Assembly (NCBI GenBank): GCA_033819885.1
Contig: JAQYUZ010000016.1
Coordinates: 240,925-304,924 of the forward strand
Direction: 5' to 3'
Source of the DNA: Microbotryomycetes sp. JL201
Lineage: Eukaryota; Basidiomycota; Microbotryomycetes
Length of the DNA stretch: 64,000 nt
The notes beneath the pieces were generated by a model. It ran no database searches. It was given only the letters and a program-made list of their open reading frames with translations, and was not told the DNA's origin. Below, piece by piece: positions 1 to 64,000 of this stretch (positions are counted from its first letter, which is position 1; each line of letters begins with the position of its first letter). The translations under genes and the position numbers were made by a program.

Positions 1-450
1 ATCAATGTCTGCACGAGTCCCCTGAATGGAGGTGAGATCGGCGTACCGAAAAGTAGGGCAGCCGAAGGGAAGCGGTGAAAGCCGAAAGGGGCCAAAGCTG
101 AGGTTGCTTTCTTTGTCTACGCTTCGCTGGAATTCGCAATCTACGCAGCAATATTTGATTGCCCTTGACCACAGCATCAGATTGTTGATGACGCACAGCC
201 CTCGTGTGGCAATGCAGATCGCGTTCGTGGGACCGCGAGCGCCGCGAAACACTCACCTAGCTCACTCCGTGTACAACCCTGTAATCACTGATTTCAACAT
301 GTTGAAAGCTGGCGCTTTTACACAACGATCGGACGACCACGATCGCCAGTCAGAATCTCGTCCTCGGACTTCCAGCCACAAGACTCCTCGGGTCGGGACT
401 TTTCTTTCTCGACTTGTCGTTCGCACGGACGAGATTAAGCGCTCTTACTG
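1..450. other. Upstream region, no supported gene
   Basis: A short open frame crosses this stretch on each strand, but neither shows a recognisable domain or a convincing splice structure. The region is probably the promoter and 5' leader of the PH-domain gene that follows, or the end of a gene lying outside the window. Confidence 0.3.
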
Positions 451-3400
451 ATGCAAGTGACGCCCGGTGCGTTCATCGCCTCGCTCTCCAGCACTTCGCA
501 ACAGACTCCCTCCGTCAAGATCGCGCTCAGCTGTGGGCTTCTTGCAAGCCGAAAGTGTGCCGTGGCGCACGCGACTGTTGAAGAGACATCCAACATGTCG
601 ACTATCACGGGGCAGCCGCTCGTGGCCTCCCCTGAAACGACTAGCAGTGCTCAATCATGGCACTCGGCGAGCATGCATCTGCCGCGACTGACTTTAAACC
701 GCGACGCCGCCAGCCAGTCATCAAACTCGCTCCTATACTCGAGAGAGTCGGACAATACATCTCTTCGGTCTTGCAACTCCAATCCGCTACCAGAGGGAAT
801 CGGAAACACGGGTATCCAAGCAAGGGTGGCGTTGTCGGATGAATCTTCTCGCGCGCCGCCGCACATGTCGTCGCCCGAGGCAGCACGTATCCAAGTTACA
901 CCGCCAAGAATCAAGATTGTCGACGGAGGCGTCATCGCGAGACTGAAAGCCAAACGAGCAGCCGAGCGAGCGACCTTTGCAAGCACCTCGAGTCCAGACA
1001 TTTCGTCACATTCTTCCGAGGCTTCTGGTACGACACCAATCTCTGCTCAAAGAGAGAATGTCACGTCACTCTCGAGATTGTCAGATTTCTGGGCGCAACC
1101 ACCCAAAGCTTTTGACGAGAGTACCAAGAGTCAGGTTTTGGCTCGAATGAGGGAGCGGCTGAATCACCAACGAAGTCAATCCTATGATTCGTCCACCTCC
1201 GAGCTCCCATTCGCGAATCAGGTCTCGTTCGACGGCGAGGCTGCCGGAGCGGAGGAACTAGCTGGCGCGAGCCCAGAAGCAGAATCAAGCCAAGCCCAAC
1301 ACTCCAGCCCAGGTTCGAAAATTTTCCTAGCTCATGAACAAAGAGCTCCGTCAAGCACATCAGAAAACCTCGGCTGCGACGTGAATGCGCCAAAAGCGAA
1401 TCCACTTGAAGAGTGGCAGTTTCACGCGCTCTCCGAAATCACGTGAGCATGGCAGATTTCTTCGCGCGAACAGATATTAAGGGATCTTTGTTGCGCGCCA
1501 CCAGCGAACGTACAGAGCGTTCGACACTCGACAACACGTCGCGGCATAGCGACTCTGTTGACTCTCAACTCTCAAAATGGAGCTTCCGAGCCGACTCAAT
1601 GCCAGCTTTGGCTCACAAACATCAGCGTCCGACGTCCTGCAATGGACTCCCGAGTATCTCGGAAGCAAAATCTGATCGATCGGATGTGGCGAGCGGAGAA
1701 CGCAAGCGGCACTCGGCTTTCATCGCGCAAGCTGTGCAGACCTTTGAAGGGTTGTCTCATCGACCATCTTCAAGCTCGCGTGCAGCTTCTTACGAGCTCG
1801 TAAGGCAACACACCGGCATATCAACGCCACCGGACTCGAAGAACGCGGACGCGGAACCGCTACTCCGGCAACGAAAGCCATCGCCTGCGTCTGAATCGTC
1901 GTCAGACGCCCTAGTTCCGCTCCACAAGGTCTGTTTCGGTTTATTTGTGTGATGAAGTCTCTTCTGACACGTCTCGTAAGCAGGGACGGCTTCTGATTCC
2001 GCCTCGTCAGCTTCCGGACGTGCTCAACTCTCCTCAGCATTGGCAAAGTCGACTCTGCGTTCTCAATTCGAGCACGCTCATCGTTTACCCTGCCTCAATT
2101 GACGATAAGCCACTCCTGCAACTGGCGACAGACGACATTGTACGCGTCCAAGAACAACATTCCGCAAGCTTGGCTTTCAAGCCTTTCAGAATCGACCTGA
2201 GCGACCAGACAAGCCATTACTTTGCTTGCACTAAGGGGGCAGACAGAGTCGATTGGATCTTTACGCTCGAGTCAGTCGAAAAGGTGTCTGCCGAAATTGC
2301 CGTGCAAAGCGCTGACAGTGAGCTTTAGACGAGTCATCTCGTCGAACCAACGTGATTGTGCCTCGTCATCTAGTGCTCAAGGACGTCATACTTCGAGAAA
2401 GGACCCGATCATGCAAGCTGTGTCTGTGCCCTATTTTCCAGCTCGGACAATCGACTTGTCCAAGGATTCCGCTGGCTCTTCATCGAATTCAGCAGCGCTT
2501 TTCGGGAAGCTGGGAGATGCGGCGTCTCACAGCCTAGAAGATCAGGATTGCAGTCAAACGGATGAAGTCGAGCTCTTGTATTCCGGCTCTTTCGAAACGC
2601 GCTGTCCGCCTGTCCATCTAACGACTTCGACAGCCTCTCCTCGCAATCGTGCGCCGTCTCCTGTCTTTGATCCCTGTGATTTTGGTGGTATTGCGAGAAA
2701 AGGAAGCTCGCCAGACATTACCACAATGTCGTCCATTGCTACCGAAAGCCGCAAAAGCTTTCAAAGGTCAATTGCAGAGGCCCGGCTCGAGGGTAGAGAG
2801 GTGGCCGGTGAAGGTGATCCTCGGCTAGACCCTCTCTCAGAGCAGAGCAATGCACCAGCGACACCTCAATGCCTGGCACGAGGATCGAACAAACTAGAAG
2901 CTGCCGCGGATTGTCGAAGGCAACAGCCTGACGAAATTGCCCAGCATCGAGCCATACTGGAGGTGAGTTTCGAGCTCTAGCGCTTGCTCGAGTTCTGAAA
3001 TAACACGCTATCTAGGGGCTGGAAAAGCTTTTGCAAGGGATGAGCTCGTCAGAACGCTGTGCGGACCAAATTCGCCGCCCTTGCAGCCCTCTGGACAGCT
3101 GACCGCCATCGTCATAGACATAGCGTCAGCAACCCAGGAGCGAGAGCGACTTGGCGTTTTCATCAACACTTTGGCGCAGGTCAGCCTCCGGTCAGCCGCG
3201 TGCACTTGCTGATAACTGACAATGCAGCTCTTAGGTTACCTCTGATGCTCGGGCAGACAATGCAGTCAAATTTGACGACGTCTTGACCGCGATATACGAC
3301 CTTCGTCAAGACGTCGAAGACCTGCCTTCATGTATCATGTCTGAACTATCTTCGGCCAAATTTGCTGCTCGGCCTTTGTCCGAGACAGACCACAAACAAG

Positions 3401-4981
3401 AGTTTGACGACGGCCAATCAGTGTCTACGCTAGTGGAGCATTTCGAGGCACAAGTCGACGCTGAAGACAGGGGCAGGCGGGCTCAACGCCTGCAGGTTTC
3501 GTGCAACCTTGAGTCCGAGAAGAAAATCGACGTTTCGGAAGCTCCCGAAGCACGAAAGGAAGAAACGACAAAAGTCGTCGATGATACCATCACGCCAACG
3601 AGACGGGTGTCGATGACGAGGACTGGCAGCAGCAGGACTCGAGGACCGCGTATGCCAAACGTGAGACTTTGGGGTGAGCCGAAGAATTGTGTTTTCAAAG
3701 CGCGAGCTGACTTTCCATCGAGTTACAGGGGGAATCGACTCCGTTTCTGAGGCAGAACATGCAGCGCGGTGGGGAGGCTCACTGCCTCGTAGCTTGAGTG
3801 TCGCCAGCAACAAGCGAAACGAAGCTTCTGAACGCGGTCTCGCTGAATTGACCAACATGATCAAGACTGAGGAAGGCCTTGGCCTTGTGCTCGACAAGAC
3901 GAGCAAGGGCGAAATCCAGCTTGACATGACAACTTTAGGAGGTCAGTCAAGAACTGCGTTCGAGTGCTCACGGTGTGGGCCAGAGCTGAGGTTTCCAGGC
4001 AGTCGCTGTACTTGAAGTCTTGTCACGCATACGCGACTCTTCGAACCAACAGACGGCTCGTGACATCCAAGAACGAGAAGAACGATCAAAGCATGGCGGT
4101 TTGACGAGCAAAGAGCGTTTGCAGCTAGAAGCGAGGCGAGCAGAGATTCATAGGCTTGAGGCTTTGACCCAAATGAACAGCAAGAGACAAGCGCGTGAGT
4201 CATGGCAAATCAACGTCAGTTTCTGTCACTGAGCCCAGTTGATAGAAATTGAGGAGTCGATCTCACGACTGAACGCCAGAGCGGAACAGCAGACCAAGAT
4301 GCTGCAGGATCTGATCCGCATTTCTCACGGTCAGAGAGACGAAGCTCGCGATGAAGCGGTTCCATCCACGGGAGGGATTCAGAAACTGCTAGAGTCAGCA
4401 CATACTAATGAGCTCGTCCGTTGCTGCGGCTGATCTCGTGCTCGCGTTAGTCAAGTAAAAGAGGGCGTGGACGATCAAATCAAGGACTTTCGTGCTCAAA
4501 TCGCATCGGAGGTGAGTCTTTACGCGAGAGATTTCATTCAGTGCAGCTTACTGTCTGCGCGACAGCTTCACAAGATGCTGACAGAAGTTGGGCGATTGCG
4601 AGAAGAGAAGAAGAGTGCGTTCAGGCTTGATCTTGGCTTGTGTGACTTTGCAGCTCTAACTTTCGAGGACAGGTCTACAGACCGAGATTGCGGATCTGTT
4701 GTCTGTCAGTAGACTTTTGCCTTATGAACGCGGACCACAGCTGACGAAGTTGATTGCAGTTCCATGCTCGATACAGCAATTCAGCATCAAGCGAATCGCC
4801 TCGGGTATGGCTTTTTATACACTGTCAATGATTCTCTGGCTGACAATCGTGAACATGTGATTAGGCTGGCCCGGACTTGCCCGGCCTAGCCGCCACTCCC
4901 ACTTCTGGCGCACACGATGCTCGACCTCGAGCTGCACTGCCAAGTCTGTCTCTGTTTGGCCCGCGGCCTTTGAGCAAATAG
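451..4981 (+). CDS. PH-domain and coiled-coil protein, intron-rich
   Basis: The gene has many exons and the junctions are only partly certain. Exon 1 (451-1442) and exon 2 (1505-1928) encode a Ser/Thr-rich, probably disordered N-terminus. Exon 3, from 1984, encodes a pleckstrin-homology-like fold of about 110 residues: a Gly-Arg-Leu-Leu first strand, an SRLCVLNSSTLIVYP strand pair, and a C-terminal helix containing DWIFTLESV. Later exons encode charged helical segments (ATQERERLGVFINTLAQ, TAIYDLRQDVEDLP, RLEALTQMNSKRQ, IEIEESISRLNARAEQQ), consistent with a coiled coil. The last exon starts near 4865 and ends in Pro/Ala-rich sequence at a TAG at 4979-4981. An in-frame ATG at 595 is an alternative start. 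PH domains usually bind phosphoinositides or proteins at membranes, so a cortical scaffold role is plausible but inferred. I do not recognise a specific orthologue. Confidence 0.6.
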
Positions 4982-5302
4982 ATGTTTAGCAGCACTGACC
5001 CCGTCCGTCGAATCTGGACAATCGAGTTCAAGGCGTATTCGTACAAGACCAACACTGAAACGCAGAAACTGAAACGCTTTCTTGGCGGCTGTTACATATT
5101 CAAGCACTTACACCGCTGCCAGTGCTATGTGAACAGTATATGCTGGAACCTCCTGTTTTATTTTTGAGTCAGTCCTCGCGCATGCGTCGCATGATCGGAA
5201 GCTGTGCATCCTCTGGCCTCGGACGCAGCGAAACCTTTTTTCTCCTCCTTTCGCCTTTGTTCGACAGCTCTCGTCGCGTGTACAGCCTTCGAGCGAGCGA
5301 CC
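4982..5302. other. Intergenic, promoter of eIF2-gamma
   Basis: About 320 bp lie between the stop of the PH-domain gene and the eIF2-gamma ATG. The stretch becomes pyrimidine-rich near 5238-5262, just upstream of the start. I see no gene in it. Confidence 0.4.
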
Positions 5303-7561
5303 ATGGCCGCCAGTCCGTCGCCGCTGCAGCAGTCGCACCTCAACCCGGCCTCCGACTCGGAGTCTGACGTGTCTGACACCGAGACAAGCCAGCTCAAACC
5401 ATCTGCCGCCTCCAGCAACGGCGCTGCGGTCGCTGGTTTGACGACAAAGCTGCAAGAACTCGCGCTCATCAAAGAACACGACGTCGACATTGCAGATCTC
5501 AACCCTCTCAGCCCTGAAGTCATCAGTAAACAAGCGACAATCAACATTGGTAAGCGTTGCCTGCCAGTACAGCGGACCGCGAGCGTCAAAAACGGGCCGC
5601 GTCGTCGAAAAAGACGCGGCCGCACGCCTTGCACCAGCACAGTCCGCGCTCGCTTGGATCAGCAGCTAACTCTTGCGCTCTTCTTGTGCTCGATCTGAAC
5701 AGGAACTATCGGACACGTGAGTCGAGCGAGCAACCGTTCGGCACTTTCTCGACCCACGCACTCGAGCTAACAACGAGCATTCGCCTGTCGCCTTTCGCAC
5801 CACAGGTCGCACACGGTAAATCACAAACAGTCAAGGCTATCTCGGGCGTGCACACTGTCCGCTTCAAAAACGAGCTCGAGCGGAATATCACAATCAAGCT
5901 CGGCTACGCCAACGCAAAGGTGCGCAGCTCAATTAGAGCCGTTTCAAGACACACCAACAATAGGCTGACCTGCGACGACTTTTCTTTCTTTCGCAGATCT
6001 ACAAGTGCGAGAACCCGAGATGCGAGCGCCCCGGGTCATACAAATCTTACAGCTCCGATAAGGAAGACTCGCCACCGTGCGAGCAACCAGGATGCGGCGG
6101 AAAGATGAAACTGCTGAGGTAAGATGCCATCTCATTCCTCCCGAGGGAGCGTATTCCTGACAGCTGTGGCGCGACTTGCAGACACGTCTCATTTGTCGAT
6201 TGTCCCGGTCACGACATTCTCATGGCCACCATGTTGAACGGCGCAGCAGTCATGGACGCCGCTCTCCTCCTCATTGCTGCCAACGAAACTTGCCCGCAAC
6301 CACAAACATCCGAGCACTTGGCCGCCATCGAGATCATGAAGCTTAAACACATCCTGGTCCTGCAGGTAAGCACACAAGGTCTTACTGACTCAAGACAGTC
6401 TTGGTCAACGACGCTCCACTAATCTCACGCATTGTCCAATCAGAACAAAGTCGATCTGATCAGGGAACAGCAAGCCGACGAGCACCAACAGTCAATTCTC
6501 GATTTTGTCAAAGGCACAGTTGCAGACTCTGCACCCATCGTCCCTATCTCTGCTCAACTACGGTACAACATCGACGCACTCGTCGAATACATCGTCACAA
6601 AGATCCCTGTGCCCGTTCGAGACTTTACGACGGCCCCGAAACTGATCGTCATCCGATCGTTCGACGTCAACAAGCCAGGAGCCGAGGTTCACGAACTCAA
6701 GGGTGGCGTTGCCGGTGGCAGTTTGCTCAAGGGTGTCCTCAAGGTTCGTCTCTTGTAGGCGTGACTTGTGTTCGGATGGCGGTGCTCACACGCTGGTTGC
6801 GCCCTGTGACAGCTCGGTCAAGAGATCGAAGTCCGACCTGGTGTCGTGTCAAAGGACGCGGAAGGCAAAATTCATTGCCAGCCGATTCGGAGCAAGATTG
6901 TTACGCTGTTGGCCGAGAAGAATGAGCTCAAGTTTGCAGTGCCAGGCGGTCTCATCGGTGTCGGTACTCGTGCGTTTCTCTTCTTTCGCATCTCAATGAC
7001 ATTGGCTGACATTTTGACCGATGCAGTGATTGACCCGCAGTTGACTCGTGGTGACCGATTGGTCGGACAAGTCCTTGGTTCCAAGGGTTCATTGCCTTCG
7101 ATCTACACCGAGATTGAAATCAACTACTTTTTGTTGCGGCGGTTGCTTGGTGTCAAGTCGGACGACAAGAAGCAGACAAAGGTGCGAACCCGGCCACTTT
7201 TCTCAGACCAAATTTACTTTTCGGACACTGACCAAGCACGTTCAATCGCTACCAGGTTCAAAAACTCGCCAAAAATGAAATTCTCATGGTCAACATTGGA
7301 TCTACGTCAGAAGGTGGTCGAGTCGTCTCTGTCAAGGCAGACTTGGCAAAGATTCTGCTCAATACTCCGGCGGCGACCGAGATTGGTGAAAAGGTGGCTC
7401 TCAGTCGACGTATCGACAAGCATTGGCGATTGATTGGTACGTTCCATTCTCACCTCTCATGAGACAACAGTGTTTAACCGTGCCTCGTGCGGTGTCTCGT
7501 ACTCGCAGGTTGGGGTTCAGTCAGGAGAGGAACTTTGTACGAGTTGCCAGAGGATGCTTAG
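5303..7561 (+). CDS. GCD11: Translation initiation factor eIF2 subunit gamma
   Basis: This is the GTPase subunit of eIF2, which carries initiator Met-tRNA to the 40S ribosome. Ten exons join in frame to 508 residues: 5303-5549, 5703-5716, 5806-5919, 5997-6118, 6182-6365, 6444-6743, 6813-6969, 7027-7181, 7256-7436 and 7509-7561. The G1 loop reads GTIGHVAHGKS. A Cys-rich zinc-ribbon-like insert follows ([10 protein letters not shown] and CEQPGCGGK), as is typical of eIF2-gamma. The switch motif is DCPGHD and the base-recognition motif is NKVDL. The C-terminal beta-barrels ([35 protein letters not shown]) match the family through the end [16 protein letters not shown]. The length and the acidic N-terminus are normal for a fungal eIF2-gamma. 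Exon 2 is only 14 nt long and lies inside the G1 loop. Confidence 0.97.
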
Positions 7562-8041
7562 ACTTCTGTTTTCTCTTGCCTCCTTTTCCCTGTTTGTTGC
7601 GCTAGTACCCAGATCAAAAGTAGGAGGACCATCAGTTTCTTTTGCAATGGTGCAAACCGCTGCCTCGTCCCAGGACACATTCGTAAATGCGCTAACGCTT
7701 GAGTTTCAGTTGAATATGCATTGGCCTTTCAAACTCGGTGGCGCAGACATGGGCAGTGACAAACTCGGTTGACCAGATTCCTCTGGATGCAGCGCCAAGA
7801 GTCTCGCTCGCCAAGTGCGAAATCTCGAAACGACATGCGACTTTCCGCAAACAAAACGTGTTGTTGGCCCGCCCAAAACAAAGGTATGTCATGTTACAAG
7901 CGAAGGTAGAGGGAGCGGAGCACGCCAAAAAAAGAGATGCAACCTCGAAAACCAAACCAAGATCACGCACGCTTCCAACTTGTCTCCATACGATCGCTCG
8001 AGAGTTGTACGCAGGAGAAGGGTATGGGTGAGGCGATCCGA
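7562..8041. other. Convergent intergenic region
   Basis: This 480-bp stretch separates the 3' ends of the eIF2-gamma gene (+) and the eL36 gene (-). Short open frames occur on the plus strand, but none has a recognisable protein or splice pattern. It probably holds the two 3' UTRs and terminators. Confidence 0.4.
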
Positions 8042-8899
8042 TTAGGCGGCGTGGCGCCTTTGCTCGGCTATTGGAGAGGGGATACTGGATCAGATGCGAC
8101 TCGACACCAGAGCAGCTACCAGATTGTACGCACCGATGACACCGGTAAGCTCATCGACCTTGCGCTTGGCGCGGCGAAGTGTGCCAAGCTGTGTAGGAAT
8201 GGCGAGCATGGTCAGCACGATGCTCTTGGGCGGTCCGCAGGACAGGTGGGTGCACAAAAGACAACGCGAGTCGAATCGATGCGCCTCGCATCTTCGATTG
8301 GCGTCGTTGCCGTGCCGTGGTGATCATTGCGAAATGGGGTAACTTACGCGCTTCTTGGTCAACTTGCGAGCCTTCTTGTCCTGTATCGGCCGCGACGGGC
8401 AATTAGCCACCTGTTCCAACTCCGTTTATGCACGAGCAGGCCAACGAGCGTGTCGTTGTACTGTCGCACGCTTGTTGACCTGCACAGCCCGTCCCAGTGC
8501 TAACCTTCGAGTTACGGATCAACTCCATCACTCGTCGCTCGTAGGGGGCGAAACCAGCGACCTGCACGCAATTGAATCCTCGTCAATTCCCTCCTAGTGA
8601 TGATTTTGTTGCGACGGGTTCCAGACGAACCTCGCGAACGATTTGCTTGACGAATGAGGTGCGGGCAGACTGCTTGCCCTTGCGGTTTGACGGCCTAGGC
8701 TTGCGGGCGATGGCAGTCGTTGGTCGACCCGAGTTCTGGCCCCATCGCAAGTCTGTGTACGGCACCGCGGGGCGTGTCAGTTCGAGGATAGGAAAACTTG
8801 GGAGTCGACGGCGGTGCAGTCTCTGCGCTCGACCGGTACGTCTCGAGAGCAGTCGACAAGGATAGAAAACTGACTGGTTCGTGCTGCGACCTCTGACAT
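8042..8899 (-). CDS. RPL36: 60S ribosomal protein eL36
   Basis: Six exons on the minus strand give exactly 105 residues: 8899-8875, 8752-8631, 8561-8505, 8380-8348, 8188-8134 and 8067-8042. The protein begins MSEVAARTNLRWGQN, then reads RPTTAIARKPRPSNRKGK and VKQIVREVAGFAPYERRV. It continues MELIRNSK, DKKARKLTKKRLGTLRRAK and KVDELTGVIAEQRRHAA. This matches eL36 along its whole length. Ignoring the last intron (donor GTGCGT, acceptor AATAG) gives a wrong, longer C-terminus, so that intron is needed to restore the conserved IAEQRR ending. The start uses a 25-nt first exon with a GTCAGT donor. Five introns in 105 codons is a high density. The gene diverges from RPL6, with 455 bp between the two ATGs. 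Confidence 0.95.
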
Positions 8900-9354
8900 G
8901 GTTGGCGTTGAGTCGGACGGGGGAGCAGGGTGGGCAGCGGCCCTGTCGTCGCTCGAGCGAGCCGGGAGACGGAAATTAAACAATTCCGCGCCGAAGCGTT
9001 CGCGAGCGGGCGCTGGCGAGCGGCTCATTTCCCCGTCTCCGCACCACTTGTCGACTTTGTAAGCTTGCGAAGCGCGTGTTGGCGATTGTCAGCAGGCTTG
9101 TGTGGACCTGCTTGTGCCCGTTGCCGATGGTCGACAATTAAAACGACGGCGGCTCGAGAAATTTGATCAAGCGGCGATTGCACGACGAGCAACATAGTTT
9201 GGCACGGAGCCAACATCCTAGACGGCATGTTGGTCGTCGTCACGACTCATTCGCATCGTACATGGGTGATGGCGGCGGGCACAGCAGGGCATTCTGATCG
9301 TGCAAGGAATTGGCTCACTAACGCTGGCTTTGGCACATCTCACACAGTTTCCAA
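8900..9354. promoter_or_regulatory. Shared divergent promoter of RPL36 and RPL6
   Basis: The 455 bp between the two divergent ribosomal-protein ATGs hold no supported gene. The stretch is GC-rich with an AT-richer core (AAATTAAACAATTCC near 8973 and ACAATTAAAACG near 9133). I could not identify a specific ribosomal-protein promoter element by eye. Coordinate expression is inferred from the arrangement. Confidence 0.5.
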
Positions 9355-10128
9355 ATGGCCCGCAACTCGGACGTCTCGCCGTACGTCGGCAAGCTCTCGC
9401 GCTCGCAGGTGTACAAGAAGAAGGGCGTGTACAAGAGGAAGTACGACACGGCACCGGCAGCCAAGGAGGCACCGGCCGCGCCCGCCACGGCCGCCGCTAA
9501 GGTCACTCCGGAGCAACGACGTGCTGCTGTTAACCGTGGCGCAGTCTTTTACCCTGGAGAGGACGTCAAGGCGCTCAAGAAGTCGCGCAAGACGGCCAAC
9601 CCGACAAAGCTGCGCCAGACTATCACGCCCGGCACAGTCTTGATCTTGCTCGCTGGCCGATTCCGCGGCAAGCGCGTCGTCTTCTTGAAGCAGCTCGCAT
9701 CTGGCTTGCTCCTCGTCACCGGCCCCTACAAGGTCAACGGCGTGCCTTTGCGCCGCGTCAACCAGGCGTACGCGATCGCCACATCGACCAAGGTCGACAT
9801 CTCTGGCTTGTCTGTGAGCTGATCTGCACAATGCCATGCTACTGCCTGTCGCTGATTCCGATCTTTGTGACCCGCTCAGGTTGACGCCAAGATTGACGAT
9901 GCCTACTTCTCCAAGGACAAGAAGGCATCACGCAAGGGCTCCGAGGGCGAGTTCTTCAAGGACGGCGAGCAAGAGAAGAAGGCGTTCCCCGAGTCAAAGG
10001 CCGCCGACCAGAAGCAGGTTGACAAGGCCGTCTTGGCCGCTGTCGCCAAGGTGCCCAACTTGGCCAAGTACTTGTCCGCCACTTTCGGCTTGACCAAGGG
10101 CCAATACCCTCACCTCATGAAGTTCTAA
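9355..10128 (+). CDS. RPL6: 60S ribosomal protein eL6
   Basis: Two exons (9355-9813 and 9880-10128) give 235 residues. The N-terminus [18 protein letters not shown] is basic. Conserved eL6 blocks follow: [51 protein letters not shown], and [20 protein letters not shown]. Exon 2 supplies [10 protein letters not shown] and the end [16 protein letters not shown]. An Ala/Lys-rich linker precedes the KOW-like core, as is usual in fungal eL6. The gene belongs to the large ribosomal subunit and pairs head-to-head with RPL36. Confidence 0.95.
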
Positions 10129-10654
10129 GCTCGGCAAGACAAACCGACCGTAGGACGTAGCGATCTTCAAGACTTCTTTGTTTGTAAAACCCCATTTTCG
10201 TTTCCTCTCGCCCAGAGGTCACGAAGGTCGTTTGTCCCACGAATCGTTCGTTTTTGGAGTTTCTTCTGTTTATGGTGCATTGCTTGAAGGAAGGGGGAGT
10301 TGAGGAGGGAGAGAGAATGGTTGGCGTTGATGGGGACGCTGGAGTGGGAAGGACGGTGTGAGGTTCTCTTCTCCAGAAGAGGACCTCACGAGGGTGTTGA
10401 TGCCCTCACGTATCGACGTACTTCCTATTTTCGCCGTCCTGTCTCGCAGCGTCTGACAATAGGCGCTGCGGGAAACAGGTCTTTGTAATGAAGGCTTGAA
10501 TTTCCGGATCATAGTCATATTAACATCGACACACGAGCTCGAGTGAATTCGAGATCAACTTTTCTTTGCGAGAAATGAGTGATTGGTCGCAGACTATGTC
10601 ATCCTCTTCGCACCTCTCACTCCAACCCGGCGACGTGGCCAGGTCAATCTATCC
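10129..10654. other. Intergenic region downstream of RPL6
   Basis: This 526-bp stretch holds the RPL6 3' UTR, which is T-rich at 10165-10265, and then the promoter of the next gene. I see no supported coding sequence or RNA gene. Confidence 0.4.
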
Positions 10655-11461
10655 ATGGCCGCCCTCGTCGAGCATCTCGTCGACTTTGTCGAACCTTACA
10701 TGCCGTCAGCAATGTCGAACGCGTTGTACGCCGTGGTGGACAAGTTGCCAGACGACGTCAATTCTATGCTCGACAACCCTACACAGTTGTTGTCGCTCGT
10801 TGTGAGCATGTTTGCAGTGTACGCTGCATTTTTGTCAATGTACAATACTACGCGAGCGGCCTTTCGACTGGCTTGGTTGTTTATCAAATTGGGCGTTGTC
10901 GCCAGTGTCGTCATCTCGTGTTGGTCTGGTTACAACGGTATCGGAACGGAAGAAGGAGTGACGAGAGGAGTCAAACAAGTTTCAGACGCTGTCAACAGAG
11001 TGTATGGGATCGGCAAGACGGGACTGGGTTGGTGGATGGGTAGTGGCGCGGGTTCTGGGTCAAACAAGGCTTCATCAAGACGCAAGAGAAGGTCATCCCG
11101 TCAAACGAGAAACTCCAAGAAGAGTGCAAGCGGCGCGAGACGGACATGGAGTACGCCAGATGACGAGGGTGTGTGGGCTGATCCACCAGAAGTCGATTTG
11201 GGTCGCAATGGGCAGACACAAGGCACCGAAGATGTTATGAACACAGTCAAGAATGCAGTCTTAACGTTCTTGACGTCGTCCTCGTCGTCTTCCAGTGACG
11301 ATCAGCAGTCGTCAAAACGAAACTCGCGATCACGTCCCAGCAAGCAGCAGGCCCAAGGTAACAGAAAGAAACGAATGTTTGAGGGTGAAAGTTTGACTGG
11401 ATGGACTGCCAATTTGAACGAGGCGAAGCGCGTATGGGATGATCTCGCAGGTGGCGTTTAG
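10655..11461 (+). CDS. Apq12-like membrane protein
   Basis: An intronless frame of 268 residues starts at the ATG at 10655; the open frame further upstream has no ATG. Two hydrophobic segments lie close together near residues 50-68 (LLSLVVSMFAVYAAFLSMY) and 75-95 (LAWLFIKLGVVASVVISCW). A Ser/Arg/Lys-rich, probably disordered tail of about 150 residues follows. Two neighbouring N-terminal TM helices resemble fungal Apq12, an ER/nuclear-envelope protein of nuclear-pore biogenesis, but this tail is much longer than in yeast Apq12. The assignment rests on architecture rather than a diagnostic motif. Confidence 0.5.
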   Translation: MAALVEHLVDFVEPYMPSAMSNALYAVVDKLPDDVNSMLDNPTQLLSLVVSMFAVYAAFLSMYNTTRAAFRLAWLFIKLGVVASVVISCWSGYNGIGTEEGVTRGVKQVSDAVNRVYGIGKTGLGWWMGSGAGSGSNKASSRRKRRSSRQTRNSKKSASGARRTWSTPDDEGVWADPPEVDLGRNGQTQGTEDVMNTVKNAVLTFLTSSSSSSSDDQQSSKRNSRSRPSKQQAQGNRKKRMFEGESLTGWTANLNEAKRVWDDLAGGV

Positions 11462-11977
11462 TGTCGCCGTCCAAACACTGAGAAACGAGTACAAATCTTT
11501 CTAGCTGTGTAAAGCGCGCCTGTCAATTGTTGTAAAGTCCTACTGTCACGCGAGCCCGGCATCAGCAAACGAGCTTAGATGCGTCGGAAAGTCGAGAGCG
11601 CACGTTCGCTCAAGTCGAACCGGTTGAAGTGAGGTAGGACTTGGTGATAGGCTTATGCAACGTATTTAGAAGAGACGTCCGAGTCTTTCATGTGTCATGC
11701 ACAACCTTGCCGTTCGAATCTCCCTCGATCATTATGGTGATAAGCGCCCCCGCTTGCTTTGCCGCACGGGCCTTGTCTTCCTCAAAACCGCGCTCGACCA
11801 CGTCGTCCGATGGTGATTGCGGGTGCCGACCGCAGACCAAGTCGAAGAAGGTTGCGATAAAAAAGGCAAGGGCCTGCCTCAGTAGGCCTCGACTGTCGTT
11901 GGACACTGAGAGGTGCTCGATCGGACGACGGCGGCCGCCGAGCTCATAGGACTGCACAAAGCTCTGCGCAACCTAAC
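11462..11977. other. Intergenic region
   Basis: The 516 bp between the Apq12-like gene and the cyclin gene contain open frames on both strands with no recognisable protein content. They are most simply read as a 3' UTR plus the cyclin promoter. Confidence 0.35.
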
Positions 11978-13521
11978 ATGGCCGGTTATGCAGACTCGCG
12001 AGAAGCGAATGCGCAAGCTGGGCCATCAAATGCATCGCCCGTGTCGCCGCACGGGGTCGTCGCGGACGAGCAACCGCCTCGGGCACCGCAACTGCCCGTC
12101 GAGGACCCGTCAGGCTCGCAGCAACCGACGCAGGCCGCAAACGACAAAAGATCAGCTGCTGGACCGAGCATCATTCCGACCGTTCTAGCCGAGGACGGCG
12201 TGAGACTCGTACCGGACGCGTTTGAGCTGTGCCAAGTCGAAGATTTGATCACGCTCATAGGTACAATTGCACCTGAGTCGAGATGCGAACGAACTGTGTC
12301 GCTGACAATGACTCGTTCCTCATATCAGCATCAATGCTCGACAGACTGGTCGCGCACAATGATCGCATTCCCCTTACCCCGACCAGCCTGACCCGATTCC
12401 ACTCTCGCGCACCTCCGAGCATCGACGTCAGAGACTATCTGATGCGAATCGCACGATATACGAACGTAGAGTCCTGCTGCTTGCTTATGCTCCTGCCTTA
12501 TGTCGACAAAGGTCCGTTTCATCTCGCATTTCAGCTCAACGGCAACGGCCACGCTGACAGTTCGCGCCATTTCCAGTGTGCGCTCGTATGAACACATTCA
12601 CCATCTCGTCGCTCACGGTACATCGCTTTATCATTGCGGCCGTGTCGGTCGGCTCAAAGGCACTCAGCGACAGCTTTTGCACGAACAGCCGATACGCTAG
12701 GGTCGGTGGCGTCAGCATCACCGAGATGAATCTGCTCGAAAAGGAATTTTGCGAGGCCATTGATTGGAGGTTGACTGTAAGATGCGCGTTGTGGCGCGAT
12801 CTATCAAATTTTGCTGACAGCAGCGTCGTATTGACAGTCGACTGGGTCGATATTGTCTCACTACTACACGTCGCTCGTTGCCGCACATCCTGCTTACAGA
12901 CTCATGCAAGCGCCGGTTATGGACACGCCCGCAACGCCCTCGGTCGGGCTGCCGACGCCGGCATTGTCCAAAAAGGTACCGCTACCGTCTAGCGACTCTG
13001 GCTCGCCGCAACAAGTCGAGAGAGCAAGTGACGATACAGGTGTTGGGTCGAGCATGTCGGCTGGATCGAGCGTGTCTTCTGGAGCTTTACCGGCGGAAGA
13101 TGACGTCGAGATGGAAGACAGCACCCGGAGATCTTATGAAACATCACCGCAAAACCATCGCTACACGAACAGGTCCCATCGGAGTTCGTCTTCGTCTATT
13201 CCATCCTCGTCGCCTTCGTCGCTCTCGACGAGGGGACGGTCGCCAGCAGCGCCATCTGGCTCTGCGCCAATACACAGACACGTAGCCGCGCCTCATCTGA
13301 AACCGCCGGACCGGACGGCATCGCCAGCGCTGATCCCACCGCCACGGGACACGCGCCAAGCGACAGCTTCCAATTTGCCCTCGCCGATCCGAGGCCCGTC
13401 TGCGAACACAGTACCTGGCGTCGATGGGCTAGGAGACCTTGCTGTACCCTCTGGCGTGCCTGCAGAGGCTGTCGAACGGAGTTTGTCGAAGGTGGCAGCG
13501 GCGCAACAACAGGCGAGGTGA
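11978..13521 (+). CDS. Pho80/Pcl-type cyclin
   Basis: Four exons (11978-12260, 12329-12511, 12577-12776, 12838-13521) give 449 residues. A disordered Pro/Ser-rich N-terminus precedes the cyclin box. The box reads ASMLDRLVAHNDRIPL, then FHSRAPPSIDVRDYLMRI, YTNVESCCLLMLLPYVDK, LTVHRFIIAAVSVGSKAL and MNLLEKEFCEAIDWRL. This series is diagnostic of the Pho80/Pcl cyclins that partner Pho85-type CDKs in phosphate or glycogen signalling. A long Ser-rich tail with several Ser/Thr-Pro sites follows. The exact Pho80 or Pcl class cannot be settled by eye. Confidence 0.88.
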
Positions 13522-13872
13522 GGCGCAAAAATGCAAGGAAATGTTTTTTTTTTTTTTCCGGGTGTGGTGATAGTCACCATAAGGCGGGAACTATGGTCCG
13601 TTGGTCGAGGCAAGAGTTGTTGTAAACATGTACAGCGCAAAGGGAGCCCCGGGGCGGAGACGCTCGCGCCTTTAGTTCACAAGCGCCCGCGCCCTTCCCA
13701 CATTCACAGCATAAGCACTGTCAGTGCCTTGCGGATCACGTTCAGCTTTCAGCATCTGACCTTGTGCTGTGCAATCCCTCGCTGGTCATCAACCGGGACT
13801 CGCCGCCTTCAACTCCGCGTCGCTCCACATTCGACTAGCTACGGCCTCGCACCTCAAAGCGACAGTTTGAAG
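13522..13872. other. Intergenic region with poly-T tract
   Basis: A run of about 14 T at 13544-13557 lies just downstream of the cyclin stop and is the kind of tract seen near fungal 3' ends. The remainder is the promoter of the DUF1748 gene. I see no gene here. Confidence 0.35.
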
Positions 13873-14349
13873 ATGGTTCTCGGACGGCTGACCCACTACG
13901 CGTTCGACATTGTCTTGTTGTCGACTGTTGCGGCCGGCGTCAAGCGGTCAACAGGGTTCCAGTGAGTGCAGGCGATAGCATTCTCGAGTTTGCAGCGATC
14001 GTCCAGACTTGAGTGCTCGTATGTCTGGCAGTACAACTCTCGACAGACTGTACGCGACCGGTACTCATTTCGGATACAGAGGGGGGCCCGAGCGGGGCGG
14101 GGGATCCAGCAGCCGAGAGCCCACGCATGACAAAGCTGTTGCAAGAATATCGCTGACGCATATTGTCATTTCTCATTGTGGATTTCTGTACTTTACAGAG
14201 TGTCGACAGTTGGCATCCCCGAAGGTCCGGCGCGAACGACGGCCGACACGGTTCTCGGCGTCGGCGAACGACTGTTTGATTACACGGCAGCAATCAGTTA
14301 CACTTCGTCATGGTTTGAACGAGAACCTCGCGCTCCACCAAAGCCTTAG
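13873..14349 (+). CDS. DUF1748 small mitochondrial-type protein
   Basis: Two exons (13873-13961 and 14199-14349) encode 79 residues. The first reads MVLGRLTHYAFDIVLLSTV, then AAGVKRSTGF. The second contains TTADTVLGVGERLFDYTAA and ends SSWFEREPRAPPKP. This matches the fungal DUF1748 family: a short protein with a conserved hydrophobic N-terminus, an R-x-TG motif and a VGE-x-xFD-x-x motif. Yeast members of the family localise to mitochondria. The 237-nt intron is longer than most in the window, but both ends are canonical and the frames join. Confidence 0.85.
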
Positions 14350-15082
14350 AAGTTTCGTGGCAGGACGTCTGGGGAAGCCTGGATTCTGTTGCAGTTTGAC
14401 CACAGATTTGTAGACACGACTTCTTTTGCAATCTGTATCACATCAGCACGCGCTAGGATTTGATCGTCTCAGACGCAGGAGTGCCTCGCGAAACGGAAGA
14501 AGGTGCAAATCGGTAAGCATCCGCCCACACGGTTCTGCACTCGACCTTGAAGCGGCGCCGCATCAAATTTGAGGTCTCTGTAGCATAAGTGCTCGCAGCC
14601 TACACCGAACGTACTCCGCGCCGCCTATAGCCGCTTGACCCCACATCCCGCCCGGCGCACCCCCGTTTGCCGTCCCGTCCAGTGTCGCTCAGCAGAGCAT
14701 CTCCATCGTAAGATCACGTGGCTACCTCCTGTCTGATTACTCTGCCAGCATGCTGACAACTCGATACGCAGACGCCTTGCTCTGTCGGTTTCGGTCATTG
14801 CGAGCGCCGTCTCGTTCACCGTTGCAGCCATTTCCCCGCGTACACTGTTACATGTTCTGCTGATCTGGTGAGTGGCCAACGAACTCGAGCTAGCTTCGTG
14901 GGCAGGGCTTGCTCCATGTGAAGGGCGTCCAGTCGATTGCTGGTCCATCGCGGCGTTTCATGCCATGACAGGTAGCACCCTTCGCAAACTAACAGTCTTG
15001 TTGACATTGACAGAGCCCGTCTTCTCCTCATCACCGGCAGTAAGGCCAATCCAGCTGACAAGACTGCGGATTGTGCCTGGCA
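14350..15082. other. Intergenic region
   Basis: This 733-bp stretch has no supported gene. It may contain an untranslated first exon of the large disordered-protein gene, but I cannot show that from sequence alone. Confidence 0.3.
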
Positions 15083-17863
15083 ATGTCGGGCTCCCCAACT
15101 CAGGCTCAACAGCCTGTACCGCCTACACGCAACAAATCGTCTTCGAACCTGTCGAACCATTCTCGCACGAGTTCGACAGGCTCGTCAATCATTCGACCTA
15201 AACGAAACAAATCGTCAACGTCCCTCGCCGGACACGTACACAGCACACATCACGCACACGGCCACCATAACGTCTCGTTTCCTCATCATGGAGTCCGAAG
15301 GAGCAGCTCCAGTAGCGGGACGAGCACGGGCAGCAAAAGATCCGGCAGCCACAGTGGCGGTAGAAGACCGTTTGCGCTGGGCATGACGACAATGCACAGC
15401 GATGACTCGGTGAAGACGACCAGCGATAACAAGGATGGCGACGACACAATACAGCCAGAAGACACTTTGCAAGCCGAGCAGGCCGGGATACTCCAATCGG
15501 ACGAGCACGCAGAACACGAGACGAGACCGAGCATGGGCAGGCGAGAGAGCTCGCAAGCTACAGTCAGGCCTCAGGATTATGATGAAGAGGAAGACGAGAG
15601 GGGCAGGCAGGCCGTTACCGAACGAGGCACGTCGCGGTCTCGCTCGAGAGCAAAGTCGTCCGGGTCCCGCCAGCGACTAGAAGCGATACGCAAAGCTGAA
15701 CGAGCAGAAAAGGAGCGCATTGAAAGAGAAAGGATTGAACGAAGGGAAGCGCCAAAGGCGGCAGCACAAGCCCGGTCTGAGCGACAAACCGAACCCGCTC
15801 CGGACAAGGTTCAATCGAGCGTAACAGACACGAGCAACAGTGACTGGGAGAGCGCGACAGACTCGCCGATGCCTCCCCTCCGCGCGCTGCCAGACGTTGG
15901 CGTACCAAGGGCGTACAAACCAGAAGCCGTTTCTGGGTTGGCCCAAGTCATGACCGAAGGAGATCGAGTCGCGAGTGAAGAGAATGCGCGCGCAGAAGAG
16001 GAAGCTCAAGAAGAGGCCGATCAAGCGGATGAAGAGACATCGCCACCGCCTCCTTGTCAGAAAGAGGCGCGCCAGGCAGATCAAGACTTGCCGAGAAGAG
16101 CAGCTTCTCCTCGCCGTGGTCGCGCCAAATTTGAGCTCGAGGACGGTGGCGAGTCGCCTCCGACAGAGGATCAAGTGCTGGCAGAGCAGCAGCTGCAGGA
16201 ACAAGATCAGCGACCGCTCGAAGTTCCGCAACAGCCTCTGGTTCCTTCGCCTGGCGGATCGCGCTCCCCTGCTGTGCGTCCCGCCACACCTCAGCGTGCT
16301 ATGACAGAGCCTGCACCACCGAGTCGCAATCAATCTCACGACAGAGATCCTACTGCCGAAACATCTCATCGGCGGCCGCGTGCACATCGCAAAACGTCGG
16401 ACGCATCGCTGATGTCTGTCTCATCGAACAAGTCGATGGCGCTGTCTTTGGCCTCACGAAAGGGTCCCCCTGCACATTTCAGAAGGACTGTCAGCGCGGC
16501 TGCGCCGACTGTCGACAAATCGGCGGTGGCTGCAGCCGAGCTGGCGAGCCCTGAAGGCCACACGTCAGAGCTCGGGTTCGTCGACAAGCAGCACAACGGG
16601 CATCGACGCGGCGACAGTATCAACAGTCTCCGTTCTCTGAGAAACGTGAGCGACGACACTGCAAGGGGTCTGCCTCGGAAAGCCGCAACCATGGGACCTG
16701 CTGACGCTAGGACGCACGCCGACCGGTTCAAGATGAGTCGAGCTTACACAAGTCAGCCTGGATTGGAACGATCAGCATCGTCGGGCGCCGTCGCCGCTCT
16801 CGGACAACTTTCCAAGAACGCGCAGGGCGGAGGCGAGTCGAGCCTGATGAGGAACGCGAGCGGTTACTTTTCGGCGTTGCGCGGATTCACTACGGCTTTG
16901 ACCGGCTCGACTACACCTTCTCCACCTGCAGCAGGCCCGGGCCGACAACCCATCACTGGTGCGACAGCGTACAGCAAGGGCAAAGGTCGTGCGCTGCCCT
17001 CACCGAAACAATACGTCACTCCCATCGTGGCCAAATTTGTTGATCCGGCGACAGTCGCTGCCGCTCAAGTTCCGGTGCAGCAACAAACTCAACAGAAGCT
17101 GGCGGAAACTCGCGACAGCGATGCGTCTTCAAAGATGGCAAGGAATTCATCCTCGGCGAGCCTAAGCGGCGCTATGAGCAGGACGCAGCAGAAGGCTCTA
17201 CTCGCGCGTGATGCACCTCAGATTGGCTCTTCTGGCGCAACTGGCTCAAATACGGGCACTTCCAGCTCGTCTGGATTCTACTCTTCCACTCATCCGACTG
17301 CGTCGCAACATCCATTGCCTTTACCTCCTCCACCGGCCCAACAACTTTTGGCAGCCCAACAACAAGGTCAGAATCAGCCTAACGTCGCGCGCATGGCCTC
17401 CTCGAGGTCGCCAGGCGGACTCAACAACCCGACTTTCAATACCTCCACGCCACCGTCCACGTCCGCGGCAGTTCAAGCTGCGCAAGCGGCTCAAGCTGCC
17501 CAAGCTGCAGGTGAAGCTCGACGACAAGGAATACAGAAATGGGCTCACGGACTTGTTCGTGAAGTCGAGCGCATCGAGCGACAGTACAAGACTGTCGAAA
17601 AATGGAGGGACCCGCTCGGTGAGAGTTTGGAGCGGGTGCTCAGTAGGAGGAGAAACAAACTTGGTAGTGCGGCAACAGCAGCGGCCGCCGCTGCAGGCGC
17701 TGCTGCAGGATCGGCGGGAGCGACGGCCACGTCGAGCGGATCAGCTACGCCTGTCAAGACTAGTTCGTTGAAGGCTGGTAAGTACGACGACTGGTTTCTT
17801 TTTGAGCACAGGAAATGTACATGCTGATGACCTAACGTGGATGTTTCAGCTGTCAATGGTTGA
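15083..17863 (+). CDS. Large disordered Ser/Pro/Gln-rich protein
   Basis: Exon 1 (15083-17777) and a 14-nt last exon (17850-17863) give 902 residues. The intron has a GTAAGT donor, a CTAAC branch site and a TTTCAG acceptor, and it replaces an otherwise spurious ending with AVNG. Most of the protein is low-complexity: Ser/Thr-rich N-terminus, a charged block with many Arg/Glu (RLEAIRKAERAEKERIE), then Pro/Gln/Ser-rich stretches. A compact segment near the C-terminus (QKWAHGLVREVERIERQY, KTVEKWRDPLGESLERVL) is predicted helical and looks like the only ordered part. A poly-Ala/Gly run follows it. I do not recognise the family. A regulatory or cytoskeletal adaptor is possible but unsupported. Confidence 0.7.
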
Positions 17864-17971
17864 AGTGAGACGAAACAGACACTGGTTGATTGTTGCAATC
17901 CCGATTCTTGTTATGCCCGGTTGCGTTCGAAAAACAGCTGTGTGTGTGCGCTTGTGCGTGTGTGCGCATGC

Positions 17972-18003
<32 letters not shown>

Positions 18004-18447
18004 GTGCGTGTGTGCGTACTTCTACTTCTGATTGTGCATACTTCTGTATTCCCAAAGAATATCGCAAGATGGTATATGTGCAACGATGTGAGAGCCAATT
18101 ACTAAGAGTGAAAAAAAAGGAAAAACTGCAAGGGAACCACGAGGTATACCCGAAAGAATAGGAAAAAAAAAAAACGGGCCAAAATCTTTCGACAGACTTG
18201 GAGCAGAGTTTGGTGGCGGACAACAACGCTTCTGTGAAACGTGGGAGAAGGCGAGAGGAATAGAGGTACCGCGCGAACGGAACGATGCAAGACGAAGGAG
18301 AGGAATGATACACTGGTACTGCGATACATGATGTCGGTTGGTAGTCGGATTTTGTCGATCAAGAGTCGTCGCGCGGGAGAAAGAAACGGTGTCGGAAATC
18401 GTGTCGAGCTCGAGTCAAGGAAAGAATTTGACTGTTTCATTTGTCGT
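17864..18447. other. Convergent intergenic region
   Basis: The 584 bp between the disordered-protein gene (+) and the MARVEL-like gene (-) contain a TG microsatellite, listed separately, and A-rich runs near 18109-18175. No gene is supported. Confidence 0.45.
17939..18017. repeat. (TG)n microsatellite
   Basis: About 80 bp of alternating TG with occasional C interruptions (TGTGTGCG units) lie just downstream of the disordered-protein gene. The longest pure run is roughly 24 nt. Alternating purine-pyrimidine sequence of this kind can form Z-DNA and is prone to length change. Confidence 0.9.
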
Positions 18448-19804
18448 TCAAACGAGGCCGCCGTACGCTCGGCTGTTGGCTTGCTGGCCTTGAGCGTAAC
18501 CGTAAAAGCCCTCGTTCTCGTCGTCCATGTCTGCTGGATCTGGTCGACCTGCCCTCGAACCGGAAGATCTGTCGCGGCTTCGGCTGGACGAGTTGCCTCG
18601 CTCAGCGTCAGAAGGATCTCGACCGCCTTCCATCATCGGACGATCGCCTTCAACGGACGGTGCAGGTACACGTCGAGATGTCGCGACGCCGCCTGCCATG
18701 GGACCGCCGGCGGCAGAAGGCGATCGCGATGGGCCAGCAGTAGAAACGGAGGAACGCTGAGCATTGCGTTGAGCCTTGCGCTGCTGCAATGCGTTCTGTC
18801 GCGCTCTATAAGCACGTCCTCCCATGTCATTTGTTTGCTCTGTCAAGACCTGTGGCGCGTGACAAGTCAGTTCGTGGTCTCTGGTTTCGTTTTGGCTGCA
18901 CGATTCACCTCTTGGTCCAGGTAGAGCAATGTGTAAATGGCGAATGCATAAACGACGACCATTTGGACGCAAGTGAGACCAAAAGTTGTGTATGCCAATG
19001 CGACGTCTACGTTGATCAGTCGGCAAACGTCGTCAAAATTGTCCGGCTTGGGATAGTGGAAATAGCCGTCCCTGCGGATAGTAAATGCGCATGAGTCCAG
19101 GCTAGCACCATGACGTCGATGTTTGAATACTTACCACAAGCAGTTCTCCGAGCCTCGCAGATCGACAGCGAGCGCGAGTGCGCCAGAGACCCAGACGACG
19201 GCCATGCCAAAGAGCATCAAGAGCTCGATCCTTGTCTGGTTCAGGATTCCAAGGAACGTGCCGGGCCTAAAGAGGAATGGTGTGACGATCATGAGACCGT
19301 ACAAGACGAAGGGGGTGCCGAGGCCAAAGACAATGCAAGCGATGAGCGAGCCCCATGAAGGCTTGATGACGGGCTCGTGCGTGTTGTACCAGTGCACGAC
19401 GGCGATGCCTACACCGGCTGTCGCAATGCTTGCCAATGATGTCGCACCATACCTGTAATCGGTGGCCGCTGTCAGTACTCGAGTGGCCAATGGGCACGGC
19501 AGCGGCGGCGATGTCGGGGCGGAGACCCGCAAGGGGTCGCCGGCGGATGCGCAGCAGCTCATTTGGGAAGGTAAGGAAAAGCAGTGGGAGCTCACATGAG
19601 AAACCTGAGGACCAGCAGAATCCATGGATGGGGCGCCCAGTTGCCAATGTACTGCTGCCTTGCATTCCGCGGTCGCTTGTCGATACTTGAGGTGCGCTTC
19701 TCGTCAGACCAGCGCGTGTGGTCTTGCTCGTACGCTTGAGCCTGCTTCTCGTCGTCGGCCACCCTCTGGGCCTTCTTGCCACGGAACTTGTCCAATAATC
19801 CCAT
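18448..19804 (-). CDS. Four-TM MARVEL-like membrane protein
   Basis: Four exons (19804-19596, 19452-19135, 19071-18909, 18849-18448) join in frame to 363 residues. A charged N-terminus (MGLLDKFRGKKAQRV) precedes four hydrophobic segments: WILLVLRFLMYGATSLASI, LIACIVFGLGTPFVLYGLMI, IELLMLFGMAVVWVSGALAL and FGLTCVQMVVVYAFAIYTLL. A disordered Ser/Arg-rich tail of about 130 residues contains GPSRSPSAAGG. Four evenly spaced helices with a short N-terminus and a cytosolic tail fit the MARVEL superfamily of vesicle and plasma-membrane organisers. The family call is architectural and the specific function is unknown. Confidence 0.7.
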
Positions 19805-20757
19805 CCTTGACGCTCTGCGCTGCTGTCAAGTGTCACAGTGCTGTGCACAGGCGGCGCAGGGCGGCAACTTCAGGCGGCGTTGACTGACGCCGTTCGATTG
19901 ACTTCGCGGAGACGGCCGCAAAAGTTTTCGTCGCACACAGTTCAACTACCAGGGCTGCGCAACTCGCAAGCTCCCGAGTCAAAGATTCGTGCGCCTGTAG
20001 GCGACTGCTGTCGTCGGGTGGGTGTAGTCTGGGGCGACAAGTTGCGACGGCCGTTTTGCGAGACAGCAGCGCAGCTGCGCACGCTAAAATCTGACGCGCG
20101 CAATGGCCGACTTGCCGTCGAAAATTGCGAGGCACGAACCCCATATCGGTCATTCATTCACATGCATGGCAATACCCGCATACGGTGTGAATGTATATAT
20201 TGCGTCGTATCCGGCTCCTTTTCTGCAGCGGTGTACGCGATCGCGGCCACCTCGAGGTCGCCGCCACCTGAAGTCCGCGTGGGATTCAAGTCTGGGGCCC
20301 CCCAAATCAACCCCTTGTGGCAATAAAAAAAAAAGCAGAGCTGTGCTTCATGTGGTGGGTAATGCTTGCAATGATTCGAGTGCTTTGTTCGACCCCATGT
20401 ACCTGCTCGACGCAGTCGGCTCGGCTCCGGCGTCTTGCCGCCCTTGCCAGCTTAAATGAAACGGCCGCAGTCGAACGACGAGCAGTCGGCTCCGCTGGCT
20501 CTCAGCCAGAACAGTCTGAAATCCAAAGTGCCAGTAGGGGACATGGGTCTGTAGCATGCTCGGACAATGGTCAAGTGAAGAACAATGCATTTGCAGATCT
20601 TTGGTGTTGCGAAATCTTTCTCTGCAGCGCAAACGGGCGACCTGAGTACGCAGAGCTAGAGCCGTCTTCGTCAACCAATAGCTTGGGATCCAAAATGTCG
20701 TATATCATGTACGTCTAAGCGGATGAAATCGACTCTACTGCACTTTTTCCCGCATGC
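19805..20757. other. Intergenic region
   Basis: The 953 bp between the MARVEL-like start and the MFS stop include open frames of up to about 160 codons with no recognisable protein. An A-run occurs near 20323-20334. I find no supported gene. Confidence 0.35.
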
Positions 20758-22482
20758 CTACAAAGAATATCGAAACACCTTGTTGGCTTTGTCTGTCAAG
20801 TCCATAACCTGCTGCTGCTCCAGCACGTCTTCTGAGATGGCTTCCAACGACTCGTTTCCAGTGCTCTGACTACCTACAGCACCAAACTTGGCATCTTTGA
20901 TCCTGTTTTCGCGAATCAAGACAATTCGCAGCAGGATGGACAAGACGCTCGTGGCTCCCATACAAGCGATGAGCGTGATCCAAGTCGTGCGGTACTTGAT
21001 TGGCTTTTCTGGCGTGAGTACCGTGTATGGTGCAGCGACGTTCGAGCAACAATAAGCCAAGAAGATGGCGCCACTGGCGAATGACTTTTTTGTGCCTCCA
21101 GCGACGTTGCGAGCGGACATGGCCAATAGCAAGACGTAAGGCGCTCCGAACGTCGCCAACAAGTAGAAACCAAACAGAGGCACTCCACGTCTTTCCCAAG
21201 AGGCGAGCCAGATGATGAGACAGCCCGCGATGACGGGCAACGTTGACAAAGGAATGAGGTATGTCGTCACATTCTTGTAGCGGTCAGACAACCAGCTGAA
21301 CAAGTAGATAGTGACGCAAGTGAACGCGCCTGATGGGATTTGCAGAGCAATGGTGGTGAGGCGTGGGTAGCCGAAAGAGGATATGATCCGAGCTCCGAAA
21401 GCTGTCACGCCACCGTTGACGATGTAAATGCTCATGGCAATGACTGGACGGATAGTATGATGTGGGTCAGAGCCTGTCCAGCCTCACGGCGGGCAATTAT
21501 GACAGTAATGGCCACTTACGCATGAAAATATAGATCTTTACGTCCGTTGCCGCTTCTCTGACTTGCCCCCATCTGATTTTGGTCGCGCCAACTGCACCAA
21601 TCATGCTGTGCTTGGACCGTCTGGCCAAGATGGCACGCTCGTCCTCGTTGAACCATCTTTGCGACAATGCGGGCGAGTCTGGAACGAATAGCAAGACGAA
21701 GAACGCCCACAGGATTGTCATTGATCCTGCAAACAAGTACATATACTTCCAACTCGGCAGAGGACCGTTCGCCGATCCGAGGCCGTAATTGACAACGCCA
21801 GAAAAGCAGCTGAAAATTCCGGTCGCCGAGTACCAGATCCCGAGACGTGTTGCCTGCTCCCTTTTGGTGTACCACTGCCCTGTGATGATGACAAAGCCAG
21901 GGCTAACGGATGATTCGAGCAAGCCGAGAAAGACGCGTTGAACCACGAGACCTTCGTAGCTCTTGACAACGACAGTCAGCATTGTGCACACGCCCCACAA
22001 AAAGATGAGGAGAGACAGTGTTTTAGCTATCGGTAAGCGCTGAAGGACCAACGCCACCGGCAAGACAGCCGCTGTCGATCCTCGTCAGCGGTTGTATTCT
22101 AGCCGTGATGCATCTCGACGAACCTGCATATCCCCAGTAGAATGCCGCAGATGCTGTGGAGTATCTCAAAGTCGAGACGACTCCGTTTCGTGTCGTGGAC
22201 AGGTGCAAGTCTTCGATGATGCCAAAGATGGCGGCAGAACCGAGGATTGCCTTGTCGTAATATTGCAAACCATACGAGATTGTTAGGATACTGCAACGAG
22301 AACCAAATCAACTCATCAGAACAATGGATTGACAGAGAACGAAACTTGACTTGCGGCATGAGAATCAGATCAATCTTGCGCAAGACGCGGCGCTCTGCCT
22401 GAGCAGAGTGAGTTTCGTCCGAAGCCTTGTCATCAGTCCACTGTTCCTTTCTGTCCTCGTTTGTGGCTGTCGGCGGCAGCAT
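20758..22482 (-). CDS. MFS anion:cation symporter, Dal5/Tna1-like
   Basis: This is a multi-exon gene on the minus strand. It starts at 22482 (MLPPTATNEDRKEQ) and stops at 20758. The sequence reads RRVLRKIDLILMPQ, ISYGLQYYDKAILGSAAIFG, then VLQRLPIAKTLSLLIFLWGV. Further blocks are GLLESSVSPGFVIITGQWY, TKREQATRLGIWYSATGIF and FVPDSPALSQRWFNEDER. This pattern is typical of the fungal allantoate/nicotinate (Dal5/Tna1) permease group of the major facilitator superfamily. About 12 hydrophobic segments are visible. The junction between the first two exons is uncertain: the obvious donor (GTCAAG at 22350) and acceptor (22291) do not keep frame, so a nearby site or an error must be involved. The substrate cannot be predicted. 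Confidence 0.85.
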
Positions 22483-23181
22483 GTTTCTAGTGGATCAAGT
22501 GCGGTCGGTCTGTGCTCTAGGCGGTCCTCGAAAGACTGACTTTTGTGGCCTCGTTTCAAGTATCTAAGGGCGCTCCTTTCGAATGCTGTAATGCTGATTC
22601 GGCAATAGCGGCACGCAGTAATAATTTCGCGCGCGATCACGCCTTGCTTCGCCGTCCAAAAGTGCGGAGGCGAGGGCGAGATCTTTTGATGCGAAGGGAT
22701 GACCGTGAGAGACAGCGATCAGCGAGCGCCGAGATGAGCGGCTAGAGTACACGCTGCAGTGACCATCATTTAGCATCATCTGGGTCTTGAGCGAGAGCTG
22801 AGCGAGTTCGGCTGAACCAACAGACGCGCTCAAACACTCTGCGCTCGGGCCTGCTCATGCTCATCGCTAGCCTGCTTGGCGCCCTCGAGCAGCTGAAACG
22901 AGCTCCTGATGCGTGACTGACCAAAGAATCTGACGAGCGAGGACGTCTACTGGAGGGTGGATTTTGAAAAGGGTCGGAGCGGCGGAGAATTGGTGCTGCG
23001 GATGATCAGATGACTAGTGAAGCAAACGTTTAGCAGTCCTCTAGCTAGTGCAGGTGAGTTGCTCCCCGGAATATGTGTTCACACGTACAGTGCTGCTAGC
23101 TGCACAGGTGGCCCCCCTGTCTCGTCTGAGGTCAGCCTGGAATCGACGCTGCCGCACATTGCGCATTCCCCACTGCCAGAG
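22483..23181. other. Divergent intergenic region
   Basis: The 699 bp between the MFS gene (-) and PRP45 (+) presumably hold both promoters. No open frame with recognisable content is present. Confidence 0.4.
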
Positions 23182-25495
23182 ATGGCCGCACTCTTGTCGT
23201 CGTGAGTCTGAACAAGCAGATACATGCAGTGCACAGCCTGGGCTGCCCTTGCTTGTAGTTCCGCTGTCCCGGTCGCGTCTGTTGCTGACAAGGTTGCGCG
23301 CCGGTTCTGCCTCACTTGCAGCTTGCCCGCGCCGCGGCACTCGACGGCAGACGATGAGCCTGGGGCCGACGAGCAAGTGAGCGCCCCATCGGCATCGACG
23401 GCGCTCGTTCGCGGCCCCGTTGTGCCACCGTACGGTCAGCGCAAAGCCTGGCGACCAAAAACGATCGAAGATTATGGCGACGGCGGCAGTTACCCAGAGT
23501 GCCACGTCGCTCAATATCCTCTGGAAATGGGCCGCAAGAACAGAGTCAGTCGGACACGCTCGCGGGTGGGCCGCGCCGCCTCGCTTGCCGCACGGCCCAC
23601 CTACCAATAAGTAGAGGCAGACTAACCAAACGCATCCATATCATCTGCTACAGTCCAACAATGGCAACACGCTCGCGCTGCAGGTTGATGCCGACGGCAA
23701 CGTCCGATATGATGCCATCGGTGAGATCAACACGACCGCTCCCAGAAACATGACTGATGCCGAAAGAACCTCAGCGCAACAAGGTCATCGTGATGGACGC
23801 ATTATTCAATCATCATTCAAAGATTTGGTTCCAATGGCCCACCGCACAGACATCAAGGACCAGCTGATGACCCGCCCATCCGAAGACGACGTCCAAGCAA
23901 CGGCAGATCGAACGAAAGCTGCCTTGGAGAAGCTGGTCCAGGGAAAGATCAAGGCTGCACAGCCGAAGAACGTAGAGACGACAGCCGGTCAGTTTCTCAA
24001 AGTGGCGAAAGTGGCATTTCGTGCACTCAAACCTCGTCCTCCGGTTTCCTACAGGTCAAACAACGTATATGCGCTATACGCCTAATTCCGGCGATGGCAC
24101 CAAGCAACGCATCATCAAAATGACCGAAGTCGTCGAAGATCCGCTCGAGCCTCCGAAATTCAAGGGCAAAAAGGTGCCGCGAGGACCTCCATCACCACCG
24201 CCACCGATCCTGAGATCCCCACCACGTAAAGTCACGGCGCAAGAACAAAAGGATTGGATGATCCCGCCTTGCGTGTCCAACTGGAAGGCGAGTCTACGAA
24301 AAGATGTAACGGTTAGATCCAGCTGACCATAATCTGAAACTCACAGAACAACAAAGGTTATACCATTCCGCTCGATAAGCGTCTGGCTGCCGATGGTCGC
24401 GGGTTGCAAGACGTTGTCATCAATGACCGTTTTGCTCAATTCTCAGAGGCCCTATATGTTGCTGACCGACATGCACGAGAGGAGGTTAGGCAACGTGCAC
24501 TCATGCAACAAAAGATTGCGCAAAAGGAGAAGGAACAGAAGGAAGATCATTTGCGCATGCTCGCACAGCGAGCCCGGGAAGAACGCAGCGGCATTCCGAG
24601 TCGGGCTGCACCGGCCAGGGTCGAGGCTGGCGAGGTTGGTTCAGCGGCTATGCCGAGTGCCATGGCTGGTTACGGCAGTGATTCGGACGAAGAGGCTGGC
24701 GATGAACGTGGTAGCACGCCTCGAGAACGGTCGGTAGCGGGCAGCGGTGCAGAGGAAGATGAGAACTCGGAGGACGAGGCTGCTGCGCGCGAGCGCGACA
24801 GAATCAGGCGCGAGAGGAACGCAGAGAACAAACGCAAGATGGGTATGAACAACATGGGCGCCGAGCGACGGGCTAAAGAGCTGGCAAGGTGGGTGTCTAT
24901 GACATACGGAGTGCCGCTTGTGCGCGCGGGACTGAGATGTTGATGTGCACAATGTAGGCAACAAGGTCGCGATATTTCCGAAAAGATCGCTCTTGGTCTC
25001 GCCAAGCCGACAATGTCGAAAGAATCGATGCTCGACTCGCGGCTGTTCAACCGAGAGCAGCTTGCTGGCTCATTTGGCGACGACGATTCGTATGCGCTGT
25101 ACGACAAGCCATTGTTCTCTGGCTCTTCCGCCGCGGCGGCCATTTACAAACCACGCGGTGCGAACATTGACGACGAGGGTAACGATGTCCGGGAAGGCAT
25201 CACAAAGTCGATGCAGAACGACAGATTTGGTCTCGGTGTTGCGGGACGCGGCTTTGAGGGTGCAGATACGGCCGAAGTTCGCGAGGGGTGAGTCCTCACA
25301 CCTAATTGCAATCGGGTGAATCGCTCGCTTATGCTTATTCCGTTCCTTCACTCCAGTCCTGTCGCATTCGAGAAGGACACGGCGGATCCGTTTGCTATTG
25401 ATGCTTTCTTGGCGAGCGCAAAAGCCGGAGCCAAGCGCGGTCTAGATGACCGCAAAGACGAGGCAGCGCGCAAGCGAGCCAAGGACGACGATTAA
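23182..25495 (+). CDS. PRP45: Splicing factor Prp45 / SNW1 (SKIP)
   Basis: Seven exons give 606 residues: 23182-23201, 23322-23544, 23654-23987, 24055-24287, 24347-24888, 24958-25287 and 25357-25495. The start is MAALLSSLPAPRH. SNW-family blocks follow: PPYGQRKAWRPKTIEDYGDG, FPExHVAQYPL-type sequence (YPECHVAQYPLEMGRK), LALQVDADGNVRYDAI, TYMRYTP and KKVPRGPPSPPPPILRSP. The SNW core contains IPPCVSNWK then NNKGYTIPLDKRLAADGRGL, and the RDISEKIALG block is present. The protein is a component of the activated spliceosome. Its own fourth intron (24288-24346) appears to use a GC donor: it removes a six-residue insertion from the invariant SNWK-NNKGYTIPLDKR motif. The acidic middle and Lys-rich end (KRGLDDRKDEAARKRAKDDD) are family-like. 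Confidence 0.95.
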
Positions 25496-25601
25496 GTCTT
25501 ATGCTGTTTGTGTATGATTCCGTGCGGACATGTCTTGTAAAATTGTTGCGAGAGTCTCCATTTCACGTGTCAATGCCAGTTTTGACCTCGTGCTGGCCGC
25601 A

Positions 25602-26777
25602 ATGCCATCAAAGACGGCTGAACTGACGGGTCCGCACGGCCAAGTATTTCACACAAAGACATGGACGCCCGATGGCGACATCAAGGCGAGCGTGTGTTTC
25701 CTTCACGGGTAAAGTCGCCGTCTTTGGCTCAAGGTATTAGTTGAATGAGACGCTCGGCTGACATCCGAGACGACTCGTGGCCGACTTCAGCTTCAACGAG
25801 CATATTGGGAGGTACGATCACGTGTTTGACAAGTATGCAAGCGAAGGTTTGGCCGTGTTTGCGTTTGATCAGCGCGGTGCGTCATTTGCCTTGCTGCGAG
25901 CAAGAACGAGCGAGCGTCTGAGGAATCTACAGAGCACACGCGCAATTCGATTGTACTGATTAATGGTCCTGACGGGCACGCAGGCTTCGGCAAGACGGGC
26001 GAAGCCTCGCACGGCGTCACTTCCTGGCAAAACCAGCTCGAAGATATGTCGTGGGCTATTGAACACACTTCAAACGCGTTCCCAAACGTACCCCTGTACC
26101 TTGTCGGTCACTCGATGGCAGGCGCGCTCGTCATTGCATACGCCACCCGTCAACCTGCTTCGCCACACCTTAGTAAACTCGCCGGAGTCGTTTCGAGCGC
26201 GCCTTTGCTCAGGCAGGCTCGTGCCGTTCGCACAAATATGGCCATCGTCAAATTGGGCAACCTGGTCGGCAAACTGTCGCCGAAATTGACCGTCTCGACC
26301 CCTCTCAAGCCAGAAGACCTCTGTCGCGATCCGGTAATCTACAAGGCATACGCTGAGGATCCGCTGTGCGCGCCGAAGGGCACATTCAGACATGTCGCCA
26401 ACATGTTGATGGGTGGAGAGGCTCTGCTTGCGGCTGATTACAAGAACTGGCCGTCGAACCTTCCGCTGCTCGTGTTCCACGGCGATCACGATAGGGCAAG
26501 CTGAAAACGCTCATCCTTCTGCTGCGCTTGCGTTGATGAAGTACTTCTCATCAGATCACGGACCACGATGCTTCCAAGGAGCTCGCTGAAAAAATGCAGC
26601 GTGAGGGCAAACCAGTCGAGTTCAAAAGTCTGCCAGGCTTTTATCACGAAGCTCACAATGAGGTTAGTATAACGCTCTTTTGGAAATTCAGTCTGACCAG
26701 GTTGGCTGTTGTAGCCGGGAGAGGATCGTTGGACCGCCATCGCTGTCGTGACAGATTGGATCAAGTCCAAGCTGTGA
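25602..26777 (+). CDS. Monoglyceride lipase-like alpha/beta hydrolase
   Basis: Five exons (25602-25708, 25791-25876, 25984-26495, 26555-26662, 26715-26777) give 291 residues. The sequence shows the Yju3/MGLL pattern: a CFLHGFNEHIGRYDHVF oxyanion-hole strand, AFDQRGFGKTGE, the nucleophile elbow GHSMAG, the acid LLVFHGDHDR and the histidine block GFYHEAHNE. The expected reaction is hydrolysis of monoacylglycerols to glycerol and fatty acid, often at lipid droplets. The elbow has Ala where most members have Gly (GHSMGG or GHSxGG). The third intron (26496-26554) has a GC donor (AGG|GCAAGC), with no GT alternative that keeps frame. An upstream in-frame extension to 25530 lacks an ATG. Confidence 0.9.
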
Positions 26778-26971
26778 TGAAGCTAGTGAGTGGTATGGCA
26801 GAACCACTCAAATCAGAAATTAATATTGCGGTTGTTGGTATAGGCTTGTGTTGTATGTCGTAATGCTATCAGTCCAGTGTAATCTCGCCAAGCGTCCTCA
26901 GGAGCGATGTCATCGCTTTCGGACTTCTTCTTACCGTCACAGCTTTTTCCCGGAATGAACTCTCCTTGACG

Positions 26972-27972
26972 ATGCCGCCCGCTAATAGCTGCAGGAATTG
27001 TTTAAGCCGCGATCATGGCTCGCTGGGCGAGGACGTCCTGTGCATTCATGGACGCACTGACCTGATCCTGCAGCCGCTAAAGGACAGGATGAGACGCGAC
27101 AAAGTGCACGCTATTGTTGCGTCCGCTCTAGATGTCTGTGGGGTCTTTCTCAGCGGCGTCAGTCTGATGCTTGGTCCAAGTTCGTGCTGGATAGGACGTT
27201 GGCACACCCTTTACGCGGCGGCCGAGGCAGACGTCGCGAAATGGAAACACAACCTGGCGAATTTCACGATTGAGGGCATGCAATGGGTGTACCATCAAAT
27301 TGCTCTCACACCGTTGCAACTGGCTGAAGCAGGGCGGATGACTACACCTTTGTCCGAAGTCAATCTTTCATCGCTTCCAGCATATTGCGCCTCGCTGACG
27401 TGTCGTCCGCGCCAAACAGTTCTTTATGGAGCCGAATATTTGTCAGGCAATCGCCCATCATCTGCAGCTGGAATTAAACTGATACCTGTCTTACTCAGAT
27501 AATCGTTTGCATTCTGCCTACGTGAAGCTTTGGAGACAGGGCAAGTGCTCGCCTCTCCAGTTCAGAGCCACACAAAGGCAGCTCATCTCGGGTGTTTGCA
27601 GACCGGGGTGCGGGCCCCATCCTCGTACATGCACCCGACATCGCGCGAATGCAGTGTTATACGTTTGCTGCAGGCTCACTTTGCATGCTCGGGCTGAGGG
27701 TAGGTTCTTCAGGATTGGCTGCAACTTTACTCACAACTCACGCCCGAAAAATGCATTAGCATGTGGAGTGGCTCACATTTGCTCAAGCCGTTTCAAGAGT
27801 TGCTGGAGGTTGCGCTCTGCATCACGACCCTTTGGATCAGCAGCTTCTCCGCCACATGCGATCCGTATCGGGCCAGCCTCTCGTGTGTGCGAAAGCTGTT
27901 TCTTGCTCAGTCCTGTTCACTGATGAGCTGGTCGCTCCAGGACTTGGCCCCCGAAATCAAACAGCTCAATGA
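26972..27972 (+). CDS. Unknown-family module G1 (first of tandem array)
   Basis: This is the first module of an unrecognised paralogous family. From the ATG at 26972 it reads EDVLCIHGRTDLILQPLKDR, then the hydrophobic helix SALDVCGVFLSGVSLMLGP. The second conserved motif (ARMQCYTFAAGSLCMLGLR) ends at a phase-0 donor at 27700. It is followed by a tail exon from 27760 (HVEWLTFAQAVSRVAGGCAL). The middle part (about 27450-27560) could not be placed in one frame, so there is either an extra intron or a lesion. The tail frame runs to a stop at 27972, overlapping the start of module G2. A 58-nt intron (27883-27940) would instead splice the tail in frame into G2, making a two-module protein. No known domain is recognised. 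Confidence 0.45.
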
Positions 27973-28943
27973 TACGCTTCGGCTTTTACACGATGGCGAT
28001 ATGGTGCTCGGCCTTCCTTACATTGACGAAGATGCCAATACGCTGCGTGAACGGTTGCGTCATCCTCTTCGAGTTGTGGCCTGCCTTGTGATGCAACTCA
28101 GCATGATGGCTTCGCGCGATTCAGCCGGGTCACCCAACGTCGAGTCGTTGTGGCACAGCTGCATCATTGCAGAAGCGCAGCTCGTCTCGTTCCTCGAGCA
28201 CTATGAGACGCTGGACCAGAATCAGCTTGCAGCGCTGTCGGCGACATTAGAGAGCAATCTTAGTTCCTGTGTCGATGTCCACTGGAACTCGCTCGCAAAG
28301 GTATATTCTCGGTGCTTTCGCCAGGGGGTCAAGCTCATGCGTCTCTTTCAGGTTTTCCTCAAACCGGAACACCACCGCATCTTGCGCAATTTGCTGCACA
28401 GCGCATCAAGTGCCGCTCAATCAAAGAGCCTCGAGCTCTCACTTCAAGAGGCGTCGCAATCGAGCAATCTCGATGAGAAGAGACTCGTCCAAAACGCGCT
28501 CACGACAGCGCTCCAAAACTTTGACCACTTGCGACTGTACGACATAGCCCTGTTTCTCGCGATCGCAGGAGGACTACGCGTAGGGTCACTGGTTTTACAA
28601 GACGAAACAGGCTGATTCCAGATTGACAGGGTCTAGCTGATTTGAAGCGCTGGCTTAACCATTGCAGCCAGAGGATTGAGATGCAGCAGCATGGTCCAAG
28701 TCTGTCCAACGAAGCACGCGAGAGTATCACACAAATGTCGGAACATTTTTTGTCTGCTCACTCCGACTCGGGAGCGCTTTACAGACTAGTCTTTCAATCA
28801 CCGGCGTACGCACACGCCGCTTCGCTGACCAAGAGGCAGCGTCAAAGGTATAATCGGACCGCAATCCAACGGTATTGAAACTTGCAGCACCGCTTGAGCT
28901 CGGTGCTGACAACAGCGACAGGTGGATGACCGGTCTTGAATAG
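27923..28943 (+). CDS. Unknown-family module G2
   Basis: With its own ATG at 27923, four exons (27923-28300, 28352-28579, 28630-28847, 28922-28943) give 281 residues. Exon 1 has the family N-motif (NDTLRLLHDGDMVLGLPYID) and a hydrophobic helix (LRVVACLVMQLSMM). Exon 2 begins VFLKPEHH, matching the F-x-x-(T/K)-P start of exon 2 in other copies, and ends HLRLYDIALFLAIAGGLR at the phase-0 donor. Exon 3 is the Trp-Leu tail (GLADLKRWLNHCSQRIEM). The three-part exon structure is the same as in module G5 and in the copy at 43.9 kb. The module may be translated as the second half of a G1-G2 fusion. All segments look helical, and no function is known. Confidence 0.6.
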
Positions 28944-28966
28944 TTTTTTACGCTGCGAGCGTGGTT

Positions 28967-29752
28967 ATGCATTCTGACAACCGCTTTCCCAGTTCGCCAG
29001 ACGTGCTCAGGAGCGCTGTCCGCCTGTCCGCGGCAAGACGACCCAGTTCAAGGGCGTGCCAACTTCGTGATCCTGAGCCACGTCCCATTGCTCGGTATCA
29101 GACATTAGAGAGGAACTCAAGATACTGCTGCGATCACTCGGTCCCAGCTACAGTGCGCTTGTGCTGGACGACGCTACTCCACACGAAACACCTGAAACGA
29201 GAACGAGGCGTCTACGCGTCCCGGTTCGGTTGATGGCATGTTTCTTGACTTGGATTGATTGCGTTCACATGGTGTCCCCAGCGCTCCATCTGTGCGATGA
29301 CTTGTTGCGTGCGAAAGACGAATTGCAAGGTCTGCTCGGAATCATTGACAAAGAATCCCCAACGGACCAAGACGTTGCCACCTTAGCGACTTTTAGAGCA
29401 GAGTTGCTTGCCATTCGGGAGGCTGTTAGTACCGGATCCCTCCCGCGCGTGAGTTTCCGGCCTTCTTGGCTGCTTGGCAAGGCTGATTTCAAAATTGCAG
29501 CTGTTCTTTTCGACACCATACAGTTCTGTCGACCGAGCTGATGTTGACACTTGCCTGGCTCATTCCCTGCTCGACACGGTGAAAGGCGACGATCCGCTGA
29601 GTTCGCTCGCGCGAGATCGCATACTCCAGCTGCCGCTTTACGATGCGGTCATCGTCGTCGCCGTCGGGCATGGGTTAGAGGTCAGCTTGGAAAGTCAAAG
29701 ATTGGACTGCTCTTGACTGAACATTGCGCAGGGGTTGCATTTCCGTAAGTGA
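28967..29752 (+). pseudogene. Unknown-family module G3, probably degenerate
   Basis: A family copy is clear from LKILLRSLGPSYSALVLDD, the hydrophobic helix VRLMACFLTWIDCVHMVSP and an exon-2 start LFFSTPYSS after an intron at 29449-29500. The second motif LPLYDAVIVVAVGHGLE ends at the phase-0 donor at 29681. Two defects suggest decay. First, no ATG opens the exon-1 frame; the ATG at 28967 lies in another frame and would need an implausible 35-nt intron. Second, the tail exon (from 29732) meets a stop after six codons instead of about 60. A functional but diverged gene cannot be excluded without RNA data. Confidence 0.45.
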
Positions 29753-29935
29753 CTGGGGATCAGAACGTGTCATTGTCCGTTAAAATAAGTGAGGAACGCA
29801 CAAGGGACTAAAAAAAAAACCCCGGAGGAAAAGGAGGAACAAGCAAGTTTCGCCGTTCTATCTAGGAGCTTGAGTACGCGAGCAGAAAGTCGCAGCTGTG
29901 CTGTCTACGTTTTTCTTCTCCTTCTCTCTCGGCTC

Positions 29936-30937
29936 ATGGACGCAAATCAGCACCAACGCCAGTTCAAGTCCTTGGGAGACCTTCTTTTGCATGGCATAGG
30001 CAGGAGCGATCTCAGGCTCGGCGAGCTACTGGGGATTCCATTACCAACAATGGAACAGAGCAGCGCGGTTCTGAGGCCAGCTCTTGAAACGGCGCATGCT
30101 TTCATGTTGAGCCTCGAGCTTTTCTTGGGACCCTTCCCTGTTTGAAAACTAGGCTGGTTGTCTTGGCGCGACAAAGCCCTCTCATGGGTGCGCGCCAGCC
30201 AAAAAGCTGTCACTCACGGCACTATGATCCTTGATGTGTACAGAGCGCTGGGAATTTATCACGAACTGAATGCAAGATTATCCGCACATGCGGTTCAGGA
30301 TCAGCCATGTTCCCAGGTACGTCAGACATGCTCCGCCCTTGCACTTACGTGAACGACTGACGTCCCCTGGCTGATAGTTTGTTCATAATGCTGAGCTTCG
30401 TGGCAAGCTTGCACGCGTCTTGGCCAAATTGGTGGCACATCACGATGCTCAAGCAGAAAGAGGCGGAGGTGTCAAAATCAGCGCCCTAGTCGAAAGCTGG
30501 TACGGGAGTCGAAAGCTGGTACGGGTATCAAGCACACCAGGAGCACTCTTCCACAGAACTCCTGTCTGCTCCTTCCCGCGGGGATCCACGATACTTTCTC
30601 ACTGAATTACGCTTCATTGATGCCGCCGCCATCATGCTTGTACTTCTCGGGTTCCCTGTCAGTCCAAAGGTGACACGTTGAGAGGAAAATTCGCCCAGAT
30701 CGTCTGACATCTTGGTACGCATAGAAACCCGACAGTTCTACGCACAATCCAAACTGGCTGGGACACGTCACTCGCATCGCGTCGATGAACGTGTCCATGA
30801 CTCCGCAACTTGTTTGGCAACACAAGGATCTCGAGCTTGCTCGTCTGAGCGAAGAAGTCTCGGAATTTGAACATTTAGTAAGCCAGGAAGAATGGACCAG
30901 AACAAAGTCGCTCATCGATTGTCGGCCTGCATCTTGA
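29936..30937 (+). pseudogene. Unknown-family module G4, pseudogene
   Basis: The three-exon family layout is preserved: 29936-30316, 30378-30657 and 30725-30937. The N-motif is KSLGDLLLHGIGRSDLRL with helix ALETAHAFMLSLELFLGPF. The second motif is LRFIDAAAIMLVLLGFP at its phase-0 donor. The tail has NPNWLGHVTRIASMN. Two lesions break it. An in-frame TGA at 30143-30145 falls directly after the Gly-Pro-Phe helix, with homologous sequence continuing in the same frame. A perfect 19-bp tandem duplication at 30488-30525 shifts the frame of exon 2 by one. Without the extra 19 bp the second exon would be 261 nt and keep frame. Both lesions together point to a recently inactivated copy. Confidence 0.7.
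30488..30525. repeat. 19-bp tandem duplication
   Basis: The unit AGTCGAAAGCTGGTACGGG occurs twice back-to-back (30488-30506 and 30507-30525) with no mismatch. It lies in exon 2 of module G4 and accounts exactly for that exon's frameshift. Confidence 0.95.
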
Positions 30938-30980
30938 GCAGAGCTTGAGTCGACCATCTCGGGAAGCTCTGAAATCTCAG

Positions 30981-32099
30981 ATGCTTCTCAATCGACAATT
31001 GCTTGGCCTCAATCATGAGTCGTTTCAAGAGAGCTTGAAATCATTCCACGATCAACGGCAGGATCCTCTGATCCGCAACCGAGCCGAGTTTTCCCCCCGC
31101 GACGACAACATGATGGTTATGGGGGTGAGGTATTCATATGAATCCGCCTCGGCAACCAGAAAGCGGTTGGTCGGTCCCTTTGCACTGGTCTGCTACGTTT
31201 TATTTTGGCTTGAATGCAGCCACTTGCAGTTTGCTCCGGCCGACGTTATCGCAAATGTCAATCAACTCAAAATCGAGCTCAAAGCCGGACTTGAACTATT
31301 CCTTGAGCCTCGTCTGAGCCAAACACAAGCCCAGGCTCTCGACGGGTGGTACCACAAGCTCTCGACCAGGCTTGATTCGTTGGCGGCTGCCGACAGGAAT
31401 GACCCTCTGTTCAAAGCAAGTGCGAACCGCATGTGCTCGAGAAAGCTACGACTGATGAATGTTTTTGCAGATTTTCATGACGACGCCCGTCAGTGCTGAC
31501 GCAAAGCTTCAGGTGAAAGAACGTCGCGAACTCGACAGCCCTTTGGTACTATATCTACTTGAGAAAGGCCAGGACGACAGATTCGAGTCGACAGACCACA
31601 CGAATGACTTGGACGAGCTCCTGCAGTACGAACAGACACAGCAGACTGGGCAGTCCAGCCCGGTCTACTCACACAGTCCAGCAGAACACCTGAACAAGCC
31701 CAGAAGCGAAATCTTGCGCGAAAACCTTGCTGAATTTGTACATGCTCATGCATATCAACTGCGCCTTTACGATCTTCTCGTCGGTTTATCTCTCAAGTTT
31801 GGCATGAAGGTAACGTCTTTTGCCTGTCCGCATGTCACCGTCTTGCTGAGGTATCGATACGAGGGCCTGTCCAACGCACGAGTGTGGACTGAGCGCGCGA
31901 TCGATAAGCTGCCCCCCCCCCCCACAAGGCGCTCGAAATTCGTAATGGCGAGCTCTATCGCACGATGGATCCACAGAGGCAAAGTCATGTCGCGGAGCTT
32001 TCCCGAAGGGCGCAGCGACGGTACAAGAAAACCGTCGGAAGAGCTCAACAATTACTGGACTGCAAGGCAGTGAGAGGATTCTTGTCCGAAGTTTTTTGA
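30981..32099 (+). CDS. Unknown-family module G5, intact three-exon gene
   Basis: This is the cleanest member of the array: 30981-31415, 31471-31809 and 31929-32099, all phase 0, giving 314 residues. Exon 1 has the N-motif ESLKSFHDQRQDPLIRNRAE and the helix LVCYVLFWLECSHLQFAP. Exon 2 starts IFMTTPVSAD and ends QLRLYDLLVGLSLKFGMK. Exon 3 is a basic helical tail (RRAQRRYKKTVGRAQQLL). The first intron is GC-AG (GCAAGT...TGCAG); the nearest GT would break frame. The second intron carries a run of about 12 C just before its acceptor. The gene ends only 60 bp from the stop of the convergent chitin synthase gene. The function is unknown. Confidence 0.7.
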
Positions 32100-32159
32100 C
32101 GAATACTTGCAATGCACATATTCTACATACATACGGAAGGCTCAGCCTCAACCGCCTAG

Positions 32160-35100
32160 TTACTCTTTCTCGGTCAAATGCTTGCCCTCGTCGCCGACGT
32201 CTGCAAAGCTGATTCCTTTACTCGCCTTTTTCTGCTTCTTGACTTTGCCTGTCGCCGCTTTACCGTCTGAAGCTGCTCCAAAGATGCCGCCTTTGAAGCC
32301 CCGACCGAGTACACCACCGAGTTTTGATGACGTGCTCGTCGACGCTGGCAACTTGCGAGTGCCAACTGTCGAGGAGGAAGACCTGCCGAACGTGTTGACG
32401 AGCCGCCCACCGAATAGCCTGACGGCTCGGTCGATGACAAACGCTGTCGATCCAATGAAACGGATGAGTGACACTGCCAAACGAAGAGTCAGCGCAAAGA
32501 GCAGGGGTCGCTTCTACTGAGTATAACTCACTGACTGCCACAAAAACAAGGACGAGTACCAGATCTGCCAATTGGTTCGTCAGCTAGCGTCCTAGCATAC
32601 CCACGTTATCGCCTACAAATCTGTGTGCGACCGTTGCCGCCCTTCTTTGTAAACGTGGTCGAGATGTCGCCTGCTACCACTACAGACACCAAGACAGCCT
32701 GTTTACGAATGTGAGCGTACGAAAATGGTCCTCATTTCCGTCGAGCTCACGTTCGACAGTACCCAGGCCATGAGCACATTAGTCCTGACGCTAGCGTAGA
32801 AGTCGGCGATCGCCTCAATTTTGGCTTTGGCGGACAACGGCGGGGGAACAATCATAGGGGTCGTCTTGAGATTGTGCAATGAACGATCATAAGCCACGTC
32901 TGCATTTTTACCAACGTTAACGAGGTGTTCAATCCAAAACGCTGGACGACTGACCTATGTCGGCTTGATCAGAAGGCAGGGTCATGTCAACCGTATCCTT
33001 GCCAACCTTCTTGGTAATGCCTAGATCGATTTCGTTTGTCGTCTGCTCCTTGGTGCCCCAACTGAAAGATCAAAAATGAGCAAGAACTCCCACTGTCGAG
33101 GACGCGACGCACGAAAAGTCATGCACTGTGAACATGGCGAGTCAGTCTCGATTCCTTGCCGACCAACTGCACCAGACTGACAATTACAGAAGGCGAAAAT
33201 GTTGAGCAAGTTGATGTATATCGGGGCAAACAGAAGGTACTGTCCCATGCTCGTGACCAGGTGCCACGGGTCCATGGCAATCAGACTGCGGCACGGCTTG
33301 TGAGCGGTGTGTAGACCCAATATCGCGTGTCTCATACCTTGCGAGAACGTAGCACCCATATGTGCTCATGAGAGAAATGACAATTTGAGCCATGACAGCC
33401 GATTCCGCCATGCCGCCGACAGCCTTGACAACGCAAAAGATTGCGGCACCGATCAAGTAAGCCGTCTCCAGCGCGAGTAGGATCCTGCAAGGCCGGGCAT
33501 CAGTAATTGGGAGAGAGTGCGTGTCTTGCAGTCTTACATGACGACCATGTATTTCCACTTGGCTGCTTTTGGCCGATTGCCCATTGATAAAATGAAGCAT
33601 GCAATGATGGTGCCAATGTACGCGTTCTGCACGAGGGCGTTGGCGTACTTGATGCCAGTAAGCTTGAAGGTGGGATCTTCAAGTGAGGTCGTCAAGATCT
33701 GTTACGGCCAGCTTGTCAGCTCGATTTTTGTTCGCTCGCCAGAAAAAAGCCTGTTCACCATGGTGAATATCCAATAATTAGCAATACCAAACCAAGCAAA
33801 CAGCAGCAAGACGACGTTGTAGATTGCTTGCAAGAACAAGACAACCAATTTTCGCCGCGAGTGTTTCGTTCCCAAGAGCTGGAATGTATGTGTGAGGGCG
33901 TAGAAGCTTGCGAAAAAGCTACCATTCAACCATCGGCGACGCTGCGAGATGAATTCGTGGATCGTGTCGGGCACATCAGTCTCGCCTTGTGCGCTCTTGA
34001 CAAACTTGAGAACCCAGTTATGACCCCTCTTTGCGACAAGCTCCCAGCAGAGGATGCGGTCTTCAGCGAGGTACATATTCGAAGTGAAGACGTCTGCGTC
34101 GTAACCCGCCAAAGTCTCGCCCTTGAAATAGGAAGCCAGCGGTCCGTGGCCTAGCTCATCGTTTTTCAGTGCAATGTAGCGGTATGCGGAAAATGCGCCC
34201 GGAAGCACGGTGATGTATCCGAAAATTGATTCTGTCGGCTTGTCGAGAATGTCTGATGCCGTCCATATGTTAGCTGTATTCTACTTCACCGCCGACGTCA
34301 ACGCACTGGAAATTTTGTACTCGAAGTTCTGGGCAGCCACTAATGGGTTGAGTAGTCCGAGCCACCATTTGCCTTTCATCGTTACGATCTCTCCGCAGGC
34401 GCCGCCGACGTTTGAATTGAGATCAAAGGCTTTCCATAGATGGTATAGGGACTTGTCGCCCGGTTTCGTGCCCACGTCGATGAGCATACTGTTTGGACAG
34501 GACTCAGCTGAGGATGTTTGTCTCTCACACGCCCACTCACACAATGTTGGGGTCCAACTGAGGCGCAAAAGCTTGCAAGGCCCAGCGGTGGCTATTGAGC
34601 TTTTTCGCGTTCTTCTCTTTCAGGCAAAACATGATCTGAGTAGGAACGATACCCTTCTCTAAGCCTTTGAACTTGAGGTCGGGTGAGATGGACATTTGTG
34701 CCGTATACTCATAAACGTGTGCCTGCACCGTCTCCGAATCGATTTGATTCGTGGCAAGACCTTCTTGGTATACTCCGAGTGCCGAAAGACAATCAAGAAT
34801 CCGCGGATGAATAGCCTTGCGACCGTCAGCGACAATACAAACGACGACCTCTGCCGGAACAACAGCATGAGCACTCTATGTCGAGCTTTCGTGCATCGTG
34901 CTTACTCTTCCAGCCGTCTTCGCCCCACGTCTGAGATTTTTTTCGCTTGCACAAATGGGCGATATTCTTCATTATACCGTGCAAGGTCCGACAAAAGAGC
35001 TTCTCATCTTCGTTGTACAATGTGATGACGACGAGCAGCTCCGTTTGTCGATTGTAGATCGTCGGCCGAAGCGTGTAATTGTGTTTATCAAAGTCTTCCG

Positions 35101-36025
35101 GCTGGATAACAAGGACGTTAGAGTGTGCACCCGCAACAAAAAGCCGATGAACCTACTCCGCAAGTCACGGCCGTGTAACGCGTCAACATGAATTCGTCGT
35201 CACCCTTGCGAGGCAGGAAACCAGCCAACCGCGTCGGAATCGCGCAGTCGAGTACGAGATTACCTTGAGTCAACTTGACTCGCCTGTTTGTCAAGTTGCG
35301 CCTGAGGTGTGCAGTCTTTGCGAATGAAAATGTCAGCTTCGCCCCCTGGCCAGACTCGAAACATTGCTTACCGGCGGTGGAGCGCCGAATCCGCCTGTGA
35401 ACGACATGGCAGGACTGCCCATGTCTTCCTCCTCGTCCTCTCCCTCGTCAACTTGATGTTCATTGCCGAGTGGTCTCTGCTTCTCGTCGATCCATTCAGA
35501 GTCTCCTTCGAACGAGTCCTCGAATACGTCTTGTTGGTTTTCTAGGTCATCGTCGTCCTCCATGGCCATGTATGTACCCGCAGCGCCTTGCACTCGACCT
35601 CCGGGATTGGCAACAACGTCCGCCGAGGCTCGACCAGACCTCGCAGCATCCTGTCGAGCGCTCTGAGCTGTTGCAGAATATCCGTTGTGGATATAGTAGC
35701 CGTCGTAAGGCGCTTGCTCCCCTTCAAGGCCCTGGTCGTCCACAAAGCGAGCATGTTGACTGACGTTGGCGCGTCCCGTCACTGCGCCGAACCGTTGCTC
35801 CACGCCAGTTGAATAAGGCTGAGCCGAGTCGTCAGATACATATATGACTGGTCCGTTGACGTCTGTCGAGTGAAAGGACGGTGGGTGGTCGTGCGAGTGG
35901 TCGGACGGCGGACCGGCGGCGTGCATGCCTCGCATCTCCTCGTCGTACGCCGAAGAATCGCGTCCAGGCGGCGGTGACGTGTAGCCCATGTAGGCGTCGG
36001 CGTGCGGACGCCGGCTGTACGCCAT
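32160..36025 (-). CDS. Chitin synthase (class I-III type)
   Basis: A roughly ten-exon gene on the minus strand. It starts at 36025 ([20 protein letters not shown]) and ends at a TAA at 32160-32162. A disordered acidic N-terminus of about 220 residues precedes the neck [16 protein letters not shown]. The GT2 catalytic core contains [61 protein letters not shown] and the diagnostic QRRRWLNGS. Membrane segments follow ([33 protein letters not shown]), then the switch-like SWGTKEQ region. The last TM pair ([10 protein letters not shown] and [20 protein letters not shown]) leads to a Ser/Lys-rich tail. The enzyme polymerises UDP-GlcNAc into cell-wall chitin at the plasma membrane. Exon boundaries near the 3' end were set by matching the conserved C-terminus. 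Confidence 0.92.
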
Positions 36026-36153
36026 GGTGCAAGCGCTAAGACCGGTCGCACAAGAACAAAACAAGTCGCGCCCGTCACGTGACGTCATGAATACGCGTGA
36101 GTCTCCTGATGGTGACAACAAAGAGCAGAAATATACATGTATAGAGGAATCAT

Positions 36154-38544
36154 TCAGTAGTCCGCGCCCGAACTAACAAACATGCGCTTGCGATACCCCT
36201 TCCATTGTTTGTCTTGCTTGCCCAATTTGTGGCCAAGCGTGAGCCAGCTCTTGAACGTCAGATCATCCATCTCATATGGCGTCATGTCTTCGCGGCGGAG
36301 AGCTTCCGCAATCTCGACCACCGGAGCTCCTTGCTCGACGAGTTGGCGAACGGCGGGTGGCCACACCTGGTGACTTTTGCTTGTTACAGGATCAGGATCG
36401 GCACAGCGGTCTCGGACCAGACGATGAGCAACAATATTGGCGTTCAATGTCGTATACTCGACCTGCCACTCTGGCAAAGGACGTTTGCCGCCCGCATCTC
36501 GCGCTTTGTCGGTGCCGTATCCATCAAACTTGTTGACATGCTCCAGGTCTAGCATATACTGTGTGTATCCGACCGGTGTCAGGTACGAGTTGCGCTGCGA
36601 CGGGGATGAAGCGTTGTGATGTCGCGTGAGCGGTGGATAGGACGGATGCTTCTTCTTGTGCTTTTTCCTCCTTTTGAGGATAGCTCGCCAAGCATCATTC
36701 GTTGTCGCGGACTCTAGCCAAGACTGAACGGCGAGGGCTGCGGAGCCAAAGGAGACACGGGGGACTGCGAGCGCATTGCGTATCCTTTCGGCGACAGAGA
36801 GCGAAGGACGAGCGCCGGACGATGATGTCTGGTCAGACTCCGCCTCTGGCCTCGATCCGAGCAGCGTGTCCCAATCTTGCGGCTGGCGCCAGCGCGTCTC
36901 GACGCTCGTGTTGTACTCCCACACCCGAAACGCCGGCAGGTACGTCGGAATGACGCTCGGATTGACATTGACGACACTGTAGTCGTGCACCTTGGCTTTC
37001 TGTGGTGTCGGAAGGGCTTTGTACTGATCGAGCAGATCGGACAACAAGGCCGAAACGCTGCCTTGAATATGAGGTCGAGAGCCTAGTGCGTCCCTGTTGC
37101 GTGCAAAGTCCGACGCTTCGATGAAATCATTGTCCGAGTCGCTGAAGGAACCCTCATCGTCTTCCGTCAATTCGACATGCGCCTGACCTTTCTTTCCTTT
37201 CCCGTCCTTCTTGCCCTTCTTGCTCCGCCCTTTGTGCTTCTTGTGTTTTTTATGGCCGGAAGCGTCGGCCGCTTGTAGGAGCGTGAAGTGATCAACGTTC
37301 AAGTGGCCAAACAGGTGCCTATGAGCAATATGTCAGTCGAGAACGCCGCCTGAAGAATCGTTCACAGACTAACCCGACAATGGTATCGTGATACGCCAGT
37401 GCCAGCTGAGAATATCGCCTGTAGCATCCGTCATACCAGTTCGCCTTGGTCGCAGGCACGTGCCCGGTGAGCCACACTTGCATCCCCCTCGCGCGAGCGA
37501 GCAACAGTTGCTGCTCGAGCCAAAGCAGTTCGATCGTGCCGGGATCTTCGTCTTTTTTTGAAGTCGAAATAGGTCCCTGTGCACTTGCGCTGAATGAAGG
37601 ACATCCGTCCACGGCTTTGTTGTTTTCGAAAAAGTAAATCGTATTGAGCGACACGAGCAGAAGGTGACCGGGAATGGCTTCGACCGAGTAATACCCGCCT
37701 CCGGCGAATGAATGCAAATGCACTTCGGGGATATAGTGCTTCCAGATGGAGAGCAGCTCGCTCGTGATCTTGGAAGGTCCCGCAAACATGATATTGTGAG
37801 GGAAAACGTCTACCCGATGGTGGATCAGCAAGCCGTCAGGTAGACGTTATCCTGTGCGCACCATTGTTCCCAATGCTCGTAACTACAGGCACATGCCCAA
37901 ACGTCTGTCGCATTCTACGAGCGATAAAACGGTTGAGATTGACAATTTCTGGCAGCGACCGTGGGTAACGAGTGTCGATATCTACGGACCTAAGCGTCAG
38001 ACTCCAGTCGAGTCGAGCACAAGCTTTTATCAGTCCTTTTGAAGCTTACCATGTCGGGCATTGTCGCCCGTCCAGACGACAAAGTCTATTTTGCCTTTGA
38101 AATGAGCTTCGAGCCAGTCGAATGTGGCATTAATCAGGGTGATTGGAGAGTCGCAATCACTGGGAGAGTGCATTCGATTTAGCTTTGTTTGGCCTGTGGC
38201 GCACGTCCGAGACTATCTTCAGGGCAGGCTCACCTGACGGGCTGACCCCAATATCCCGCTCGCTCCCCTTTGGCCGGGTCGTGTGAATGACATGCGCCCG
38301 CTTCGCTGCTATTAAACTTGTACCATGGGTCGGGATGCAAGTCTGTCAGGTGTATGAAGCGGCCGTGCAGTTGCGCTGGCCCTGCTGCGGCATTATGCGA
38401 TGCTTGCGAGCCTGTCGAGCCGAACACGACTTGTGCAGTGCCAGTGTCGGCGTTCTGTGAGTCTTGTGGAAGCGACTGTGTGTCGGCTGTAGCTGTCACG
38501 GCCCTGCATACGAGCAGAGCCGTGATGGCGATCGATGCCATCAT
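36154..38544 (-). CDS. PPN1: Vacuolar endopolyphosphatase
   Basis: The minus-strand gene starts at 38544 with a hydrophobic signal-anchor-like segment ([18 protein letters not shown]). Metallophosphatase motifs follow in order: [23 protein letters not shown] (split by an intron), [14 protein letters not shown] (split by an intron), and then the distal [15 protein letters not shown] and a final histidine block near [11 protein letters not shown]. Pfam-type Metallophos and the Ppn1 C-terminal region ([34 protein letters not shown]) are clear. The enzyme cuts long inorganic polyphosphate chains in the vacuole. A very basic His/Lys-rich insert ([17 protein letters not shown]) directly follows the last metal-binding block. 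The protein ends at a TGA at 36154-36156. Confidence 0.92.
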
Positions 38545-38857
38545 CGCTTGGCGATAAAGAGCGGACTCGGCCGCAGCCTCAAGAGCCTGCAGGCCAGAGA
38601 AAGAGTCGAGCCGATGATTGGAATCACTGCCGTTGACGAGCGCGACTAGGCGGAGACTTGGTCGCGTGAGACGGCAGAACTCTGCCGCCCGTTCAAAGCA
38701 CGTGCGGAGTAGTCAGTTTGTGAAATTGTTCTGGGTCTTCTGTAAATAGACTCTATATCTGACTAGCGCTGGAATGCTATACTCGAGACTCCAAGACCGA
38801 CTTGAATGCAGCAAAAGTTGACTTGGCCGAAGCAGCTCAAGCTTGCCCTTGGCTCGC

Positions 38858-41800
38858 ATGTCCGTTGGCGTTACGACGAGTGCGCAAGCTCTCGATGAGC
38901 CGATAAAGAGCTTGGAAGTCCTGCTCGATGTGCTGCTGACGCCGCTCGCTGCGCTCGGCTTGTTGGACGACCGGCCAGAGCTCGCGCGGCAGTACACGAC
39001 ACGTGCGAGCGACGCCTTCAGCGCACAGCGCTTCCTTAAACGTCAAGTTGCGCTCGTGCAGCAGGCGTTAGTGAAGCGAACATGGCCAGAGTGGGCTGCT
39101 GCGCTCTCGGCGGACGAGCTCGAGCTGCTCAAACGGTGGTTCTGTCCGCCCAAGGGACTCAACGATGCCACTCGAGCGCAGGTATGCCTATCTGCATGGC
39201 ACGTGCTGTCGGCGACACTGTCTAGCTCGGGGCGTGTCGCTAAGCTGCAGTCACAGCCTCAGCCACTCGGCCGGCAAACTATTGAGCTGGCGTCGACATT
39301 GCTCGTCAAACTAGCCCAAGAGTTTGCTTTTGACGAGGCTTACCCCGCAATTGTGCTGCCGCCTAGAGCAAAAGGCAAACAAGTCGACTTGGCAGACGAC
39401 ACTCTCCTGAGCGACCGGTGGCACGAGTTTGTCAAGACTGTCCTGAGCATGCCCGCTCACGTGGCCAACGCATGGGGCGCACTCGATAAAGATGGTGGCT
39501 TAGGAAGCGCCTCGAGCATTCGGGATATGCCTGCAGAATTACAGCTCGGGTGCGTAGGGCAGGCAGCCAGCCGATCCAAATCTCGCTGACAGCTCAAAGT
39601 AGCACCTTCCTGACTCGCATGACAAAATCAATGGTTCTTCTGGCAGGAAACATGTCTGCCGATGGTTCTGTGGTGGCCTCAGCTCCGACCGACCTTTCTG
39701 CTGTTCTCGGCGGCCTCTTGACCACGCCTGAGTTCGCCTCGACCTTTATAGACGCAACCGTGCCCACTTTGATGCCTTCAGCCACTTTTCCGACGCCTGT
39801 GGACGAGCTGATGATGCGGCAAAGGCATGCAAAATTGTGGCAGGACGCTATTGTCGAATTGCCCGACCGACAAGTCCGTCGTCTGCTGCGAGATGTTCTC
39901 GGCCAATTCCAGCACAAGATGCTCGCAACTGTGTCTGACCACTCTCGCGAGGCAAAGTGCAAAGCCTGTGCGGTCGTTCTCGAACGCTTATTTGGCCCTC
40001 TACGCGATGAGCTGCTTTCAAGCTTTGAGTTGGTGGTTCTGGACGAAGGAAGTGCCTGGGATGGCGAGCAAGGGACGATTGCCAGCGTTGCGGCGCTGTA
40101 TACAGCAGCGTCGGGACCTGAGTCTGCCTCACGTTATTTCACTGCAATTTCCGAAGCGTGGACCTCGCTGGATGTCATCAAACACGGTGGTCGTCCTCGC
40201 CGCGTCTGTACGTACCGACGAAGCTCCAGTCTGGTAAAATCCTTACGCCCTTTTCAGTCTTGACAGCGCTACTGCTTCTCTCCATCGCTAGGCAACCGCT
40301 CCGGAACAAGGCCGTGTCGGATCTTGCCACTTCACCATCTTTCCTGAACGCAGTGTCGGCTCATCTGTCCTTGGTCGACCCGACGACCCGATTGCTAGGC
40401 ATGCTTGTCGCCGAGATCGTCTCCGAGCGCGCGCTAGAACCAGACGGCGAGCTGAAGCCCTTGAACTTTGGGGATGACGTTTGGAATGGCGACGGAGAGC
40501 CCCACCGCATCGCTCGTGCACTTCGAAAGCTCTTCGCAGATCAGCTCCATCCACTGGACGATGCTGAGTGGAAAGGCTGGCTCCGCACAGCCTTCGTGGA
40601 AAATTCTCCTGCATTTACTAGCCCAGCTCGCAAGGTTAGCGTTCGCCAATTGTCACCAAGCCCGACACCGGTAGCCACCGTGCCTCTACCTCAAAAGACG
40701 AAGAGTCTCATTTCGATTATAGGTGAAAACGATCCAGACGACTTGCCCGCGTATCCGTTGCCTGCAGCTCCATCAGCCTCTCAACTTTCCATACTAGAAT
40801 CAGATGACCCTTCACTGTATGCATCTGCGTTGCCAGGCACAAACGCTTCAACGACGAGGAAGCGGGGACGACTCAGACCGCCGGTATATATTCCTGAGCT
40901 TACTGCCTATTTGAAGGGGCAAGATCCCGAAGGCGGTAAAGAGGAAGCAGACGGAGAAGCCGAGCGAATTGAACTCGGGCTATCCGAAGGAGAGAGCTTG
41001 ATTCGGAGAAAAGCTGACTGGGGTGGCGAAGTTGGTGAGTTGCTGCGCACCACTTCTGAGATATCGAGGTTAATTTGCAAGGGTGCAGCCGAGAATGCGG
41101 TCGACTTGACATTCACGGTCATGGGCATGCAGGACCAATTCGAAGTTGAGCGCTTCGAGGACAAGAGACTGGGGTTGTTGACGTCTTTAGTCTGGGCTGC
41201 TCCGACCCAAACTGTCCCGTAAGTCTGCTGCTGTCCTGACTCGGAGGCTTGCTCATTTGTAGTCCGCAGTGCCATAATTGAGCAGTACTTCCACAACAAT
41301 TACTCCATTACGCAACGCAATACAATGTTGTCTGCTTTGGCTTTGGGCGCTCGGGAGCTAGCCGGCTTGCCTATGCCTCTCTCAATCACTAATGCATTGA
41401 CCGGTGAAGCAGAATCGGCGTTCCCGTCAAAGCAGCTCCCCGACGCAATGCACCGCAAGCTTCTCGGCGCGAACGGAATCGACGTCATTGACCGTTTGTC
41501 GACAGACTTGACGAATGTCGCTCTGTCCAACGCCAGGTCGGAAGCAGAGACGACGCTGCCTGAAGCTGCAAGAGAGAAAGTAATACGTGTGCGTCGGTTT
41601 GGCACGGCCAAGTCGCCTGAGCACAAGCGAACGCATGGTCGTATCACGTACCTGGCGGTGGCGACCGAGTATTTCATCATGCCGCTCGTCAACCGGTTCT
41701 GGCTCTACGTCAAAGACGCCACAGCTACCTCGTCCGCCGGCAATCCATACACGACCGGTCGCATTAATTCCGTCCCAACCCTTCTCGAGCCGATCGTGCT

Positions 41801-42218
41801 GTCCAAGTTCTTTTCAACTGTTGCCGTACTCGTGCACGCATCAAGACATGCGCCAACATTCACGACAGTTACAGTGCCGACAGTCTTGTCACTGCTGATT
41901 ATGCTCAAGCCATCAAGAGTCGATGAGGCGGACGATGTCGTACAAACGTCTCAGATGGAACTGTTGCTGACCGTCTTTGAGGCCGTGTCAGAGCTTGATC
42001 ATGGCGACTCGCTCGTGAATTCTGTGCATGGTGACGGTCAAGTCGGGATCGACTTGGTCATGCAAATCAAAGAGTGGGCCGAGCAAGTTTTCGAGCTTGA
42101 CGAGCGGAGAAACGTTGGTTCGAATGCGCTAGGTAGAAGCGGCAGGGCGAGCGCAGGCCTTCTTTTGAGGGTGGACGAGGTCTTACAACGTTGGAGAGGC
42201 AGAATGGGATGGACTTAA
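38858..42218 (+). CDS. TEL2: Tel2/TELO2-like TTT-complex subunit
   Basis: Four exons (38858-39549, 39600-40207, 40258-41218, 41270-42218) give 1,069 residues. The three introns are 50-51 nt each. The N-terminal half is an alpha-solenoid of Leu-rich helices. The conserved telomere-length-regulation domain is in the second half: PVYIPELTAYLKGQDPE, AENAVDLTFTVMGMQDQFEV, then AIIEQYFHNNYSITQRNTML and SALALGARELAGLPMP. Tel2 acts with Tti1 and Tti2 as an Hsp90 co-chaperone for PIKK kinases (TOR, ATM/Tel1, ATR/Mec1, Tra1). The start at 38858 is the first ATG; the frame upstream has none. Confidence 0.88.
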
Positions 42219-42348
42219 GGCGCAGAATATTTGTTACCATGCATGGAGGAACCTTGAAAGAGAAACTCAAGAAGCTTGCACGTGTTGGGATCCCGTCTTT
42301 GCTCGACAAGTGCTTGCGTGAGTTTGAAGCACATAATCAAGTGTGGTG

Positions 42349-42665
42349 TTCGGGAAGTGTTGACGTCCTCGCAGACGAGCTTGACGCTGTGAGTTTGTCA
42401 AGATCCTACCAGGGCATGTTATTGTGCCACGACGGCATTTTGTCTTACTGCAAGTCAGAGCTCGTTCGAGACTCTGTGGAATAAAAAAAAAGGGGTCAGA
42501 CGTGCTACTTGACCACGCTCGTCAGAGATGGTCGAGACAGGCTGAGCTCCTGAGCCCGGATCGGGATCGGCGGCGGCTCAACCCCGGGCTTGAACGAGAT
42601 GACACCAGCCTGAAAAAGCTTCTCGTACGTTGCCTTGAGCACTTTGGGCCAGTCCTCGAACACAC
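42349..42665 (-). pseudogene. Decayed fragment of ATP-citrate lyase gene
   Basis: Two blocks match the intact ACL gene at 45.2-50.0 kb in the same orientation. 42349-42500 resembles 45738-45895, including both exon and intron sequence (for example GACGAGCTTGACGCTGT-like and CTCTGYGGAAYAAAAAA-like matches). 42508-42665 resembles 46364-46545 (CTTGACCACGCTCGTCAGAG, GTACGTTGCCTTGAGCACTT-like). About 470 bp of the parent lying between them is missing. Many substitutions and small indels destroy the reading frame. Intron sequence in the copy means it arose by DNA duplication rather than retroposition. Confidence 0.8.
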
Positions 42666-42852
42666 CTTACACTATGACAAGCAGACGGCTCAAGTGAGCA
42701 TCTTCCAGGCTCTCGTCACATGACAGAAGGAATGGTTGTTGATTGAAACTCATTTACAAAATACAGTGCACCGTCCAACTCTGCTTGGCGTGTCGCAGCA
42801 TCGGGATAGGCATCAAGCAGACACAGCAGAGCAGATCATGGCACGAGGGGTT

Positions 42853-43101
42853 TGTCGCCTGAGGCATTTGCCATCCAGACATTTGGTCATGTGACTTTGT
42901 TCGAGTTCTACGATCTTATGTTTGGCTTTTAGTCATCAAGCTCCATTCTGTTCCATTGTTGAGTCAGCACAGCTTTCCATCCTTTTTCTTAGAATATTCC
43001 CTGTGGATATCAGCCCGGCAAGTTGATAGCAGCTTCTAAGGATAGGAAATCAATCTCTGATTTCAACACCGTTGTTGACGCCACTCGCCAGTAGTGACTT
43101 G
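42853..43101 (+). repeat. Left LTR of copia element
   Basis: This repeat matches 43599-43857 along its length, with shared blocks such as GAGGCATTTGCCAT and AATCTCTGATTTCAA. The boundaries are approximate because the termini have diverged. Confidence 0.75.
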
Positions 43102-43110
43102 TACCAGGTT

Positions 43111-43608
43111 ATGAGCGCTGCTGCGCCACCCAACTTCACGTCTGCACTCTCGGGGATTGCAAAGCTTGACCAGCCAAGCGATTACCTGCGATGGTCACGG
43201 AAGGTCCGACTTTACCTCGAGCTGATTGACTGCTGGGGAGTCGTCGATGAATCCGAGGCCAAACCAGCTGAAAATGCAGCGGTAGAGACGTTCAAGACTT
43301 GGGAGAAGAAGGACAAGTCAGCTCAATGGGCGATCGTCTCAACTGTCGAGGGATATTAAGAGGACGTACTCGAGCAGTTGGAGACGGCCAAGGCCATGTG
43401 GGACGCGCTGGAACGCCGCAACAGGAAGAGCGGCGCGTCAGGACTTTACTCGTTGCTTACGGAACTCGTTTTTATGAAATGCTCGGACTCGGACGACGTC
43501 AAACAACATCTACAGAAGATGAAGAACATTGCTCAGAAGCTGGACAAGATCCCGAGCTCGGAAGAAGTCATCGAAACTGTCGTTCGCGAGGCAGACCGTG
43601 TTGCCTGA
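43111..43608 (+). pseudogene. Copia gag fragment (UBN2/gag-polypeptide type)
   Basis: The frame starts MSAAAPPNFTSALSGIAKLD, and its ATG lies within the putative primer-binding site. It contains the classic copia-gag signature YLRWSRKVRLYLELIDCW, then AMWDALERRNRKSGASGLY and KQHLQKMKNIAQKL. A TAA at 43357-43359 interrupts the otherwise continuous frame. Translation would end at the edge of the right LTR. There is no zinc knuckle and no pol. The element is inactive by itself. Confidence 0.8.
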
Positions 43609-43857
43609 GGCATTTGCCATCGAGGCAATCGGTCATTTGACTTCATTCAGGTTCTTCGGTCTTCTATCTGGCTCTGAGTCATCAAATTTCATTCTGCTGC
43701 ATTGCAAAGCCAGCCTGCTGAGCTTCACAGCCCTTGCTTTTTCAAAAACATTCCCTGCGGATATCCTATCCCGGCTGGTTGTAGCAGCTTCTATGGATGA
43801 GAATTTAATCTCTGATTTCAATAATATTGTTGGCGGCACTCGCCACAAGTGACTTGT
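43599..43857 (+). repeat. Right LTR of copia element
   Basis: Direct repeat of 42853-43101. It starts TGTTGCCTGAGGCATTTGCC immediately after the gag remnant and ends near GTGACTTGTC. Confidence 0.75.
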
Positions 43858-43890
43858 CGCAGAGTCGAACTGAAGCCCCGGCCCCGTTAT

Positions 43891-44914
43891 CTAAACCATT
43901 CGGGCCCACTTGCCATTCAACTGGCGAGTTGTGATGCCGTAGCGTTCCGATTGGCGTCGAGTGAGCTCTGCGGCGCATGACGTCGAAGTGCCGTTGATTG
44001 CGTCTGCGAGCTTGTCGTTCGCAGCGGGAACAAGCGAAAAGCTAGCGTCCTCTCTCTGCTGCTCCAGCCACGAAGCCGAATTTTTAAGTCCCTGCGAATT
44101 TCTCAAATCAGTCATACCCTTCAGATGACCCTGCAAGTCGAGATCTCACCGCCCAACCTGCCGCAAGCAGAGCGAAAACAATCAGGTTGTACACCCGCCA
44201 ATCACCAAAGCCTCTGAAGTTGGCGAGTACCACCTTGTGAGCTGGCGTACCACGCTCGACACTTCTTTTCAGAAATGTAGCGCAACGTTCCCAGAGTTTG
44301 TGTCTCAAAACGTTGACTGACATGAAGAAGATTTAGCCATATAGGTAATAGGTCAGTCCAGAAGCACACGTACCACAGTGTGATGCAGTGTCCAATCCGA
44401 CTGGCTGCGGTGAAATGAACATCTACACCAAAAGAGGTGAGCACGTAGCAAGCACGAAAAGTTCAGACACTTGACTGACATCAAGCAGCTCTTTGACGAA
44501 ACCGTTTCTCCAAGGTCTCTGAGGTGGCGCGAGTGGGCGAATGAACAGTGTAGCGTGCTGCTCCTGAACCTGACTCTTTGACAGTCTAGACATTGTATCA
44601 AGTCTGTCCGTCAGCGCTGAAATTGCTTCATCTCGCATTTCTTGCATGTGCTCGGCCGATTCTACACTGCCACAAACGTTGACCCAGCTTGATCTGGGCC
44701 CGATGAATCGCTCGATCCCGCACAAAAACGTCAAACAAACCCTAAGAGCGACTCGGTCGTTCTTCAACAGGTTTGCCTTTGTTTGTTGAGCCTGTAGCGG
44801 GAAAAGCACCAGAGAAGGCCAGCCGTGCTTGCAGAGCTCGGTGCTGATCGGGTCCAGAGACACATCATGCACGCAACGACACGAGTGACAAGTCAGGACA
44901 CTGACTCTTGGCAT
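43891..44914 (-). CDS. Unknown-family single-module gene H
   Basis: Four exons (44914-44471, 44422-44374, 44316-44150, 44091-43891) join in frame to 286 residues; an in-frame ATG at 45046 is an alternative start. Exon 1 has the N-motif TELCKHGWPSLVLFPLQ and the hydrophobic helix RVCLTFLCGIERFIGP. The next exon starts MFISPQPVG, matching the F-x-x-x-P start seen in the array. The second motif DWRVYNLIVFALLAAGWA ends at the phase-0 donor, and the tail exon begins NSASWLEQQREDASFSL. No stop or frameshift is present, so this copy looks functional. It sits between a copia remnant and ACL and belongs to the same family as the 27-32 kb array on the other strand. No known domain is recognised. Confidence 0.7.
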
Positions 44915-45221
44915 GCTCTTCAGAAAACGTTTCAATGGAAAAGGCGACGACGCGAGACCCGCGGAGGCCCTGTGGGCTCCTGAAGCTGGTGGCGAGGCGA
45001 AGATGCGTGACGACATCAATACACGAGATCCAATGAAGACAGCCATTCAATCTTGGAAGGGAAGCGCTATCATGACATTCTATAACCTTTATCAAAGCAC
45101 CAATACCGCAGAAAAAAAACGAGACTGAAAGAGAAACGGAAACCTAAAAAAACTATGCAGACAGATGGCAAGAGGCAAATGAAACGAGCAAGAGGGAGAG
45201 ACGATGACCTTGTAGTGTCTT

Positions 45222-48200
45222 TTAAGCGTTGTTGCCACTGACCAAGACACGCTGCGACTCGAACCTAGACAAGAGCGGTGTCAGCGTGCGAGCAGCCTCA
45301 CGTGCACAAAGGTGGGACTCACTGTTGGATAAAGATGTCGTCGGCAGGGTGACGGTACAGAGGCTGCTTGAGGCGCTTCTGGTCGAGGTGGTGACCGATG
45401 AAACCGATCGAGCGACCAAGCACGAACAAGCCGTTGAGCGTGCCGATCTGTGACCACCATGTCAATCACGAGGCCCAACGACTCATTTCAATCGATCCAC
45501 TGACCTTCATGTACTCGGCAGCCTCTTCGGCAGTGAATGCGCCAGAGCACCTGAGCAAATCGCAGAACGAGACTGCGATCGCGCCGTCGACGTTGAGAAT
45601 AAGTGTGTCTATGGGCACACAAGCCATCGCGTCAGTGCATGACATGAAGAGGCGGAACTGCCAAACGCCAACGCTTACCCTTCTTTGACGTCGTAATCTC
45701 TTGGACGGCGAGCGCGTAGTCGAGCGTGTCTGTGCTCGGGAAGTGTTGCTTCACGTACTCGCAAACGAGCTTGACGCTGTTGAGAGAACAAGATCGTATC
45801 AGAGCATGTCATTCGGGCACAACCGCATTTCGTCTCACCGCAAGTCAGGGTTCGTCTTGGACTCTGCGGAACAAAAAAGATCAGAACTGGTATTTCTCGT
45901 TCAGAGTTGATCGAGACCACGCACTAATCTTGTGACCAATGCCAGGGATGAGTTTGTTTGCCTTGCGCATAGAATCGACAAACTCGCGAGGCGTCTGTCC
46001 CAAATCCTTGGCCCGAGTGAACTCGGCAGCAGCACCATCGAGCGCACCACCGAACCGGTCACCGATCGTCAACAGACCAGCAACGAGTGACGAAACAAGA
46101 TCTTTGCCGGCACGAGTCGTAATGACGGTCGTCATCGCACCAGAGACGGCAGGACCCTGCGAGAAAGCTTTGATCAGACAGGTAATCGGGGATCACAGCC
46201 CAGACTCGACTGACGTGATCAGCGGTCAACATGAGAACCATCTCCAAGAACTTGCAGGCGTAGTCGGGCAGACGGCGTTTGAACCACAGCAAAGAGACGA
46301 CACCACCGATGCCAATGTCCTCCTTGAAGACGTCAGAGATGCGCATGCCGGCGTACAAGAGTTCTTGACCACGCTCGTCAGAGATGGTCGAGATGAAGGC
46401 AGCCGGCTTGCGGATCAAGCCGAGCTCCTGAGCCCACTTGTAATCCATCGGGATCGTTGGCGGTTCAACCTCGGGCTTGGGCGAGATGGCACCGGCCTTG
46501 ACGAGCTTCTCATACGTTGCCTTGAGCACTTCAGGCAAGTCCTCGAAAGTGGGAGGCACGATGAAGCCTGCGGCTCGCATGGCGTTGTTCTTGGCTTCGG
46601 CCGTCTCAAGGTCAGAGTTGGCCATCGAACCGGCGTGGCCGAACTGAACGTCAGTAGCGAACATCTTGGCGCAGGTACCAATAGCCCATGCGACAATCGG
46701 CTTCTTGATCTGGCCGGACTTGACCGCATCAATGACGCGGTATTCCTCGACGCCACCGACTTCACCGAGCAAGACGAGCATCTTGCAGTTGGGGTCGGCC
46801 TCGTATCGGAGCAAGTGGTCGATGAAGGTTGTGCCAGGGTAGCGATCACCACCAATGGCAATACCCTCGTAGGTACCATTGGTCGCTGAAGTTCAACTCG
46901 ATCAAAAAGAATTCGCGGCAGGCTGACGAGATCCTACTCACTCAGAGACAAGATGTTGTTGAGCTCGTTGGACATGCCGCCAGATTTGGACACGTATGCG
47001 ACAGAGCCAGCGCGGTACAGCTTGGATGAAAGAATGTTGTCCATCATACTGAGAGCACATTCGGTTAGGACAAAACACTCCTCTGTGCGGGCAAAGGCTG
47101 ACTCACCCTCCGGTGTTGCCGATGCGGAAGCAGCCGGGCTTGATGCCACCGACTGTTGCAGGACCAATGATCATGACGTTCTTGCGCTGCGCACTCCACA
47201 GGATCTCGCGAGCATGTCGCTCAGGAACACCTTCGGCAATCAAAGCGATAGCCTTGATGCTTGGGTATTGCAAGCACTCCATCGTCGACTGGTACACCGA
47301 GCGCGAGGAAGCAAAGTTGACAACAACGTCTGCGTCAGGGCACTTTTTAATGGCCTCCTCCATCGAGGTGAAGACGGGCAAGAGGGTTTCCTTTGTGCCC
47401 CAGTAGAACTTTTGAACGTGGTGACCGCCGAACGGGTAGATCATGGCTGCAACTGAAGGCGTAGCGCGGCCGCAAGCAAAGTCAAAGTCGAGCATGCCTT
47501 GGATGGCGCGAGGTTGGAGACCAAACACGAGCGAGCGAGTCTTCTCGTCAAATGGACGGTACCAAGGTCGCGATCCGTCAGCAGGCGTCGACTCGAACGT
47601 GACGATACCGTCCTGTGCAGCGTCGGCGCGCTCAATCGATATGTTGTGCTTGCTCGAGCCGGAACCAGAGGCAGAATCAGCAGCGGCGCCGTTGACAGAA
47701 GGGGAAGCCGAGCCGTTTGCGACGACAGGAGCAGAGTCGGCAAGGGTTGCAGCCTTCTTGGTGATGCCGAGACCGAGAGGCACGATAGTTGTGATGTGCG
47801 ACTCTGGGCCAAAGACCTCGATAGGGACGCCAAGACTCTCGCCGAGCAAGCGCATGGCCTTGAGACCCTCCTGGTAGTTTGGTCCTCCGCGGCGAACGTA
47901 GATGCGAACCTTGTGCTCTTGAAGCTTGAGTTGATATTGCTTGAGAGCGGTGATGATGCCCTTGAACGTGGCAGCGACGTTGGTGAAGTTGGCGATACCG
48001 CCACCGATGAATAAGACCTTGCCGTTGGGCTTGGGTGTGCCGCGGGTCATCAAGTCCACTGCGAGCGGGTCAGGTCAGATGCCGAACAAGCCAGCAACCA
48101 TTGTTGGACACTCACGAATGGTCTTGGCGTATTCGTACGTCTGGTTCTGCGTCGGCGCACCAGAGTATTCGCCGTAGTTGGCTAGCTCGTTGGCGAAACC

Positions 48201-50011
48201 GTGCGCGCAAATGGCATCACTGTCGACCCGCAAGATTAGTGTCTGCAGCACCACGGCGCGGCGCCCAACAGACTCACGAGTAGACGACTGAAGCACCGCC
48301 ACCAGCAACCATGGTCCAGACGCTTCCCTCGGCATTGAGGACAGTCAGCTTGAGCGAAGCACCGGTCGAGCCGTCAAGCTTAGAAATATATGCCTCTTCC
48401 TTGGTCAAGTCGCGACCGAATCTAGGTGAGGATCGGTGTCAGCTCTTGCCTGCAGTCACAAGCATTGTAAACGACTAACGGCGGGGGCCAGACCATGCCA
48501 GGTCCACGGTCCGAGAGGATTGGGCCGCTGGTCTGTTGGGCCAATGCGGGGTTGACGACGGCAGCATCGCGAGCGATAGCCCACTTGGGGCCGACAATGA
48601 ACTCTGCGGTTTGATCGAGCTTGGCGGCCATGTCCAAGTAGAAGATTTCAGTCTTGCCGTCCACTTCGACAGCAACGAGAGGGTTGATCTCGAGGTAGGC
48701 AAAGTGCAAGTCGACGTAGACAGAGTACAAGCGTGCGATAAAGTCAACGAGCGCTTCCTTGACTTCACCTCCCTTGACGTCCTTGAGCAGGCCTGCCTTG
48801 ATCGTCTCGCGGTCAGGCAGCTCGCCACCCACGGGCACGAGCAGTTTCAACGCCTTGGCGTCAACGTCACCAACTTCGACACCGCCTTCGTGCGTGAACA
48901 AGATGATGTCGCCCTCGCGAACAGAGTTGATGCAGACGTAAAACTCGGAGTCGGCCGGATGAGGCAAGAAAGGTTCGACGATGAAGGTGTTGAGGGTACC
49001 GACAGTCTTTTCAACCTGTGTATGGCAAACAGAGTTAGAAGCAGAATCAAATGACCGATCTGCTGTCAACTTGCTTGCACGTGCTTGCCAGCGCGCTCCT
49101 CGATCCATTTGCGGCCGTCGGCCCATGTCTTGTTGAGACCGCTGTAAGAATTTAGAAATTGTGTCAGCCTCGGGCCATTCAGGTTAGGTTCGAGTGGACG
49201 TCGACTTACAGCAGTCCAGCCTTGCCGCGTCGCTTGATCAATTGATCAGGCTTGACCACAAGCTTGTCGGTGAAGACCCAGTTTGGCAGCGCCGAGTCGG
49301 GAGTGATGGTGTTTGACTCGGGATCCCATTTCACCTGATGACGGAGATATCAAGTTGGTCAATTGCCGTTCGCCAAAGGACAGTAGGCTGGTAGATTCGC
49401 AAGTCGGTTTCGGGAACCGTGGGTCCGCGCACTTTCACATGTAGCCGAGACTGGCGCGACACGCATTCGGGCTTGACTCGGCAGCTCGATTGAAGCTTGC
49501 AGGAGCTCGGAGTGTCACTCGACGCGTGTGTATCGGTTGCGGGTCAAGCAGACCGGCGCGCGGACAATGTCTGACTGCGATCGCCGGGGTTGGGGGTTGG
49601 GACCTCGGATCTCGCCGGCGAGGGCAGATGCTTGTATCTTTCGAGTGCGGAACCTCTACATGCAAGTCCAAGGGACACGCCTGGCTCGTCCAAGTCGTCA
49701 AAAGAGCTCACCTGGGCGACACGAGTGTTGGGAGCCTTGAACGAGTCGCGGACCGTGCACTGCTTGCCATGCAGCGGAGCCCGCGACAGGTGGTACGCCA
49801 CCAACAACTTGGCTGTTGTTGAGCATAAAGAGCGTCAGACCGTTCTCCAACAGGTCAGGCGCGCGTACGAGGCAGGAGCGACGCCCAACGCGCGCGCACT
49901 CGCGAAGAAACTGACCGTCGTATTCGGCAATGGGCTGACACGCAAGCAGGACAGGTCAGGATTGGGGTGCGATCTCGATTGATCATGCTCCAAACTCACT
50001 TTTGATGCCAT
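45222..50011 (-). CDS. ACL1: ATP-citrate lyase, fused single-chain form
   Basis: This is a many-exon gene starting with a 12-nt exon (MASK, 50011-50000). It continues [18 protein letters not shown] and [19 protein letters not shown]. The ATP-grasp half includes [31 protein letters not shown] and [21 protein letters not shown] disordered Ser/Ala linker follows [14 protein letters not shown]. The CoA-ligase half contains the phosphohistidine motif [10 protein letters not shown]. The C-terminal citrate-synthase-like domain contains [33 protein letters not shown] and [20 protein letters not shown]. The fused order matches animal and basidiomycete ACL. The enzyme makes cytosolic acetyl-CoA and oxaloacetate from citrate, feeding fatty-acid and sterol synthesis. 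The stop is at 45222-45224. Confidence 0.95.
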
Positions 50012-51871
50012 GGTGGGTGGGAAAAGAACGAAGGGGTGAAAAACGAGCTCGGGACTGGCCTCGAAAGCCCCCAAAATCAGCTGCGCGCGTTTGCAGGTCA
50101 ACGGCGGCGACACGTCGATCTCCGACAGGGGTCATCAAAGCTACATGCATGCTGCACACGCCCAGCGTGCACAGCTCATGAGACGTCTGGCGTCAAAGTC
50201 ACGTGCCCGCAACCTCTGCCGTCGTCCAGGCGAAAAAAAGTTTTCGCTGTCATCGACCAAGTGTCGCGCCGTCAGCCGGCGGTGTGCAGAGTACGTGAAA
50301 GGCAGACACAAAATAAGGCATGTGCAGCAGGAACAGCCCAGTATCACGTGATGCGTTCAGACGAGCGCAAACCAGTCTCGCGACCGTAGCCGCCAGACTT
50401 TCGTGGCTGAGGCCGAGTGGGAGACTTTTGCTCGGCCACGAGCTGAGCTGGGCCTGCTGTCGAACGGGGGAGTGAACAGTCGGTGAGCAGAACACTGTGT
50501 GGCACGTGATTGAACGTCGATTGAGCAGTAGCGGAACCGCTGATCGCCACATGCTAATCGTTCCGCGACTGTTTTCCGTTTCCGAAGCGCTCAGGCCCGG
50601 TGCGCGGCGAACGGTGGGGCCAAGTTCCGATGACCCGTGACTGCGACTCGCAATGGTCTCAATTCAACACGGAATATAGCTACAACAGTTGGCTCGAGTA
50701 CGTCCTTCCTTCAGCAGCTGATAACCATAATCAGGCTGCAGGAAAACGAAACAGATGACTCTTTGCTTGTGACCCGTTGACGATTTCGCATGGAGTGCAT
50801 TTGAATTTTTGCAGGTTTACAATATCCTCATCTGCATGTGCACGTAGGCATTGCATGCTGCTCTGTTCTGTACAAGCACATTTCAGACACCCCGCACGCG
50901 GTCCGGCCACCACAAAAGTTGTGTCGTCCCGAAGTTGTGGCAGCAGTGCAGTACAGCTCAACGCCATTTCGGTCATGCCCAGCATGCCGGCCGAGTCTAC
51001 CAAGAGAGCTAAACGAGCAGACGAGCGGGTGAGATAACCGGTGACGCCACCAGAAACGTGCAGCAGCATGCTTGCGACCTTCGCGGAGAGCCGAGCACAT
51101 ACGGCGTCCAGTCATGCAAACTTTCCGAATGATGTGGATGACCAGTGCTCCTGCGAAAGTGATGGCAAGCCACCCTTTGCCCAGACGTAATTTACTGGGC
51201 CGAGTTGGAATGTATCCCGGATACGCACTATATTTATCATTGGATGTCGTACGTGTTCGCATGGTGCTTCTAGAATCGCGACAATCTTCGCAACGAACTC
51301 TTGCCACGTCATTCACGTCATTTCGCTGCTCGCTCGGCGACTCGGGGAGCTGCACACCGACCGCCCGAGCACCTGCGAACGGTGCATGGTAGACACCAGA
51401 ATTATGTATACCATCAGCTTCAAACATGGGACGGTTCACACCAGTATAGAATGAAACGATGAACGAGATAGCTTTGCCACTATCGCCATGATGCAAACGA
51501 ATGAACGCCAGGCCACCGGAGTTGTCGCGACCGTCCCTTGGATGCAAGTTCGTGAAAGTGTGCACTGTGGCAGATGAGTTGCGGCGGAGCGGCGAGTCGA
51601 GTTTGCCGCCCGTGTCTGGCCCCAACGAAAATTTCCGAAGGCTGCTGCGCGCGCGAGAAAATGCGCAGCAATGAGCACGCCGACGCCACTTTGTCAAAAA
51701 CGCGTCGACAAGACGGCTCGCTTCTTGTCCACATCGCACTCTTGAGTGCAAACACGACGTTCCGCGACTCGCACACAGACTCATTCTTCTGCGACCCACG
51801 TGTATACGCACAACTTTCCAACTGTTGACAAGGCCTCGAGTGCCCCCCAACATCTCTTCAAGCCAGAGACA
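50012..51871. promoter_or_regulatory. Long divergent ACL-OLE1 promoter
   Basis: This 1.86-kb stretch, long for this compact window, separates the divergent ATGs of ACL and OLE1. CACGTG boxes occur at 50200-50205, 50345-50350, 50503-50508 and 51797-51802. The second is the 10-bp palindrome ATCACGTGAT. A 418-codon frame on the minus strand (50828-52084) overlaps OLE1 exon 1 and has no recognisable protein, so it is not called. CACGTG is bound by bHLH factors, including SREBP-type lipid regulators, but which factor acts here is unknown. Confidence 0.55.
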
Positions 51872-53679
51872 ATGGCTTCGACTGCTGTAACGAGCGCACT
51901 TGCTGTGCCGCCTAGTCAGCCAGCTTCTGGCACGACTGCTCAAAGCAAAGCTCCCCTCAGGAACAGGTTCCCTGGTACGTCTCGCATCCTTTTCTTGGCC
52001 GAGTGGCGCCGGGCCCGCGGACCCGTCCGGCTTTGTCATTCGTGGTTGCACTGCACCAGTACTGACCAGCGTTGCGTCTAACACAGATTACACTGAAACG
52101 CAAGAACCTTCAGAAGAGTCCGACACGTCATATTCTGACGGCGAGGGCGAGACGACTGCGGTTGATGACGGCTACGCGATTGACGACAACTACGTGCGCA
52201 AGGTGCTCGCCAAAGAAAAGCCGCTGCCGCCCATCACATGGAAGACGCTGCCACAAAACATTCAGGTTGTTTCAACGCTGGCTTTGACAGTCGTGCCTGC
52301 CCTGGCAATCTATGGCGCGTTCACGACTCAGCTTCAGCTCAAGACTTTTATCTGGGCTGTCGTGTACTACTTTTACACCGGCCTCGGCATCACTGCTGGC
52401 TACCATCGATTGTGGGCACACCGCTCGTACACAGCCAGCAAGCCGCTCCAATACTTTTTGGCCCTCGGAGGCTCTGGTGCTGTCGAAGGTTCCATCAAAT
52501 GGTGGTCCCGCGGCCACCGTGCGCACCACAGGTATACCGACACGGACCTCGATCCATACTCTGCTCAACGCGGCTTCTTGTGGGCTCACATCGGATGGAT
52601 GATTGTCAAGCCTCGTCGCCGACCAGGTGTTGCCGACGTGTCCGACTTGTCCAACAATGAGGTTGTCAAGTGGCAGCACCGCTGGTATTTGCCGCTCATC
52701 GTTGGTATGGGCTTCCTGTTCCCTACTCTCGTCGCCGGTTTGGGCTGGGGAGATTGGCGCGGCGGATTCTTCTTTGCCGGTGCCGCTCGTCTTGCTTTCG
52801 TTCATCACTCGACCTTCTGTGTCAACTCTCTCGCGCATTGGCTCGGTGACACGCCTTTCGACGATAAGCACACACCCAAGGATCATTTCCTGACTGCGTT
52901 GGTAACCATTGGTGAAGGCTACCACAACTTCGTGAGTTAGCATATCTGACTGTGCTCGGTTGTAGCAAGTATTCTAACCCTCTTTCGTTTCTCAGCACCA
53001 CGAGTTCCCTAGCGACTATAGGAACGCCGTCAAGTTCTGGCAATACGATCCCACAAAGATGTTCATCTACACCTGCTACAAGCTCGGACTCGCGTCGCAG
53101 CTCAAGACGTTCCCAGACAACGAGATCAAAGCCGGACAGTTCAACATGAAGCTGAAGGCCCTGTCCGAGATGGCCAACGATGTCAAGTGGCCTACTTCAT
53201 CCAACCATTTGCCTGTGTTGACTTGGGACCAGTTCCAAGAAGCGTCGAAAGAGCGCCAGCTCGTCGTCATCGGTGGCTTCATTCACGACGTGGCCGCTTT
53301 TATTGATCAGCATCCTGGTGGACGTGCGCTCATCAAGACCAGGCTCGGCAAGGACGCTACTCAGGCGTTCTACGGTGGATACTACGATCACTCGAACGGC
53401 GCTGGCAACCTGCTCGCCCAAATGCGTGTTGGTGTCATCGAGGGTGGCTACGAAGTCGAGGCGCTCAAGAAACATTCAGAGGTCATCGAGGCTCTCAAGA
53501 CATCTGGTGCCGCCGGTGTCAGTGGCAAGCAAAACGACCTCGCGACGGGTGCTCGCAAGACAGTTCCGATCAAGCCTGATCCTGCACTTGCTAGTCAACC
53601 TCTGCAACCGCTCGATCAACCTCCAAGACTAGACGATATGCGGTTGACTGGCGGCTTGACGCAATCTATCTTTGCATAG
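51872..53679 (+). CDS. OLE1: Delta-9 acyl-CoA desaturase with cytochrome b5 domain
   Basis: Three exons (51872-51974, 52087-52931, 52996-53679) give 543 residues. The desaturase has the three His boxes: HRLWAH, HRAHH (in [13 protein letters not shown]) and HHEFP (in EGYHNFHHEFP, joined across intron 2). Membrane segments flank them ([33 protein letters not shown]). The C-terminus carries a cytochrome b5 domain ([23 protein letters not shown]), as in fungal Ole1. The enzyme inserts the first double bond into palmitoyl- and stearoyl-CoA in the ER. The acidic N-terminus after exon 1 is typically regulatory. The gene diverges from ACL. Confidence 0.96.
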
Positions 53680-54139
53680 AACTTCGTAGTCTATCAGTCT
53701 CCTTTCGTTCAACATTCGTTCTAGACCGCATTCACGACGTATACCTTTCTCTTCCTGGCTGTAGTATAAGTTTTTGCTTTTGTGTTTCTGAAGAATGAGA
53801 AAGACTCTCTCTTTTTTCTAAACTGTTCGCGCAGAGTGCGTTGTCCTCTCCTGCTGTCACTGAACTTCATTGCACTAGTACTCGCTGGCCGAGTCAAATC
53901 CATCTGAGCTGCCGAAGCCGGAACAAGTACAACTTGCCAGCGAACAAGGGTCGCAGGCCGAAGCACATCACACTTCGTATTCACCATGCATGGGTTGCAT
54001 CCTGACTCATGGCAAGGGATGTGAGGTAGCAGAATTACGCGCGACAGGAATAAGCGTGCCTGTAAAAAATTGCACACTGTAACAAATTGCACAAACCGCA
54101 AAGTTCAATCGATCGTGTGTACCTCTCCCTTGAACAGTT
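53680..54139. other. Convergent intergenic region
   Basis: The 460 bp between the OLE1 stop and the end of the two-module unknown gene are T- and C-rich near 53740-53820, consistent with 3' UTR sequence. No gene is supported. Confidence 0.4.
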
Positions 54140-56272
54140 TTACGACAAGTACGCGACACGTTTCATTTTGTAAATCGAGCGCTGACGCGGAGAGAGCTGT
54201 TGTCGCGCCAGCGACTGAGCATTGTGTAGAGCAGGCGAAAGAACTGAACTCGGACGCGGCGACCATAAGATTGCAATAAACTTGTCTGCAAACTTGTGAA
54301 AGCGAGTTGACGACATGGAGCTTATTTCGGAAGCGTGAGTTTCCCATTCCTTGATCTTGGACATACCCTGATTCAGTAGATCCAATGCCTCAGTAACGCG
54401 CCTTTCTATCATCGGTGAGGCTTTTTGCTCACCCTGAAACCTTGAACGAGCAAAAGTACAACGGACAAAGAGTGGCTACTGAGGCGGTCGATACCAACTT
54501 TCGTAGCTTCGGACAGAATGGCTTGACAGTTTGCCTCAATGTCGTCGTTCTCATCTGCGCCTTGATCAATAAGCTCATCAATCTGCCTTGTCAGCTTCGA
54601 AGCCAGTGTTCCACCTGATCCAAAAGTACAGCGAATGTGAGCATCATCCTTTCACAAACCGCTCGGGAACTCACGAGTGATGGCGAAAAACTAGGCGAAG
54701 CGTAAAAAAAGAGTTAGATCCACCGAGATGAAAAACAGGAGCAATGTCCCTGAGACGCACCGTGAGCCATCTGTCGACTGTCAAGCCTGTCGTACTGAGC
54801 TTTAGCTCGCGAGCTTTATTCGCTTTGATAGTGAGATTAGTGAGGTTGATGAACGAGCTAATGAGTCCGACAGTCTTGGCGTCGCTGAAAGTGTTCACAT
54901 CGCGAACCAGATCGAGGCAGCTGTTGAGCACCTGTACACGCAAGTCGAACCAAGTCTTGAGATCGTTTTCTTGTGCGGTGGAGCCGTTAAACTTTGGCCA
55001 ATGGTGGGCTCCGCCGAGCGTGTGTTCCAGACCGAGTACGGAGAGAGCAAACAAGGCTGTCAGCCGTTTGAGGTCGTCATGTCTCTGTGCCAGCGAGACA
55101 TTGACTCGCGTTGAGGGCATCACCAGCTCTTGAAAACCATATTTGCACAAGACATCATCAAGATGGCGATCTGGGTGCTCTCGATGAGGGCAAGTCTCCG
55201 AACTAGATTTGCGTGTGTGGTGCAGAGCGTGACTCGAAGGCGAAGGAGCTTGCGGAATGACATGGCTCTCGATGGCAAATCTGCGCCAGAAAGACTTGAA
55301 CAGGTTTTGATCGTGGTGACTGAGCGAAGAAGCAGCCTCGATGAGCTCGAGCCACTCGTAAAATTCGTGGTGACCGGAACCCTGCGCAACATGTTGCCCA
55401 GTGAGCTGATCGGAGACCTATGTCTCCCCCTTCTCAACTCACGGTCCAGCCTTGCGTCAACAACAGAACCGCAATGAGCTCTGCCGCAGTCAGGTGTCCA
55501 ATGCCGTCTGGCTTCTGCGGCTGACGATCTCGGTAAACTGCAAAATCGAGCACTTGCCAGGCCTTCTTCATCCTTTCGTTGCTCGACCTGTCTGCCTTGC
55601 GTCCAAAAGCTTCGATCCGCAGCGGCAGAAGATGCTGTAAGCCATCGACTTGCAGTAGCGGATGACCAAAAAGAAAGGTTGCTATCAGAAATGCACCGAT
55701 AGACGCTCGAGCGAAGGGCTCACATGTCAAGGCAAAAAACTGTCAAGTAGGTCATGACCGATGGTGAGCAACCCCGTTGCTCGGCGGGTGTACGTTGAAC
55801 CACGTACAAAACTCCATGGTGCCTGGTCGAGATCGTCTTGCTTGAGACGACAGGCGATGGCTGCCTTTTCAGTCTCTGCCAACGAGTGTTCGTCGAGAAG
55901 GGTCTCAAGCTTCTCAGACACTTGATCACCGGTGAGCTCAGCGTTCAGCAGATGTATGCAACCCTCGAGCACTTTTCGACGTAGTACGGCCGCGGTCGAA
56001 AAGTCAAGGTGCCGCTGACGGTGGGGAATAGGTTCGAGGAGGACTTGTCCATGACCGTGGACAGCTGGCTCGAACGTTTTTTCCCACCCTAGTACTGAGA
56101 AGCCAAAGAGAGCAATCCACCGACGCAGCTCTCTTTTCTTCTCAACCTCCGACAAGCCAACAAATTCGGTGTCTGGCGCCACAAGGTCAGTAAAGCCGTG
56201 CCTGCACAGCTCCCTATCGAGAGCTCGCGGATGTGTCTTGTCGCAGCCGTCATGTCGGTCGTCGTCCGACAT
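54140..56272 (-). CDS. Unknown-family two-module gene I-J
   Basis: The minus-strand start is at 56272 (MSDDDRHDGCDKTHPRALDR). Module I has ELCRHGFTDLVAPDTEF and the helix RRWIALFGFSVLGWEKTF, and a later exon contains TFLFGHPLLQVDGL. Its second motif HLTAAELIAVLLLTQGWT ends at the GTGAGT donor. After a 61-nt intron, the tail GSGHHEFYEWLELIEAASSL runs without a stop into module J (RHLDDVLCKYGFQELVMPST, then LTALFALSVLGLEHTLG). Module J has a weaker second motif (SHSLSVVLLLVQG) and a helical tail (MIERRVTEALDLLNQGMSKI). The module I exon junction near 55740 and the exact 3' end near 54140 are uncertain. The unbroken read-through argues for one two-module polypeptide. No function is known. Confidence 0.55.
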
Positions 56273-56482
56273 AGTCTGTGGGGTGGGCAAGAGCAAGGCG
56301 AGTATTTTTACTTTCGTTTCTTTCCTCCGGGGAATATGGCGTCTAGTCCGCAATATTGGCTTCTGAGCTCCGCTTGTTGCTGTGCAATGCGGTGCTCGAC
56401 TCGGCCCACGACTCTGTGAGATCACGGCAGCCATTCTCCCTTTTCACTGACTTTTCGAGCAGCGCAAACGTGAAATGCCTTG

Positions 56483-57392
56483 TTAAGGATCTTGCAATTC
56501 ATCCTCGACACTACGATCGGCCGACACCCATGCTTGCCGTCTTTCACCTCGGTCGATCCAGGCTTTGATCTTTGGCCTAGCTTCGACTTTTTGGCGCAGC
56601 TCGAAAGCAAGCGGGAACAGCTCTGCCAGGCTGTCTTTCATTCGAGGAAAGAGATCGATAATAAGAGAGATGGCCGTGCTTGCCGTTGCTGCCGCTGGTG
56701 ACAGGGTCGTTCCCGGCTGACCGTTCGTGAGAGGGTTGACGAGCATCGGCGGGAAGAAGCTGCTCGCGAGGTGGTATTCGAGCGACTGCAGAAAAGGCTC
56801 GACAATCCTCTGATAAGTCTCTTGCTTGTTTGCTCGTTTTGAGTCTGCCGCTAACGGCAACAGGCGATCGATCAATGTGGCGGCCGCCGAGCGAATCATT
56901 TCAAGCCGCGCTCTCGAGTCTGGCGGGCTCTGCAGGTATCACGGCAATCATCAGAATGACGACGCTAGGTTCACCATGGCAAAGCCTGACCGTGACAGCG
57001 CCAGCAGGCGCCAATCTTTCGGCCAAGAACTGCAAGATTGCTCCCGTCTCTGCCAGGACACCATCTTGGCCACCTCGTGCACCGTGCCCAAATGTCAGGA
57101 TGGGTAGTTGAGAGAATGGAAACTTTGGTGCTTTGACTTGTCCTGCCTGTCGCAATCCGAGCCACTCCTGCGGCCGAGGCGTCAACTGTGCGCTATCGCA
57201 AGAGGACGGCCACCCTGCTCACCTTCTTTGTCAAAACCTCTTGTTCGTACTCTACTCCGCTATCGACGAGCATCAGCAAGATGGGCTCTGCTCGTCCTGT
57301 TGAGCAGCATCATCGTTTCAATCGACGTCATTGACAACGCAATGCACAGGTCACTGAAACTCACCGCGCTGATCAAAGTAAGTCAGCTTCAT
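56483..57392 (-). CDS. Glutathione S-transferase-like protein
   Basis: Four exons (57392-57365, 57296-57223, 57185-56991, 56929-56483) join in frame to 247 residues. The N-terminal thioredoxin fold starts MKLTYFDQRGRAEPILLMLV, including the Tyr and RGRAEP motif of sigma/alpha/mu-like GSTs. It continues SGVEYEQEVLTKK and VLAETGAILQFLAERL; the ETGAI turn is the glutathione-binding SNAIL/TRAIL equivalent. The helical C-terminal domain ends LFPLAFELRQKVEARPKIKA, the usual last helix. The protein probably conjugates glutathione to electrophiles, but the substrate is unknown. The gene diverges from threonine synthase, with 428 bp between the ATGs. Confidence 0.82.
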
Positions 57393-57820
57393 TGCACGAA
57401 CTGGTGCTCTAGCGACTGTAGTGGCTCATGGAATGCAGAAAGAGAGAGATAGAGCTGAGGATCGATGCCGTCTAGTCACGTGACTAGAAATCCGTGGCCA
57501 TTGTTGGACCGCCTCATAGCATCAGATTTTCTTTGAGCAGCGGCTCTGAAACGCATAGCGCAAGTGAGGCACCATGAAGCAGATATCGTCCCTTTTGCAA
57601 AAGGTTTCTGGACACGGGCTGGGAGAGAGCATTTGAGGCAGAGGAAGCAGATAAATTTGAGAATACTTTACCTGTATCTGGACTGGCTTGGGCATGCGTG
57701 CCAAAGTGGCGAAATTCTTGACTCACGAAAGTCGCATCCGCCGCGGCTCAGCCCGTTGCCAACACGGCAGCTCACGACTCGTGCCACACACTTGGACGGC
57801 CCCTTTGCATCAAAGGCCAG
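57393..57820. promoter_or_regulatory. Divergent GST-THR4 promoter
   Basis: This 428-bp promoter region between two divergent genes contains an 18-bp perfect palindrome centred on CACGTG at 57471-57488. Small frames in it match nothing recognisable. Confidence 0.5.
57471..57488. promoter_or_regulatory. 18-bp palindrome with CACGTG core
   Basis: TCTAGTCACGTGACTAGA is a perfect inverted repeat. Its TCACGTGA core is the site preferred by Cbf1-type bHLH factors, which control sulfur and methionine genes in yeasts. It lies 79 bp upstream of the GST ATG and 333 bp upstream of the THR4 ATG. Confidence 0.7.
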
Positions 57821-59864
57821 ATGCCGGCTCCAGCTATGCGATACCTGTCGACGCGTGGCGGCGACGAGCGCTTGTCTTTTGAGCAGGTGAGACAATGCGC
57901 ACATGGGACTCGCAGGCATGCACGCGCTGTGCAAAGCATGCACACAGTGGCAACATGTGGAACAATCGTCAATGAGCTGGTACGCTGACCGACCGACTTG
58001 TTTGGTTGCGCCGCAGACCGTCTTGACGGGCCTCGCACCCAACGGCGGCTTGTACATTCCAGAACACTTGCCGACGCTGCCGAGCGACTGGCAAGAGCGA
58101 TGGTCCAAGCTCTCATTCACCGAACTCGCCCTTGAACTCTACTCGCTCTTTATCCCGGCGGACGAGATTTCGCGCGACGACTTGAAGTCGCTCATCGACA
58201 AATCGTATTCGACATTCAGGCATGAAGAGATTGCACCGCTGCACCAGACTGGAGATCGCGAATACGTGCTTGAACTGTTTCACGGCCCAACCTTTGCATT
58301 CAAAGACGTGGCTCTTCAGTTCCTCGGCAACCTATTTGAATACTTTTTAAAGCGCAAGAATGGCGACAAGCCAGAGGAACAGAGGGAACGATTGACGGTT
58401 GTCGGTGCCACTTCGGGCGACACGGGAAGGTACGTGCGGCAGATGAATTTAGGTCGAGCCAAAGTACTGACCATAGTCCTCCGCAGTGCTGCCATCTATG
58501 GCCTGCGATCAAAGCGGGACATTTCTATCTTCATTTTGCATCCGAAGGGCCGGGTTTCACCTATTCAAGAAGCTCAAATGACGACAGTGACCGACGATAA
58601 CGTCTTCAACTTGGCTGTCAAGGGCACGTTTGATGACTGCCAGGTTCGTCTGCAGCTGTTCTGCTTTGAATTGTTCAAGACACTGACGACGTTCGCACCG
58701 CACAGGACATCGTCAAAGCCTTGTTCTCAGACTCTAAATTCAACGCTGAATACCGTCTTGGTGCCATCAACTCGATCAACTGGGCACGCATCCTGGCTCA
58801 GATCGTCTATTACTTCTCGTCCTATTTCAAGGTTCTCGAAAAGCTCCCTACCGAACTCAAGAATGCCAAAATTCAGTACGCAGTCCCGACCGGCAATTTC
58901 GGCGACATCCTCGCAGGCTATTACGCCAAGCGTTTGGGCTTGCCGACAGAGCAACTCATTGTTGCCACTAACGCAAACGACATTTTGACTCGCTTTTGGA
59001 AGACGGGCCGGTATGAAAAGGCAGACTCGTCTGTTCAAGTCGGCGCAGACCAGACGGCGGCCGCTAATGGCAGCTCGGATGGCAAGCAGGCTGCCTCGAA
59101 CGGCGGCGTGGCCGAAACGCTCTCGCCGGCCATGGATATTCTCGTGTCATCCAACTTTGAGCGCTTGCTGTTCTACTTGGCCCTCGAGGGATGCACCGCG
59201 AGTGCGGTTGCAGCCGACGGAGAAGTCGACGGCGGTCAAGCCGCCAAGACGAGGATGGCGTCAGCTTGCGTCAAGGAATGGATGGACAAGCTCAAGACCG
59301 AGGGACGAGTCGTTGTGCCTGAACTCGCTGTCGAAGCTGCACGGAGAGACTTTATCGCCGATAGGGCATCTGACGAGCAGGCAAGTCGGCGTTGACCGTT
59401 GTGTACGAGAGTTGTGCTGACAGCGGATCTTTAGACCACGGCAACAATTCAACAATACTTCAGAAGTCAAAGCAAGTACGGCTCATATGTTGCAGACCCG
59501 CATACGGCTGTCGGCTTGGCTGTCGCCCAACGCGTGGCGAAGACAAAGTAAGACAGGCACGCGCACGTGCTGTTTGCAATGATCTCTTTCTGATCAATAT
59601 TTCTGCAGTGCTTTGAACGTCGTTCAGATCGTGCTGTCGACAGCACATCCTGCCAAATTCAATGATGCAGTGTCGTCTGCTCTGTCGTCAGACGCGTCAT
59701 TCGATTTCAAGCGCGATGTTTTGCCGCAAGAGTTTGAGGGCCTTTTGGACAGGGAGCGCAAGGTGTTGGACGCGGACAACTCGCCTGAAGCTGTCAAGCA
59801 AATTGTCGCCAGGGAGGTTGGCCAGCTGCGGAGTGCGGCTGCGAGCAACAAGGCGTCGATTTGA
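57821..59864 (+). CDS. THR4: Threonine synthase
   Basis: Six exons give 559 residues: 57821-57886, 58017-58429, 58487-58643, 58706-59380, 59435-59547 and 59609-59864. The start MPAPAMRYLSTRGGDERLSF precedes TVLTGLAPNGGLYIPEHLP. The PLP lysine lies in FHGPTFAFKDVALQFLGNL, and the phosphate-binding loop is GATSGDTGSAAIYGLR. The YAVPTGNFGDILAGYYAKR and ADPHTAVGLAVAQRV blocks are conserved. It converts O-phosphohomoserine to threonine. The fourth intron (59381-59434) has a GC donor (CAG|GCAAGT); the nearby GT gives the wrong frame. An Ala/Gly-rich insert lies near residues 330-350 (AAANGSSDGKQAASNGG). Confidence 0.95.
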
Positions 59865-60118
59865 AGACATGGGAATGTAGATTTTAGACGGTTTTCGGTG
59901 AACGGAAATTGAAAATTGCTGATATAGCATGTTACAAGTAGCGATTACGCGGCTGTGCGCTCGGACCTCGTCATGTCGATCGGCCACCCTGTGCACCGAT
60001 TCGTCCCGGCACGCAACGCCTAGCGTCGGCGAAAGAACGACACTGCGTCGATACACGCCGTGCGGTCTAGAGCAGGCACGCTTTGCTAATCGTGACACAG
60101 CTGGCGCCCCACTTTGAA

Positions 60119-63100
60119 ATGGCGCTGCAGGACTTGTACGACTCGCTCTCGGCGCTGCGGATATGTCTCCCAGCCGTGCTCGTAGTCATTTTGGGGCTGA
60201 GGTTTGCGTCGATGGCGTTCACGGCCGTCGTCAGTCGAGTACAGGCGGGCGGATGGGACCCGAGTCAGGACGAGTTTGCACCGCCACCGCCCGTCACCAA
60301 CAAGTCTCAAGAAACCGATTCCGACGGGATCACACCCGTCGTCGTCAAGGTCAGGACGGGCGTCAGGCGCACGGTCGTCGTCGGATTGTTCTGGATCGTC
60401 GGCGCCACTTATCTCGCAGACGGCCTCTGTCAAGGTACACCAGACAACAATGGCATGGTCGAAGAACACACTTGTGCTGACATGCTGCACCTCTGCAGTC
60501 GTCTTCTCACTCGTCAATAACATTTGGACGCCGCTCTCGCCACTGTTCGAAAACATCGAGGTGCAAGTACTGGGCGGTTTGGCCAGCTTTGGAGCATGTG
60601 TCGTAGCCATGACGCTGCAAGAGAAGCGCAATGGCAAAGAAGGCTCCTGGGGAAGATTGTATCCCAGGATCCTCGCTGTCGTTGCCTTCTTGTTTGAGCT
60701 GGCCATCCTCATCCTGCTCATCCGAATCGTCCGCAAGGGTGAGCGAAAAAGCCTATCAAGTGTGCAAAACTGCTGCCTCTGACCGTGCCGGCAGTCCCTA
60801 GCTCGCGGTTACCAGCGCCACCTCTGGCTCAGGTTCACCTCGGCGTCGTAGCAACGCGCGTCGTGGCCCTCACCATGCTCTCTCTGTTTCAACTTCCCGC
60901 TTTATACAAATCGGCGTATGTCCCTGCATCTTCGATGAATGCACCTTCGGAGCGATCGTCCCTGCTCGGCACCGCACGAGGCAATGAATATGGGACTACC
61001 AGTGACCAAAAGGACAAGAAACCTTCTCCACTCCGGGCCAGTCGACCTCCTTCCAATAGACCGCCGGATCCGAAATCTTTGTCGCTCCTCACATTATTCA
61101 CTCGCGTGAAAACCCTATTTCCGTACTTGTGGCCAAGTCGCAGCTTTTCGCTCCAAGTGCTAGCCGTCATCTGCATCGGTCTCATGTTCCTCAAGCGCTT
61201 CGTCAACGTGATCGTGCCGTTTTTGTTCGGACGAATCGTCAGCGACCTCAGTGCAGGCAGATGTGCGTGGATTCTAGGCTGCACACGGGCGAGTCCCTAA
61301 CCGGGGTAACGTTCGCAGCGCCGTACAGGAACATTGTCCTATACTCGATCGCTTCTTTCTTGCGCAGCTCAAATTACATGCTCTACCGTGAGCCGGACAT
61401 TACTTGGTTAGCAGCGATACCGCCTGACATCATTGCTTCCAGGCTATCTGTGGCTCCCCATCGAACAAGTGAGTGCAAGCCACTACGCGACCTATCTTGA
61501 GGCTTAGACTCTGGTTTCAGTACTCCGAGCGCGAGATGAATAGTCTTTCGTTCGACTGCTTGCTCGAGTAAGATCCTTGAAGGAGATCGAGAGCGCAACG
61601 AGCTGAAAACCCTTTTCAACAGCTTGAGCTTGTCGTATCACACAAAACGCAAGACGGGCGAGCTTTTGCGAATTTTAGCGAGGTCTGACGCAATCAACGA
61701 CGTGAGTATTACTCATTGAGCGCCAGAGCAGCCACTGACAGCACCGCTTTTGACAGTTTTTCGAGACGTTAGCAACTTTTTCAACATCCACAAACACACA
61801 TTGACGGTCATTCACGCAGGCTCATATTCACCTTCATTCCCGTGTTGATTGATTGTAAGTCCTGTCAAAACCACCCTGGAGTGTTCCTGCTCACACTTCC
61901 GGGTCAGTGCCTGTTGCGGCTGTCGTCATCGGAGTGAAATACGGAGTCCTTATTGTGACGATCGTCGCCGGAGTCTCGTTGATTTTGTAAGTTGATGCAG
62001 GTGGAAAGGGGTGTCCCGCCTATTGCTGACAGTGGAGCTCAGTGTCGCTGCATCCGTCATGCTGGCGGAGTCGCGCGTCAAGCTGTACCGAGATCTACGA
62101 GATGAGAATCAGTTCATGCACCAGATCAAGACTGTTAGTATATTGTCGCGAACGATGTCCGCGTGCTCACGAACCTTTTGCAGGACGCGCTTTTCAATTA
62201 CGAGACCGTCAAAATCTTTGCAAGTAGTTCCGAGGCGTGAAGCAGTATACACGCAGCTGACGCTTTGGATCTTTCGTATAGACGGCCGAACGGTTCGAAT
62301 CTAGCCGGTTGCGCAACGCAATGCGAACATATCAAGCGGGCTACTTCCGAGTCTATTCGGCCTGGAATTCACTCTCTCTTATTCAAGAGTCAATCTCGTC
62401 CTTCGGATTCCTCGTGTGCTCCTTCGTGCTGGCGCGCCGAGTCATCGACGACGACATGGACGTTGGTGGCTATGTTACCTTTGTCAACTACCTCACGCAA
62501 ATCTATCAGCCACTGAACTCTATCGCAACATTGTATCGCAAGGTCATGTCTGGCTTAGTCGACACTGAGCAACTCATGGAACTGCTCAACGAAGAAAAGG
62601 ATGTCGTTGACAAGCCAGATGCCCTCGAACTGGAAGTGGGCGAAGACGGAGTCGAGATCGAGTTTGACAATGTGCACTTCTCATATGATGGCAAGAGAGA
62701 GATCATCAAGGGAATCTCTTTCAAGATTGAGAAAGGGCAATCTGTCAGCCTAGTCGGGCCTTCGGGCGGCGGGTGCGTGCCACGACTCGACGGGAGAAGT
62801 ATGATCACTGACTGTTATCATCCAAATACAGGAAAAGCACGGTCAGAAACACGCTCATCAATGTGCTCATCGTGGAACACCTCTAATCTGCGTTTGTCAA
62901 CAGATCATGCGACTTTTGTACCGTTTCTACGATGTCACCTCCGGCAGCATCAGAGTCAACGGTCACGACATTCGTGATCTCAAACAAACCTCACTCCGTC
63001 GCGCTATCGGCCTCGTACCGCAAGAGTCAATCTTGTTTAATGAAACGGCCAGGTTCAATCTGGCGTATGCGGCTGGTCCGGGAGTAACCCAGGAACAGAT

Positions 63101-63833
63101 TGAACAAGCTGCAAAAGTGGCGTCTATGCATGATCGGATCATGAGCTTTCCCGAACAGTACGAAACGCGGGTTGGCGAGCGAGGGCAAAGGCTGAGTGGC
63201 GGCGAAAAGCAAAGGGTTGCGATCGCCCGTGTCGTACTCAAGAATCCGCCAGGCAAGCCGGCTTTTCCCACCTAATGAGCAAGATCAAAGCTGACATTCT
63301 ATCTTGATGACAGTGTTGCTGTTGGACGAAGCGTCGAGTAGTTTGGACACGGCTAACGAGCGCATCATTCAAGCTCGTTTGCGCGATTTGGTCAGCCCAA
63401 TCTTTCGCTCGCTCTTCAAAGCTGCAGAAAGTGACTTTTAGTTTTGGTATCCGTAGTCTAAAGGTCGAACAACATTGACGATCGCTCACCGCCTGTCGAC
63501 GATCGTTGATTCCGACGTCATTTACGTACTCGATGAAGGACAGATTGTTGAACAAGGCAACCACTCTCAATTGTTGAGCTTGGGCGACAAAGGCGTTTAC
63601 GCTAGTGAGTTGCCCTTTTTTTCTTTTTCGTTTTCGGCAATATACAGTCAAATGACACAGTCATGAACTGATGCGATCCGGCAGCGTTGTGGAGAAAACA
63701 GATCGAAGGGCAAGAGTCGGTACTTGAAGAAGTCAACGGCACTTCAACGCCTGTCGGCGAGAGACCCAATGTCATGACAGGACCAAGCGTGACACGATCG
63801 TCTGGCACACCGACGCCGGTTGCCAATGATTGA
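60119..63833 (+). CDS. HMT1/ABCB6-type half ABC transporter
   Basis: The gene has about a dozen exons. The start at 60119 ([20 protein letters not shown]) opens an extra N-terminal membrane domain with segments such as [17 protein letters not shown] and [18 protein letters not shown]. The ABC membrane domain follows ([51 protein letters not shown]). The nucleotide-binding domain has Walker A GPSGGGKST (split by two introns), the Q-loop [14 protein letters not shown], the signature [15 protein letters not shown], Walker [13 protein letters not shown] and the H-loop TIAHRLSTI. The extra N-terminal domain plus a [10 protein letters not shown] core matches the Atm1/HMT1/ABCB6 branch, which exports glutathione or phytochelatin-metal or porphyrin-related cargo. 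The substrate is not predictable. The intron at 63253-63313 has a GC donor. The stop is at 63831-63833. Confidence 0.88.
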
Positions 63834-63921
63834 AGCAAATGATGTAGCGCTATTTTGCAACATTTTTTTTTCTCATGTCTTCACCTTGTGAAATATCGAC
63901 GGAACGTACAGAAGAGATCAT
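63834..63921. other. Short intergenic region
   Basis: The 88 bp between two convergent stop codons include a poly-T run near 63864-63872. Confidence 0.5.
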
Positions 63922-64000
63922 TCACTTCATGACCTTGCCGTCGGCATACTCAAGGCCATCGAGCGTGTTGGTCCATGACCAGCAGCCCTCGATAAACTCG
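63922..64000 (-). CDS. C-terminal end of an unidentified gene
   Basis: Reading the minus strand from the window edge gives the last 25 codons, with WSWTNTLDGLEYADGKVMK before a TGA at 63922-63924. The rest lies outside the window. The sequence is compact and not low-complexity, so it is probably a real C-terminus, but I do not recognise the family. Confidence 0.45.
   Translation of the reverse strand, partial: EFIEGCWSWTNTLDGLEYADGKVMK

Follow-up and report, generated by a model that had tools for sequence, protein, structure and literature searches.

Eight modules lying within 29 kb of the genome of Microbotryomycetes sp. JL201 almost certainly constitute one homologous gene family. No published description of this family was found; among the papers listed from open-licence PMC text, none dealt with strain JL201 or the module family. 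The window, the whole 64,000 nt stretch of DNA that was analysed, is the end of contig C8 (304,924 bases). An earlier note on this DNA had placed five modules on the plus strand, one on the minus strand and two more on the minus strand, and this arrangement proved correct on re-check. The open genes are the single-module A and the two-module C1C2 and M1M2, the last of which was modelled here. The defective copies are M3, which is truncated, and M4 and M5, which are broken. The features are as follows.

26972-32099, plus strand: five modules, M1 to M5
26972..28878, plus strand: M1M2, modelled open two-module gene, 488 aa; exons 26972-27358, 27420-27441 (22-nt micro-exon), 27602-27699, 27760-27882, 27941-28300, 28352-28579, 28630-28878
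27038..27088, plus strand: N-motif LCIHGRTDLILQPLKDR of M1
28529..28579, plus strand: motif 2 LRLYDIALFLAIAGGLR of M2, which stops at a phase-0 donor
29077..29752, plus strand: M3, single module; exons 29077-29448, 29501-29680 (opening LFFSTP), 29732-29752
29936..31026, plus strand: M4, broken copy, right border uncertain
31065..32099, plus strand: M5; exons 31065-31419, 31471-31809, 31929-32099
43891-44914, minus strand: A, one module, open single-module gene, 283 aa; exons 44914-44480, 44422-44374, 44316-44150, 44091-43891
54140-56272, minus strand: two modules, C1 and C2, forming the open two-module gene C1C2, 577 aa (GenBank OIV83_003187, P0002); exons 56272-55808, 55739-55724 (16-nt micro-exon), 55648-55443, 55381-54761, 54690-54675 (16-nt micro-exon), 54614-54433, 54367-54140

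A module is roughly 190-290 residues long and has four parts. The first is an N-domain, with a Cys/His-bearing start and the sequence LC-x-[HY]-G in A, M1, C1 and C2; an N-motif had been ascribed to every module, and in its strict form it holds for four of the eight and fails in the remainder. The second part is a short piece with an FFxxT, FFxxP or similar opening in seven modules and FVHNA in M4. The third is a 17-residue hydrophobic stretch (motif 2) that ends in Gly-hydrophobic-x and is followed by the phase-0 donor, and the fourth is a tail that carries a basic RQRxRY-like patch at its end in A, M2, C2 and M5. Across all six frames of the whole contig, LC-x-[HY]-G appears four times, each time in a family member. 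There are 22 occurrences on the contig of the pattern [LWV]x[LVI]Y[DN], of which 18 have an open 17-residue stretch; in five of these 18, GT follows directly on residue 17, and four of the five are family members. The fifth, 1.06 kb to the left of the window, lacks the Gly and was taken for a shadow frame.

Gene structure, in which all splicing is modelled from the DNA, carries much of the case for common descent. The phase-0 donor after motif 2 falls at the same residue, as previously claimed, and is present in all eight modules rather than seven; that of M4, at 30658, was taken from the listed candidate sites, and we counted its phase manually. Seven of the eight modules have a phase-0 intron 1, and a phase-1 intron 2, absent from the earlier account, is present in half of them (A, C1, C2 and M1). 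Introns are GT..AG and mostly 50-75 nt long; M1 intron 2, at 160 nt, and M5 intron 3, at 119 nt, are longer. A donor-plus-branch-point filter was failed by 6 of the 21 modelled introns, namely C1 intron 2, C2 intron 3, M1 introns 1 and 2, and the last introns of M3 and M5. The in-frame composition ranked top of the three forward frames in 17 of 21 scored exons, and codon bias in the cluster genes is weak and uninformative on selection.

The C1C2 model is identical letter for letter to the GenBank protein. GenBank OIV83_003184 covers only the last 176 aa of A, which indicates that this database model is truncated; both database proteins carry the name 'hypothetical' only. In M1M2, three features depend on sites that we selected: the first donor, GTCAAT, which is weak; an intron 2 of 160 nt; and a fusion intron at 27883-27940. 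The resulting model is open throughout, with its tail ending in LTKRQRQRYNRTAIQRY.

Membership was also assessed by building a profile from the other copies and ranking the missing copy among the non-training frames, using all 8,771 frames of at least 20 aa on the whole contig. With an N-domain profile of the remaining seven, five of the eight copies ranked first (A, 2e-8; C1, 3e-4; C2, 4e-4; M3, 3e-4; M1, 0.02). M2 came second (E 1.6), M4 65th and M5 534th, and therefore the membership of these three is not shown by the N-domain alone. For them, most of the support comes from gene structure and from pairwise similarity, which for M4 means its similarity to M1 and its donor position. The motif-2 exon ranked first for C1 (0.14), M2 (0.17) and A (1.2), none of them significant alone, with C2 at 19th, M5 at 42nd, M3 at 75th, M4 at 228th and M1 at 4918th. 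Among four tail exons, those of M2 (0.0015) and A (0.11) ranked first, that of M5 second (0.47) and that of C2 257th. In the N-domain tree, C1 and C2 are sisters (98/97, starred), and M2, M3 and M5, the modules without intron 2, form one clade (82/92, below the starred level). Held-out profiles and splice phases bear out the earlier view of one multicopy family with common intron positions. The clustering, the fusions (C1C2 and the modelled M1M2) and the broken copies (M4 and M5) described at the same time were likewise recovered.

A family that is multicopy genome-wide is not supported: no copy was recovered outside the 29-kb stretch when the genome was searched with protein queries, although at such divergence a copy will often escape this kind of search. 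The five queries led back to the cluster alone, and the sole pair of copies to detect one another was A with M1 (E 4e-4 and 0.001). The method therefore misses copies of this degree of divergence, and an absence of copies off contig C8 is not shown. Profiles detected no further copy on this 305-kb contig, where copies diverged like M4 or M5 would escape. Scanning the DNA with a pattern for the RQRxRY tail yielded 12 matches, versus 17 for the reversed control, and no module was found at these 12 loci or at two others; the best N-domain match there (E 0.034) is not on the strand that carries the pattern but on the other one, and was taken as chance. The description of the family as lineage-specific holds among the matches listed from 5.8 billion proteins (nr/metagenomes), which comprise the organism's own two models only. 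It is weakened for distant relatives, which would escape a search that requires 5-residue words in common when the copies themselves are only about 20% identical. P0002 gave 2 pattern matches in viral contigs and 11 in bacterial contigs, none of which was confirmed.

The reading we prefer, with a probability of roughly 0.4, is a lineage-restricted intracellular orphan family that expanded by local duplication with birth and death, and whose modules would act as a fast-evolving binding protein. Its closest competitor, a possibility we rate only slightly lower, is that the family branched off from a known one and has since diverged so strongly that sequence methods no longer see the link; it would then retain the parent function rather than have a new one. 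Pairwise identity among the copies falls to about 20%, and at such divergence a lost signal to relatives is expected. However, consistent with the earlier statement that no known domain is recognizable, no Pfam family was matched by more than one of the 8 or 6 members searched, even at E values up to 10. None of the family's matches exceeded a curated cut-off, P0001 and P0002 had no match, and single weak matches were to BTG (0.06), HVO_A0114 (0.1), Swc3 (0.1) and Fuz_longin_2 (0.12). Profile searches of PDB sequences likewise yielded nothing credible (best E 2.1 and 0.16, with one search lacking a match). Less probable is a graveyard of relaxed, neutrally decaying duplicates in which a few genes are still live and no partner is changing. 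Several copies look the part: M4 has an in-frame TGA in exon 1 and a frame-shifting 19-bp tandem duplication (starts 30488 and 30507), M5 leaves exon 1 in phase 1 and reads exon 2 from phase 0 and is therefore probably frameshifted, and M3 has the short tail GLHFRK and no start codon that we could find in exon 1. Fragments of neighbouring sequence are also duplicated and decayed beside the cluster. In contrast, A, C1C2 and M1M2 are still open over 283, 577 and 488 codons.

A family of secreted effectors, as first hinted, is improbable. Clustering, divergence, module doubling and common introns do recall the aphid bicycle genes, which were recognised as a family through common intron positions at very low identity (PMC9168663). 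Bicycle genes too are described there as strongly diverged and as holding one, two or more module copies each, and the common intron positions and phases seen here (motif-2 donor in 8/8, intron 1 phase 0 in 7/8) resemble theirs by analogy only; that study drew on a resampled null (PMC9168663). Bicycle proteins, however, have signal sequences and CYC motifs and are produced in the salivary glands (PMC9168663), whereas the present family has other motifs and no visible signal, and the copies recovered lie in one 29-kb stretch. A hydropathy scan of A, P0001 and P0002, which is the basis of the verdict on signal peptides, revealed neither a membrane helix nor a hydrophobic N-terminus; A starts with MPRVSVLTCHSC and C1C2 with MSDDDRHDGC. 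Least likely of all are variable genes linked to mating type. In basidiomycetes, homeodomain mating-type genes form a divergent HD1/HD2 pair. The modules share fast divergence and a basic patch with basidiomycete homeodomain mating-type proteins, but they include same-strand tandem copies and have no homeodomain by Pfam. The eL6 ribosomal gene flanks the pheromone receptor in red yeasts (PMC3236058, PMC2916851), and a Ribosomal_L6e gene occupies 9.3-9.8 kb of the window, which puts it 17 kb away from the modules. Against linkage, eL20 maps to C28:191174 and an LSm gene to C28:182046, C8 carries none of the 14 LSm matches, and the sole homeobox match of the genome is at C1:50920. Of the receptor-locus markers eL6, eL20, LSm7 and STE3, then, eL6 lies on C8, eL20 and an LSm gene lie on C28, and a STE3 search run without a positive control gave no matches; linkage of the cluster to mating type is not supported.

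Repeats of at least 24 nt between 25 and 58 kb comprise five direct families, one of which (D3) lies 29 nt downstream of A; there is no inverted pair, and no family stands on both sides of any module, as repeats bracketing a transposon-borne gene would.

Under the preferred reading of an intracellular orphan family, the copies would have arisen by local duplication within the 29 kb. The proteins are probably intracellular. They would be soluble, with a mainly helical fold, and would do their work within the cell; the best 19-residue hydropathy is 1.38 for A and 1.32 for P0002, and a propensity scan suggests helices, yet calls many strands too. A binding role, taken by itself, is doubtful. If it holds, the variable modules would present a surface for binding that keeps pace with a partner as it changes, as in scaffold or recognition proteins, module doubling would provide two binding sites, and the basic tail may serve in nuclear localisation or in contact with nucleic acid. 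It is a long shot that the module, of which two of the three open genes have a pair, is structurally unprecedented and belongs to a fast-evolving, lineage-specific intracellular system of self/non-self or conflict recognition.

In this family, gene structure conveys homology no less than sequence does. Genes with one module or two adjoin truncated and broken copies, the gene models can be tested, and the modules offer a defined target for fold prediction and for comparison with sister yeasts. Should the fold be new, or copies vary between strains, the family would suggest that Microbotryomycetes have a recognition or conflict process that has yet to be studied.

The eight modules proposed in the earlier note could be rebuilt as claimed, and they are homologous. 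They lie in the terminal part, bases 240925-304924, of contig C8 (304,924 bases; assembly of 17.15 Mb in 92 contigs) of Microbotryomycetes sp. JL201, a basidiomycete of the subphylum Pucciniomycotina. No telomere-like repeat was seen by eye in the final kilobase of this contig. Two genes of the cluster are present in the protein database.

26972-32099, + strand: modules M1 to M5; M1 and M2 form one two-module gene (M1M2)
43891-44914, - strand: module A, partly annotated as OIV83_003184
54140-56272, - strand: modules C1 and C2, one two-module gene (C1C2), annotated as OIV83_003187

To assess the homology, each copy was held out of a profile and ranked among the non-training frames from 8,771 open frames of at least 20 aa covering the entire contig. 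The N-domain profile placed the held-out copy first in five of eight cases (A, E 2e-8; C1, 3e-4; C2, 4e-4; M3, 3e-4; M1, 0.02), with M2 second (E 1.6), M4 65th and M5 534th. The motif-2 exon ranked first for C1 (0.14), M2 (0.17) and A (1.2), the remaining five copies falling between 19th and 4918th. For the tail exon, two of the four copies examined ranked first (M2, 0.0015; A, 0.11), followed by M5 in second place (0.47) and C2 in 257th. The weak copies are tied in by gene structure and by pairwise similarity within the set (M2-M5, 3e-4; M1-M4, 6e-4; M3-M5, 1e-3). Furthermore, the motif LC-x-[HY]-G occurs four times across the six frames of the contig, each time inside the family.

The modelled exons are joined by GT..AG introns, 15 of 21 of which pass a filter that requires a good donor and a CTNAY branch-point-like site. 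The six that fail are C1 intron 2, C2 intron 3, M1 introns 1 and 2 (the latter exceeding the length that the filter allows) and, in both M3 and M5, the final intron. In seven modules a phase-0 intron 1 comes after the N-domain; M5 exits in phase 1. The next exon begins with FFALT, FFAIT, FFMEP, LFFSTP, VFLKP, MFISP or IFMTTP in seven of the eight, and with FVHNA in M4. Intron 3 directly follows the Gly-hydrophobic-x of motif 2 in phase 0 in every module (M4 counted by hand), against seven of eight in the earlier note. That note did not mention the phase-1 intron 2 of A, C1, C2 and M1, which yields a small exon of 49, 16, 16 and 22 nt, respectively. Exon 2 is uninterrupted in M2, M3 and M5, and these modules group as a single clade of the N-domain tree (82/92). 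C1 pairs with C2 as its sister (98/97), and the remaining forks are weak.

Neutral decay of the cluster is a rival reading. The C1C2 model (577 aa, seven exons) is open and matches GenBank exactly. The A model (283 aa, four exons) is also open; OIV83_003184 (176 aa) starts within its exon 1 and corresponds to its last 176 residues, lacking the first 107. M1M2 (488 aa, seven exons) is open as modelled, its first module having the 0/1/0 intron phases of C1 and its second lacking intron 2. To join its two modules, this model needs one more intron than C1C2, in which a single exon runs through that junction; its weak first donor, 160-nt intron 2 and fusion intron are predicted sites chosen by the modeller. 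M3 is open with a tail of six residues, and no start codon was found in its first exon. Exons 1 and 2 of M5 are mismatched in frame. M4 carries an in-frame TGA and a perfect 19-bp tandem duplication (30488-30525), and the identity of its two copies points to a recent event that shifted the frame. Of 21 exons scored, some with borders from before refinement, 17 had a better composition in the modelled frame than in the other two forward frames. Bias among synonymous codons gave no information.

The order M1-M2-M3-M4-M5, in which M2, M3 and M5 are similar and M1 is pairwise closest to M4 (A aside), suggests growth by duplication of a two-module unit. Decayed duplicates beside A show that local duplication occurs in this neighbourhood. 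Specifically, 42853-43102 is a decayed duplicate of 43599-43857, downstream of A (76% identical). The gene upstream of A (45732-46547), which we take to be ATP-citrate lyase, is matched by 42346-42488 (to 45732-45878, 78%) and 42508-42660 (to 46364-46547, 72%).

Linkage of the cluster to a mating-type locus is poorly supported. eL6, eL20 and LSm7 adjoin the pheromone receptor in red yeasts, according to two reports (PMC3236058, PMC2916851), and an eL6 gene (Pfam) lies at 9322-9819, ~17 kb from the cluster. However, eL20 and an LSm gene sit together on contig C28, apart from eL6, and the homeobox match of the genome is on contig C1. A search for STE3, run without a positive control, gave no match. 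The LSm and eL20 genes are 9 kb apart (G000, the strain's own genome, C28:182046-191305); since LSm7 and eL20 adjoin receptor alleles in red yeasts, this stretch may be the pheromone receptor locus of the strain.

The modules might also be diverged members of a known family. In Pfam, no family was common to more than one member at E values up to 10, and neither database protein had a match; PDB sequences gave no credible match. Among the matches listed from 5.8 billion proteins were only the organism's own two models; because this search relies on shared words and, for two of its three queries, covered 8,000 candidates, distant relatives may exist. No relative was confirmed in viral and bacterial contigs. 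At L030:728-937, a locus in a 14-locus scan (12 RQRxRY-tail DNA-pattern matches and two others), one frame matched the N-domain profile (E 0.034), which we took as chance. Profiles run across the whole contig revealed no additional copy (best non-members for the three parts, E 0.22, 0.89 and 1.5), although equally diverged copies could be missed, as M4 and M5 were when held out. Five protein queries recovered only the cluster from the genome; A and M1 were the sole pair to retrieve one another, so off-cluster copies may exist.

We found no description of this family. Its type is known: fast-diverging, locally duplicated and recognised by gene structure, like bicycle genes (PMC9168663). Secreted effectors would be another reading, yet the proteins tested lack a signal or membrane helix: none has a hydrophobic N-terminus, and the best 19-residue Kyte-Doolittle scores are 1.38 (A) and 1.32 (C1C2). 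Net charge over the last 20 residues is +3 (A) and +5 (C1C2). In the sequences of A and M1, CxxC and additional His or Cys residues precede LCxHG, a possible zinc site. As the most likely role, we infer that the module proteins would be soluble, intracellular binding proteins whose fast-changing surface faces a changing partner, and two modules per protein would provide two binding sites.
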